Shown: positions 1 through 64,000 of the stretch, one piece after another
Numbering within the stretch: position 1 is the stretch's first letter
Layout of the letters: every line of letters begins with the position of its first letter
Source of the DNA: Tetradesmus obliquus
Lineage: Eukaryota; Chlorophyta; Chlorophyceae; Sphaeropleales; Scenedesmaceae
Assembly: GCA_030272155.1 (NCBI GenBank)
Contig: CP126200.1
Location: forward strand, 1,984,001-2,048,000
Reading direction: 5' to 3'
DNA length: 64,000 nt
Program-made: the position numbers and the translations under genes
Notes under the pieces: generated by a model
The model's database searches: none
What the model saw: only the letters and a program-made list of their open reading frames with translations
What the model was told of the DNA's origin: nothing

Positions 1-901
1 GGCAGTTGCTGTGAAGTGCTGTTTTCGGAGGCACGCCTACCAAGCACACCGGAGTTGGTATCTGAAAAGTCTCAAAAAGGGTTTCGTCTGTTTAATCGCG
101 CGCACAACTCCTGACAACGTCGAATGTTGCATATCAAGCTTAAAATTGCATACGTATTTTTAAGTTGCCTGATGCGTAGCTGAAGCGGTGGACAGAAGCT
201 ACAAATGGCTAGTTACTGTGCAGCAGCCTCATCAGCTCTTGCAATCAACCATAGATGCTGCTGAGTCAGAACTTGCCTTCAAGGCACACGGCGTGTTCAC
301 TGTATCAGCATTATATGGCACACCATCACCACACTGAACAGCAACAACCCCACCAGCAACAAAAGAGCAGCACAACCTTGGACTCAGTCTGAACAGGAGG
401 TGTAACACGCACAAGCTGGACAGTGAAGCTGTTCGAACATAGCACACGTGTCTATCACCGTGACGGCGCAGGATACCTGACATATCAACCAATGCAGCGA
501 ACATCCTACAGCTTCCTGCAGGCCGTTTTATTGCTGTTATGGCTGCGTTACTGCTTTTGTCACCCTCAACACACGTATGTGCATGCATTGTATGCAGCAG
601 CGCTGATTATTCCAAGGAGATAAAGGGACACATCCACATCAAACTTGCAAATCAGCAGCACCATAGCAGTGTAGCGAATTTTAGACTCAGCTTGTGCGCA
701 GGCCAGCAGCCTTGGAGGCTTTCGACACTGGTACACCACCGCCAGACCCCGACCCTGGAAATGACAGCGCTGGCAGCGACATGAGGCCAAAGTTTATCTG
801 GATGCTCTGCTTGGCTGCGCACAGGCTGTCACTCCCTCTGCTGCCAGTCACCTCGACAGCAGCAACAGGCAGCAGGGAGGGTGACAGATGCAGCTCATCT
901 G

Positions 902-3900
902 TCAGCCCAGCTGAGTGCTGGGCAGGATCCTATGTGTATGCAGCGTCCATCCTGCTGCTGCTTCATCATTTGCACCTGCAGCAGCTGCTGCTGCTGCCGC
1001 TGAACCTGGCTCTGCCCGCAGTGCTGCTGCAGCGGCTGCTATGGAAAGTGGCGTGTTGTCTGCAGCGTTGGAAGGCCCACCCCTGAGTGGCAGCGCCAGT
1101 GGCTTGCTGCTGTGCCGCTTCTGCCACATCTGCTGCTCTATGCTCAGCACACGCAGCTCCTGCGAGGCAAGCACATTTGCAAATCACACTGCAGCATCAC
1201 TGCACCATATATATACTCTTCCTTAGTGACCGTACTGTATGCTCTACAGCATTGAAGGTGCTTAGTTTTGCATTTCCTTGGTCCTCAGAACCCACGAGCC
1301 ATACAATGTCATCCTTCTCCCGTACAGCAGCAACAGCACATGCTAAGCTCTCCAGGCATCCCTTGCAGCCATGCAAGTTTGGCCAGCATGCGCTGCCACT
1401 TAAGGATTAGTTGCGGCGAGACCCACATCCACTGGCGACACAGCAGACTATCAAACACGCTACTAGCCCACTCCAGCTGCTGGCCACTGCTGCTTGCCCA
1501 AACCACAAATCACATGCAGATCACCCCCTGGAAGCCCTGCCGCACATCATGGAGGTCACTGAGGCACATCCTGGCAGTACAACACAGATACACATAACAG
1601 TCCTCTTCACAAAACAAGCCCAGGCCCCCTGCTCCCACCTGGAAGCCCTGCCGCACATCCTGGAAGTCCCTGAGGCACGGCTGCCTGTCCATCCTGGCGC
1701 GCCACTGCTCTGCACGGCTTACAGACACCTGCACCAGGAAACAGCACAGACTCAGGCTTTACCAGCAGGCTTCACCGGCAGGCTGTGTCAGCTCAGGATG
1801 GAGCTCCTCAGGCGCTGCCCGTAGTGCCTGGTCATACTCCCGCTCCTGGAAACACCATTAGGACGATGCCAACGCACAAGCTCTCTACTTGAAGCGAGCG
1901 GATGCACAGGAGCAACAGCATGGAATGAGCATGATGATCACACAAGACACTCCTGCTGTTGAATAGAAAGTCCTCAGCGGCTTGCAAACATTGCTTTTCA
2001 ATTAATTTCAAAAGGTGCTTGCCTGCGGCTCCAGGCCCGTCAGCGCTGCGCTGCCCCACAGGTAGGCCAGGTAGGCAGCCTGCAGCGCCAGCTCACCAGC
2101 CTCCTCAGGAGACAGCAGCGCAGCCAGCAGCGGCAGCCCACAGCCCTCCTGCAGCAGTTGGCACACCAGGCGCGGCAGGACTACAACTGTCACCTTTGTT
2201 GCCAATTGCAAAGTGAACACACGGTGCAGAGGGTTGCAGTCGTTGTGCAGGGTTTTCACGTGTTCAACAGATGTCCCTCTGGTAACTGGCACTGCAAAGC
2301 CGTGATCAAGCACTGCAACCGTGGGGCTGTAGTTTCAGGTGATGCCGTCCTTGAACAGCAACGGTGCTGCTGTACACATGCAAGCCAGCACATTCAGCAG
2401 GATGCAGGTATGCAGTCACACAGCTCCAAATACATATGTAGTCACCTGCGCGGCTGGTGGCAGCTGCAGTGTGGTGCGCCGTGCAGCTGCCTGCTGCGAC
2501 AGCGCTGCCATCACTGCTGCCTCCACTCCTAGCTCCTGCAGCTGCCTGGCACCCCGCTCGATGCCCACCAGATCAGCAGCAGTGGGGTGCGGGCTGCAGC
2601 GCATAAAGCAGCAGATGCCGATGTCATGTGCAGTCATGTGCTATAAATACCACAGCAGCTTCCGGCTGGCTTGTGCAGGAGGTACCACCATGTTATGACT
2701 GGCAGAAGCAGCCACTCAGCAAGCAGTGTGAAGGGGGTGGCATTGCTGACTGGCCCACCTGGTGGGAAATGTGCCTGTCCCTGCAGCTCTTGACTGCCAG
2801 CCAGGGCAAGCCGCACTGCTGCTGCTGCTGCTGGCATGCCCATACAAAGCTTGTTCCTGCAGGATGCAGCGCAAGCACAACACCAATCACAGCAGTTCAA
2901 ATCAGCCCAAGCGCCATCCGAAAGACGCGTGTCTGCTGCACAACGCTGCAACAGATTAGCCAAGCAATTTGCAGAGGTGTGAGCACAGCCCTGCCCTGTG
3001 CGCAGCAGATACCGCAATGCCAAGTCGCACCTTGCGCTGCTGTAGCAGGGCGCAGACGTGCTGTGCTGACTGTACGATTGCGCTGGTGGGTGGTGCGAGA
3101 GCCCTCCAGTAGGCAGCTTTGCTGGCAGCAACCTCTGCATACAGCCCAAACTGGTGTGCCAGCTCCTGCACAAATTAAATATTGAATATTCTGTTTCAGC
3201 ATGCTGTGCGTCAGATGCTTTTGCTGGCGGCTGCATGTGTGCAGAGTGATGCTGTATGGACTGGCTGACAAGCGGCAGCACCTGCTCCAGCATCACCTGT
3301 CATACGTTCAGAAACAATTATTGCAATGCTGCCGATGTTGCTACCATAGCAGCAGTAGGGTTAACATGGTGCCAGAACCCACATGTAACTATCCTTCATC
3401 ATAGCACGAGTAGGGGCACCATGCTGCACCACCCCCGCGTGCAATGCTCGAGCTGCTGGATGCAGTCAAGCCTATCCACTTGCTGGCATCAGCCATGGCC
3501 ATGCCGCCTCACCCAGTAGTGTGCCAGCCATGCACACTGCAGCAGCACCGCCTGCAAGGCAGCTGACTCTGCAGGGCAGGCAATGCAACAGCAGCGGCTT
3601 TGAAGATTGAGCAGAAAAAGCAAAACTTGCAGGAAACCGGGAGCATGTGTGCTGGCACCAAGTGGCCTGTGCAACTGCTGGTGCAGGTTGGACGCTGCTG
3701 TGCTTGTCCTTTCTTAGAATTTACGTTGCACAACATCAAGGTGGCCACATAGCCGCTAGCACAGGTGCAGCACAAGCATCACATTCTTTACAGGAAAACT
3801 CTACTGCCGTGATCTGCAAAAGAAACAATGTACAGTATGCGGAGCACACCTGCCAAACACTGCGCGCGGGTGCAGGGTGCATCTGCTTCCTGCAAGGCAT

Positions 3901-5241
3901 CCCTGGGGCTGCTGAGCTCATCCTGCTGCTTTCCTGAAGATGAGCGAGACTGCAGCAGCTGCCTGCAGGACATGGAGAAATAGACTGTATCATTCAAGCA
4001 GTGTCATTCCCAGCCCAGTCCATGCACTGCCACACCCGCGGCAGATGTGCTGTGTCACTGCAGCTTGCAGAACCATAGCTCGTATGAGTGGCTGCGTGCC
4101 CTCCATTCGCGACACCGTGGCTGGACAAGCTGATCTGCAGCTGCACATACATAGCTTGCAGCGCTGTGTCACGATGCACAGCTGCAGCCTGCAAGCTCTG
4201 CCCTCGCACCTGTGCTGCTGCCCCAGCTGCCCCTCTGCCAGCTGCAGGCGTGCAGCCAGCTCTGCGTGCTGCCCTCGCAGCAGCTCCAGCTCAGCCCTCA
4301 GCAGCGCTGCCTCCTTGGTGGGGCCCGTGCGTTGCTGCAGCAGCAGGGTTTGCCGCAGCAGGGTTTGCGGCAGCAGGCTTTGTTGTTGTTGTTGTTGTGG
4401 GGCCACAACAGCTGGAGGGGTGTAAGGAGGGGAGGGCATGGCAGGCAACGAGCGCAACCCTGCTGCTGGTGTGACAGCAGCAACAGCTGCTGCTGCACTG
4501 CAACGGCTGTGTAGCCGCAGCTGGCTGGCAGCTTCCAAAGCTGCCGTTGACCAAGGCGCCGCTTGCCTTTTGCAGGCTTTTGCGTCTGCAGCCCCAGCTG
4601 TAGGATGCTGTGTTTAAGCTGCTGTGCGCGCTGTTATTGTTGTTGCTGCCGCAGTTGGCCATCAAACTGTTGCGCTCACCTGCAGGTCTGACTTGATGCT
4701 GAATGACCTGAAGTTGCTTGACAGCTCCCCGCTGAGAGCTCTGCTGCTGCTGTTGGCGCCGTCATGCTCAAGCGCCGCCTGCAGGCATCACGGAAACACG
4801 CTTACCATATGCACTGAATGAACAGCGCGCATGTTTTGCGTGTGCATTACTGCAACGCATACTGTGCTGTTCCTGATGACATGATGAGGTGGGCCCTCAG
4901 TTGCTTTGTATCCAACCATGGTGGGGCCTTTGAGCGCAGTTTTCGGCATCTGCTGGGGGTGGCATACCTTGCAGGAATCGCCTGGCTTGCGGCCGGTTGC
5001 TGCCTGCATGGTTTCCTTGAGCAGGCCTATGGCAGCATAAGACGGCCCTGCAAGCATAAGGTGGCACACTATGTAGGATGCTGTCAAAGGTATCTGACAG
5101 GTATCCTGACATGAGTACCACAGAACAGGAAGGCAACACACTCGCTGCCACAGCCGCAGCGCGATGATCACCTGACTTGCTCGCTTTGCTGCGCCCAGCG
5201 CTTCTGCCACCGCCAGATTCAGGCTCGGAGGCATCACTCAT
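902..5241 (-). CDS. Unrecognised multi-exon gene, ARM-like and coiled-coil segments
   Basis: I do not recognise this protein. The proposed start is the ATG at 5241 (MSDASEPESGGG), followed by a Ser/Lys-rich first exon. Other exon-like blocks with fitting splice sites are: 4791-4682, a Ser-rich exon ending SIKSDLQ before GTGAGC; about 4600-4140, with Q-rich and Leu/Glu heptad-like sequence (LLRAELELLRGQHAELAARL) suggesting a coiled coil; 3165-2960 (AEVAASKAAYWRALAP); 2637-2450 (RQLQELGVEAAVMAALSQQ); 2180-2015 (LLQEGCGLPLLAALLSPEEA), which resembles an armadillo helix pair; about 1847-1763 (EREYDQALRAAPEELHPEL); about 1735-1640; and a last Ala-rich exon ending near 902. The exon set is incomplete and phases were not all verified. 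It could be two genes. The minus strand is clearly favoured because the long frames and splice sites agree there. Confidence 0.4.
1525..1700 (-). repeat. Tandem duplicate of an exon edge in the 0.9-5.2 kb gene
   Basis: Two copies about 110 bases apart (about 1529-1575 and 1639-1690) read on the minus strand as CLSDLHDVRQGFQG and CLRDFQDVRQGFQV. The copies are diverged, so this is an old duplication rather than an assembly echo. It is one case of the exon-edge duplication seen throughout the window. Confidence 0.65.
3366..3422. repeat. Short element with ATGGTGCC / GGCACCAT inverted ends
   Basis: A 57-base block begins ATGGTGCC and ends GGCACCAT, a perfect 8-base terminal inverted repeat. Its left 35 bases recur with few changes at 24241-24280. 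Shorter blocks with the same termini occur in the first intron of both leucine-rich repeat paralogs (24964-24993, 31412-31439). It may be a miniature hairpin-type element or a conserved regulatory hairpin. Confidence 0.4.
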
Positions 5242-5783
5242 GCTTTCTCCTGCTGTAGATGCAGAAGGGCTGTATCCCAATCTCTGCAAACTTGAATTAG
5301 GCGCAGGACAGCAGCCCCAGCCAGCAAGTTGACTTCAAGTTTCAGAGCCCAGCCAGCCTGTGCTGCCTATATTGTTGCACAGGTTACTGATTGCATGGTT
5401 GAAGTGGCCTGTAACTATCTGGTTTGGGAAGCGATGCTGAGAAAAGTGCGGAACTCCTTGCCCTAGTGGTGAGTTGACATGGCATGCCGAACCCCGCAGA
5501 ACTGGTACCTTGGCAATTTATAGCGCATCAAATTCACAAGAACGCTGCCTTCAACCACCACCGCCACGGTAACACCTGCCGGGTGAAAGAGTAACTGTGT
5601 GGTGTGCTGAGCATACTGAGGAATCTTACCTTCTACCCTGCAGGTCGGCCCGACATACCTCCTTATCACATCGATTTTGCAACGTTGGGCGCAGGATTCC
5701 TGTCAGCAGCTTGGTCGCAACGGCCATCAGCACTGCACGTGCTCGATCCCGTTCCAACCAACGCTCATTGTCGTCTCTCCACG
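5242..5783. promoter_or_regulatory. Divergent intergenic region (candidate shared promoter)
   Basis: About 540 bases separate the proposed minus-strand start at 5241 from the gamma-glutamyl hydrolase start at 5784. Both genes read outward, so both promoters should lie here. I see no clear TATA box. Confidence 0.4.
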
Positions 5784-8700
5784 ATGGAAAAAGCGCTTCT
5801 AAGCTTGCTGGTAGCGTGCATGCTGCTGGCAGGCGTTGTGGCCAGGCCAACCCCACCTAGCAGCGAAGAGGAGAAGCAAGTGCAAAGCGTGGTGGCCAAG
5901 GCGAAGCAGGCTGGCTACAAGAACACAGAGCCATTGATTGGTATTCTTACGCAGCCATGCAGCGACTGCCCGGGCAGGTACGTACGCGGATACAGGCTGC
6001 CAGGCTGTAACCACGTGAAAAGTAGCTGCTCAGGGTACCCGGCGAGCTGACGGCGTTCCATGGCACGTATCGCAGGTCCTACATCGGTGCTAGCTATGTG
6101 AAGTGGGTGGAGTCTGCTGGAGGTCGTGTGGTGCCCATCAGGTGAGCAGCCAGCTGCAGCAGAAGGGTAGTTGCAAGCTGCTTGGCAGTACACAAGAAGC
6201 GCTGACTGCTGAATGCCGTTGCAGGTTCTACGCATCAGACAAGGAGCTGTACAGGCTGTTCAAGTCTGTGAATGGTCTGGTGTTGCCGGTGAGTCAGCAT
6301 TCAGGATGGCCGTGAGCAGCAACAGCAGCAGCACACGCAGTCGTGCACAACCTTGCTGCACCAGATCAGCTGCATGTTGCAGTCATACGTCTCCTGCAGG
6401 AGCGGTGCATGTTATGCTATCGTGCTATAGCTGTCCTCAGGGTAGCTGATCAACATGATACCTTGGAGGCACTACAGAGATTACTCTGTTCACCAGATCA
6501 AACAGCGGGTTTCACACAAACATCTGCTGCACCTGCCACAATGCCTGTTGCCCTGCGCTGCTGCTGTCCCATGAACGCTTGCACCCTGCAGGGCGGCCTC
6601 ACCTGGTTGTGGCTGGATGCCCCCTACGTCATCACAGCGCGCAAGCTGTTCAATTGGGCCATCCAGGAGAATGACAAGGGCAACCCTTTCCCTGTGAGTG
6701 CCAGGCAGCAGCAGCAGCAGCACAGCCGCACTAGATAGTATGCGCAACAGCCCACAGGCCCTCTCATTGGTTGCTGCTTGGCTGCCAGCGTCACCAAGTG
6801 CCTGCTGCACACCAGGGTTAATAAACACGTAAACAATTGCTTCCTTCCTAAACCTATCGCGCCCCTCTCTTATTTTCTTTGCTACACACATACAGATCCA
6901 CGGCACCTGCCTGGGCTTCCAGCTGCTGCACATCCTGGCCTCTGATCTGCCTCTGACCAAGTCCATTGTATCCCTCCGCCTCTCTCTGCTCAAAACATTG
7001 CCATGCACAGATCCACGGCACCTGCCTGGGCTTTCAGCTGCTGCACATCCTGGCCTCCAACGTGTCCCGCAATGACCTGCTGGTCGAAACAGACAGCGTG
7101 AGCCACCCCAGCACGCTCATCTGGCCGGCTGACGGCGCGGAGCAGCGCAGCCGCATGTTTGGCAACCTGCCGGTGAGAAGCAGCAGCTCGTGCCATGGAT
7201 CTGGTGTCTGGGTGCATGTAAAGATGGACAGTCTAGCATGAAAAATGCAAAGCTGTGCACCTTCAAGCATAGCTGGACCAGGAGTTTGGCATGTGTAGAG
7301 CTGGGCAAGAGTGCTTGCGTTGCTTGCAAAGATTGTAGCGCAGCCGCATGTTTGGCAGCTTTGGCAGTGAACGGCGGCCTGCAACCAGCCGCGTGTTTGG
7401 CAACCTGCCGGTGAGTTGGACGCTCAACACAACAGAAGCTGCAGCAAGGTGCTGTGGATATGTTTGGAGAGTCTGGCGCCAAATTGCAAGCCATGCTTGC
7501 AGATCCCTCTCACCTGTCGCAGGCCAACCTGCACGCCAAGCTCGCACAACCCATCTGGGCCACTTTTACACTCTGCCTTGAGTTTCATGAGTTTCTCTGG
7601 TACTGAAACCTGCTTTGTTTGTGCCCTGTTTCTGTGATGCAGGCTGACCTGCACGCCAAGCTTGCGGATCCCACCCAGAACATCGTACTGCCTTGTCCTC
7701 TGTTCAGGTCATAACCATTGCTAAATCCTGCCAGCAACAGCACTGAATCCCTGAATCTGCTCCATTTCCCTGCCACAGGCTGACCTGCACGCCAAGCTTG
7801 CAGACCCTACCCAGAATATCGCGCTGCAGAACCACGAGTACGGCATGCCTCCTGCCTTCTACCAGCGCTGGCCTGTGCTGGGCCAATGGTACAGCATCCT
7901 GTCCACCAGCAAGGACAGGAACGGCCTGGAGTACATCAGCACAATGGAGGGCAAGAAGTACCCCTTCACAGGTGAGAGGTCGGGTTTGTTGATGTCAGGG
8001 TAAGCAAGGCTGCTGTTACAGACTTGACCAGGTGCAACTGCTTGCAGCCAGCAAAGTTCACAAGAAGGGCTACAAGCAGGCTCATTGGCAAGCGTGCATG
8101 CACCATGAGTGCGTTCGCACACTCTCTTCGTCGCATGGCGTGTTGTGCCTGTCACAATCAGCAGTTGGTGCCTGCAATGCACCGTATGTTCTTTTTGCAC
8201 CTCTATGCAGCTAGTACCTGTCGTACTCAGGCTTATGCCGAGAGTCCTCCCACGCACTTGTTCCTGACTTCACTCAAGTTGTTATGTTTCATGTTGTGCG
8301 GCGCACAGGTGTGCAGTGGCACCCCGAGAAGCCCACCAGTGAGTTTGTCATCCTGGTGCTGTTTGCTGAATTGAACGCTTTGATCCATGTGCTGTTTCTA
8401 TTTATGCCCCGCAGGCGTGCAGTGGCACCCCGAGAAGCCCACCAGTGAGTTTGGCATGCCAGAGATCCCCCACACGCTGGACGGCGTGCGCGTGGGGCAG
8501 CATGTGGCCAACTACTTCATTGACACAGCACGCTACAGCAGCCACAGGCCTGAGAGTAACGAGGAGGAGCTGGCCATGCTCATCTACAGCACGCCTCCGG
8601 TGTTCAGTGCACGCTTCGAGGTGAGCGCTTGACAGGCTGGCTGTTATATGCGAGTTTGCTGGCATGTTTGAAGCAAGCACAATGCTGAGGAGGATGGTTA

Positions 8701-10137
8701 CAAACGTGCAGACCTCTGCTCTTGGGTTCTTTGAGTGGATTATAGCAGTCTGTTTGAAGGTTCGGACATGTGCTTGGTACCTAGCAGAGCGACAGCAGCC
8801 ACAGGCCAGAGAGTAATGAGGAGGAGCTGGTCATGCTCATCTACAGCACACCGCCTGTCTTCAGCGAGCGCTTCGAGGTGAGAGCAGGGCTATAATAATT
8901 GGCTGCTACTTGCGGCTTTCCTGGCGGGATTTAAGCAAGCATGGTGCAGAGGACATTCACTATCAGCTTGCAGTCCTCCACACTTGGGTTGACAGGGAAT
9001 GCCTACAACACGGGTGCTTGACACATAGCTGTGAACCAGCCAGCAGGCGGCACCGTCTGGCGGGCGTGAGGTGCAGCCGTGTGTGTCATGATCTGTGTGC
9101 TGCCAGCTGCCAGCCCGCAGCAGTGCGCTGCTGCTGCTCATACCCTGCAGACTCACACATGTGCTTGCTGCTGCTGCTGCTGCTGCTTTCAGACCATGGC
9201 CGAGGACAACTATGATGGACCCTACATGACCTACTACTTTGACAAGGTGCGTGCAGCATGTCGTGGCGTGCATGGCTTGTTGCTGCATGCTTACTAGCTT
9301 GTTGCTGTAAGAAACGGCTGCCACATGGCTTGCAGTGGCTGGCAGTGTGTTCGGTCAGCGATAGGTGTCGAGTATGCAGTCAATGTGCTGACGTCTTGTA
9401 TGCCGTGCTGCTGCCCCTGCAGAAGACTCACCCTCCCAGTGGCCCCGATGCTGCTGCTGGACAAACCATCATAGGTATCAAGTATGCAATCAATGTGCTG
9501 ACGTCTTGTATGCCGCGCTGCTGCCCCTGCAGAAGACTCACCCTCCCAGTGGCCCCGATGCTGCTGCTGGACAAACCATCATAGGTATCAAGTATGCAAT
9601 CAATGTGCCGACGTCTTGTATGCCGTGCTGCTGCCCCTGCAGAAGACTCACCCTCCCAGTGGCCCTGATGCTGCTGCTGGACAAACCATCATAGGTATCA
9701 AGTATGCAATCAATGTGCTGACGTCTTGTATGCCGTGCTGCTGCCCCTGCAGAAGACTCACCCTCCCAGTGGCCCTGATGCTGCTGCTGGACAAACCATC
9801 ATAGGTATCAAGTATGCAATGAATGTGCTGACGTCTTGTATGCCGTGCTGCTGCCCCTGCAGAAGACTCACCCTCCCAGTGGCCCCGATGCTGCTGCTGG
9901 ACAAACCATCATAGGTATCAAGTATGCAATCAATGTGCTGACGTCTTGTATGCCGTGCTGCTGCCCCTGCAGAAGACTCATCCTCCCAGTGGCCCCGATG
10001 ATGATGAGCACGAGGGTGGCGGTGACCCTGACAGGCTCAGCAGCAGCAGCAGCAGCAGCGCAGCAGCACACAGGCTGCAGCGCTCGGACCTCCCCAGCAG
10101 CAGCAAGCGCCGCAGCCAACAGGTGGTGGAGGCATAA
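5784..10137 (+). CDS. Gamma-glutamyl hydrolase (folate polyglutamate hydrolase, peptidase C26)
   Basis: This enzyme removes gamma-linked glutamates from folyl-polyglutamates, usually in the vacuole or outside the cell. The N-terminus (MEKALLSLLVACMLLAGVVA) looks like a signal peptide. Exons chosen by frame and GT..AG: 5784-5977, 6076-6141, 6225-6288, 6592-6693, 7011-7172, 7779-7971, 8415-8620, 9193-9246, 9973-10137. They join in frame to about 401 codons, somewhat longer than the 300-350 usual for the family because of a Ser/Asp-rich tail. Early motif PLIGILTQPC is typical. GTCLGFQ (7011 exon) holds the nucleophile Cys and VQWHPEK (8415 exon) holds the catalytic His and Glu. A TGTAA signal lies at 10368-10372. 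Oddity: most introns contain extra partial copies of the exon that follows or precedes them (listed separately), so several isoforms are possible. Family assignment is firm; the isoform set is not. Confidence 0.93.
6896..7060 (+). repeat. Duplicate 3' splice site plus start of the catalytic-Cys exon
   Basis: The first 50 or so bases of the exon at 7011, including its CAG acceptor, also occur at 6896-6945 with one difference. The upstream copy encodes the same IHGTCLGFQLLHILA segment, then loses similarity. Use of the upstream acceptor would carry a second nucleophile motif. Confidence 0.85.
7143..7411 (+). repeat. Three copies of a 5' splice site with the exon end before it
   Basis: The end of the 7011-7172 exon (SRMFGNLP then GTGAG) recurs at about 7336-7364 and 7388-7410. 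The last copy is again followed by GTGAGT. These are alternative donors. The middle copy has lost the donor. Confidence 0.75.
7519..7830 (+). repeat. Three copies of the ADLHAKL exon start with acceptor
   Basis: The acceptor and first codons of the exon at 7779 (ADLHAKLADPTQNI) are also present at about 7523 (ANLHAKLAQP) and 7642 (ADLHAKLADPTQNI). Each copy follows a CAG acceptor. Only the third continues into the complete exon. Confidence 0.85.
8309..8338 (+). other. Candidate 30-nt cassette exon repeating the catalytic HPE motif
   Basis: This block lies between a CACAG acceptor and a perfect GTGAGT donor. It is exactly 30 bases and enters and leaves in the same phase. It encodes VQWHPEKPT, the same segment that begins the constitutive exon at 8415. 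Inclusion would put two catalytic His motifs in tandem without changing frame. Confidence 0.6.
8788..8877 (+). other. Candidate 90-nt duplicated exon, frame-preserving
   Basis: This is a copy of the 3' third of the 8415-8620 exon. It has its own acceptor (CTAGCAG) and donor (GTGAGA), is fully open, and is 90 bases in phase 0. It encodes a SSHRPESNEEELVMLIYST-type segment with a few substitutions relative to the parent. Inclusion would duplicate 30 residues. Confidence 0.65.
9361..9998 (+). repeat. 110-bp tandem array, six units, each with a 3' splice site
   Basis: Six units of exactly 110 bases differ at only a few sites. Each has a TGCTGCTGCCCCTGCAG acceptor (AG ending at 9422, 9532, 9642, 9752, 9862, 9972) followed by codons for KTHPPSGPDAAAGQ. 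The sixth unit runs into the true last exon of gamma-glutamyl hydrolase. Units 1-5 could act as decoy acceptors or as 52-base cassette exons ending at ATAG/GTAT. Confidence 0.95.
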
Positions 10138-10759
10138 AACATGAACATATACATATTCATTGCTGTGACAAGCACGCGTGGTTCAGGCGTGTGAGCATCA
10201 GACTGCAAGTGTGCAAAGTAGCGGGAGAGCCTGTTCACATTTGTTATCTGATCCAGAATTCAGCTGTGCTGTGTGCAGCTGTGCTGGTAATTCGTGTTGC
10301 GCATCATGCACCATCATGGTGCATTGGAAGAGCGCCCGTGGGCAGCGGCCTCAGCGGGTGGCAACTGTGTAAGGGTTGCAGCTGAAGGGTGCTGTTTGCG
10401 CAGCTGCCGTGGCTGTGGTGTTGAGAAGTACGGGCCACAGGTGTCGGTTACGCAGCACTGCAATGGTGGGCTGACTTTGTTGCCATTCTATGACGACCAT
10501 GTCATTTGAGTGTATAAGAACGAATTTACACATCCTCCGAGTCCTCACGGACCGCCGTGGATGCGAAACTGCGAAACTGAGTGTGCTGTGGCACCTTGTT
10601 ATGCATGTTGTACGCACAGCTGAGCCGCAACATGATCAAATCACGAGATGAAGGATGTGATGTTCATCTGTCGAATCCTTTCAACTAGGGATGCCATCCA
10701 TTGACGGTCAAGCCAAGGCAAGCTCTGGTCTGATCATGACAGCCGCTAAGTCATCAGGT

Positions 10760-12870
10760 TACACCCCAACTGTCCCACCCCACCATATCTATGCTTAACA
10801 ACCCGCCATACCTCGCAGTGCAAACCCCCAGAACCCCAGCCACGACAGCTGCCTGGAACAAGTACTTGATGGAAACAATGGGTGCGCAGGAGAGGCACAA
10901 ATCGGCAATGACAAAGGAAGGAAATGATCCAGCAATCTGCCCAGCATGAAAGACACAAGCAACGCCTCCTGTACACCTCCCTATAGGGCTAGCTAGCAGA
11001 CTCCAGCATTGCACCATGCAGCAGCAAACACCAGCCGCTGAAACATCAGCCCACAAACGGTTCGAAGCAATGCAAGACAGGCACCTAGACGCTGGCAGGA
11101 GCAATCCTGCACACCGGCAGCAGCCACTGCAGTACGCCTGCGTGCTGGCCGCTCTGGTTTGACTGCCAACCACCTGACACGCACACAACAGCCACGGCAC
11201 GCAGAAGCACAGGCGGCAATGCATGCAGCTCTGCACCCCACTTCGGCAGCCAAAACGCATACAGGCAATGTGCAGCGCAAGCCAAGCGAGTGAGTATGAA
11301 TGCGCCAGGCTGTGGCACGCTAAGCGAAAGAAGTGCCACAGCAGCAGCAGTAGAAGCAGCAGCAGCAGCAAGTGCTCTGCACGAAGCACAGTACCACCAA
11401 CTCAATGGCAGCAAGCTCGTGCCGCGGCAGCTGTATACAGCTACACAACAGGCTCGCAGCAGAGCAGCAGTGCTGTTGCGCAAGCCTCACTAAGCCACTG
11501 GACTCGATTCTCGCAGCGGTTCCTGGGGTTGGTTGCTGGAGCCACAATCATCTGCCGTCTGGTGCTGTGTAGTGGATTCGCAGCCGTGCAGGTATGGCTC
11601 TAAGGCAAGCAGCTGATACCAGAGGCCGCACTCCAGGGCATACATGCACATCCACACCGTTTGCCTTGTCTCCGTACTGCTTGCACAGACACACAGATGC
11701 ACAGACACAGGCAGCACCCGCGGTGGCAACAGCTCTTCCCGTCAGGACAACAGCATGAAGCCAGTGCACGCCATGTCAAACATATGCTTCCAAGGTTTGT
11801 GTGAAGCTGCCGTGCAGTGCTGCTGCGCCATTCACTTGCAAGATGACAAAAGCGCGGCGCATCAAATGCTTAGCAGCCGCAAAACAGAGCTGCCAGCCCT
11901 CCTCAACCACAGACTGCTCCAGGATCTGTAAAGTGCTTTCAAAGAGAAATAACGTAACAATAACGCCTATGACATTGCCATGCACACCTGAAATTGGTGG
12001 TGTGATACGCAGCCTGCCTCCCCAAAATCGCCATACACCCATCCCCTAGCAAGAACCACCTCCACCATCATCCCCTAGCAATTGTGCAGGCAGGACCTCG
12101 AGCACGTGCCTGCCCCCACCCCGCTATGCAATGCACAAGAAGCGCGCATGCAACTAGAACGGTTAAAATCCTGATGCCAGCTAGACACAAAACTCAAACT
12201 CCAAAAAGGCCCAAGCGCAGCTGCCGTCCTGGAGCTCTGTTGTGCCATGCACCCTCAACCCTGTGCACACAACGCCGCAACACACAACACTGCACTCGCG
12301 TGCACATACATACATACCAAGGTGAGCCGTGGCACCTCCAACTGCAAGCTATGTGCAGCGCTACACCCTCCTATACCAGGCTTTGAACAGCAGCCACATG
12401 CGAGGTGCAAGGACAGGCCCGCTGCAACGACCACCACATACATCAAAAAGCAACGCAATAATGCAGCTATGTAATGCTTTTGACCACACAGTGCTTCACC
12501 ATGCTTCACCATGCACACCATGCAAGGCTGCAAGCTAGCTGTGCCCGTTGCAGCGCATTGTGCATCTGTGCGTAAGATGTGTCTTGCGAAGCTAACCTGC
12601 TGAGCATCATGTAGCTGGCATTGCTGTGTGTGTATGTGCGAAGCATCTGCTGCTGTATCCTGTAGCTCAACATACATGCAGCCGCCGTAACACATGTTGC
12701 TGCGCAGCTATGTACGCCAGGCCACGCAGAGCACAGCACAGCCCTGCTGCTGGATCTTGCCATCCCTCAATGCAGTCCTCAGGCTGCCTCAAGGATCCTA
12801 TCAAACAGCCACACGGCGGCTGGCACTTGTGCAGCACACCGCCTGGGACATCTGACACACAGCGCCTAGA
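10760..12870 (-). CDS. Scattered exon-like segments of an unrecognised gene
   Basis: I do not recognise a product. The best-supported piece is 11925-11836: acceptor TTTACAG, donor GTGAAT, exactly 30 codons (ILEQSVVEEGWQLCFAAAK and on). Other open segments are about 12855-12700 (GVLHKCQPPCGCLIGSLRQ, acceptor GTGTCAG), 11640-11560 (LECGLWYQLLALEPYLHGCE) and 10970-10760 (IAGSFPSFVIADLCLSCAP), the last hydrophobic and possibly membrane-spanning. The pieces were not joined into one frame, so this may be a decayed gene or partly chance. Confidence 0.22.
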
Positions 12871-13370
12871 GATAAAGATAACTCCTAATGTCAGCGCAAA
12901 CAACGCGTTAGGCAGTGCTGTGTGCAGTCAATTGAGCCGCCCAGATCCTGCGCAGAGCCCAGTGGAGTGATCCGGCTGCTGGCAATTGCACAACAAAGAT
13001 GCAGCCGAAAAGCACTGTAGCCACCGTGCTGTGCGCGTGCCTTGCCTCATAATGCAGGCGGTGCTGTCAAACAAGTCCTTGCCTCTTCCTAATGCGCGTT
13101 AAGAATGAGCTGTCGTAATGCCAACAACCCGAGCACATGGCAGCGGCAAGCTTTGCCTAGCCGCAGCTCTGGATTAGACACAGCGCCATCCGCGCAGACA
13201 GTCGCGCAAAAAGCCAGCCTACACTGAATGCAGCGCTGCTGCACAGCCTGGCATGTCTAGTCTTTATGAAGCACACCGTCTTCAAATCCGACGACATCAT
13301 GAGAGTGCAGTTTCACCGGTCATCAAAATGCTGGAAAGGGTGAAACCAGCCACCACGAGCATCAATCGAA

Positions 13371-16300
13371 TCAAGCAGCCACCAGCTCTGGCTGCACCTC
13401 AGCAACAGCAGCTGGTGCTGCAGCAGGCACTCCCTCAGCAGATGCCGGAACCGCTGCCTCTGCAGGTGCTGCTGCTGCAGCTGCGTCATCTGCAGCAGCA
13501 GTAGCAGCAGAGGCAGCTGCAGCTGCTGCTGGTGCATCCTCACCGGCTGCTACCTTATGGCTGTCTGGTGCTGCAGCAGCAGCAGCAGCAGCAGGCTGCT
13601 CTGCTGCTGGCTCGCTGCTAGCTGCCACATCCGCTGCAGCTGCTGCCGCTGCTGCTGCTGCTGCTGCACCTTCGGCTGGCTGCTCGGCGCTGGCACCCTC
13701 CGCTGCTGCTGCTGCAGCTGCTGGCGCAGTGCTGTTCTCCTGTGCCAGCCCAGCATCACCTGCCGCTGCTGCTGCTGCTGCATCAGCCGCCTTGCCGCCC
13801 TCCTGCGCCGCCGCCGCCACTGCATTCGCCGCTGCCGTACCCACTGCGCCCGCCTGCCTGTTTGCACTACCTGGCCGCTGCTGCCTGCCGCCGCGTGCCT
13901 CCTTATCTTCCTTTTCGCCCCGCACCGGGGTCTTTGAAGGTGACACGCGCAGCGGCAGCGAGCCCAGTAGGGCCCCGCTGCAGTTGAGGGCTGCCATGGC
14001 TGCCTCTGCCTGAATGAACTCAATGAAGGCGATGCGCGTGGAGTGCGCCAGGTCACCCAGCAGCCGGATCTTGTTGACTTTGCCTGCAGGGCAGTTCAAA
14101 TCACAGACACAGGGTGGTGTGTTGAGTGTAGGCACAGGACGACTGACATGGCAGAATGCAGCAGGGGCACATGCATGCACGCGAGCGAGGCCACCCAGCA
14201 GCCGGATGTTGTTGGCCTTGCCTGTGGATTGCAGTGACATTTGCGATTGTGTTGGCACAGGCAGCACACAAAGGCGGTTCAACAAGACAGCAGCAATACA
14301 GCAGCAACACAGCAATACAGCAGCAACACAGCAATACAGCAGCAACACAGAAGACGCATGTATACTTGCAGCGCGTGCTGTGCTATGCTGATTGACTCAA
14401 CATGAGGAGTCATATGTTGACTGGCTGCTCCTTCTGCTGCAATGCTCAACATATGAACGGTGGTGAATAGCTGTCAGTGATGAATTCAAATGCATGTATC
14501 CTGCACCCTGCAGCGCAGCACTCACCGCACAGCTGCTCGAAAAAGTTGCGCACATCCTCCCGCTCCACCTTCTTGTCAATGTTGGCCACGTACACCGTCC
14601 TGCAACATGCAACATGCAACAAACACACACAATGCATGGCTCAGCATCAGCTCCACGACTGCTAACAACTCCAGGCAGCCACGGTGCCCAACAGTACGGA
14701 GATGAAGCGCACATGCAGTCACATGCAGGTACAGCAGCCACCACGTCATGCTGACAAAAAAGCGGCTCGCCGTACATCTCCCAAACGATGTGTCATGCGA
14801 CTTGCCGCATACACCATGCCAGGTCAGCAAAGTGACGCAAGCAGCTGCGCCTGCCGCACCGCTCTAGCTCCTCATGGATCCCGCCACCACCTCAGAAACC
14901 ATAGCCGACACAATTTGCCGGCCAACCTGTGATACAGCCCGCCAGATACGGCCTGCCAGGCCAAACCACTGCACGCACCTGCTGCAGCGCTCCAGTTCCT
15001 CGTGACTGCGCCGCACGAGCTCCTTGTTGACCGGCACAATGGCCGTCTTGCAGTACTAGCCAGATACAACTTGCAAGATACAACCTAGAGGGGCCAACCC
15101 GCCGCACCTGCAGCAGCGCTCCAGCTCCTCGTGCGGTATCAGCTCCTTGTTGCCGACACGATGGCCGTCTTGCAGTACTAGCCAGATACTACTTGCAGAA
15201 TACAACCTAATGGGGCCAATCCGCCGCACCTGCTGCAGCGCTCCAGCTCCTCATGGCTGCGCGGCATGAGCTCCTTGTTGACTGGCACGATGGCCGTCTT
15301 GCTGGGCAGCACGCGCAGCTGGCTGGTGCCAAGCGTGCAGCCGGTCTTGTTCAGCGCCTGGCGCAGGCACGCAGCACAGGCAGCAGCAGACAACCAGGCA
15401 GACAACACATGAGACAGCAGGCAACGGAGTACTGCAGCTGGCTATTAGCAGGAACGGCAGTAGGCTTCAAGGGCAAGTTGCAGCATGCAAACGCTGTGTG
15501 ACACCTTGCAGAGTTTCCTGCAAGCATGAACTTTCTGACCAGAGAGCGGCCAGTGTGTGACAGGCGAGTTGTCGCAACCAGGCACTCAACTGCAAGCACA
15601 GCAGCTTCCTGCAAGCAGAGCTGCGTCCTGCAAGCATACCACCACCCTGCCATGCCAGCCGGCACCACACACGCACGTATCATCCATCCGCAGGGCTTTA
15701 AGCCAGCACAGCAGCAGCAGCAGCAGCAGCTCACCTCCTGTGCTCCCGCCTCCTCCAGGAACTCGATGAAGGCGAAGCGCATCGCGCTGTTGGGGTCGCC
15801 GCAGATGCGGCAGTCCATCACAGTGCCGCAGTCAGCAAAGAACGTTGCCAGCGACTCCTCAGTCACCTGCAGCAGCCGCATGCATGCGCAAGCACACGGC
15901 ATGTATCCGTAAGTGCCGGCCGTTGCTACAGCGGTATTGTCAGGGACACAGTGCCTACTTCAAGCAGCAGGGCAAGCGTGCTCTTACAGGGTGCTGCCTG
16001 CGCAGCTGCACACATAATACCGTCCAGAACCCATAGGCAGCATGGCTGTGTGCAGCTGCAAAATTCAGCTGCCACCGAGGCTGCTTGCAGGATAGCTCAT
16101 TATGCTCGCATCACAGGGCTTGTGATCCACATCTACCGGCAACCCATCAGCTTGCAGGATTGGCTTGCAGGATTAGTGTATTCAAGCAACTTGTTGCCAG
16201 CGACCCAGGCAGTGCTGCTGGATTTGGCGGTGACTCTCACTGCAAAATACAACAGCGCCGCCTGGGTCGCTGGCAACAAATTGCTTGTTACACTCGCAGG

Positions 16301-17109
16301 ATTGGCTTACACGCACCTGCTTGTCAGCTCAGGCCTGACACGTGCTTGCAGGAAAGCGCCACGTGCTTGCAGGAACTGTCGCATCCCCTACCCACCTGCT
16401 GGTCGATGTAGCTGATGTACACAGTGCGCTTCACATTATCTTCCAGGCCCCGCTGCACCTTCTTGCGGCGCTGCTGCTGGCCCGGGCCCTGTTGGCCCTG
16501 CTGCGCTGGGCCCTGGCGGTTGTCCTGCAAGGGACCCCCTCGGCCAGGGCCCCTGCCACGGCCGCCATCTCGTGGGCCCATGCCCCCACCCTGATGGTGG
16601 TTGCCTGGGCCCCCAGCTGGGTGCCCATAGGGCCCGTTGCCATTCAGCATCTGGTGCGGATGGCCAGCCATGCCCTGCGGCGCCATGTGCTGCTGGTGCA
16701 TGGCCGGCTGCTGCTGCCCGCGCAAGCCAGGTGCTGGAGGAGCATAGCCGTAGCCGTATGCGCCTGGAGGAGGCCCCCGCTGCTGCGGTCCGCCATAGTA
16801 CCGTCCTTGGCCAGGGGCGCCCATCATCTGCTGCTGTGGGTTGAGCATGAGGTTGCTCTCGATGCCCTGGGCCAGGTGTGCCACGCTCTCCTGCTCACCT
16901 CCCTGCCATACATCTGCTGGGGGCAGCCCAGCAGCGTGGTATGCAGGAACGGGAGCAGCAGGCAGCCCGTAAGGCACATAGGGCATCGCTACTGCCGCGG
17001 GCATCCCGCGCATGCCGTAGGCTGGAGCATTGTAATCCGGGACATATATCCCACTCATGTAGCCCTGCTGCTGCTGATTGCCGCTGCTGCCTTGTTGGAA
17101 TTGAGCCAT
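13371..17109 (-). CDS. RNA-binding protein with two RRMs, CID8-13 type (PABP-interacting family)
   Basis: Plant CID8-13 proteins bind poly(A)-binding protein through a PAM2 motif and RNA through two RRMs; this protein has the same RRM pair. Exons: 17109-16396, 15866-15735, about 15357-15230, 14600-14526, 14083-13371, giving about 585 residues. Exon 1 encodes a Gln/Gly/Pro/Tyr-rich N-terminus with RGRGPGRGG-type boxes and ends KRTVYISYIDQQ (RRM1 RNP2). Exon 2 holds RRM1 RNP1-like RFAFIEF, and exon 3 SQLRVLPSKTAIVPVNKEL. Exon 4 starts RRM2 (TVYVANIDKKV), and exon 5 gives IRLLGDLAHSTRIAFIEF and LGSLPLRVSPSKTPVR, the last strikingly like the plant family. An Ala-rich tail follows. A candidate PAM2 (SNLMLNPQQQ) is degenerate, so the PABP contact is uncertain. 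Likely cytoplasmic mRNA regulation. Confidence 0.88.
14043..14235 (-). repeat. Duplicate acceptor and start of the last RRM exon
   Basis: The acceptor side of the 14083 exon (GKVNKIRLLGDLAHS) is repeated about 135 bases upstream in the transcript at about 14220-14178 as GKANNIRLLGGLAR. The copy lies inside the intron and includes a CAG-type acceptor region. Confidence 0.75.
14976..15305 (-). repeat. Three copies of the 3' half and donor of the inter-RRM exon
   Basis: The end of exon 3 (AIVPVNKEL..EELERCSR and its GTGCG donor) at about 15305-15226 is followed in the transcript by two diverged copies at about 15195-15104 and 15072-14976. Both copies keep the ELERC.R/donor block but differ in length. 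They share the flank TACTAGCCAGATAC. Confidence 0.85.
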
Positions 17110-18896
17110 GCTCGAGCAGCTGCTCTTTATTACTGACACGGCAGCGACGTGGTGTGCAGCAGCCAATAAAGGCTGCAGGTAAAGACGTCCGTGAGATCAG
17201 TATCGCGTGCAAAGCACAGCAAGGCCCCTGACGGGCAAGAGCACTGCAGTGTTCTCAGCTGTGCAAGCGAACGCCAGATGTCGATCAATAGTTTGATCTG
17301 CAGAATCCATGACACGCAATTGTCGTGACTGGGCGCGGCACACCAGCTGTAAGCAATGCCTAGTGTTCTGAGTGCGGAGTAACACATCCAGGGCTGTCAG
17401 CACCTTGGAACGTTACTGCAAAACAGGTTATCAAGGATGTAGCTTTGTTCATCTGCTTACAGGGGTGTCCACCAGCAGTGCCAACGGAATCCAGAGCGAC
17501 CTGCATGGCGCGCTGTACACGCTGAATACAACCAAAACATCTGCAAGCAAGCCCTGTTTTTAACCTGAGGTCATGAGGCTGTAGCTGCCGGCAGCACTCA
17601 GAGCTGGGGTAATTCCCGCGAGAGTTGCCGGGATGCTACCAAGCAGCCCTGATAGCCCTGCTAAAACATAAAGCAATATTTTTTAGCTGAAATACAGGCT
17701 TCAAAAGGCGTTTGCAGCTGTGTTGTTGAAAGGCCATGCACAGTGAACTGCAGAGAGAGGATCCAGCTGCGAGGCACGCGACGGTGAGGCCTCCTAAGCA
17801 GTCACACCGGCTAAACCTCAATTATCGATCAATTCGTCGATGCAAAGCGTCCAGGCAGTCGACAGCAAAGCAGTCTAGCAAGTGCAGCAAGTGGCCGCAG
17901 GCCTGCTACGCAGCGGCTCTCAAAGTGCACGGCAAGATGTTTACCTCAGCGCAAACACATGTACAGCAACTTCAGCAGCCGCTGAGCAGCGTGAGCACGC
18001 TGCATGCCTGAGCAGCACCCACATGCTGTTGGTCTGCGTCATCATGCAGCCACAGTGCTGGTGATGATGCGGTACACTACTGTCTCTTGTGGCGTGCTTC
18101 TTTGACAGCAGGATGCTGCTTGTACCAACTGCTTCCCCACGCAACCAACTCAACCCAACTGGCCTTGGCACCGCCAGCTTCACTCAGCGACCAGCTAGCA
18201 CCATACGTGTAGTGACAAGCTGCCTGTGGCGGGCCCCCCCGCACCACTAGCATCAGGTTGAGGCTGCGCAGCAGCGCCAAGGCGGATTGCAACTGCAAGC
18301 CCTCATACACTGCACAATACACTGCACGACACCTGCTGCACAGTGAACTCCCACCATCAGCTCAAAAAAAAACATCAGCTCACTGCCCAGCAGTGGCGGT
18401 GGCGGTAACGAGCACGCCTGTAGCAGAGTGGCGACCGTGGCAACTGCTAGACCATAACACTGCAGCACAAGACCACAAGCAGATAGTGGCCTGGTTATCG
18501 TGCTGCAATGATGGTCCATGCTACGCACTTCAAGTTAAGGTTTGCATGCACAGAAGCGCAAGCCATGTACATGTGCACAGCTGTGCATGACCAGCGGCCT
18601 TGGGATCCTGGCTGTGTCTAGCATTCGCCATTGTACATGCATGCCAGGTGCAGCAAGCAATAAACATTTAGCACTGTTTGACATGGTCGCAGGCACACAG
18701 AGTGACTGTGCAGCTGCCCACCCATACCTGTGCTCAAGCAGACTCCTCGCAGTACAGCAGCAGCAGCAGCAGCTGCTGCTGCTGCTGCTGCTGTTTGTGG
18801 TGGTAGCGCTGATGTTAGTGATGATGGCTGCAATCCTCGGCTGTGTGATTAGCCAGGCGTGGTGCGCTAGCGCAAGCGCTTGCTGCCATTTTGCGG
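17110..18896. other. Gene-poor stretch
   Basis: About 1.8 kb between the start of the RRM gene and the end of the next minus-strand gene. It should hold the RRM gene promoter on its left side and the 3' UTR of the 18.9-23.5 kb gene on its right. A CAG/CTG tract lies at 18757-18793. I see no convincing coding exon or RNA gene. Confidence 0.4.
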
Positions 18897-19017
18897 TCAA
18901 GGCGTGCCAGCCACATCACGCATGAGCAGCCAGGTGCAGTACCATGCAGCTGCATCCAGCACCTCAGCCGTCGTCCCTGTGACAGCAAAGCAGCGAGCCT
19001 CTGTTGTACTGCCGCTG

Positions 19018-19053
<36 letters not shown>

Positions 19054-21889
19054 CTGGTACAAGGCAGCTGCAGCAGCCATGTCCCAGGCTGCCTCATATG
19101 CCTACCTGCTGCTGCTGCTGCTGCGGCTGCTGCTGCTGCTGCTCGACCTGACAGTGCCTCAAGAACGCTAGCTACCTGCTGCTGCTTCTCTGCTGCTCCT
19201 GCTCCTGCTGTTGCTGCTGTGCTGCGCTGCGGCGCCGCAGTGGCTGCAGTCACAGCAACAGCAACGCTGTCAGCTGCTGCTGCTGCCTCATGTGTCCAAG
19301 CTGGGAAGGCAGCAGGGTCCAGCAGCTGACCTCCAGCATCAAGATCCATGCTGCTGCTGCTGCTGTCGCCGCTGCTGCTGCTATGTGCATGGCGTCGCTT
19401 CCTCTTGTGGCGATGTTTGCTGCTGTGCCGTCTGCGTTTGTGTGCCTTTCGTGCGCTTGCTGAGTCATCACTGCCCTCATCAGAACTGCCACTACTGCTG
19501 TGCTTGCGGCGTTTCCTGCCCTTCTGCTCATGCTTGCTGCGTTTCCTCTTCTTGCTGCTACGCTGTTTCTGCTGCTCCTTGTGGCGGCCGTCTGTGGGAG
19601 CAGCAGCTGCAGCAGCAGCAGCAGCAGCAGCATAGCCTCGCCTAAGAGGCAGCTTTGAAGGCTGCTCAGGCTGCTCAGGCCTAGCCTCACCGCCAGGTTC
19701 AGCAGCTGCTCCTTGCGGCTGCTGCTGCGGCTGCTGCTGCTGCTGCTGCTGTGCCAAATCAAAACTGCAGCTGAATGCTTTCACCACCTGGTTGGCTGCT
19801 TGAGGCCCATCAGCAGCAGCCAGCAGCAGCTGCAGCCGCAGCAGCCAGCCCAGCAGCAGCAGCTGCAGGTGCTGACGTGGCCAGTCTGCTGCTGAAGCTG
19901 ATACTGCATCAGCCAGCTGCTTCAAGCCTGCTGCTTCTGCTGTGCCTTGCTTAGCTCCTCCAGCTCCTGCATCCTCTCCTGCTGCTGCTGCTGCTGCTGC
20001 TGTTGGCTGCCCAAACAGCTGCTGTGCAGCCGCCACCAGCTGCAGCAGCTGCTCTGCCTCATCCTCCTGCTGCAGCAGAGACAGCAGCTGCTGCCTGCGG
20101 CACGTGAGTGCATTCACCAGCAGCAGCTGCTCCAATGACCATTGCTGTGTGCTGGGGCTCAGCACTAGCTCAGCAAGGTGCTGCACACAAGGCAGCTGAC
20201 TGGCAGCTGCAGCAGCTGATGAGCCTGCTGCTGTTGTTATTTCAGCCGAGTCATTGAAGGCAGCTTGCTGGTCTAGCCATTGCCACACATTGCCCAGCTG
20301 CTGCTGCTGGCGCTGCCTGCCCTGCAAGCTGCTGTTCTGTGATACCCCCTGCTGCTGCTGCTGCTGCTGCTGGTGTTGTGCCACTATGCGTGCAAAGGCC
20401 AGCAGCTGCTGCTGCGGCAGCAGCGGCAGCAGCCTGTTGCAGAGCAGCGTCCAGTCAGCGTCTGCCAAGAAGCTGCGCACCAGCTGCCTCAGGGCCGCAT
20501 GGCGGGAGGAGCGGGGCTCATGCAGCAGGCGGTGCAGCTCCTGCAAGGCAAGAACAAAAGGAAGTGCTTGAAGGAAGGCACAAGAAGCAAGGGAGGACCA
20601 GCCTCAGGGCAGCATGGCTGGAGGAGTGGGGCTCGTGCAGCAGGCGGTGCAGCTCCTGCAACACAAGGGTCGGAGGAGTATCACAGGTTAGAGGACTTAC
20701 AGTTGACCCTTTGTAAGGAGTGGGGCTCATGCAGCAGGCCGTGCAACACAGCAACAAACGGAAGCGCTTGAAGGAAGGCACAAGAAGCAGGGGAGGCATG
20801 TGAGCAGGCATCTCCTCTGCACAGCCACCACACGCACATGCAGCAGCCTGCAAGCACCCTACCTGCAGCACGAGCTCGTGCTCCAGCGCCATCCACCGCC
20901 CGCCCCCGCAGCAGCCATCAGGCATCATTGTTCGCTACAACACACCTGCAGCACTGCAACTGCCAAACGCACCTGCAGCACTCCAACCGCCAAACGCACC
21001 TGCACCACTAGCTCAGGCTCCAACGCCAGTCAATCCCCGCTGTTGCAGCAGCCGCCAGCAAACACACACAGCACTGTACAGCAATGAACCACAAGCAGCA
21101 CTGCGCAGCAACCCAGCGCACCTGCACCACCAGCTCCGGCTCCAGCGCCAGCCACTCCCCCGCTGCAGCAGCAGCGCTCCAAATACGCAGCACCCCACAG
21201 CCACTGCGCACAAGTACAGCACGGCACAACAACCGAACGCACCTGCACCACTAGCTCCGGCTCCGAATGCAGCCACGCCCTGCTGCAGCAGCAGCGCGCC
21301 AGCATACACACACAGCACCCCACAGCCACTGCGCACAAGTGCAGCACTCCACAACCACCAGAAACACCTGCACCACTAGCTCCGGCTCCGAATGCAGCCA
21401 CGCCCTGCTGCTGCAGCAGCACCCCGAATACGCAGCACCCCACAGCCACTGCGCACAAGTGCAGCACGGCACAACCACTAGACGCACCTGCACCACTAGC
21501 TCCGGCTCCAATGCCAGCCACTCCCCATTGCTGCAGCAGCGCGCCAGCTCCTCGCTTGCCCAAAATAATGCTCTACAACTGCGCTGGACTGTAATGCACC
21601 ACGCACCTGCACCACTAGCTCCGGTTCCAGCTGCAGCCACTCCCCGGTGCTGCAGCAGCGGCCCAGCTCCTCACTGGCCCAGAAGCCGGGGCAGTGCCGT
21701 GCCAGTGCCAGCAGCGTGCGGTCAACGTCCAGCTCAGCAAAGTAGTGCGGCCGTGCGGCAACAGCGACAGGGGCCTGCGGGTACAGCAGCAGCAGCAGCA
21801 GCAGCAACAGCGCCAGCAGCGTGCGGTCAACATCCAGCTCAGCAAAGTAGTGCGGCCGTGCAGCAATTGCCACAGGCGCCTGCGGGTAT

Positions 21890-21938
<49 letters not shown>

Positions 21939-22119
21939 ACAGCAGCGCCAGCAGCGTGCGGTCAACATCCAGCTCCGCAAAGTAGTGCGGCCGTGCAGCA
22001 ACCACAACCGGGGCCTGCGGGCACAGGTCCATCACAGCAGCAGCATCGAGGTGCGGTCAACGTCCAGCTCAGCAAAGTAGTGCGGCCGTGCGGCAACTGC
22101 CACAGGCGCCTGCGGGTGT

Positions 22120-22157
<38 letters not shown>

Positions 22158-23472
22158 GCGGTCAACGTCCAGCTCAGCAAAGTAGTGCGGCCGTGCGGCA
22201 ACTGCCACAGGCGCCTGTGGGTATAGCAGCAGCAGTGGCAGCAGCAGCAGCAGCGCCAGCAGCGTTCGGTCAACTCCAGCTCAGTAATATAGTGCGGCCG
22301 CGCAGCAACAGCGACAGGCGCCTGCGGGTGCAACAACAGCAGCAGCAGTGTGTGAGCGGTCAGCAGGCCTGCGCACACAACTACAACCAAACTGCCTTGC
22401 ATGCAAGCACAAATCCATACTGTTGTCACACTTTGTTGCAGGACATGCCAAGACATGTGCACAACACTTGCTATGTATCACTCGCAACGCCTGCCACCCA
22501 CCTGATCGTGCTTGCCTGCCCACACCAGCAGCTGCCACACCTCACTGCGGTTTGTCAGCGCGTAATTGGCCAGCGCCCTAGCTCCATGCTTGAAGTGCTG
22601 AATGCCAGCCAGCGAGAACTGCCCAAACCATGCAGCAGTTGTTGCAGGGGAGCCTGTGAGGCAGCTGCAGAGGAACTTTGGGTCTTGTGACAGCAGCGCA
22701 GCGACGGCCGCGGGCTGTGCGCTGCACAGCAGCTGCAGCAGCTGCAGCACTGCTGGCTTGCAGGAAGCTACTGGGCTGGGCCCCTGCTGCTGCTGCTGCT
22801 GCTGGGGTGAGCGCCTGCTCCTGCTGCTGCCTGTTACCCGCTCCTGTGCGTCATCTCTGCGATGGACGCTGCTTCCTGCATATCTCCTGTTGTTATTTGC
22901 ATAAATGTAACTGTTATCCAGGTCGTCTTGATGACGGAGGTTACTGCCTGCCAGGCTGCAAGGGTCGAAGCATGTGATGCGCAGTGATGGTGGGGTGTGC
23001 TGCTGCTGCTGTTCAGCGATTGTGCTGGTGAGCCATGCCTTGGCTTCTCCACGGTTGTTGGGGTCATCCTGCAGTAAAAGCGTGCATAAAGCGTTCTGTC
23101 AGGATTTACCACAGCAACGCAGCAGCAGCTACCATGCAGCTAGCAGGACAGCTGCATGACAGCTGCAAACTGCAACATGACTGCATACTCTGTATTGTGA
23201 TCTGAACATCTGTGCGACCACTGCTGTAATCCTTCCGTAAGCAGTAAGCCTGTACAGTCGGTGCTGTATCAAAGGCAGCAGAAGAGTGCCAATGTTACCC
23301 TGCACGCTTCACATGCTGCTCTGTGGCGCAGGCGCAGCTGCTGCTGTATAAATGCTGGGCAGAGGCGAGCAAGGGCAATGAAATAGAACCTCACAAGCAA
23401 GGTGTGACCGACGGCAGTTTGTGCTGCTGCCAGAGCGTCTTGGATTTGTTGCACAGTCAGCTGCTGGTCCAT
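18897..23472 (-). CDS. Unrecognised large protein with basic Ser/Arg/His-rich region
   Basis: I do not recognise this family. The start is the ATG at 23472 (MDQQLTVQQIQDALAAAQ). A second exon is open from about 23070 to 22500 and carries helical Leu/Ala-rich sequence (PAVLQLLQLLCSAQPAAVA..LFLCSCLTG-like). A third exon, about 21775-21607, encodes RPHYFAELDVDRTLLALAR..EWLQLEPELVVQ. The last exon runs from about 20539 to 18897: LHRLLHEPRSSRHAALRQLV first, then long Gln tracts, then a lysine/arginine/serine/histidine-rich stretch (KRKRSKHEQKGRKRRKH) that looks like a nuclear localisation or RS-like region, then Ala-rich sequence. The joint ELVVQ/ELHRLL keeps frame. Inferred nuclear protein of roughly 850-900 residues, with alpha-solenoid-like helices. 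Three exon-edge arrays interrupt it. Confidence 0.55.
20516..20770 (-). repeat. Three copies of the acceptor end of the last exon
   Basis: The start of the last exon (acceptor TTGCAG, then ELHRLLHEPRSS) at about 20539 recurs upstream in the transcript at about 20660 (ELHRLLHEPHSSSHAAL) and about 20755 (HGLLHEPHSL). The copies lie within the preceding intron and progressively lose similarity. Confidence 0.85.
20990..21660 (-). repeat. About 120-bp tandem array, six copies of an exon end with donor
   Basis: Six copies with starts near 20998, 21118, 21239, 21365, 21486 and 21603 encode GEWLALEPELVVQ followed by a GTGCG donor on the minus strand. Some intervening copies are altered (AFGAGASGAG frame). 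The copy at about 21650-21607 is continuous with the upstream exon and is taken as the parental one. A more diverged seventh relative (GRWMALEHELVLQ) lies near 20910-20870. Confidence 0.9.
21715..22345 (-). repeat. About 100-130-bp array, six copies of a 3' splice site and exon start
   Basis: Each unit on the minus strand is a CTG run, a CCCGCAG acceptor, then codons for APVAVAARPHYFAELDVDRT. Unit starts lie near 21719, 21825, 21958, 22055, 22157 and 22267 on the plus strand. Spacing varies with the CTG-run length. The copy at about 21780-21720 runs into the full exon. The CTG tract seems to serve as the tract before each acceptor. Confidence 0.9.
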
Positions 23473-23801
23473 AGCTGCTGCCTCAGCCACTCAACCGTGC
23501 TTCCTTCACCACACATACACAAGCAAACATTTCAAAACGCATCCAACAAAATTTCAGCGTGGCCGCCAGGTTGTTTCTCATGGATTGCGCGCGGTTGGGC
23601 ATGGTGGAAAAAACCTGTTGAGATTTAGACTAACACTCCTTCTAAGAGTTGCACGCAATGTGTGCTTGCCGGGACCTGACTTGAAACGCACCTGTTTTGT
23701 TGGATAATATTCAGCGTTTCTGGTCGTTCCTGACGTTCAAGGGTGAAGGGGGCGAAGCCAGCAGCGGCATACACGGACATCGTTCTGCTGCATGAGGCAG
23801 G
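23473..23801. promoter_or_regulatory. Divergent intergenic region (candidate shared promoter)
   Basis: 329 bases lie between the minus-strand ATG at 23472 and the plus-strand ATG at 23802. It is less CTG-rich than its surroundings. No clear core promoter motif was seen. Confidence 0.4.
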
Positions 23802-24878
23802 ATGGCCGCAGTGCAGGCTGCAGCATCAAAGACTCTCGAGCACGTAGACACCGATTATAGAGCAGCGCAGGAGCAGTTGCTATGCGCTGGTGAAGACAGA
23901 GACCTCAAGTTGGCAGCGATGCAGCTGCTGCTGGCGCTTCAAAAAGAAAGAGTGCTGCTGATGAGGAAAGGTGCGGCTGGGGGGCACACAGCAGCCAGGT
24001 GTTGTCTTCTTGGTGGTGATGGACAGCCTGTTGCAGGCAGACACCACCCACACTTTGGGTGCTGTGACAGCTGCATGCACATCTGCACTATGCCAGATCA
24101 GGCCTGCAAGGATGATACAGCGACAGCAACATTGGTGCATATGAAACCTGGTGCAACAGCAGCGCTCTGCCATGTTGCATGCACAGTATGCCTGTGATGC
24201 AGTTCACAAGGCACGAGCAAGCTGAGCAGGTCCAACTTAGGATGGTGCCAGGACCCACATGCAACTATCCTTTCTCATCTCTCATCAGAAGCAGCTGTGC
24301 AACGCCTTCTCGCAGGCTGTGTGTGCAGTACTTGCCGGTGTGCGTGGGTGCATCAGCCGTCATGTTTATGCAAGGCAAGCGTGCCTTATTCACAGCAAGC
24401 ATGGACGATACACAAGAGCACCGCATGCACCTGCACCTGCAACGTGCTTGCAACTACTTTCATGCCGGTGCATTGCACTGATACTGTTTTCTGCTGCCCC
24501 GCTGTGCAGGGGAGCCGCAGTCTTTGCGGGACGTGGCTGAGCGGCTTTGGCAGTGGGGTGATCACATGGTGAGTCGGCGTGGGTAGGCCGTTAGGAAGTT
24601 GACACAGCGCCAGGCATGGCGTGTGCAGGGTACGTTCTATGAGCGGGTTGACTTAATATCAAGCTTCTTTTTTATCGCGCCTAGCGCCCTGCGAGCTGAG
24701 GTTGTGGCTTAATTGTCGCTCATTGTTGGCGCTCATTGAAGTATGTGTGTGTCAGTGCTACCAAGCTAAGTAGCGACCATGTGTGCGACCCGCCTGCCCT
24801 GCCTCACAGAGTGAGCGGTCTGTGCACACCCAGCTGGCACCCGAGACGGGCGCAGGCACTGCCAAAGAGGTGTCATAA
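23802..24878 (+). CDS. Small unrecognised protein, about 98 residues, three exons
   Basis: I do not recognise it. Exon 1 is 23802-23970 (MAAVQAAASKTLEHVDTDYR), rich in Ala/Leu/Glu and probably helical or coiled. Exon 2 is 24510-24568 (GEPQSLRDVAERLWQWGDHM), bounded by GTGCAG and GTGAGT. A possible exon 3 at 24810-24878 (SERSVHTQLAPETGAGTAKE) ends at TAA. The phases agree at each joint. The stop lies only 38 bases before a conserved AG..GT-bounded 15-base block that leads into the leucine-rich repeat gene. Exons 1-2 could therefore instead be the 5' end of that gene, because exon 2, the 15-base block and the repeat exon are all phase 0. A transcript would decide. Confidence 0.5.
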
Positions 24879-24916
24879 CGCAGTTCAAATCGGGCCACCT
24901 GTGCGCCTGTTTGCAG

Positions 24917-25087
24917 CACGGCAACATGCAGGTGAGCTGGATGGCCCGGGTCCACACTACACGATGGTGCCAGCGCACTAGCAATGGCACCATGGTTTGC
25001 TGAATGTCTTCTGCTCCCTGCGCCTGCCGTCGCTGGGCGTAACTGTACGGGGGCTGCACTACTGCTACTGCTTTCTGCTCCTCACTG

Positions 25088-25157
<70 letters not shown>

Positions 25158-26890
25158 ATGGATCCGCCTGCTTGCCATACAGTCGCAACAATCGCCTGGC
25201 GCATTCTTCGCCCTGGTTACTGCACTTGATATTCAGCAGCCAGCAGCAATCCCCAGGTGCTGTATGCAGCAGCGCGTGCCTGCAAGGCCTGGAGCGCGGC
25301 AGTGCGGCAGTGCAGCGCCTGCAACACAGAGGCCGAGCTCGAACTGCACAGCAGCCTGCTGCAGCTGGGCAGCTTCACAGACTGGCTGCAGCAGCATGCT
25401 GGCCTGGTCAGAAGCATTGCCATCACATTGACCGACTTGCCCTGCGATACCGGTACCATTCACGGGCTGCAGGAAGAGGCGCACTACATGACAGTGTTCC
25501 GGTTGCTGCGACAGGTCCTGCAGCTCTGCCAGGCCTGCCTGCAGCCACAGCATACCCAGCAGCAGCAGCGGTAGCACTCGCAGCAAACCTGCAGGGACCC
25601 CAGCAGCTGCAGCAGCAGCAGGGCTCGCGGCTGGCGAGCTTCAGCAGCGACTGTCTGGGCGATCCAGGCGTGTTGAGCCTGCTAGCTGCGCTGCCTGCGC
25701 ACAGCCTCACACACCTGGACCTGTCCATGTGTGACGGTTCTGAGGCCGATTCCCTAGATGCTGCTGCTGTGGCAGCAGTGCTTGGGAGGCTCAGCAACCT
25801 GCAGCGGCTGGAGCTGAGCAAGCCAGAGGGGATGCCCATGAAAGGCAGCTGCATCACAGCCATCGGCCAGGTCACCAAGCTGACGTACCTATGGCTAGAT
25901 AGTGAGGACTGGCTGGGGCCTAATGAACAGCTGCAGCAGATGCTGGCGCACCCGCCGCCGCTGCGGCACTTGTTTCTACAGCCTCACGAGAGCCTGCCAG
26001 TGCTCGACCTGTCAAGCATGACACACATGGAGGAGCTGACCATCAAGTATGACTTACCAGCGGGATCAGCGCTGCCAACACGGCTGAGGGAGCTGCACTT
26101 GGAGGTATACTACAGCGCAGACATCATGTCTGCAGTGCTGCCGCTGCAGCAGCTGCAGCGGCTGACCCTGTTCCAGGGATTTGCAGAGCAGCAGCCGCTG
26201 CTGCAGGTAGCGCAGCTGCCCAGCCTGCAGCAGCTGTCGCTGCATTACTGGAATGCCAAGGACGCAGCAGGGAGTGCTACTGCCTGGGCACAAGTGCCGC
26301 AGCTGTGTGCGCTGACAGTTCTCCTACACGAGGAGCTCCCCCTTCCGAGCACCATGGCAGCCATTTTGGATGCACTTGCAGCATGCACGCAGCTGACTAC
26401 GCTGCGCCTTGAGGCAGCAGCAGCGCTGCCCAGTGAGGACTATTACAGGGAATTGCAGCCAGTGGCAGCATGCAGTAAGCTGGCAGGTTTGAAACACCTC
26501 CGGGACCTTCACATCGAGCATGGCTCGAAGCTGGTACCTGGCGACGTCCGGGCAGTGACAGCGCTCACCGGCCTGACACGGCTCGTGCTGGCTCACTTGG
26601 ATTCGGCAGTGGATGATGTGGCTGCTACTGCGCTGGCATGCAGCTTAAAGCAGCTGCAGTACCTTGACTTGGCGTGGTGTGAGCTTGGGCAGACGGTGTG
26701 CTTAGCAGCAATCGGACAGCTGAGGCAGCTGACTGAGCTGGACCTTTCTGGTGTCGCTGGGGTGACGCCGCAGGGCCTGCTGCTGCTGACTGGGCTGTCA
26801 CGCCTGCAGCAGCTGAGGCTGGATATGTGTGCAGGAGTGGAGGACGAGCATGTTCAGGAGTTTTGGGCAGCAGTGCAGCCCAAGTGTTGA
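24917..26890 (+). CDS. Leucine-rich repeat (RNI-like) protein, copy 1, with an apparent frame break
   Basis: Paralog of the gene at 31363-33255. A candidate micro-exon (24917-24931, ending ATGCAG) is followed by an intron with a 70-base CTG run and an exon from 25257. The N-terminal block (VLYAAARACKAWSAAVRQC) resembles the end of an F-box, then LHSSLLQLGSFTDWLQQHAG. About 12 irregular leucine-rich repeats follow (LTHLDLSMCDG, LRHLFLQPHESLPVLDLSSM, LQQLSLHYW, LTRLVLAHLDS, LTELDLSGVAGVTPQGLLLLTG). Such proteins usually bind partner proteins. Compared with copy 2, the frame shifts once between about 25515 and 25550, in a Q/A-rich linker, with an in-frame stop at 25572 in the first frame. This is either a real indel, an unrecognised short intron or a sequence error. 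Confident as a family member, less so as an active gene. Confidence 0.7.
25084..25156 (+). repeat. CTG trinucleotide tract in the first intron
   Basis: About 22 uninterrupted CTG units on the sense strand sit about 100 bases before the acceptor at 25257. The paralogous intron at 31.5 kb has only short CTG/CTC runs, so the tract expanded after the duplication or shrank in copy 2. Confidence 0.9.
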
Positions 26891-27887
26891 CAGGTCATCG
26901 GCAGCAGTGCGATGCATATGCTGCTGAGGAGTGCACCATGCGCCATTGTTGGCGGCAATGAGGCCTGGTGGCTGCTGCAGCAGCCGCTTGACAGGAGTTG
27001 TAGTAATACCAAGGCGTGAAGCCTTGTGCTGAGGTAGTGGTGTCGGCTGTCTCCTCCTCTGGGCCCTGAGCTCTTGTGCCTTGATTTGATATTTCTGCCT
27101 GATGAGCCTGATTTCAACCCCTTCAGCGAGGCAAGCTGCGAAATCTGTGATGTTGTGGCTCGTAGTGGGCCATTGAGCAGTGGCAATTTGGCAGTGGCAT
27201 TGATCAAGCATTGGCATTGGCGTGCTGTTGTGGTTGCTGATACTGCAGTCCATTCAGCCAGCCCTGTCCATGTTGCTTGCATTGGCTCTCTCTTTCATGG
27301 CGGCGTATATCCTCGGCTGCGGCTGCTACAGCTTGTGTGGCAGCACATTAGTCCAGCAGTGCAGTGAAGCTGCGCAGCTTGCCTTGACCTGGTGTGTCTT
27401 GGCAGGGTGTTGGGATCTGCCTTCTTCTGCAGCCTTGTGCTCCGCAAGCGTGTTTGAGGCAGTGGCTTCCTGGCTGTTTTTGGTGGCCGTCCTGGCTGTT
27501 TCTGGTTGCTAAACACAGGTGGCGCATCATGCACAAAGTTTGCGACTGCCAGTAGCAGTTGCCTTGAAGTGCAATGTTAACGCAGCAGATCTTTACAGAC
27601 TCATTGGCTATGCTATGTCACATAGTGTTCCGTACGTTAACGTTCTCAACCTGATCTCCTCGTCAGTTGCTACCTTGGAGTATGAAGATAGGTCGAGCTC
27701 AATATCAACAAAGCTTGTGAACACCATCAATACGGCGGGCGTGTTACCACATGCGGCAATCAGACTGTCACAATCTGCTGCATGGAGGTCCTGAGCTCCA
27801 TCGGTTTGAACGCAACGCACACAATCCCGAGAAACCAATCGCATAGACACGTCAGCACACCACCTGCAGCACCGCAGCCTACTGTCC

Positions 27888-27925
<38 letters not shown>

Positions 27926-28839
27926 GGGCGCAGCCGCAGAAGCTGTTAACAGTGCACAGCTGCCCAGTAGTAAATTTAGTGCCACATGCGCTGTCGGCTG
28001 GCGCCGCTGCTGCTCCCTTGCTCTTCACATTTCTGTGGAGATCCTCTTATATTTAGGTATTCATGTAACCACCTGGACCTGAATGTCCTAGACTGCGCAG
28101 CCATGGGGCGCCGCTGTGTGGTAGCTACACCAGAACGAACAGTGTGCTGCCAGCACGTGCTTTGTACACACGCAATGCAGGAGCCTCCTCCCAACGGTTG
28201 GGAAACCTCACCACCGTCCCAAAACAGAGTTGCTGCAGATCACAACCAACAACACCAGAGCAGTGCACAGTGTGCACACTGTGCGCTGCTGTTGGAGTCG
28301 GCACAGTGCTGCTGCAGCACTCCAACCAGAGCTGCCCTTGCAGACCCGCAGCTGCAGCAAAGCTACTTGAAGCAGTCTGCCTGCCCCGGCCTAACTTGAA
28401 GCAGTCGGTTAACACGGCTGCGGACTGCCGGGCCACAACGAAGCTACTTGGTACAACCAGCCCCGCCTTGCCATGTTGCTGACACACAGCCATCTCACAG
28501 TATGTGATCTCTATGTATACAGTGACATACACTGTGTTTATATGAGATGAACGACTCGTCACAGCCTGATGTCCCTGGCCCACCCAACCAAAACAACAGC
28601 CACAAATCACGGTTTTCAGTGCCAGCAAACACGTGTACCCTGCATATGCACACTGTGCATGCAGCCAGCCCACACAGCGATGCATCCCCAACCACAATGC
28701 TGCACCACAGCTTCAAAAAGGGCACTGCAGCCAGTGCCAGCACCCACAAGTTCAGCCTCAGTCAAATGCCCCTCACCCCGTGCAGGGTGTTGTCACCCAC
28801 ATGAATGCTGTTCAGTGCCACACAGCCCTTCAGCAGCAA
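26891..28839. other. Intergenic stretch without a convincing gene
   Basis: This holds the 3' flank of the first leucine-rich repeat gene and that of the convergent F-box-like gene. A CTG tract lies at 27889-27925. An open minus-strand stretch at 28125-28697 is low-complexity and contains a small internal repeat (CTTGAAGCAGTC at 28366 and 28395), so I do not call it a gene. Confidence 0.4.
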
Positions 28840-31074
28840 TTACCGCACCCGGCACCTGGACATGTCAGGCAGCTGCTGCAGGCTGCTGCAGCCCTTGCAC
28901 TTCAATGTCTCCAGAGTGGGTGGCAGCTCTGGCAACTGCTGCAGCTTACCGCACTTGCTGCAGTCCAACAGTCGCAGGTTGAGCGGTAGCTCTGGCAGCT
29001 GCTGCAGGCTGCTGCAGCCGCCACAATTCAAATCCGCCAGAGTGTGTGGAAGCTCTGGCAGCTGCTGCAGCTCGCTGCAATCCGAACAGTTCAACATGTG
29101 CAGAGTTGATGGCAGCTCTGGCAGCAGCTGAAGTGTTCTGCAGTCACTGACATGCAGGTACTCAAGCGTAGGTGGCAGGTGCGCAGGCAGCTGCTCCAGC
29201 TCGCACTCTCCACAATCCAGGTACGTGAGGCCGGCAGGCAGCTGCACTGGCAGCTGCAGGTGCCAGCAGGACCCTACAAGCAGCTGCCTGCAGCCGGGCA
29301 GCGCTGGCAGCTGCTGGATGGGTGTGCAGCTGCAGTCCAGCTCCTCCAGGCATGGGAAGGAGCCAGGCAGCTCGCTGATGGCTGTGTGGCTGATGACCAG
29401 CTGCTTCAAGGTCTCTGTGGGCAGCCTGGGCAGCCTGGTGATCTGAAAGAGAACTCTTGATGTAAATCCCTCACCTGCCAGTAGCCTCTCCAGGCTGTCT
29501 GGCATATCTGGCAGTTCGCGTAGGCCGCAGCAGCCACTGCACTGAAGCTCAGTGATATGCGTGTGCAGTAGCTGAGGCAGCTGCTGCAGTGACGTGCAAT
29601 CCACGCAGTCCAGATGAGCAAGTGACGCTGGCAGCTGCGGCAGCTGCTCTAGTGAGGAGCAATCTGAGCAGTCCAAATGAACAAGTGACGCTGGCAGCTG
29701 CGGCAGCTGCTCCAAAGAGTTGCAGCTTGAGCAGTCCAGGTAGGCCAGTGATGCTGGCAGCTCTGGCAGCTGCAAAGCAAGCAGCAGTCAAAGTGAAGCA
29801 CAGCAGGCAGACAGGCAGGCGCGTAAGATGGCGGTGAATGCCTGGCAATAACCAAGCACGCTGGTAGAGGGTGCCACGCTGTTATCCGTGCTAGCAGCAC
29901 ACAGCTGTTCATCCATTGCAGCTAGCACACCAGCGAGCACGTTGGCAATGACGCACACCTGCCAGCAGGCCAGCTGCAGCTGTCAGCACGCGACTCTCAA
30001 ACTGCCGTCAACAACCAGCTAGTTTTGAGTGCAGTGCACCTGACCGCCTGCCCAAATCACGGCAATCGGCCGTGTACGGCACACTATGTATAAGCACAGG
30101 CCAGCAGCAGCTGCCGCTCACCTCTGTCAGTGCTGTGCAATCGCCGGTGACCAGGCGCTTGAGGCCTGCAGGCAGCGCCGGCAGCTGCTGCATCTTGCGG
30201 CAGTAACTTGCATCCAGCTCAACTAAGCTTGGCGGCAGCTGTGGGAAACTCTCGAGCAGCGCGCAGCTGATGCAGCCGAGCTCTGACACAGCTGTGGTGC
30301 TGAGGCTGCTGGGCAGCACCTCCAGCGCACAGCAGCCTTCACAATGCAGCTGGAGCAGCGTAGGGGGGAGTGCTGGCAGTGCACGCAGCTGACTGCAGCC
30401 TCCCACATGCAGCTGCTGCAGCTGTGGTGGCAATGGCGGCAGCTCTGTGATGTGCTTGCTCTGGATGTGCAGGGAGGTCAAATTCCTGCAAGGCAGTGGT
30501 GGTGCAGCAACCAATGATATGCGCGATGAAACAGCAGGTTTGCGACAAGCTGAAATGCCAGCTTGAATCTGTGGCGGTGGTGATTTGCACACGTCGCCCT
30601 GTAGGTGGCAACACGCTGGGCGTGTCTGCTGCGGTACGCGTGTAAATGCTTCCTGTGTATGCTGCCATGTGCCCTTCCCGCGGCAAGGCAAGAACTCATT
30701 GATGTCTCCTCACTCAAAACACACAAAGAGCTGCTGTCACCGCAGCTGATTGCTTGGCCTGTTGCTGCTCCTGTTGCTGCTGCTCCTGCTGTTGCTGTTG
30801 CTCACCTGCCGACTTCCATGACGTCCTACAGCACCTGCCCCGGCACATCAACGCTCATCGTGAGCTTGAGTTTCTTCATGGTCACCATATTCTTCTGCAG
30901 CCAGGAAGTAGCAGAGCCCGACCCGTCCAGCTTGAAGTCGATGCTGTGGTCCTGCCAGGACACCTCCAGGATCTCCTCGTCGTGCAGCTCAGAGCAGGTG
31001 CACCTCAGCATGCAGACATCCTTTGGTTGCAGCCAAGGGATGCAGCGCTTCATGATCTGCGGCAGCTCGTTCAT
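28840..31074 (-). CDS. F-box-like protein with LPxLP-type leucine-rich repeats
   Basis: Exon 1 (31074-30835) starts MNELPQIMKRCIPWLQPKDV and has the LP..C.R.TCSEL pattern of an F-box, which in known proteins recruits SCF ubiquitin ligase. Exon 2 (30485-30121) and exon 3 (29769-28840) are solid leucine-rich repeats of 20-21 residues of the form LPELPxxLxxLdCsxCsxLqqLP; there are about 17. The short LPxLP repeat resembles bacterial YopM/IpaH-type repeats more than typical plant F-box LRRs. Late repeats (ELPHTLADLNCGGCSSLQQL) are nearly regular, suggesting recent internal expansion. The exon 1 donor and exon 2 acceptor do not agree in phase, so one small exon or another splice site is missing from this model. 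An upstream ATG at 31158 is in frame but its extra residues look like UTR. The gene is convergent with copy 1 and head to head with copy 2 of the other LRR family. Confidence 0.72.
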
Positions 31075-31362
31075 GCTGTGATTGGCAGGGGTGCAAACGC
31101 CGTGTGATAAATGCTTTGCACGTCCTGCAGTAGCAATAGGAAGTACCATAAAACGCATTTGCAGTTCGGTTGATCTTGCTGTCTGACAGCGCGGCAGTTC
31201 GCAACTGGGACTTGTTAGATTCCAGAACCCTTACCCTTGAATTTGAACGCCTAAAGGCTGCGAGTACAGCCCCTGCTATAGACAGATGTTTATTCAATGG
31301 CAGCTGCAGCTGACTTTTGAAACACCTGACCGATGGTGGCATCGCAACCTCGGCATCTACAG
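31075..31362. promoter_or_regulatory. Divergent intergenic region (candidate shared promoter)
   Basis: Fewer than 300 bases separate the F-box-like start (31074) from the conserved 5' block of the second leucine-rich repeat gene (31363). It is AT-richer than its surroundings. Confidence 0.4.
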
Positions 31363-33255
31363 CACGGCAACATGCAGGTGAGCTGGATGACTTGGGTCTA
31401 CAGTAGTTGACGGTGCCAGCGCAATAACACGAGCACCATTATTTGCTGCTTATGATGCGTCTGCTGCTGGCCTGAAAAATTGCCCGGGGACTGCCCTGCT
31501 GCTACTGCTACTGCTCGTTCCCTTACTGCTGTGGCTGCTCCTGTTGCTGGGCTCTGTTGCCTGCTTGCCACACAGGATCAACGATCATCTTGCGCATCCT
31601 TCGCCCTGATCCTTGCACTGGAGCATCCATCATCGAGCAGCAACCCCCAGGTGCTGTGTGCAGCAGCGCGTGCCTCCAAGGCATGGAGGGAGGCAGTGCG
31701 GCAGTGCAGCGCCTGCAACGCAGACGTTGTTTTTGACCTGCACAGCAGCCTCCTGCAGCTTGGCAGCTTTACAGACTGGCTTCAGCAGCATGCTGGCCTG
31801 GTCAGGAACATCACCATCACTGCAAGCTACATGCCGTACGGTACCACTTCAATTCACGGGCTGCAGGAAGAGGCACACTACAGGACAGCATGCCGGCTGC
31901 TGCAGCAGGCCTTGCAGGTAACAGCTCTGCCCTCAGATATCACAAACCCAGCAGCACTGGCAGTGGCGACTGAGGCACCCCAGCAGCAGCAGCAGCAGCA
32001 CAAGCGCGACCTGCGTTTGGCCAGCTTAAACTGCTGGCGCCTTGAGAACCCAGGCGTTCTGGGTGTGCTGGCTGTGCTGCCACCGCACAGCCTCACTCAC
32101 CTGGCACTAAGGCTGCCACCCACTGGCGTGGTAAATATTGCTGCACTATCGGCAGCGCTGGAGAGGCTCAGTAGCCTGCAGCAACTCCACCTCGAGAAAT
32201 GGCAGGGCGCGCCAATGGCAGGCAACTGCCTTGCAGGAATCACGCAGCTCAGCCGGCTGACATCGCTGCACTTAGTGGGCAACTGGTGGGGGCCGGATGA
32301 GGAGCTGCAGCAGCTGCTGTCGCAACTGCTGCCGCTACGGCACTTGGAATTGGAGCCCAACAACACCCTACCGGTGCTTGACCTGTCAAACATGACACAC
32401 CTGGAGCAGCTGACCATGAAGTATGACGTTCCTGCGGGAACAGCGCTGCCACCCCAGCTGCAGCAGCTGCACTTGGAGGCATACTACAGCGCAGACATCA
32501 TGTCTGCAGTGCTGCCACTGCAGCAGCTGCAGCGCTTGAGCCTGTTCCAAGGCTTCACAGAGCAGCAGCCGCTGCTGCAGCTGGCCCAGCTGCCACAGCT
32601 TCAGCACTTGTCGCTGCGGTATGAGGAGCCTGGCGACGCAGCAGCAGCTGCTGCTGCCTGGCCGCAGCTGGCTCAGCTGCGTGCACTACGTATTTCGTAT
32701 GATGATCACGGTCCGCTGCCGAGCCAATTTGCAGCAGTCCTGGATGCGGTAGCGGCCAGCACGCAGCTGACCAAGCTGGAGCTTGCGGCATGGCAGTCGC
32801 TCGACGGAAGTGCTGATGCAGTGCAGCCAGTGGCGGCGTGCAGCAAGCTAGCGCGCCTGCAAAACCTCCGTGATCTATGCATCACGGCGAGCTCGCAGCT
32901 GGTGCCTGGGGATGTTCTAGCGCTGACGGCACTCACTGGCCTTACGCGGCTGGTGCTGCCAGGGCCGGGGTCAGAAGTGGATGATGCTGCAGTTGCTGCG
33001 CTGGCCTGCAGCTTGAGGCAGCTGCAGCACTTGGACCTGGCGTACTGTGACTTGACCGACAAGAGCTGCGCAGCAATTGGCCAGCTGGCGCAGCTGACAG
33101 AGCTGATGTTGCACAGTATTCCTGGGTTCACACGTGATGGGCTGATGCTGCTGACGGGGCTGTGGCGCCTGCAGGAGCTGTGGGTAGACAGGAGCCAGCA
33201 ATTGACGGACGAGCATGTTGAGGAGTTTTGGGCAGTGGTGCGCCCCGGTTCCTGA
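31363..33255 (+). CDS. Leucine-rich repeat (RNI-like) protein, copy 2
   Basis: The main exon 31651-33255 is open for 534 codons. The 5' part VLCAAARASKAWREAVRQC resembles the tail of an F-box. LHSSLLQLGSFTDWLQQHAG follows, then a Q-rich linker near residue 110, then leucine-rich repeats (LTHLALRLPPTG, LTSLHLVGNWWGPDEELQQL, LRHLELEPNNTLPVLDLSNM, LQQLHLEAYYSADIM, LQHLDLAYCDLTDKSCAAIG, LTELMLHSIPGFTRDGLMLL). A 5' block at 31363-31377 (AG before, GTGAGC after, ending ATGCAG) is conserved with copy 1 and joins the main exon in frame. It may hold the start codon; an in-frame ATG also lies at 31333. Long stretches match copy 1 almost base for base (26,100-26,200 against 32,470-32,570), pointing to a fairly recent duplication. 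The intact frame makes this the likely functional copy. Confidence 0.8.
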
Positions 33256-35620
33256 AGGGTGGTTGACAGCAGTGCCTTAGGCACTGCGAGGGTTGGCAGC
33301 AGCAGCTCAGCAGTTTTACATTGCTGTCGGGAGTGGGCAGTCCGTGTAGCAGTGCAGCTGCTGCAGCTGTGCACGTGTGCGCTAATGCATCAGCCGCATT
33401 GCTACAGCTGATGCACGCAGATGTAGCGACGATGATGCATTGCTGCGGAGCCATGGCGGCGAACCTTGATGCTTTTCGACGAGCATGCAGCTTGCCGGGC
33501 TGCCGCCGGCGGTGTTGATGTGTTCAAATGGTATTTGGTGATCTGTTCTGCCTGTAGCTTACATGTGACAACGATGAGCAGTCATGTGCATCACCTTAAG
33601 GCGTTTCATAAGCTTATGAATCTAAGCGTGTGAAACAGAGATACTGCTGCTCCTGCCTGTTGAGTGCTGCAGCAGCAGTGCTGCAGCCGCAGCAGCCTGT
33701 GCTATCAATGCTGGGCATCTGCCCGCCTGGCAGCACTGAGGCCATGTGGGTACCCATCATGCTACATTATGCTGGCAACGATGATTGCCTTGCATGCGCA
33801 TGTGCATGCACGTTGCAACCCTTCATACTGCGCCGAAGGACAGCTGCTCCACAGGCCCAGTTGATGCCCCCTGTTTGCTAACCCTGCAATGCCATATGGC
33901 TTGATGGGTAACATGATGATGTTGATTGCTACACAAGGAAGTCAAAGGGCGCTGCTTGTACCTGGCATAGGCGACTCCTCATCTGTTCTGCAGCCTGCTG
34001 ATACTGCTGAGCACCTTGCACACAGCAGCAGCCTCTGCTGTTCACAGCAGCACCATGCGCCTCCTGCGTTGCTGCTGGGTGCAACCTCTGAACCAGGCAT
34101 GAGCGTTCATGCTGCTGCGCTGGTACCATCAGCTGCGCAGCATGCTGCATGCGATGGCGAGTGATGAAGCTGGGAGGCAGCTGCCAGCTCCTGTGCTACT
34201 GTCAAATCCAATCACGTGCAGCAGCAGCAGCCCACTCCAACGAGCAGCTGTCCATGCAGCGCCATTAATGCGGTTAAAATGTCCCAACTCAACTCACCTG
34301 GCGGCCAACTGGCCTGTGCTGGGGCAGCAATTGTTTCGGCGCCATTCAGTTCCTGTCTGCGGCGGGGCAGCTGAGCGAGCTTGCTTCTCCAACTCGGCTG
34401 AGCTAGAGACGATGGGAAAGCGTTGTGTTATGTAAAGGTCGCGAACAATGGCCGAGCAAGCGCAGAAGCAGAGCACGGAAGCTGTCTCCCGGCACTGGTC
34501 GGAGGTTCGCAAAGGCGCAGGGCGCAGCGCACCGTGCCCCGTATTTGTTGGCTCCCCATACAATTAAGCGTGAGGATAACCGGTGAAGACGCATTTGCTA
34601 GCGGCAGCAGCACCAGGGCAAGAGACGAAGCAAGAGGCCGAGCAACAGAGTTGACACGAGTTTGTAAGTGTGTGTGGACATAGTATGATGTCTTCTACAC
34701 ATTTGGTGCGCTGCCACTAAGTTGCTGTGGGTGCTGTCGGACCTTATGTAGCCAGCATGCATGGGCTGGCCAGCTGTCACAAGTTATGACAACTAAGCGC
34801 TATCACAGCGCTATCAAGGTCTGTGGCATGCAGCAAATTAGGGAGTCGGTGACTCCGTATCCCGGACGATCGTTTCATTGCTTGTGTGCGAGGCGCATGG
34901 CTTGGCATGGCTACAGTTGCCTGGCCCCCAGTGGGATGGCAGATGAAGCCCTCCGGCCACCACCTACCCCTCCCACCATCTTCTAAGCTCACTATTTCTT
35001 TGGCTCACATGTTAACGTGCTTGTTTTCTGACTTTCTAGAGGCAAACACCAGCGCGGAACCTCTGGCAAAGTCAAAACCCAGGCACACAAAAACCAGAGG
35101 CCATTGAACGTGACGACAAAGCAGAACCAGGGGTCGCAATTAACGTACGTGTTTTGGAACAACAGTTCAGTAAACACAAGGCAGATTTGCTGGCCTGCTT
35201 CGACGTATCCAGCGACTGTTACTGCCCTTCGATGCTCTGCAATGGCAGCGCCTCGCGCAACAGCAACTCCGCTATAATTATCGATTTTTTGTCTTGATGG
35301 ATTGGAGCCCACGAACTCCGTCTCAGGCTCACGTATGCCAGCGCAATTGACGATGACACGTAAGCTGTAACAGAAAAAGTAACCCAGCCGGAAGGCCACA
35401 GTCTCCGTCCTCATTCTCATTCGTCAGGGTACATGCAACTGGAGCGGCTTGGCCCACGTGAAGCACGTCAGCTGTACAGAACATGCAAGAAGATGGCTTG
35501 CTGAGGCACACAGCTGGTACCTACACACATCCCTGGCCAACAGCGGCGCAAGAACACCTCTAAGTAAGATGCCACCACCATCCATGTTGCAGCGGCCGGC
35601 ACAAAAAATGACACTCATTG
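33256..35620. other. Intergenic stretch
   Basis: About 2.4 kb with no frame that looks coding. The part from 34.2 to 35.4 kb is clearly less CTG-rich and more AT-rich than the rest of the window. No tRNA-like cloverleaf or known mobile element was recognised. Confidence 0.4.
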
Positions 35621-35624
35621 AATG

Positions 35625-36065
35625 AACTGTACATGCTCCGCCTGCTGCTTGCAGGAAACTGCCACCAGCTGCCCTGTCCTTCCAGCCAAACACAAGTAAC
35701 CGGCATACAGTACAGCTGACCCTGCAGCACTCAGTAACATCCCTCCACTCATCACGACAAGTCGGAGCCCAAATCAGCAGCCAATAGCAGGCTCATACTA
35801 GTAGTGCATGCTCTGTCTGCTGCTGGCAGGCTGCCCACCAGCTGTCCATCCAGCCATACAGACGCAAAGCAGATGCCCTGACAGTTGATATTGCAGCACA
35901 CAGTGCTGAGGCGGAATGCTTGCGTTGCCTTGAGCCACTCATAAATGCATGAGAACCCACATCAGGAGCCAAAAAACCGGCTCACAGAGGAATGCTTAGT
36001 AGTGCTGCACCTGCTGCTTGCAGGAAGCCTCCCACCAGCCGTCCATCCAGCCAAACAGCTGCTGC
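35625..36065 (-). repeat. Three copies of the 3' terminal coding segment of the JmjC gene
   Basis: The end of the last exon (FGWMDGWWEASCKQQ, about 36060-36000) is repeated in diverged form at about 35870-35800 and 35700-35625. Unit length is about 180 bases, and flanking bases such as GAGCC.AA...CAG and CTCATA/CTCACA also recur. These copies lie beyond the stop codon, in the 3' flank. Confidence 0.7.
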
Positions 36066-36603
36066 TGCAGCTCCTGCAAGCTGCTGCAGGCCCTCAGCTG
36101 CGGCTGCTGCTGCAGCAGCTGCCCCAGCACCCCTCCCTCCTCATGCAGCAGCAGGTACACCAAAAAGGCATGAGACACGCTGCAGCAGGGCCGTCCGCTG
36201 CTGCTGCTGCTGCTGCTGCCACCTTTCTCTTTGTTGCCGGAGCTGCTACCTGCTGGCAAGGCCCTTGAAGTGCAGTAATCCGAGGCAACACCAGCAGCTG
36301 CTGCTGCAGTAGTGCCGCCAGGGCAAACCTCGCCTCGTCTGCCTGCACCACTGCCTGCACCACTGCCTGCACTGTCACTGCCTACTGCACCAAACGGGGC
36401 AGCAACAGCAGCTACAGCTGCAGAACACACTGGGCGTGCAGGCCACACTGCTGCCACGTCAGCATTGCCTGCATAGCTCTCAAGCGCCAGCTGCAGCAGC
36501 CGCACGTCGCAGCCCAGCACTGACACAAACACAGCCACAAAGTCATACAGCGGATCCCCCACACCGCCGTCCGCAAAGTCGATGAATGACACCTGCTGCA
36601 GCC

Positions 36604-36644
<41 letters not shown>

Positions 36645-37330
36645 ATGGCAGCTGCAGGACTCGTGTCTTCACTGTGCTGGGTGCTTGCTGCTCCACTGCC
36701 AGCCGCATACTGCTGCTGCTGCTGCTGCTGCTGAAAGCAGCAGTTCTGGCTGTCACTCATGTCAGCAGGCAGCTGCAGCACTAGGTTCCCTGCCATGAGG
36801 TCACCATGCAACCTGACAGGTGGCGGATCCCATGAGCCACCACCAGCAACAGCAGCAGCAGCACCAGCAGCAACGCCACTTGCAGCACCAGCAGCACGCA
36901 TGATAGCAAGGGACGTGGTGCTGCATGCTGCGGAGCCGGAAATCAAGCTGCTGGCGTCTTCTGGGATGTACGATGGCAGCTGCTGCAGCAGCCAGGATGG
37001 CTGGCAATCCTCTCCAACACCAATACAGGGAAAGGAAGCTGGAGCTGCTGCTGCTGCTACATCAGCAGCTTCTATGTTGGCTTCACTGCCGGCTGGACTG
37101 CACCTGCTGCTGCCTGTGGCACTGTGCACCTGCTGCTGCTGTTGCTGCTGCTGTGCTGCTGTGGCCAGGGTGTCTGCTGCAGTTGGGAAGCTGGCATGCA
37201 CTACTGAGGCAGCCGTGCCCAGCTGCAGCAGCGCCTGCTGCTGCTCCTGCAGCTGCTGCAGCACATCAGCCCTGCGCTGCTGCAGGAAGCACAGGAACGG
37301 CTGCCACAGGGCAACAGCCTGAACAACTTG

Positions 37331-37376
<46 letters not shown>

Positions 37377-37997
37377 GGCTGATGCTTGTGAAGATGCATA
37401 CCCTCAAGTGCGCTTGCTGCTGCTGACACAGCTGCTTCCTGCTCTGCTGTTGCTGCCACCGCCAGCACATCACGCTGCTGCTGCCGCTGCTGTTGCTGCC
37501 GCTGCTGCTGCTGTGTCAGGCATCCCAGCTGTGAGCTCCAGATGGTGCCATCCCTTGACCGCCAAAAGCTGCCACACAGCAGCTGCTGCAGCTGCTGCAG
37601 CTCCTTGCTGCTTTTGATGCACATGGCAGCAGCATCCGCAACCCCTGGCTGCTGCTGCTGCCCTAAATCTGCTGGTACTCTGCTGCTGCTGCTGCTGCTG
37701 CTGTTGTGACTGGCAGCATCCTGCTGCTGCTGATGCTGCAGTGGTAATGTGTGCAGTGCAGCCAGCAGCTGTCCGCAGCTCACAGCCAGCTGCTGCCGCT
37801 GCAGCTGACTCAGCCTGTGGTTTAGGCTGGCTGCTGTACCCTCACCCTCAACCCTGCTGAGCACGAGGTAGGGGATGCTGCAGCTGTTGGTCGGGTTGTC
37901 ACCTGCTGGTTCCTCAGCATCCAACTCAATGTGGACTGTTCCATGCCCCAAAAGGAGAGGCGTTGACAGCATGGGTGCTGCCGCACTGCTACTGCCA

Positions 37998-38036
<39 letters not shown>

Positions 38037-38406
38037 AGCTGGTGGTTCTTCAATCCCAGCTGCAAATCTTGTGGTTGCTGCTGCTGCTGCTGCAGCCGCC
38101 ACAGCACATCTGCCTCCACTGCTGCTGCCAGCTCTCCAGGCAGCCCCGGCTGCCCCACCACAAACTTCACAGCTGCATTCTTCACTGTGAACACCAGGCT
38201 GTCAGAGCCGCACTCAGGGAACACCAAGTTCTCACCCAAGTTCACACTAGAGTTCCCACTGTGAAGTTCGCTGGCGCTGCACACAGCGTGAGCTTCACAG
38301 ATGCAGCCTAGCAGCTGCTGCCACTCCTGCTGCGCAAGCCAGCGGTTGGCCACATCAGCGAGAGGCAGCCGCCGCCGCTGCTGCTGCTGCTGCTCATCTT
38401 GCATTC

Positions 38407-38440
<34 letters not shown>

Positions 38441-38548
38441 CAGGCCCTTCAGCAGTGGCCCCAACAGCCTGCTGCCCCTGTAGCCCCTGCCACCAGCAAC
38501 AGCAGCAAGCAGGCCAGACCAGGGGTGCTGCTCTGGGCTAGGGGACTC

Positions 38549-38582
<34 letters not shown>

Positions 38583-41500
38583 GGCGAGCTAGCAGTTGCA
38601 GCAGCATGACAGTAGATGTCAGCTTTCAGCACAGGCTGAGGCACAGCGCTGCTGCTGCTACTGCTGCTGCCACTGCTGCTGCTAGCTATCCAGGATGGCC
38701 TGATATTGCAGCTGATAGCACGGGCAACAGCAGCAGCAGCAGCTGCGGGTCTTGTATGTTTCTGATCATCGTCATCGGTTGGTGGAGCTGCCGCTGCCGC
38801 CAGCTGTGCTTCTCCTTGGGACGCTGGCATCAGGCTATTATCACAGCAGCTGCCGCACTGCTGCTGCTGCTGCCAGAGCCGCCACTGCTGCAGCTGGTGC
38901 TGCTGCCACGCCGCCAGCCACGGCCGCTGCTGCGGCTCATAAAACCGCAGCGGATCTGCCTGGTAAGCCCTAGACCCTAGCGCTGACTGCGCTACAACCC
39001 TCTCCAGGTTTGCGGCTGACACATAGTTCTCTGTTAATGCCACGGAGGGTTCAAGGTTTAGCACAAGGTGCCACCAGCCTCCGGGAATGAACACGATCTC
39101 TCCTGGGTGCTGAGTGAACTCGTAGGGGCGCTGATGAGGCGGCAGGTGCGGGTACACCTCTGAGTACCACTGCACAGAATAACATGTACAAACAAGCCAC
39201 AGCAGCAGCAACAGTGCTGTGAGTTGTATCAAGGGGTAGGCGCCTTGAGGCACCAGAACATCTCAAGCAGCAGCACATCACAAGCAGTTGTAAGGCAACT
39301 AGGGGAACTCATGCTATGCTGCATTGTGTTTTGCTGCATGCACGCCCTGTGGCCTGTGCTCCGCGGTGCAGCATTTGTAGTCGCCAGCAGGGCTCTACAC
39401 AGTGCTGAAGTGTACGTGGCACAATATGCCAACACACAACTACTACATTTCGTTTGCTGCTCTGTCGATGCCTTGTGCAATGGCGCCCCAGGGTTACCTG
39501 CAACGAGGTGAGGCCGCTGCCTGCTGAGTCATCCCCGTGGTCATCACTGCCGCTGCTGCTGCTGCTGTCCCAGCTGCTGCTCCACTTACTGCTGCTGCTG
39601 CCAGCTTCAGTGACTGTACACCAGCTACTACTGCTGCTGCTGCTGCTGGCGGCACTGAATTGTCCTGCTGCTGCAGCAGTGAGCTGGGCCGGCTGCTGCA
39701 CCTGCTGCTGCTGTTGCTGCAGCTGCTGCACCTGCTGCAAGCCTGGCGGCTTCACATGGGGCGGGTACAGCGCCCAGCGCTTGAGGCCTGCCACAAGCAA
39801 ATGGACGTAGGAAACAGCAGCAGCAGCAGCAGCAGTGTCACCCGGCTGATTGCACTCAGCACTGGCTGCCCTGCAGATGCGCACACCGCTTTGTAGCACT
39901 CAGCACTCCTGTGCAACGCTGCTGCTGCTGCTGCTGCTGCCACTCACCGCTGGTGAGTGCATTCCATGCTGATGTCAGCGCAGGGTCGACGTGCCAGCTG
40001 GCACCGGCTCTTGCAGGGCCCAGCACCAGCCAGCGGTGCGGGGGCCGCAGCGACGGGGCTGCAAACAGGAAAGTAGCAGCAGCAGTAGCAGCAGCAGTAG
40101 CAGCAGCAGCAGCAGTGAGAGGTAGCGTCAGCGATCTCTGCGACCAGCACCAGCCAGCACCAGCCAGCGATGTGAGGGCTGCAGCGAAGGGGCTGCACGC
40201 AAAAGGAATAGCAACAGAGATCACCACAGCACATGCCAACAATGTGCGCATATATGCACAACTTATCATGAGGCAGCTGTGTGCTTGTTTATGATCATGG
40301 CTTTCTCTCAAGCGGGGCCAATGCATGCTGCATCCATGTGTGCTGTGGTCGACTGCCGCCATGCTTGCAAAATCTGCATCGACTTCCAAGGAACAAGCCA
40401 CAAGCTGCACTCACGCAGCACTTTGCACTGCTCAGAATAAAAACCCTGAAGTCCCCACCCAACCCAACAACCCTTCTCCCGGCAATCCCACTCACGTAGC
40501 ACAGCAGCCAGGTCTCCCTGCACCACACTTGGTGGCTTGTACCATCTCAACATCTGGGGTTCCAACTCTCCAAAGTCTTCATCAAAATCATCGCAAACAT
40601 ACAGCGGGTCCTCATCCGCCACCTGAACCGCTACTCCCGCAGCACAGGAACACTGTCGGATGTTAATTGATTACGCTGGTAGACTGCTAGCACACCCCTC
40701 CCCCTCCTGATCCCAACTCCGCCCCCACTCACGCAGCACAGCAGCCAGATCTCCCTGCACCACACTTGGTGCAGCATACCAGCTGAGCATCCCTGGTGCC
40801 GCTTCGCCAATATCTTCATCAAAAACATACAGCGGCTCCTCATCCGCCTGCCGGGCCATGTAGCTTAGGATGTAGTCAGACAGCAGCACTGCTGCTTTGC
40901 CTCCTGATGGTTTGGAAGCGCTGAAGAGCGTGCTGCCGTAGGCGGCTGCCAAGCTGTCCAGCTGCCAGTGCTGCTGCCAGCCTGCAGCAACGTCAGCATT
41001 GTTTAAAGTCTTAGTTCGAGGATTTGGAAGTTTGTTGATGATGAGTGCCCTGGTCAGACGCAAGAAGCGGCTCCTCGTCTGCCTGGCAAGCCCGGCAGCA
41101 TGCAGCAGCAGACAGTCACCAAGCAGCACTGCTGCCTTGCACCCGGACAGCTTGGAGGCGGCAAAAAGAGTGCTGCCGTAGGCGGCTGCCAGGTTGTCAA
41201 GCTGCCAGTGCTGCTGCCAGCCTTCAAACGTCAACATAATTGAATATCAGTAAGTACTTGGTGGGGGTATATTGATGAAGTAGGGGCTTGTTCAAACATA
41301 CAGCTGCTCGTTGCTTGCCTTGAACTCCCTGTAGAATGCAGAAACAGTTAGTCACCAAGCAGCGCTGCTGCCTTGGCCCTGGACAGCATGGAGGCGCTCA
41401 AGAGAGTGCTGCCGTAGGCAGCTGCTAGGTTGCCCAGCTGCCAGTGCTGCTGCCAGCCAAAAGGTGCAGCAGCAGTGGCATGCAGGCGTGCTGCAGTAGG

Positions 41501-42549
41501 GGCACTGTGTGCGGTGTGTGGGAGGCACGGTGCAAACGTTATCAGCATCAACGTTGCTTCGCGTAAGCGAGGTGCTCAGGCCAAACACAAGTGTGGCTTG
41601 TGCAGCAGCGTGTGCTGCAAGCTGCTGCAAGTCGGGTGCAGCAAAACTGAGTTTGCTGTGCTGTATTACATCTGGCGTTAGAGCACCGCAGCTGCTGGAA
41701 CACCAACAAAGTTCAATCAGCGCCAACTGCGGAATTTCCCGCCCACCTGCCGACCACTCTGCATCCATGTAGCCGGTCAAAATAACAGGCTGAGCTGGCA
41801 TGTCATAACGCTCCGCAAATGACACAGGATCCAGGGTTGACTGGTCAATGCGTGGCACTTGATCAGCCGGCGGCAGGAAACCTGACAGGCAGGCTCGGCT
41901 GCGGCACCATCGGCGGTATAAGAAGTCTGATGTAAACCCTGGCACTGGCGGTGCGGGTGCAGCTGCTGCTGCCGCTGCTGCTGCTAGCTGCTGCTCAAGG
42001 CGCTGCAGCTGTGTGATGCTGCTGCTGGTGTTGGCGCGGGTGTGAGCTGGGTTAGCTGCTGTGGCAGTCTCTGTATGAGGCGCAGCTGCTGCTGCTGTTT
42101 GTGCTGCTGCCTGGTGCAGCAGAGACAGTGCAGTCTGGCGCCAGTTTGCCTGCAAGTGAAAACCAGTGGGCATGTCAGCTCTCTACCCTTTGGCATGCAT
42201 GATTGCAAATGCAGACAAGATGCAGTTTGATGGTGGTAGATGCTTATATCCTGCAAGCAACATGCACCCTGGGCCCGCTGCTGCTACTTCTGGTGCTGCA
42301 GTAGTGCTGCTGCAAGCATACCTTGTACTGCACTGGGCCATCATGCCCGTGCATGGCCTGGTGCTGCCATACCGGCTCTTCGTATGCATAGATGCTGGAA
42401 AGCTTGGAGCAGCAGGCGAAGCAACAGAGGCTTTTGGTGTCGAGATAGAAGCACAGCAGTGACAGAATCGCGTCCGGCAGCACAGACAGGCTGCCGAGGC
42501 CGGCAGATCTTACTGCATCGTACTTATATGTTGATACGTGTTCAGTCAT
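35996..42549 (-). CDS. F-box / JmjC / APH-like phosphotransferase fusion (JMJ21-like)
   Basis: The order F-box, JmjC, phosphotransferase matches Arabidopsis JMJ21 (At1g78280). JmjC enzymes are Fe(II)/2-oxoglutarate dioxygenases. Exons: 42549-42322 (F-box, LPDAILSLLCFYLDTKSLCC), 42150-41746 (Ala-rich, then ILTGYMDAEW), about 40985-40733 (GWQQHWQLDSLAAAYGST..DEEPLYVFDED), 40060-39948 (HRWLVLGPARAGASWHVDP), 39788-39498 (GLKRWALYPPHVKPPG plus a Ser/Gln insert) and 39169-35996. Iron ligands are visible as the HVD of WHVDP and the His of FIPGGWWHLVLNLEP; the Lys of LKRWALYPP may bind 2-oxoglutarate. The C-terminal half carries RLHGDLMAGNLV (catalytic loop, about 36825) and SFIDFADGGVGDPLYDF (metal-binding Asp, about 36585). 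Near 1490 residues, it is much longer than the roughly 940 of the plant protein because of many poly-Gln inserts. Substrates of both catalytic domains are unknown. Confidence 0.9.
36595..38595 (-). repeat. Poly-Gln (CAG) tracts inside the JmjC/APH exon
   Basis: At least ten pure or near-pure CAG runs (sense strand) interrupt the APH-like half, for example near 36602-36643, 36713-36733, 37328-37378, 37998-38037, 38407-38438 and 38550-38581. Between them the conserved blocks stay in frame, so the tracts are tolerated insertions. Confidence 0.9.
39948..40190 (-). repeat. Duplicate acceptor edge of the HVD (iron-ligand) exon
   Basis: The acceptor side of the 40060-39948 exon (PSLRPPHRWLVLGPA) has a degenerate copy upstream in the transcript at about 40195-40145, reading AAALTSLAGAGWC in the longest frame. 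The two flank a CTG-rich intron segment. Confidence 0.6.
40495..40850 (-). repeat. Two copies of the DEEPLYVFDED..VVQGDLAAVLR exon end
   Basis: The 3' half of the 40985-40733 exon (DEEPLYVFDEDIGEAAPGML..APSVVQGDLAAVL, donor GTGAGTGG) is repeated at about 40622-40495 (DEDPLYVCDDFDEDFGELEP..PPSVVQGDLAAVL, donor GTGAGTGG). Both are open and both keep a perfect donor. Confidence 0.85.
40870..41470 (-). repeat. Three copies of the GWQQHWQL exon start with acceptor
   Basis: The segment GWQQHWQLxxLAAAYGSTL occurs at about 41460-41350, 41222-41110 and 40985-40870, roughly 240 bases apart. Only the last continues into the full exon. The middle copy also keeps a degraded version of the ARQADEEPL part. 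The first ends quickly at a TAA. Confidence 0.9.
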
Positions 42550-43296
42550 GGCATTTGATGGCTGCGCGCAGATGTATATATGTGCTGTAGTACGAACTGA
42601 TGCAAGATGTATGAACACAGACGCAGCGACCACAGCATAACGCGCAAAAGCTGAACCTAACGTTGAAGGGTCTCTAAACAAAGGGGTTGCAGGTGAAGAA
42701 CACACAGGATCTGGCATATGGGCGGTAGCAAACAGGGTTCAGTGCTGACTGTCATGACAGATTTCAAATTTTGCAGTGACTTGTTACCATCTACACGTCC
42801 TCGCTTTGTTTGGCTGTTCCAGACGAAAGTAGCAATTGGTACCTGTAACCCACAGGTATCCGCATCATAAGCAGGAGGCGCACAGTGCATGGCGCAGTAC
42901 CAGCAGCAACCTTCAAGGCACAAGGTGCTTCAAGGTTGCAATTGCTGCACTCCTGCAGAACGTCCAGCGAACAGGCTTGCCATAAACAGACTGAACTACA
43001 CTCTTACTTCCATGAGAGCTTTCCATGAGGGCAAACCAAACGCACTACTGCCACTGGTTCCTGGCCACCACTTGGTATCCACCAGCTGGTGTTCAACACA
43101 AGTTGCTGCAGGAGGCTTCCTGCCCCGTCGTGCTGCCACAGCAGGGCCTGCACGTGGCACAACAATAGCCTGAAGCCTGCGCCTAACAAGCTGCACAACA
43201 TCCACCACCCACCGTGTTTGTACCAGCAAACCCGTGGCCTCACAATCGACCTGACAATAGCTCAACCTATGTCAGATAGCCAGTAGCTCATCACAT
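42550..43296 (-). repeat. 3' flank of the Pmp-like gene with a copy of its last coding part
   Basis: About 43215-43110 on the minus strand reads WVVDVVQLVRRRLQAIVVPR, a diverged copy of the WVVGVVQPGRRRPHKFVVPR segment at about 43425-43360. Either the true gene continues into this block by splicing or this is another exon-edge duplicate. The remainder to 42550 should hold the promoter of the JmjC gene. Confidence 0.6.
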
Positions 43297-44050
43297 CTAC
43301 ACACCCGAACCATGGCCGCTGCTGTCAGGATCCTTGCCTGCCCCACTGTGCTGCCCAGCACGTGGCACAACAAACTTGTGAGGCCTGCGCCTGCCAGGCT
43401 GCACCACACCCACCACCCAAGGCATGGTTGTAGTGGTGGCAGCAATCCTGAGGCACCACTGCTTGAAGGCGGGAGCCAGCTTGATCAAACACCAGGCCAC
43501 AAATGCCAGATTGATGGCAAAGACCAGCGCTGTGATAGCAATGCGCAGCGCAAAAGCAGTTGACTCCTCAACATTGTATGCAAACATGGCCAGAGCCCCC
43601 ATGGTTGTTGCAGCGAGGCATGAGGTAGACACCAGGTGCATGCGGTGCAGCGTAGGCGCAGCGTACGGCGCAAACACCGTCTGCAGCGCCGCACTTCCCC
43701 AGAAGACTAGCAGCAGACTCAGCGCAGAGTAGTAGCGCTGCATAGGGAAGGAGAAGACAGAGATCAGGGTCAGCAGCACCGTGCGTGCTGCCCACACAGC
43801 CTCCCACCATATGCATTCAGGCCTGTATGTGCGGTGCAGGAAGCCGAAATGCTCCCGGAAATTGCTGCTTTCAGCCCGGCTGCGGCACATGTGCAGCCCT
43901 ACACCCATCACAACAGGCACAGCAATGCACCACAGCAGCACAGAGGGCAGGCCAAGGCCCAAGGCCCAGCCTAGGTGGTATCCAGAAAAGCACTGCTGTC
44001 GAGCTGACCTTGTAGCCCCATCTGTGGCTAAGGGGAGCAGTAGCACCCTC
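43297..44050 (-). pseudogene. 3' part of a split Pmp-like beta-helix membrane protein gene
   Basis: The frame encodes QQCFSGYHLGWALGLGLPSV followed by five or so hydrophobic segments (VLLWCIAVPVVMGVGLHM, ARTVLLTLISVFSF, YSALSLLLVFWGSAALQ, ATTMGALAMFAYNV, ITALVFAINLAFVAWCLI). This is the C-terminal membrane region typical of large algal proteins that pair a beta-helix ectodomain with a TRP-channel-like membrane domain. It is separated from the N-terminal part by the retroelement at 44051-50972. Close to the junction the conserved reading appears to shift frame (HRWGYK in one frame, ARQQCF in another), so decay is not limited to the insertion. Confidence 0.75.
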
Positions 44051-45733
44051 TGTCATGCCGAACATGAGTGCTTTGCCGAACATGACAAGTGGACTATGCA
44101 CCTGCAGTGGTTCGCTGTGTTGGCAGCTGCATCCAGCCGTATGCCTGCACGAGAACGTTGTTTGTATTAAATAAATGCACGAGGGATTTTTATCACCTCG
44201 CTGCTTGTAATCGCCTGCTTCTGGTTTACACTTGCGTGTTGCAGCACCATGCACAGCCAAGCAGCTGTCTTGAGTGCTCAGCAAGTGTTTAAATGCTATG
44301 TGCTATCTTGTCGTGCACTTCTGCTTTTGATATGGCATGTGTCATCCTGCTTGTTGGTCAGGTCGCCATTTGCCGCCTTGCGATGCAAGGCGGGTTGTGT
44401 GGTTGTCACCATCACGCAGGCGGAAATTGGTCTATTGCTTTGTCCGGGCAGAACTATTAGTTGATTGTTAGTAGATTGAGCCTGGTTTGCTGCCGTCATG
44501 CCTTGTTTTCAGAAAGCAGTCCCATTCTCCGACGGACCTGTTCGTCCTGTTCGTCCGGACGAGGATCCTGTTGGTGGGTTGTCGACTGCTCAAATGGTCT
44601 GCGAGCCCTGCTTGTCGCCGGCTCGCGTTGATGCTCGTGTGCTCTAGTATTGTTGTGACACATTGCCTTCTTCATCAGCAGTGTAACGTCCTACAAACAA
44701 GGCCCGGCCCGCGACTTCAGCCCCACTGTCCAATTCGGTCAGTGCCCAGCAGCTCGACAGCCCTTGCTGTGCAGCTTGATTTCTCTCGCATCAGCTGTAT
44801 CGGCAGTCAGCAGGTTATTCGTAATACCTCCCTGTCAAAAGGCCTATTCTGAGCCAGACTGCCAGCCAGCAGACGCTTCTATCCGTACTGTTTGGTCAGC
44901 AAGTGCACAGCTGCTGTTTCTCAACTGGTCTCTCTCTCAATCTGGGCTGAATCCAGACCCAGCACTGTCAGGTCTTCATACCATCTTACTGCCACACAGG
45001 TTGCTCGTAATACCTTCCCTGTGTAGGCCAGCTTGCAGGCACAGCACCGTCTAAACCTGCTTAGTTGCATTGCCTTTGTCTTGAGTGCAGCAGATCATCT
45101 TCTGCTGTGCTGCCCGCAGCCTGTTCTGTGCTGTGCTTAGTAGATCTCTCCCTCTGTGTGTTACTGACATCACTGTTGTCTGCTTCACGCAGTGCTCAGT
45201 GGTGTCTGGCTTGTCGAGTCTTCTGGTCCTTCGATCTACTGCTTCTTCTTGTCTGGTTCTCTCCACGGTTGGTGTGACAGTGCTGCGTCAGTCTTGTTTG
45301 TTCTTCAGTGTCATTGTCAGTGTCAGGTACTGCGGCAGATCTCTACAGTCGATCTGCTGCAGTGTGTCACCTTGCTAGAGTGGTATCGTGCAGTCAGAGC
45401 CCCTGCATTTTACTGCTTGTTTATAACCCTGCCCCAGTGTGCAGCGCAGCTCCGCTTGATCTGCGCTGTTTGCTGGTAGAGTACAGCTGCTGTGTCTGCT
45501 GCTGTACTGTCAGCTTGTTACGTGAATCTGGCAGTCTCTACCTCTTGTTCTTGTCTACGGTGTAGCTCCTTGTCCTGTCTAGTCTGTGTGTTATGTTATT
45601 TTGTTACTAACCAGCCAGTGCAATCCTGCATTGCTGCATTCTGCCTGCATATCCCTCACTGCTGCTAGGATTGTGTTGAGTACCAAGGAGGCCACTGCGT
45701 CCAATCCAGTGCGCCTGATCCTTTAACCCCGTC
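44051..45733 (+). repeat. A1 repeat of the split-direct-repeat element
   Basis: The left 1683-base terminal repeat starts TGTCATGCCGAACATG and ends CTTTAACCCCGTC. It abuts the beta-helix gene on its left. It is not followed by the 61-base B unit, which distinguishes the layout from an ordinary LTR pair. Confidence 0.9.
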
Positions 45734-45968
45734 CATCAACGCGAGCCCCTGTGCTTTCACTCACTGTGTGCTTTTTGTTGCGCAGTGCGTGCACTGTATC
45801 AGTGGCACAGGCATTCAACACATCCAGCACAGTAGGGTCAGGCTTGGTGTGGTTCTGCATCCTTGTTGTTGTTGGTATCGTGTGAGATGTGGCATATTAT
45901 GTAGCTGCTGTGCAGCGTGTATGGTGTGTTGGTATGTAAGGGTGTTTGTATGCATACTGCATTAATGC

Positions 45969-47966
45969 ATGACAGGGCCAGGCTCGCCTCTTGGCGCGCC
46001 TAGCCTTGGATTGTCACTTAGTGCAGTTGGGTCATTTCAGCGCTACGCGGAGTCTGCTGGCAGTAACAGCAGCTCACCGGTGTCCAGGTTTGACCCATTT
46101 GCGCCTGCTGCATCACCGGTGCAGTTTGCACGTTTTACTAGTAATCCTGTCTGGTCTGAGCGCAGCGTAGTGGGCAGGCCCAGCGCTGCTTGTCGATTGT
46201 CATTCAGTAGTGTGTACGGCAGTCCCACAGCCAGTGATCTTTCACTTGATTCACCTGTCAGGAGCTCCGCTGCTGCTGTCAGTGAGGGCTCTGATACTGG
46301 TTCTGAGTCGCCTGTGAGCAGTTGCAATCCCTTTGCTACGGTTGTTGGTCAGCTTGGTTTCAATCCCTTTGCTGTGCCGCAGCCTGTTGCAGCACCTGCT
46401 GACGTTGATCCTTCATCCATTGTGGTGTGTGTGTCCGCAAGCATGTATCGTTTTGAGTCCAAGTTTGATGGTTATGCAACGGGTTTGGCAGCTGAAGAGC
46501 ATCTGCAGCAGTTCTTCAAGTTCCAACGCTCCATGCTGCCTGGCTCCACCGACCAGCTGTCCCGTCTACAAAGTCAGCTCCAAGCGTTTGCCGACTCCTA
46601 CGCCAACGCTGGTTCCCGCTTCCACAACTGGGCGCTGGACAAGGTGAATCCCATCCTCACACAAATCGACAGCTCGGGTCCTCTCAACACTACAGCTGCC
46701 AGGAACCATGCTCACCAGGCTGCTGACCAGCTGTGGCAAGCTGCCATCAACGACTACCGCGCCACCTTCTGCAAGGCCACCCAGGCTGAGCTCTGCACCC
46801 TCTTGCAGACACCCTGCCCCGACATCAACGCTGTGCGCAGCCTTGTCATCAAGCTTCGCGCGCTCTACACCCTAACCAATGTTCAAGCCATTCCTCCAGA
46901 AGACGCCGCAGTACGCCGCTTGCTGTACAAGCTCCAATGTTCCTCCCTTGCCAACGTCGCCAACGGCCTTCATGCTGCTCTTCAAGCCGTACCAGCCCTT
47001 CCCAATGGTGTTGCTGTCAATGGAGGCAACTACAGCTTCGTCAACTTGAACAATGAGCTTGAGAGAATGGCTATGGAGCACGACACTGATGCTGCTGCAT
47101 TCATGAATGCTGGTGGTTCTGTGTTTGGCCTGCCTGCTCAACAACAGTTCCTCCCACCTGCTCCAGTCGCTCATGGTGCATTGCTTGCTCCGCAACCTGC
47201 TTCCAATACTATCCTGTCTAACACCTCCACCTCTGGCTTAAACCTGGATCACCTGGATGATGCTCAGCGTGTTCAAGTCATGGCCATCATTGCACCCGAC
47301 GGTTTGTGTACAGTCGCAGATCACCGCATGCTGCACACTTGGTCTGAGTGTCCCTTGCGCAGCTCCCAGCAACCCAAGCCCCGTCCTGCCCATCAACACC
47401 AACACCGCGCCAACGTCAACGCTACCATCACCACCGACAGCTGCCCTGACCAGTCAGCTGCCTCTTCTTCAACCACAGCCGACCTGCACCTCCACCTGGA
47501 CCGCCTGTGTGCCATTCAGCAGTCAGCCATCAACTCACTGTCTTCAAAATTGGATTCACTCATGCTCCCTCAATACCAGTCTGTAGAAATGGGCACTACT
47601 GCTCTTGCAACGCAAGGCAGGTATGACAACCGCTCCTCTGGCCTGCAGCGTCCCCACAATGGCTTCAACTGCGACCCACCAACAGCACAACTGTCACCCC
47701 ATCCAGGCTCAGCCCATCAACCTGTCCGCGTACTACATGCCACCCACTCCCTGGGGGTGCTGTTAGTTCTACCAAGCACCATCCTATGCCTGTCAGTTTG
47801 CTTGCTACCTGGTAGCCTCCCACTTGGTCATCGTACCCCACCAACTTGGCCTTGCCCAACACACCTCCATCTTCTGGCTTCCTGTCCCATCACCTACATG
47901 TACACCTACCGACCGCTACCCACACTGTTACCTCAGGGAGCCCTTCATCACCACCTTTTGAAATAA
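45969..47966 (+). CDS. Gag-like open frame of the retroelement
   Basis: A single 665-codon frame in the internal region looks whole. It has a Ser/Pro/Phe-rich N-terminus, a central helical region (HLQQFFKFQRSMLPGS, AFADSYANAGSRFHNWALD) and a Cys/His cluster late in the frame that might be a nucleic-acid-binding element. Its base use differs from the host genes: little CAG/CTG and more mixed codons. Assignment as Gag rests on position and general character, not on a recognised domain. Confidence 0.55.
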   Translation: MTGPGSPLGAPSLGLSLSAVGSFQRYAESAGSNSSSPVSRFDPFAPAASPVQFARFTSNPVWSERSVVGRPSAACRLSFSSVYGSPTASDLSLDSPVRSSAAAVSEGSDTGSESPVSSCNPFATVVGQLGFNPFAVPQPVAAPADVDPSSIVVCVSASMYRFESKFDGYATGLAAEEHLQQFFKFQRSMLPGSTDQLSRLQSQLQAFADSYANAGSRFHNWALDKVNPILTQIDSSGPLNTTAARNHAHQAADQLWQAAINDYRATFCKATQAELCTLLQTPCPDINAVRSLVIKLRALYTLTNVQAIPPEDAAVRRLLYKLQCSSLANVANGLHAALQAVPALPNGVAVNGGNYSFVNLNNELERMAMEHDTDAAAFMNAGGSVFGLPAQQQFLPPAPVAHGALLAPQPASNTILSNTSTSGLNLDHLDDAQRVQVMAIIAPDGLCTVADHRMLHTWSECPLRSSQQPKPRPAHQHQHRANVNATITTDSCPDQSAASSSTTADLHLHLDRLCAIQQSAINSLSSKLDSLMLPQYQSVEMGTTALATQGRYDNRSSGLQRPHNGFNCDPPTAQLSPHPGSAHQPVRVLHATHSLGVLLVLPSTILCLSVCLLPGSLPLGHRTPPTWPCPTHLHLLASCPITYMYTYRPLPTLLPQGALHHHLLK

Positions 47967-49165
47967 GGCCAAGGTTTGCTGGTTGGGCGTGCGCATAGTC
48001 ATGGTGTGAGCTTGTCAGTTTCAGGCCAGCGCTTTCCATGGTTGTGTCATGTTAACCGTTGCGTCGTACTGTTGCACCCAGCTGTGCCTGTGACGAAGAG
48101 TGTGACCCCACTGCTTGTGAAGTTGCTGCTTCACGCACCCTTGGGCTGGGGGGTGCAATCGCTATAGCGTGGTTGTGTGCCTGCGCAAAGTGATCACTGC
48201 CGGATTGAGCACCTTGCTTCATTACCTCCGTCTGTGTGTGCTGTCATGTACGCCAGAATGTTTCATGTCACCAGCAGCTGTGCTGCTGCACAGCTTCCTG
48301 CATGTCGTGCTCATGATTTCAGTGTGTTACTGTGTGTATCTCACCAACCCTGCAAATACCTGTGTTTTGCAGCAACTGCTGTCAATGCAGGATAAGCTCT
48401 CAGCTGTCCAGCAGCCCTGCTGCAGCAGTGAAGAGCGCAACTGCTGTGTTGTATGTGTAATGCCACTGAGTGTGCTTGACCTGGCCATGTTCTCATGAGC
48501 CAGCAGGGGCCTTGTGTGTGTCCTTGTGAGTTTGTTTTGCGGAGTTCAGTGCAGCAGGATGTGACTGCCGAACTGTCTGCTGTGCAGCATAGCACATGGT
48601 GCAGTGCCAGTAGATTCAGAGGCAGTATGGAAGTTGCAGAAAAGATGGCTGCAGTACTTTGGGCAACAGTGGTGTTGGCGGTACAGCAGTGCAGCTAGGA
48701 GGACAGATGTGTGGCTGTGCAGGTGGCACAATTGTGTGCGCCATGTACGGTGTTGGAGCTCATTACAGCATGACAAATGTGTTTGCGTCTGCAGCATGTT
48801 GCATGCGCCGCCTGGCAGCGCCGTGCCGTGACCATCAGGCGTTTTGTCTTTTGGCAGGCTGAGTGGTGTCAGCCAGCTGACACTAGTGTGTGTTCATCGC
48901 ATGTGCGTGTGTGTGATACTGCTAGTAGGTGGCAGCATCAGCTGTAGAACTGCTTGACTAGGAGTGCCTGCCCAGTAGCATTGAGTGCAAGTGCGTTGTC
49001 ACATGATGTGGTAGTAGCCGATGAGCCGTGGTAGGCGTACAGCGTCATCAGCAGTGTTTTTGTGCAAAATGATATATGGGGGGGTGTTCGTTGCAGTACT
49101 GACTGACACCTGCAGTTGTGCACCTTTTGTCAACTTTGCAGCTGCGCTGCAAAGTTGAGGGGGGT
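47967..49165 (+). other. Non-coding internal part of the retroelement
   Basis: About 1.2 kb between the gag-like frame and B1 with no long frame. No enzyme-coding remnant was recognised here. Confidence 0.5.
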
Positions 49166-49226
49166 AGTCCAGTGCAACACCTGCCTATGTCCCTTTCTCG
49201 GCAGTGTACCCCATTTCCGCATGACA
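49166..49226 (+). repeat. B1 repeat of the split-direct-repeat element
   Basis: A 61-base unit starting AGTCCAGTGCAACACC and ending CCGCATGACA. It matches B2 at the right end. With the next ten bases it forms the palindrome GCATGACAGCTGTCATGC. Confidence 0.9.
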
Positions 49227-49228
49227 GC

Positions 49229-50911
49229 TGTCATGCCGAACATGAGTGCTTTGCCGAACATGACAAGTGGACTATGCACCTGCAGTGGTTCGCTGTGTTG
49301 GCAGCTGCATCCAGCCGTATGCCTGCACGAGAACGTTGTTTGTATTAAATAAATGCACGAGGGATTTTTATCACCTCGCTGCTTGTAATCGCCTGCTTCT
49401 GGTTTACACTTGCGTGTTGCAGCACCATGCACAGCCAAGCAGCTGTCTTGAGTGCTCAGCAAGTGTTTAAATGCTATGTGCTATCTTCTCGTGCACTTCT
49501 GCTTTTGATATGGCATGTGTCATCCTGCTTGTTGGTCAGGTCGCCATTTGCCGCCTTGCGATGCAAGGCGGGTTGTGTGGTTGTCACCATCACGCAGGCG
49601 GAAATTGGTCTATTGCTTTGTCCGGGCAGAACTATTAGTTGATTGTTAGTAGATTGAGCCTGGTTTGCTGCCGTCATGCCTTGTTTTCAGAAAGCAGTCC
49701 CATTCTCCGACGGACCTGTTCGTCCTGTTCGTCCGGACGAGGATCCTGTTGGTGGGTTGTCGACTGCTCAAATGGTCTGCGAGCCCTGCTTGTCGCCGGC
49801 TCGCGTTGATGCTCGTGTGCTCTAGTATTGTTGTGACACATTGCCTTCTTCATCAGCAGTGTAACGTCCTACAAACAAGGCCCGGCCCGCGACTTCAGCC
49901 CCACTGTCCAATTCGGTCAGTGCCCAGCAGCTCGACAGCCCTTGCTGTGCAGCTTGATTTCTCTCGCATCAGCTGTATCGGCAGTCAGCAGGTTATTCGT
50001 AATACCTCCCTGTCAAAAGGCCTATTCTGAGCCAGACTGCCAGCCAGCAGACGCTTCTATCCGTACTGTTTGGTCAGCAAGTGCACAGCTGCTGTTTCTC
50101 AACTGGTCTCTCTCTCAATCTGGGCTGAATCCAGACCCAGCACTGTCAGGTCTTCATACCATCTTACTGCCACACAGGTTGCTCGTAATACCTTCCCTGT
50201 GTAGGCCAGCTTGCAGGCACAGCACCGTCTAAACCTGCTTAGTTGCATTGCCTTTGTCTTGAGTGCAGCAGATCATCTTCTGCTGTGCTGCCCGCAGCCT
50301 GTTCTGTGCTGTGCTTAGTAGATCTCTCCCTCTGTGTGTTACTGACATCACTGTTGTCTGCTTCACGCAGTGCTCAGTGGTGTCTGGCTTGTCGAGTCTT
50401 CTGGTCCTTCGATCTACTGCTTCTTCTTGTCTGGTTCTCTCCACGGTTGGTGTGACAGTGCTGCGTCAGTCTTGTTTGTTCTTCAGTGTCATTGTCAGTG
50501 TCAGGTACTGCGGCAGATCTCTACAGTCGATCTGCTGCAGTGTGTCACCTTGCTAGAGTGGTATCGTGCAGTCAGAGCCCCTGCATTTTACTGCTTGTTT
50601 ATAACCCTGCCCCAGTGTGCAGCGCAGCTCCGCTTGATCTGCGCTGTTTGCTGGTAGAGTACAGCTGCTGTGTCTGCTGCTGTACTGTCAGCTTGTTACG
50701 TGAATCTGGCAGTCTCTACCTCTTGTTCTTGTCTACGGTGTAGCTCCTTGTCCTGTCTAGTCTGTGTGTTATGTTATTTTGTTACTAACCAGCCAGTGCA
50801 ATCCTGCATTGCTGCATTCTGCCTGCATATCCCTCACTGCTGCTAGGATTGTGTTGAGTACCAAGGAGGCCACTGCGTCCAATCCAGTGCGCCTGATCCT
50901 TTAACCCCGTC
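49229..50911 (+). repeat. A2 repeat of the split-direct-repeat element
   Basis: 1683 bases, essentially a copy of A1 with very few differences. It begins at the second half of the palindrome and is followed directly by B2. Confidence 0.9.
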
Positions 50912-50972
50912 AGTCCAGTGCAACACCTGCCTATGTCCCTTTCTCGGCAGTGTACCCCATTTCCGCATGACA
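50912..50972 (+). repeat. B2 repeat, right end of the element
   Basis: A 61-base copy of B1. It ends GCATGACA, the reverse complement of the element's first eight bases TGTCATGC, and abuts host sequence that again reads as the beta-helix gene. Confidence 0.9.
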
Positions 50973-53817
50973 CCTCTGGTACATCTGTTAAAGCTGAAAG
51001 AGGCCTATCAATGTGCAGGCAAGCAAAGAAGCTGAGTGATGCACGCAGCAGGGTGGGGTAGGCGTAGAACAGCAGCACCAGCACAGTGACCGGCAGCTTG
51101 CGCAGCAGCAGCCGAGGGCTCTTTGCAAATACATCTTGTGCAGGCTGCTGCTTGCGCAGCGGCTTCACCCAACGCCGCATTGCCCACGCAATGCACTGCA
51201 GTGCCAAGACTGCCGGCAGTGCAATAACAGGTGCCAGGCAATACACCAGCTGCCGCTGAATGGCAATTGGCAGTGTGCTGTGGCTGTTGAAATGATGGAG
51301 CCAGCAGTCTAGCGAAATAGCCTGCCCGGACCCCATGGTGACCACAATGCCTATGGCTTGCAGCCACTGCTGCACATCCGGCACAGGCCAAGGTACTGAC
51401 ACACTGCCAATGATGACAATGCACTGCAGAAACAGCACCAGGACCTTGATGTAATCAGTGACAAGAATGTCTCGGGTGCCTTCCAGATTATCTTTCCATG
51501 TTGCATGCACCGTGTAGGTCACAAATAACACAGTCACAAAGCTCACAAACATGTACAGCCCAAGCTGTGCCGGCGGCCGCATGCACCTGCCGCACCGCAT
51601 AGGACTCAACATTCCATACTCTGGCAGCTTGCATTCACCACACAAGGGACCTTGGTATCACGGTTTGCACTGTTGAGACTGCTTCACAAAGTCACAGGCC
51701 GATTTATACAGGGGGCATCAATGTAGCTGGATTAATGTAGGGGACGATGACCAGTAACCTGCCATTGGTTCAATGATGCTTGCCCCAGGACACACTGCGT
51801 TGGGTGGGCATGGTGTGCAGCTGCTGTTGCCAAAGCTGAAGGTGTGTGATGGGCAGCACACACAGACATCATGCTGCTTCACTTCTCCCGTGCCACAAGG
51901 AGTCCTGCCAAGGTACACACCGCCACTGCACTTTGTTAGTGGACCATGAGAGGGCAGGGAAACATCTGCCTTGTCAAAGACAACAATAGTGCTTCCAACA
52001 AAGCCGCACGGAACGTTGTTTTCCGCAAAAGTGACTGTGCCATCAGCCTCAAACAATGCAGAGCCCATCACCATGACTGCGCCACCTGAGCCATTGATTG
52101 CTCTATTGCCTGCAACACTTGTGCCATTGACCAGACTCATAACCGCCCGTGACATCACCGCTAGCGCACCACCAGCGGCACGGTTGCTGGTGTTGTTGAT
52201 GAGGCTGCTGCCGCTGATTGTGACACTAGCAGTGCTGTCCCAACCAGTCCAGCCCAGTGCTGCATCTCCACTGAGCCTGCCCATACTGCCAAACTGGAGC
52301 TTATACAAATCTTCAACTTGGATTCCAGCAGCAACACCTCCACCAACACCACCTGTGCAGCTGTTGTTGGCAATGCTGCAGCCATCACTGATGGTCAGCA
52401 CAGCCTGCCCGACCGCAACCACACCTCCACCAGAGCCATTCATGGCTCTGTTGTCGAGGATGCGGCTGGTTTTGACTGTCACAGTTGCAGTCGTGATTGC
52501 ACATAACCCCCCGCCCGCCAAGTGTGCAGTGTTGCCATACAAGGTGCTGTTGGTGGTCCTCACCCTGGAGTTACCGGAGGCATACACACCACCGCCACTC
52601 GTCCGGGCAGTGTTGCCATACAAAGTACTGCTGGTGATTACTACTTCAGAAAAGTTTTGAGCAAACACACCACCGCCACCCTTGCTGGCCGTGTTCCCAT
52701 ACAAGGTGCTGTTGGCGATTGTCACCGTACAGCCGCCGTATGCGAACACACCACCACCACTCCCATTGGCAGCAATATTGCCATACAAGGTACTTCTGGT
52801 GATAGCCACCCTTGAGAAATTTGCAGCATACAACCCACTGCCACTTCTCTGCGCAACATTGCCATACACGCTGCTTCCTGCAATCGTCACCTGAGTACTG
52901 TTAGCAGCCCGAACCCCTCCTGCGCTCGTGTTCGCCGCATTGTGGTAAATGCTGCTACCGCCGGCAACGGTAAGGCTTGCATTGTCAACTGCACTGACTC
53001 CTCCACCAAAAACGGCACTATTGTTGTGAACCCTGCTGCCGCCTGTGATGGTGGCGCTTGCATTCCCCTGCACCAGCACCCCACCACCAATACCACTGCT
53101 TGCAATGGCAAGCTTGGTGCTGTTGGTAGCCCACACACCCCCTACACTCTTGTTTAATACATCGTGGTATATGCTGCTACCACCTGTGATTGTGACGCTT
53201 GCATTGTCAATTGCACCCACCCCTCCACCACAAAGAGCACTGCTGTTGTGCAACCTGCTACCGTCTGTGATGGTGACGATTGCATTCCCCTGCACCAGCA
53301 CCCCACCACCAGAACCATCCGCCACATTGTTTGAAACATTGGTAGCGTGCAGCATTACGTCTGCTTGGTCAGCAACCACAAACGGTCTCATTTGGTTATA
53401 TGCAAAGCTGCTGTTATGCACCTTGAGGCTACTGTTGTGCACAACGCACCAGAGGCCCTGCAAGGGCACACCTCGCACCCACGACACACTGCTGCTCCGC
53501 AGCACCATACTCCCACCACAAACTGTGATTAAGCAGGGGTACTGCAACATCAAACTCCAGATGCAGCTAGCAGCCAGGTTGACACCAGTGAAGTTGGCCT
53601 GAAAGCTCCCCAGGTGTGTCGAGTTGAGGGCAATCATTGCTGCTGGGGGACCAGTGCAGGCCATGCTTGCTTGCTGCAGCTTGCCGACGTCTCCTCCGCT
53701 GATGATTAGCTTGCAGCGGCTTGCCCGCTGTGGCTCAGCAGGGATGGCAGCCATGCTGAAGCACAGCAGGGACAGCCATATCAGCATGAGCAATGACCAT
53801 GCACGCCTGCAACCCAC
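50973..53817 (-). pseudogene. 5' part of the Pmp-like beta-helix membrane protein gene
   Basis: The ATG at 53817 starts a signal peptide (LLMLIWLSLLCFSMAAIPAE). More than 20 repeats of the form GGGVxAxxxSxVTIxxSTLYGNTA follow, as in chlamydial polymorphic outer membrane proteins and right-handed beta-helix proteins, with many N-glycosylation sites. A Cys-rich block (CVCCPSHTFSFGNSSCTPCP) then leads to hydrophobic segments (LYMFVSFVTVLFVTYTV, YIKVLVLFLQCIVIIG, LVYCLAPVIALPAVLALQCI, LPVTVLVLLFYAYPTLL). Two in-frame TGA codons (51720-51718 and 51660-51658) interrupt the Cys-rich linker, in a frame that is otherwise continuous. With the retroelement insertion they mark this as a decayed gene. Likely original role: cell-surface adhesion or sensing, by family resemblance only. 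Confidence 0.8.
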
Positions 53818-53826
53818 AAGGAGCAG

Positions 53827-53857
<31 letters not shown>

Positions 53858-55038
53858 GTAGCATTCGCCTGAGTCGAACGGTTGTGCGCACAGCGTAGGT
53901 CCCGACCATGCTTGCCAAGTCTGTTGTGCTGTCAACCTGGCATGGCTGCAGCTGCCTGGGCGACCCTGTGCCTGCACACATGTGCCAGTGCATATGCACA
54001 ACCTCCTGGTGCACTGCACACACTCAGTGACTGAGCTGACAGCACAGCACTGGCTGTTTGCAGGCAGCTTACGCCACCAGTACAGCAGCTAGCACCAACA
54101 GTAAGTCAGCACGAATCGACATCAAAGCTGTGCAAGCTGTGCAAGCTAGCTAGCGCTATAGCGCTGTGCACACCCACCAGCTAGAAGTCCAGCATGCCCC
54201 CGTAACACCCCGCCATATGCATAGGTGTCGGGTTAGCTTTGACTGGACGCGAAACGTGCATGCGAACGTGACAGCTTGGCAGGTTCGTGGGCAAATTGTT
54301 GTTCGGGAGGGTGAATGCCTGCGTGCCCCCCATTTTGTATGTCGGCCTCCGCTGTTTGAAGGTTGTCGTCCAAGGAATGGCTGCTGGAAGGCCGAAGGGT
54401 AGCACCAAAACCAAAACACGAGACAACATTGGATGCATGGGCGACACTCTTCATATCGACATGACATGTGTCGCATGCATGCGCTGTGATGCGCGTATTC
54501 GCTTCTACGCTGCATGTGCAACTGCAGTGCAGCGCGCGCTGCAGCGGTCGCCAAGCGTAGGGGCGACAAGTCGCGACAAAAAACCGTGCCATATTTGTAC
54601 TTTGAGCGCCGTTACGGTGACTCAATAACGGGTGACAGCAACCTAAGTCCATCAATTGCACAACAGGATGCACCCCGGCGGATGTAACACTCAACGCAGA
54701 TAACACTTGTGCTATGACCAAGGTTTTGGGTGCCGGCCCTGCCCTTTGAGGGCAGGCTATACAGACTTTATAAAGAGTTGCAGGCAAAACCGTGTTGCCA
54801 TGCTGTCGTTAACTCCGCGCATTGATAAGAGAGCGTATACACGGGGAGCTTTCAGCACTTGTGCTGCCAGCAGCAGCCACAGCAGCAGCTGCATTAAAGC
54901 TCAATGATTGAGCTGCAGTGGCACATCGCAGCTGCACGCAGGACCCGACAAACCTATAGCACAGCCAATTGTACACTACACACCCACCGACAAAATACCC
55001 CTGGCAGCTCAAGCCTTGCGCCTGGCAAGCGTCACTCC
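53818..55038. other. Intergenic stretch with one unassigned plus-strand frame
   Basis: It holds the promoter of the beta-helix gene (a CAG tract at 53830-53861) and the 3' flank of the renalase-like gene. The frame at 54287-54628 is listed separately. The block 54180-54800 is richer in CpG and lower in CAG than its surroundings, so it may be a fragment of foreign or mobile DNA. Confidence 0.4.
54287..54628 (+). CDS. Hypothetical 113-codon frame with GRPKGS and Cys-pair motifs
   Basis: I do not recognise it. It contains AAGRPKGSTKTKTRDN, an AT-hook-like basic motif, and later CVACMRCDARIRFYAAC, a possible zinc-binding Cys cluster. Together these resemble the DNA-binding part of a transposase or a small zinc-finger protein. 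No start context, intron or flanking repeat supports it further. It could be a fragment. Confidence 0.25.
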   Translation: MGKLLFGRVNACVPPILYVGLRCLKVVVQGMAAGRPKGSTKTKTRDNIGCMGDTLHIDMTCVACMRCDARIRFYAACATAVQRALQRSPSVGATSRDKKPCHICTLSAVTVTQ

Positions 55039-55856
55039 TCACGCCCGCGCTCCATCCGCCTGTACTGCTGGCCTACTACCACCCCGCTGCTGCTGCCGCT
55101 GCTCCTGCCGCTGCTGCCCCTGCTGCTGCCGGCCCCTGCCGCCGCCATTGCTGCCGCAGCTCACCCCTCCCACCCCCTGCTGCCGTGGCGCTGCTGCAAC
55201 TGCTGCCTTCGGCAACCCCGGGAACTCGCCTATCTCTGCTTCCCTGAGCGGTTTAAACTGCTCAGTAAGCCCTACACCCAGGCCTGCTGCTGCTGAACCC
55301 TGAACCCCACGCAGCGCCGCCAGCCTGTCTGCCAGCGCCCATCCGCTGAGCACCGCTGATTGCAAGCTGGCTCCAGTGAGCCAGTCCCCACAGACGCCCA
55401 CACGCGCTTGTGCGTCTAGAATGCAGGGCACGTTGGGGATGTTGGTGGGCAGGGCGGCGCCCCACAGCTGCACCCTGCACAGCAGCAGCAGACAACCAGT
55501 GGTGATTAGGTTATTAAAGACATTCGAAAGATGCAGGGAACGTTGGGGGTGTTGGGGGGCAGGGCGGCGCCCCACAGCTGCACCCTGCACAGCAGCAACA
55601 ACAGCAAGCATTGTACAGGTCAGGCAGATCCAGAGCCAGTGAAAGAAAGGAAGCGGGCAGCAAGCGGGCAGCACCTGCGTGTGGGCAAGACAACTCAGAA
55701 ACGAGGGCTATTATCAAATGCCTCTGACCCACACACCTGGTGAAGACAACTTTGGGCAGCTGAACCGCTGCTGGCCCCAGCAGCGCCGCAAAGGCTGCCA
55801 GCATCTCCGCAGTGACCTTGGCAGCCACATCAGCTGGCACCTTCTCCTGAGGCACC

Positions 55857-55889
<33 letters not shown>

Positions 55890-56636
55890 AGTGCTGATGA
55901 ATGTCAAAGGGACCACTAACAAATACCCCCACCAGCAGCAGCAGCAGCAGCAGTGCTGCCCCTGCCCAGCCTTCTCCGACGCACCTTGTTTGCCTGCCCA
56001 TATGTGTCTGTGCTGATGAGCGTCCAGCACTGCAGCCCCTCATACGGCTGCGGGTGCACCAGGCCCAGCTTGGCGCTGTTGTTTGACGCCCAGCTCAGCA
56101 CAGGGCTGCCCTGCACAAATGCACCTGCAGCAATAACAAAGTAACAGAGGCGTAAGAAGGCAGCAAACCACCAATCAGGTTGAAGTACATGACCGCACGA
56201 CAAGGCTCACCTGCCATGCCCCCAGGCACGTCCACGGGGCTTTCCAAGGCCACCATGAGGGCCCACAACGCAGCTGTTCTGCCTTCCCCTGGCGCCCCCC
56301 ACCCCAACCTAGGTGGCACGTTTTCCAAGCCTGCACACCAAACCCCGCCTCTTGACTCACCTTCCATGCCCCCAGGCACAGCCACAGGCCCCTCAAAGGC
56401 AACCATAAGGGGCCCACACCGCACCCACATTGCATGGCCCCTGGCGCCACCACCCCAACGTAGCTGACATGTGTTTTAAAGCCTGCACACCAAACTCCAC
56501 GTCTTCACTCACCTTCCATGCCCCCAGGCACAGCCACAGGCCCCTCAAATGCAACCATGAGGGCCCACACCGCGCTCAGCCGCAGCCGCATCAGCTGCCG
56601 CGCAACATCGGGCGCACCAGTGGGGCCCACCAGCCT

Positions 56637-56701
<65 letters not shown>

Positions 56702-56851
56702 GCATCAGTGCAGGCTGGTCAAAGTTATTGGCCAACACCTGACGTGCAGAGGAGTTTGTGCAGCAGGCCCAAAATGGCTGAAACTGACACGTGACACTTG
56801 CTGGATTGCTGTGAGCCGCACAAGCAAGCCAATCCACTGCTGCACATGCTG

Positions 56852-56928
<77 letters not shown>

Positions 56929-58437
56929 GCAGCAGCAGCAAAAACAGGCTATTGATGCAGTACTTCAAGTGATCAAACGCATACAACATGGGAGATGGAA
57001 GCTGTCACATGTTCAGGAGTTAATGTTGATGATCTCGTGCACCACACACCAGGAGGAGGTGCAAGCCAACGTCAGCAGCAGCAGCAGCCCCAGCAGCAGC
57101 AGCAGCAAGCCGCTCACCTGTTTGGCGCACTTGTTGTTGTGTGCAATCACCACAGCGCCACTGCTGATGACCTACAGCCAGAGATACGAAGGGAAGTTGC
57201 AAGCAGACAGGCAATGAGCAGCAGCTGCTGCAGCAGCAGTAAGCCGCTCACCTGTTGGCGCACTTGCCGTTGTGTGCAATGACCACCGCGCCAAAGGTTC
57301 CCTGCCCCTTGTTGTTGCCTGTCAGCTGCCAGCCGTTGCTGCTGTGTGCAGCAGTCATGCGGGACACCCACATGGGGCGAACCACTGACACGCCGCCAGA
57401 GGAAGACACGACAGCCTGGAAGCAGCGGCAGCCGCAGCAGCAGCATTGCGCAAGCATGTCAGAACAGGCAGCCTGGGCTATGCAGCACTTGACCAGCACA
57501 TATTGCTAGCTGTACTGCAAGATCCATTTGTGGCAGCCAGTATCAAAATCCTTGGAGTGTGCCATACTGCTGCTGCTGCTGCTGCTGCCGCCGCCGCACC
57601 TCGTCCGCCATGTGCTGTGCCAGCTGCCGCATGCCGCCAGTGGCCACGTACAGCGGTGTGGCATCACCCAGCGGCTCAAAGGCGCCGCCAGGCCTCAGCA
57701 CACCCACTGGGCCCTGCCAGCGCTGCACCACACCTGCGGCAGCAGTGGAATAACATAGCAACATAACACGAGATAACATACGACAAACATGATGCAAGTG
57801 GGGGTCCTTGCTGCCTCGTTGCATGTTGGGTGCACTGCGCGGGTGCTGAGTAATTGGGTGCAAGCACCCAGCCCATACATGCAAAAGACCTTCAGGCTGC
57901 GCCAAAACTGGCAGCAGCAACGATCACCGTTACACATATGAGCAGCCTGTACTCCTGCTAGCCAAAGCAAGCCGATCCTCCAGCAGCATATCAACCCAAT
58001 GCTATCTCTCTCACCTGCTGCTGCCAGCCAGGGCTGCCCCTGCTGCCAGAAAACCGGAAGAGCATCACAGGTGCATACTGGTAGATAGATAGAGGGGTGT
58101 GTACTGGTGGCCTTCAGGCTAAGGCTGAACTGGCATCAGTTATCACCACCATAGGGATGCACAATCAAGCCAACTGCTGACCAGTACCAACTATACTCCA
58201 ATCACCCACCTGCTGCAAGCCAGGCCTGCACCTGCTGCTGGAACGCCGGATCTGTTGCAGTGAAGCACTGAGCAGCATGGTCAAACCTGAGGTTTAGGTT
58301 TTTGACTGCTGCGAGGCTTGGGCTGATCCATTTGGCATGCAGCGAGGCATCGCTGCTGCTGCGTGTGGCTGCCCTGCCCCCCACACCGTGCTCTCCGGTG
58401 TCGAATACTACTGCACGCATGCCGTGGCGGGAGAGGC

Positions 58438-58481
<44 letters not shown>

Positions 58482-59108
58482 TGGTGTGTGTGATGATCCT
58501 TGTGGCTGGCCTGTGTTTGCAACAAGTGGTTTGGTCTTGTGTTGCACCGCATGTTGGTTGCTGCTACTGTCGACGGCAGCTGTGGACTTCTGATGCCGCC
58601 GATTTTGCCACACCACAGTTGCTGCTCAAACGCATGTACTCCTACGATGCACTACACATGATCTACTGGGATTCTGTGATGATCACTTTCTCAATTGCTG
58701 CTGAGCTGCCATAGCGCACCTGTGCGCAGGCCAGGCCAGAAATGCCGCCGCCAATGATGCCAACAGCCGCGTCATGCTGCAGTGGCTGTGTGAACTGCAC
58801 TTGGTTCTCGTTCACATTGTTCCTGCAAGCGTGACAGGTTTTAAATGGTGACTTGTGTTGCTTCACTCGGTTCAGCAGTGTAGTAAGGCATTGCTGACAG
58901 GGTTGGGCATCGCTGCTGCTGTTTTTGACGCTGCTGCCAATGCTGAGCTGCACATAACACCAGCATGCTGCTTCGTGCTTTCAAACCTGTTCCAGTTGTT
59001 TTTATAGCCCATTTTCGTCCTTGCTCGCTGCACAGGGTCGACCTGAGAGCCGTTAGAGCGCTGTGTGGTCATCCTCTGCTGGCCAGCAGCAGCACCCATC
59101 GCCAGCAT
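55039..59108 (-). CDS. Renalase-like FAD/NAD(P)-binding oxidoreductase
   Basis: Resembles the plant FAD/NAD(P)-binding family of At3g04650 and bacterial renalase-type amine oxidases; substrate unknown. Proposed ATG 59108 with a Ser/Ala/Gln-rich leader that may be a plastid transit peptide. Exons by splice sites and homology: 59108-59040, 58823-58720 (VGIIGGGISGLACAQ, the dinucleotide-binding GxGxxG), 58442-58211 (GLSRHGMRAVVFDTGEHGVG, GRAATR, FDHAAQCFTATDPAF), a short exon near 58010 possibly, 57736-57560 (VGVLRPGGAF), 57413-57250 (VVIAHNGKCANR), 56636-56515 (WALMVAFEGPVAVPGG), 56127-55984 (WASNNSAKLGL), 55864-55740 and about 55478-55039 (RVGVCGDWLTGASLQSAVLSG, the C-terminal FAD-binding GD motif). 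The C-terminal tail after 55250 is Gly/Gln/Arg-rich. Three exons have tandem edge copies. CTG runs precede several acceptors. Confidence 0.87.
55420..55600 (-). repeat. Duplicate acceptor edge of the renalase-like last exon
   Basis: The start of the last exon (VQLWGAALPTNIPNVPCIL) at about 55478-55425 has an upstream copy at about 55588-55531 with the same GGGGCGCCGCCC core. They are about 110 bases apart, and both follow CTGTGCAG-like acceptors. Confidence 0.85.
56205..56636 (-). repeat. Three copies of the VALEGPVxVPGGMEG exon end with donor
   Basis: The donor side of the 56636-56515 exon recurs at about 56425-56353 (LMVAFEGPVAVPGGMEG) and 56283-56205 (LMVALESPVDVPGGMAG). Each copy keeps a GTGAG donor. 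Spacing is about 150 bases. The parental copy alone has the upstream part of the exon. Confidence 0.9.
56637..56930 (-). repeat. Two long CTG (sense) tracts in the intron before the VALEGP exon
   Basis: About 21 CTG units (56637-56701) abut the exon acceptor directly and about 22 more lie at 56862-56927. They are intronic. The first forms the tract immediately before the splice site. Confidence 0.9.
57112..57292 (-). repeat. Duplicate donor edge of the VVIAHNGKCANR exon
   Basis: The exon end at about 57290-57250 is repeated at about 57160-57122 (QWRCGDCTQQQVRQ in another frame) with the GTGAGCGG donor kept. Copies are about 128 bases apart. Confidence 0.75.
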
Positions 59109-61051
59109 GCTGCGCTGAAGCAGGCAAAATCGCCTGAATGATATAGCGAATGCGATGCTGACTTGTTATAGAGCTTCTCACGTCATCGAGTGCGGTTGTA
59201 GCAGCTGGGTGATCGTGCAGCAGTGCGGCACTAAGGCAAAGAACTGCCTAGCTCGTGATGTATTGACAGCAATCCTTCCTGTAAACAACTAGCATTGAAT
59301 CTGCTGACCAGTCTGCATTGAGTCAACAAGAGTCACCGACTACGAAACACCGCACAAACACCTGCACCCGGCATTTGCGCATGGGGTGACACTGTGTCAT
59401 CTCCACTAGCACTCTGTCAGTGCTGCAGTTGTTCATAACATATACAGCCTACGCCAAGCTGCTACAAAAATCTTCAGCGTGGTTCACCCTTGAGCACTGC
59501 CAAACATCCAGCACACCGGGCACCAGCACCATGGACCTGCATGCCCCACAGTAGGTGACACACTAGTGTGGGTAGTAGGTGACACACTAGTGGCAGTACT
59601 GCCCATGCATCTACCCCATACCAGGGTCAGCACCAGGGTCAGCAGCAATCGGCCCACATTCACAGCCCTTGGTCTCTCTGAGGGCGGGAGGTTCGTGCAG
59701 GTGCCACAACAGGGCTGCCTGTGCAAAGTTCAAAACAAAGTCATGACCTGAAATTGCACAGCTGAGGAGAACTGCACGCTGCTGGAAAAAAACTGCACGC
59801 TGCTGTGGCAACTGTGCAGCAAACGTCAGGCACTGCGGCAAGCGGCAAGCACGCTCCAGTCACAATCTGTGTGCATGCTGCATGCAACAGCCAAACAAAA
59901 CAGACAGCAGCTGATGCAGGTAACATGATGATGATGATGGGTAACATGATGATGATGAGCAGCTGATGCAGGTGTGAGGACAGACTCACTTCAACCGCGA
60001 GCACTTGCTGCCACTGCTGTGTCAGCACAGCTCGTAACAACCATCTCTTGTTTTGCAGTATGCTGCACAACCTGTGTGATGGTCCCAGTTCACATGGGAA
60101 GATTGCATGCCCAGTAAGCATGTGCACCTGGCACAGGTGACCCCGCTATGCAGTATGTGGCTGTGGGCCGAGTAGTAGTGCACATAACCTATCCTAGCAA
60201 CAGCTGCAGGTGCACCAAAAACCCTGGCATTTGACCGACATCCCATGCTGTCATGCTTGCTGTGTGATGTGACACAAGTGGATGAAACATGTGAGGCGAC
60301 TGAACGATAGTCAGAGTAGCATCGCAAGTAGAGAGGGAATAAATGTGCACCAAGAAGCAGCAATAGCATATGCATGCATGCAGCTGTTGTTGTGCTCATG
60401 CCTACACCACTGTTGTACTATCCGTGCACCGAACCTCACTGCAGTGCAGTGCAATAGTGCTACCGTGCAAGCAACACACCAGCGCATCAACATACATGCT
60501 GAAATCATGTCATGCAGAAATGAGCAAATGTGCCGTTCACATACATCAATTTAACAACATGCCTGATGAACAGCCATATGTGATCACGTGCAACAGCGCT
60601 TGAACCCTGAACCCACTGCATCAGATGCCTGCTGTGCCTTGCAACCTTCGGGTCATTGCCTTGCAGTTTCAGGCCTCATACCTGACTGCGGCTTACAAGA
60701 CAACAAGCAACTCCACTTCATGTGAAAGGCTCCGCATAGAAAAGCGGTGGCAAATCTCAATCACAGCCAACACACAGATCAACATAGAGCAGGCAAGGTG
60801 CTCCACCCCATATCATTGACTTAGAGCCCAGAATGCTGGCAACAGAATAGCGCAAACTACACAAACACAACGTTGAGTTATTCTGCGTTCACCGCAGGTT
60901 CAACCCCGGCAGCTGCCCTGCTGCTGCCAAACCTCCCTGCTGCTCACCCCCCACTTCCCCTCCTGCAGCACCACCGCCAACAACCTAAACTAATAAGTTC
61001 CAAAGCAGCGCAGCTGATTAACGCTTACATCCTGGTGTGCCATTCCACTTA
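59109..61051. other. Intergenic stretch with short local repeats
   Basis: No convincing exon. It contains small direct repeats: GTAGGTGACACACTAGTG twice at 59551-59593, AACTGCACGCTGCTG twice near 59769-59803, and GTAACATGATGATGATGA twice at 59920-59958. The renalase-like promoter should be at the left. At the right, 60900-60960 is a copy of the 3' end of the next gene. Confidence 0.4.
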
Positions 61052-61140
61052 TCACCGCAGAATTAAACCCCGCAGCTGCCCTGCTGCTGCCAAACCTCCC
61101 TGCTGCTCATCCCTCCCCTCCCCTGCACCACCTCCCACCC
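60898..61140 (-). repeat. Duplicate of the 3' terminal segment of the last gene
   Basis: Bases about 60903-60970 and 61070-61135 share CAGCTGCCCTGCTGCTGCCA and following sequence with few changes, about 168 bases apart. The right copy includes the end of the coding frame (GLAAAGQLRG); the left copy lies beyond the stop. Confidence 0.8.
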
Positions 61141-64000
61141 CCGCACCTCCCCTCCTCCCACCCTGCTGCTTCCCCGCAGCAGCCACATACGCCGCCAGGA
61201 AAGGGTGCTGCATGCTGCCCAGCTGCAGCCGCCGCCCCTGCTGCAGGTTCTGCCGCATCAGTGCTTGCTGCTGCAGCAGCGGCCGCACAACCTTCAGCAT
61301 CCTCAAGTGCTGTCCTGCAATGCGCCAGGCCATTGCCACCCTGGGGGCGTCCACGTAGCCGTAGCTGCTGTTGCGCGCGGCTCGCTGCTGCGGGGTGAGC
61401 GCCAGCAGCTGCTGCCGCTTCTCGCGCGCAACCCTGCAACCACGGGCACGGCAGGCGGGCAGGGAGATGATATCAGGAAGCTATACCAGCCGAGATGGTG
61501 TGGTACCACAACTCCGGTGTGCACGCGGCTTTGCCTCATGCCACGACGCATGTGTGCTCAGAATGTGACACAAGTACACATACTACACATACTTCTTATT
61601 GACAGCCTACTGGCAGGTCAACTACAAATGCTTACTATCAAGCACTCTAACAGCAAGGGGATTCAACGCCTCATCACTGTCCGGATCAGTGCCCCCACTC
61701 ACTTGTACACAGCCTGGTAGCAGGCAGACGCCTCAATCCACACCTGGGGCAGGCTCAACACACTCACACCACCACCACCACCTGTTGCTGCTGCTGCTGC
61801 TGCTCCACCACCAGCCCAAACCCCTGCACCAGAGCCTGCTGCTGCTGCTGCTGTGCCGAAGGCTGCGGGTCCTCCCCAGAGCTCCAATTCGAAGCGTGCC
61901 TTGAGCGCCTGCTGCAGCTCGGCCTTCTGTTCGCTGTGCTGCTGCGCCTGTGCACGGCTGCGGCCGGCTGGGGCCTGCAGGCAAACATAAAGCACAACGC
62001 ATGCAGCGTGCTGAGTTCAGGGGAAGGAACAGCAGCGTGCCACAAGCAGCACTGTGGTTTACTGCAAAACATGTGCGGTGTGTGCGCTGTGCTGCTGCGC
62101 CTGCGCACGGCTGCGGCCGGCTTTCTGCAGCTAGGGAAGAGTGTGCGGCACAGCAGATGCAGCATGTCGGGTGTTGGGTGTCATGACTTGCAGCAGATGC
62201 GCAAAGCGTGTACTGCGCTGCTGACCTGTGCACGCCACCGGCAATATAGCGCCACTTGTTTGGCTAACAAGCACCACCGTACCAATGCGCACTACAGGAA
62301 CCCTGCATCCTGGGCGCAAGTGTGACCGCTGTCAGCACACACCTGGCTCATCAGCTGCCGCCATGCTGCCGCTACTGCATGTGCAGACCCTCCCACTTGG
62401 CCAGCAGGGGTATCAAACAAACACCTACACTGCCTAAACACTATACCCTGATTATCACCTATAATATTATTCAAAGATAAGACACCTGGCTCATCAGCTG
62501 CCGCCACGCTGCCCGCCACTGTCCATGCAGCCCCTCCCACTTGGCCAGCAGGGGGGCCACTGCTGCCTCAGGGGCACCGGACAAAACCCTAGGTCACCTC
62601 AACCCATAGTCTTAAACCCTGATGCCATGAATCAAGCCTTTCAGCCAACGCACCTGGCTCATCAGCTGCCGCCAAGCTGCCCGCCACTGGCTGTGCAGCC
62701 TCCCACTTGGCCAGCAGCGGGGCCACTGCTGCCTCAGGCAGGCCATCAGGCCCTGCTTGGACAACCAGGTCAGGGTCAAGCTGCAGCAGTGCAGGGTCTA
62801 GGTAGTCCAGTGGTGGCAGCTCATGCAGCAGGCACCACCGAGATCTGCGAACAAATGACAAAGCAACAGACGGCGCTAATCAGTTTCTACAGTGGGGGTC
62901 GAATCAGGGTCTGGCCATCAGGCCCTGCTTGAACAACTAGGTCAGGCGCAGCTGCAGCAGGGCGGGGTCCAGGTGCTCCAGTGGAGGCAGCTCATGCAGC
63001 AGGCACCACAGCGACCTGCAGGATAGCCGGAAATGCAGCACAACAAGCAGCACATGTAGGTTTCTAGAGGAGTGCAGGTGGGACCGTTGCGGCCAGCAGG
63101 CAGTGCATCAGGCCCCGCTTGGACAACCAGGTTGGGGTCCAGCTGCAGCAGTGCTGGGTCTAGGTAGTCAAGGGGAGGCAGCTCGTGCAGCAGGCACCAT
63201 AAAGATCTACAAGAAAAGGACAAGCAAACAGGCAGTGCTTATCAGTACACAAAGGGCGGGGTTGAAGTGAGGGTGTAGCAGCAGGTCAGGAGGCAGCTGC
63301 AACAGGGCGGGGTCTAGGTAGTCCAGGGGAGGCAGCTCGTGCAGCAGACACCACAGCGACCTGCAGGATAGCCGGAAATGCAGCACAACAAGCAGCACAT
63401 GTAGGTTTCAGGAGGAGTGCAGGTGGGACCATTGCGGCCAGCAGGCAGTGCATCAGGCCCTGCTTGGACAACCAGGTTGGGGTCAAGCTGTAGAAGCGAA
63501 GGATCTAGGCAGTCCAGCGGTGGCAGCTCGTGCAGCATGCGCCAAAGAGATCTGCTAACAAGCGCAAAGCAACAGGCAGTGGTGACCAGTTTCAGAGTGG
63601 GGTCAAATCCAGGGTCTGGCCATCAGGCCCTGCTTGAACAACTAGGTCAGGGGCAGCTGCAGCAGGGCGGGGTCCAGGTAGTCCAGTGGTGGCAGCTCAT
63701 GCAGCAGACACCACAGCGACCTGCAGGACAGCCAGAAGAGGAAACAAGCAGCACGTGTTACATTTTGCCAAGGTACGCCAGTGGGGCACAGCGGACCTGC
63801 ACTTGACTGCGCTGCAAGTGATGATCACAGAAGGCGACAGGCGTATTCGACATTCGACCGGCAGGAGCAATTGTTACTACACTGCGCTAGCATCGCAGCA
63901 GCTGTCAGCCGTGAGGAAGGCAGCAGCGCTCCAGCCCCACCTGATGATGTTGCTGCATCAAGGGCGCAAAGAGGCGCGAAGAAAAGAGATCAACCTAGGT
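61052..64000 (-). CDS. Unrecognised gene with repeated exons, runs off the right edge
   Basis: I do not recognise the family. The last exon is about 61432-61052: VAREKRQQLLALTPQQRAAR, then VAMAWRIAGQHLRMLKVVRP and a Gly/Arg-rich tail ending LRGLILR. Before it is about 61978-61705 (AELQQALKARFELELWGG, a Gly/Ala linker, LSLPQVWIEASACYQAVYK), and about 62845-62645 (SRWCLLHELPPLDYLDPALL, LQLDPDLVVQAGPDGLPEAA, LLAKWEAAQPVAGSL). Upstream the same LLHELPPLDYLDPALL segment is repeated several more times. The conserved-looking helical segments suggest a real soluble protein, perhaps organellar. The 5' end is outside the window. Confidence 0.5.
61890..62135 (-). repeat. Duplicate acceptor edge (RAQAQQHSEQ segment)
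   Basis: GCTGCTGCGCCTG.GCACGGCTGCGGCCGG occurs at about 61940-61971 and 62089-62120, about 150 bases apart. The left copy continues into the coding exon. Confidence 0.8.
62340..62725 (-). repeat. Three copies of the LLAKWEAA..AADEPG exon end
   Basis: The segment encoding LLAKWE..LAAADEPG lies at about 62720-62650 (with the full exon), 62560-62487 and 62410-62342. Each is followed in the transcript by a GTG donor-like site. Divergence is moderate. Confidence 0.85.
62740..63725 (-). repeat. Six copies of the LLHELPPLDYLDPALLQL exon
   Basis: Copies are centred near 62800, 62965, 63160, 63325, 63500 and 63675, at spacings of roughly 155-195 bases. Most have an acceptor (TCTTTGCAG/TGCAG-like) before RSLWCLLHELPPLDYLDP and several continue to QLDPNLVVQAGPDALP. 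Some could be spliced in tandem as repeated exons, others are decoys. Only the copy nearest 62800 continues into the next conserved segment. Confidence 0.9.

What the first reader, a model, noticed from the sequence alone, without database searches (positions are those of the whole stretch)
1525..63725. Window-wide tandem duplication of exon edges together with their splice sites
Six recognised or strongly supported intron-bearing genes plus the poorly defined gene at 0.9-5.2 kb (about 20 sites) contain 2-6 tandem copies of a short block that spans an intron-exon border: a 3' splice site plus the first 30-80 exon bases, or the last exon bases plus the donor. Copies are diverged to different degrees, so they were made at different times and are not one assembly error. 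Usually only one copy joins the rest of the exon; the others sit in the adjacent intron or in the 3' flank. The largely single-exon leucine-rich repeat genes lack them. This looks like an ongoing process that lengthens introns and makes decoy or alternative splice sites. Tandem duplication across a splice border is a proposed route to new introns, but this density on different genes in one 64 kb stretch seems exceptional.
Basis: partly seen in the sequence, partly recalled or inferred. Interest (0 to 1): 0.9.

Follow-up and report, generated by a model that had tools for sequence, protein, structure and literature searches.

The report
Stray exon-edge copies fill alga's introns
In the sampled parts of a green alga's genome (most likely Tetradesmus obliquus) about one predicted exon edge in six has extra, partly decayed copies of itself lying nearby, mostly in the neighbouring intron, apparently left by repeated small DNA duplications that the splicing machinery skips over, which gives a natural setting for testing how introns grow.

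Summary
The window (C10 of a 104.66-Mb, 17-contig genome, most likely Tetradesmus/Scenedesmus obliquus) holds 24 sites of local direct repeats, many spanning an exon border with its splice site, in 2-6 copies. It is not special to the window: in 20 ten-kb stretches on the ten largest contigs 57/328 exon edges (17%) have a copy within 1 kb against 12/294 intron edges (4%); the window gives 20/99 and 7/83. Copies are direct, lie mostly in the adjacent intron, and usually keep the AG or GT. Acceptor copies mostly lack a nearby donor, so they do not look like spare exons. In the D1 protease gene (protein 385/387 identical to a crystallised one) the copy joined to the exon body is the one used. Likely mechanism: recurrent tandem duplication (units about 100-260 bp) across exon borders, tolerated because a lone splice site defines no exon. 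Extra copies evolve far more loosely than used ones. Unexplained: exon sides are found about four times as often as adjoining intron sides; neutral simulations give 1.4-1.8. I saw no sign that these duplications make new introns. New variant of a known kind; the scale is the surprise.

The parts
7011..7172 (+). gamma-glutamyl hydrolase exon (used copy; starts IHGTCLGF)
   Evidence: Open frame within the Peptidase_C26 match; my gene finder starts it too late, at 7,038
6892..6942 (+). copy of the acceptor (ACAG) and first 47 nt of that exon, 115 bp upstream, 98% identical
7337..7410 (+). two copies (7,337-7,365; 7,386-7,410) of the end of exon 7,011-7,172, each followed by GTGA, in the following intron
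7523..7546 (+). first acceptor copy of exon 7,779-7,971
7643..7685 (+). second acceptor copy of exon 7,779-7,971 (4 synonymous, 0 amino-acid differences)
8309..8351 (+). acceptor copy of exon 8,415-8,620
8792..8877 (+). copy of the last 86 nt plus donor of exon 8,415-8,620; has an AG at its 5' side and was called an exon by my gene finder
9361..10006 (+). young array of 5.8 copies of a 110-bp unit (intron part, acceptor, first 28 nt of last exon 9,973-10,137)
14050..14083 (-). acceptor edge of an RRM-gene exon (used copy)
14188..14221 (-). its copy in the upstream intron
20601..20749 (-). two acceptor copies (20,601-20,655; 20,716-20,749) of exon edge 20,486-20,540
21000..21562 (-). five donor-side copies of exon edge 21,607-21,681
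22051..22321 (-). three acceptor copies of exon edge 21,920-22,014
40154..40192 (-). acceptor copy of exon edge 40,020-40,058
41120..41222 (-). donor-side copy of exon edge 41,356-41,458
55531..55584 (-). acceptor copy of exon edge 55,421-55,474 (gene with weak amine-oxidase match)
56211..56411 (-). two donor-side copies (56,211-56,271, also predicted as exon; 56,361-56,411) of exon edge 56,513-56,573
57119..57160 (-). donor-side copy of exon edge 57,252-57,293
61068..61125 (-). acceptor copy of exon edge 60,905-60,962
62081..62127 (-). acceptor copy of exon edge 61,928-61,974
62343..63724 (-). dense mixed array: donor-side copies at 62,343 and 62,486, acceptor copies up to 63,657, further repeats to 63,724
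1528..1567 (-). donor-side copy of edge 1,639-1,678 in the poorly defined first gene

Best explanation
Genes of this alga undergo frequent local tandem duplication with units of roughly 100-260 bp. When a unit straddles an exon border, one copy stays joined to the exon body and keeps working; the other lies in the adjacent intron with a lone acceptor or lone donor. A lone site without a partner at exon distance defines no exon, so the extra copy is removed with the intron and the event is nearly harmless. Serial events make arrays of 2-9 copies and lengthen introns. The extra copies then decay, the intron part first and the exon part last. Shown: the copies, their orientation and position, the missing donors behind acceptor copies, their looser evolution, and their presence on contigs other than the window's. 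Inferred: tandem duplication as the birth event in diverged cases, exon definition as the reason for tolerance, and that the copies are spliced out. Not explained by this model alone: the extra durability of the exon side.
For: Direct, hardly any inverted, repeats. Young arrays duplicate intron part and exon part together, e.g. 110 bp x 5.8 at 97%. Acceptor copies lie upstream in 69 of 82, donor copies downstream in 60 of 74. Exon edges 57/328 vs intron edges 12/294 in the 20 stretches, locus-bootstrap ratio 3.0-7.6. Of 91 acceptor copies 22% have a strong donor at +20 to +140, control intron 42%; no clear sign of read-through: frame open 42/137 vs 64/274 in the other two frames, offset divisible by 3 in 34/137. 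Used copy strongly constrained, extra copies not: changes unique to the used copy 45 silent / 10 amino-acid, unique to an extra copy 94 / 128. D1 protease protein contains the copy joined to the exon body; the ligase in L016 and the complex I ESSS subunit in L023 align collinearly with homologues when each edge is taken once. AG kept in 32/32 acceptor copies at 28-30/30 identity, 31/38 at 25-27, 14/20 at 23-24; GT in 24/28, 24/32, 8/20, which I read as neutral loss.
Against: Exon-side copies outnumber intron-side copies 115 to 28 (ratio 4.1, locus bootstrap 2.7-13.0; 375 of 571 sites usable), neutral simulations give 1.4-1.8. Among pairs with exon identity of at least 28/30, 39 of 58 have intron windows under 0.70, against 12% in the neutral simulation, though copy flanks of this kind still look like real splice sites: acceptor score 1.94 vs 3.01 used and -1.80 for intronic CAG in general. 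Acceptor pairs differ by silent changes more than a neutral extra copy predicts: ratio 0.27 (0.21-0.33) where I estimate about 0.53; donor pairs 0.46 (0.30-0.68) fit. Only 2 of 113 copies have an in-frame stop where 5-17 were simulated with three quarters of the differences neutral, 1-8 with one quarter; 6 of 175 in the wider set. The lone-site argument is shown for acceptor copies only: donor copies have an acceptor-like site ahead as often as control intron (68% vs 67%). Fewer pairs at 30/30 (12) than at 28/30 (31).
Confidence: 0.6

Rival explanations
1. Extra copies are working alternative splice sites (or regulated unproductive ones) and are kept by selection together with their exon edge.
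For: Silent-site bias at acceptor copies (0.27), stop deficit 2/113, splice-site scores far above background even where the intron flank has diverged, exon side more durable than neutral decay allows.
Against: Few donors behind acceptor copies, no clear frame preference; AG/GT loss tracks divergence; changes unique to extra copies are mostly amino-acid changing, 128 to 94 silent, against 10 to 45 in used copies.
Confidence: 0.15
2. Duplications join two diverged versions of the same locus (alleles in an outbred or hybrid strain), so copies differ at birth: exons alike, introns different, splice sites intact.
For: Explains at once diverged intron flanks, silent-site bias, intact splice sites and the deficit of 30/30 pairs. 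Two whole-gene Lhcbm-like paralogues show the same pattern, exons 97-99%, introns 63-77%. One S. obliquus strain, DOE0152z, was assembled at 208 Mb, nearly twice UTEX393 (PMC5552973, passages seen).
Against: Silent-site bias is much the same in pairs with similar and with diverged introns, where this model predicts a difference. Needs very large allelic intron divergence; an array with 8 extra copies needs many alleles.
Confidence: 0.12
3. Exon-limited gene conversion (for example templated by spliced RNA) keeps overwriting the exon part of copies while introns drift.
For: Identity falls at the splice site (partly an effect of how pairs were chosen); same pattern in Lhcbm-like paralogues.
Against: By my reasoning conversion alone does not lower the amino-acid to silent ratio below about 0.53, yet acceptor pairs show 0.27; does not explain retained splice-site scores.
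Confidence: 0.08
4. Assembly artefact: pieces of two haplotypes strung together.
For: Copies look allele-like; I had no reads.
Against: Wide range of ages, an array with 8 extra copies, a clean 110-bp array, repeat sites in 17 of 20 stretches and border copies in 12 of 20, contigs of 4.4-11.1 Mb where lengths were shown.
Confidence: 0.05

Closest known systems
Tandem duplication across an intron-exon border in a potato RNA-dependent RNA polymerase gene (PMC4974935; passages incl. abstract seen)
   Different: One gene, and it made a new intron using a cryptic donor; here about one sampled edge in six, and donors behind acceptor copies are depleted.
[quoted passage not shown] Hellsten 2011; reviewed in PMC3443670, passages seen)
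   Same: Local duplication involving splice sites.
   Different: Here the duplicated piece is an existing border; no clear excess of such intron end-repeats.
Internal gene duplication in eukaryotes (Gao and Lynch 2009; cited in the passages of PMC4974935 and PMC3443670, paper itself not read)
   Same: Small duplications inside genes, including introns.
   Different: Copies here are partial exon edges left in introns, not added protein segments.
Tandem exon duplication with mutually exclusive splicing (recalled)
   Same: Neighbouring copies of exon sequence.
   Different: Acceptor copies here mostly carry only one splice site.
Introners (PMC9860276, passage seen; the words Scenedesmus and Tetradesmus do not occur in its held main text)
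   Same: Genome-wide intron change in fast-evolving lineages including green algae.
   Different: Spacers did not look like a dispersed family in the sampled sequences: 8 of 97 have a hit in another sampled locus, by my reading mostly low-complexity; not tested against the whole genome except for one intron.

Membership tests
[quoted passage not shown]
[quoted passage not shown]
   204 of 236 predicted introns (32 CAG-rich ones dropped): 1 vs 1 and 3 vs 1 in mismatched controls
[quoted passage not shown]
   No relative genome held
Mutually exclusive duplicated exons | Each copy has acceptor and donor | tested here: not met
   Acceptor copies: strong donor behind 22% vs 42% in control intron. 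For donor copies the test says nothing: acceptor ahead 68% vs 67%
Mutually exclusive duplicated exons | Copies spliced in as alternatives | not testable with these tools
   No transcript data
Mutually exclusive duplicated exons | Both copies evolve under protein constraint | tested here: inconclusive
   Extra copies much looser than used copy but acceptor pairs are biased to silent changes
Introners | Near-identical spacer sequence dispersed through the genome | tested here: inconclusive
   8 of 97 spacers hit another of the 31 sampled sequences, about 0.3 Mb of 104.66 Mb, too little to see a family of moderate size; one intron tested genome-wide holds a dispersed 68-bp piece
Neutral tandem duplication relics | Intron part duplicated with the exon part | tested here: inconclusive
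   Clear in 19 of 58 close pairs (0.70 or more); in pairs with flanks at or under 0.65 only residual likeness: 0.47 vs 0.34 acceptor, 0.45 vs 0.27 donor, 38 each
Neutral tandem duplication relics | Exon and intron parts persist as neutral decay predicts | tested here: not met
   Ratio 4.1 (2.7-13.0) against 1.4-1.8 simulated

The most novel reading that the evidence does not exclude
Exon edges in this genome are copied, or kept, as units bounded by the splice site: the cell has an exon-bounded copying or correction process (for example guided by spliced RNA), or splicing itself selects for spare edges, so that introns become stores of near-intact alternative splice sites.
Probability: 0.2. Interest if true: 0.85.

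Novelty: new variant of a known kind. Interest (0 to 1): 0.62.

Why it matters
Intron growth and intron birth by duplication are usually argued from single old cases. Here a culturable alga appears to carry very many such events of graded age (68 repeat sites in 200 kb, would mean tens of thousands if the sample stands for the genome), each a natural experiment on how splicing ignores or uses a spare site, when a duplication is harmless, and how introns lengthen. It also warns that gene prediction in this genome can mistake copies for exons, as my own gene finder sometimes did.

Tried and rejected
Spare-exon reading: rejected for acceptor copies, for lack of donors and frame. Translation through the spacer: not favoured, offset not enriched for multiples of 3 and frame mostly closed (the difference 42/137 vs 64/274 was not tested). 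Spacer as a dispersed element: not seen in the sampled 0.3 Mb, not excluded genome-wide. The 68-bp repeat in the GGH intron lies between the used donor edge and its copies and is dispersed; of the 5 other loci looked at, one (L036) has a 79-bp direct repeat (77%) on both sides of it, the others no strong one; whether L036's is a border copy was not determined; no Rfam match in window 7,000-7,500. CAG/CTG triplets just beyond the blocks: not enriched, 0.260 in copies, 0.281 in used exons, 0.280 random. Three Lhcbm-like genes as a test of copies in paralogues: no border copy in their self-comparisons (one intron-internal pair in L042, one 63% pair in L043), so the test whether copies stay conserved between paralogues was not possible. 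The sharp step at the splice site is partly an effect of choosing pairs by exon identity; I rely instead. A first gene-finder run drifted into CAG repeats and was replaced. Gapped identity per column was useless (null 0.75-0.79) and dropped.

Literature: eight searches (listings seen) listed no report of this in Tetradesmus or Scenedesmus; two S. obliquus genome papers do not contain the words tandem or intron in the held main text (passages). Most subscription papers are not held.

Full report
What was checked. The window is G000:C10:1984001-2048000 of a 104.66-Mb genome in 17 contigs. Joined exons of a gene on C3 match the crystallised photosystem II D1 protease 1fc7 at 385 of 387 residues (two substitutions in the alignment); that the crystal came from Scenedesmus obliquus (now Tetradesmus obliquus) is recalled. 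Published strains are about 109 Mb (UTEX393) and 208 Mb (DOE0152z) (PMC5552973, passages).

The repeats. BLAST of the window against itself gives 61 direct pairs and no inverted pair within 3 kb. With other settings, low-complexity CAG/CTG pairs removed, the window has 24 sites and 20 ten-kb stretches (at 1.00 and 4.00 Mb of the ten largest contigs) have 68 sites in 200 kb, 17 of 20 stretches having at least one; the stretches have 176 direct and 14 inverted pairs, the inverted ones in 5 stretches (L008, L009, L010, L012, L014) (my sums). The density is thus alike: 0.375 per kb in the window, 0.34 per kb in the sample. C11-C17 were not sampled this way.

Gene models. No annotation or transcript was at hand, so I wrote a small hidden Markov gene finder, seeded with the D1 protease and hydrolase exons and retrained on 31 sequences (window, 20 stretches, L034, and 9 loci found by searches). 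On the D1 protease, which was among the seeds, it places 7 exons; the starts at 2,655 and 3,070 are later than the protein requires, the first exon is shortened and the last misses the stop. In the window it starts one hydrolase exon 27 nt late. It sometimes calls copies exons. Three genes were checked against proteins: D1 protease, glutamate-cysteine ligase in L016 (collinear with 9ufc over 266 residues) and the complex I ESSS subunit in L023 (9f5x; the Pfam match is under the cut-off). In each I took the edge once and the homologue agrees; the genes hold 1 extra copy (D1 protease), up to 5 (ligase) and 7-8 (ESSS).

Where copies lie. For 571 predicted splice sites, a 30-base probe has a copy (25/30 or better, within 1 kb) in 48/256 just inside acceptors and 42/236 just inside donors, against 9/193 and 12/238 just outside; random intron probes 186/2782, random exon probes 34/688, predicted intergenic 7/404; inverted copies are at zero at the edges. 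In the 20 stretches alone 57/328 exon edges against 12/294 intron edges (Fisher p 7e-8, sites not independent; locus-bootstrap ratio 3.0-7.6; 12 of 20 stretches have at least one), in the window 20/99 against 7/83 (p 0.035). Acceptor copies lie upstream in 69 of 82, donor copies downstream in 60 of 74; AG is present in 74/82, GT in 60/74. The nearest copy is 77 bp or more away, median 136, the middle 80% between 104 and 257 bp; 60 of 99 edges have one copy, one has eight.

What the copies are not. Of 91 acceptor copies 22% have a strong donor at +20 to +140 against 42% of control intron; donor copies have acceptor-like sites before them as often as control (68% vs 67%), so the lone-site argument is shown for acceptors only; reading from a copy to the used exon is open in 42/137, other frames 64/274; the offset is a multiple of 3 in 34 of 137. 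Acceptor copies are therefore unlikely to be spare exons, and neither kind shows a clear sign of being read through.

How they evolve. In arrays with at least two extra copies (35 after removing overlaps), changes found only in the used copy are 45 silent and 10 amino-acid changing, only in an extra copy 94 and 128; the latter is still more silent than a fully neutral copy (27% expected, p 1.6e-6), as expected if some of these changes fell on the used lineage. In arrays with three or more extra copies the extra-copy figures are 37 and 58 (my sum), nearer to neutral. Loss of AG and GT follows divergence. So extra copies are mostly released from protein constraint. Against this: used-extra pairs at acceptors have an amino-acid to silent ratio of 0.27 (0.21-0.33), at donors 0.46 (0.30-0.68), where by my reasoning a neutral extra copy against a constrained used copy should give about 0.53; and 2 of 113 copies have a stop, simulated 5-17 if three quarters of the differences are neutral, 6 of 175 in the wider set. 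The acceptor bias does not change clearly with intron likeness (0.24-0.42).

The unexplained part. Exon-side copies number 115 and intron-side copies 28 at the 375 of 571 sites usable on both sides; given an intron-side copy the exon side is also copied in 21 of 28, the other way in 21 of 115. Neutral simulations with four indel settings give 1.4-1.8 for the ratio, below the bootstrap range 2.7-13.0. Of 58 pairs with exon identity of at least 28/30, several from the same arrays, 39 have intron windows under 0.70, simulated 12%. Where flanks are at or under 0.65 they still resemble the used copy's flank more than other genes' (0.47 vs 0.34; 0.45 vs 0.27), so the intron part was probably once shared, and they still score like splice sites. 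At the young end (29/30 or better) the excess is smaller: exon edge 86/2142, intron interior 378/14752, intron edge 42/2102, exon interior 32/3058; at 26-28/30 exon edge 190/2142 against intron interior 376/14752 (overlapping probes). The exon excess thus grows with age, which points to longer survival of the exon part more than to births aimed at borders. Two whole-gene Lhcbm-like paralogues show the same contrast, exons 97-99% and introns 63-77%, so introns here may simply change very fast, by rearrangement as much as by substitution. I cannot separate fast introns, past use of the copies, allelic origin and exon-bounded conversion with one genome and no transcripts.

New introns. For 204 of 236 predicted introns (CAG-rich ones dropped) I looked for the end-repeats expected if a duplication had made the intron and found no clear excess over mismatched controls (1 vs 1, 3 vs 1). 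One Lhcbm-like gene has an intron its two paralogues lack, without such repeats.

Judgement. The best account is recurrent tandem duplication across exon borders, tolerated because the extra copy has one splice site only. This is known from a single gene in potato (RdRp, PMC4974935, passages); a genome in which about one sampled edge in six carries such relics was not listed in my eight literature searches.

Noticed in passing
Possibly a short mobile element. In L036 a 79-bp direct repeat flanks it.
   Followed up: partly
L042:1827-2074 (C14, Lhcbm-like gene): One of three closely related light-harvesting genes has an extra intron at GLAD/DPDT that the other two lack; no repeat of exon sequence at its ends was found.
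   Followed up: partly
L041, L043 (C14): Two light-harvesting paralogues have nearly identical exons but strongly diverged introns, with the change at the splice sites.
   Followed up: partly
window 9361-10006: A clean, young 110-bp array (5.8 copies, 97%) that includes the last exon's acceptor: a marker for copy-number variation between strains.
   Followed up: no
L023, acceptor at 4995 of the reverse strand: Used acceptor plus seven extra acceptor-and-exon-edge copies (eight with a looser limit) in one intron of the complex I ESSS-like gene, the largest array seen.
   Followed up: partly
window 52335-53318: Degenerate repeats of about 81 bp and multiples; looks like a repeat protein, not border copies (not checked further).
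   Followed up: no
window and sampled loci: CAG/CTG triplet tracts are very common in introns and exons and mislead repeat and splice-site searches.
   Followed up: partly
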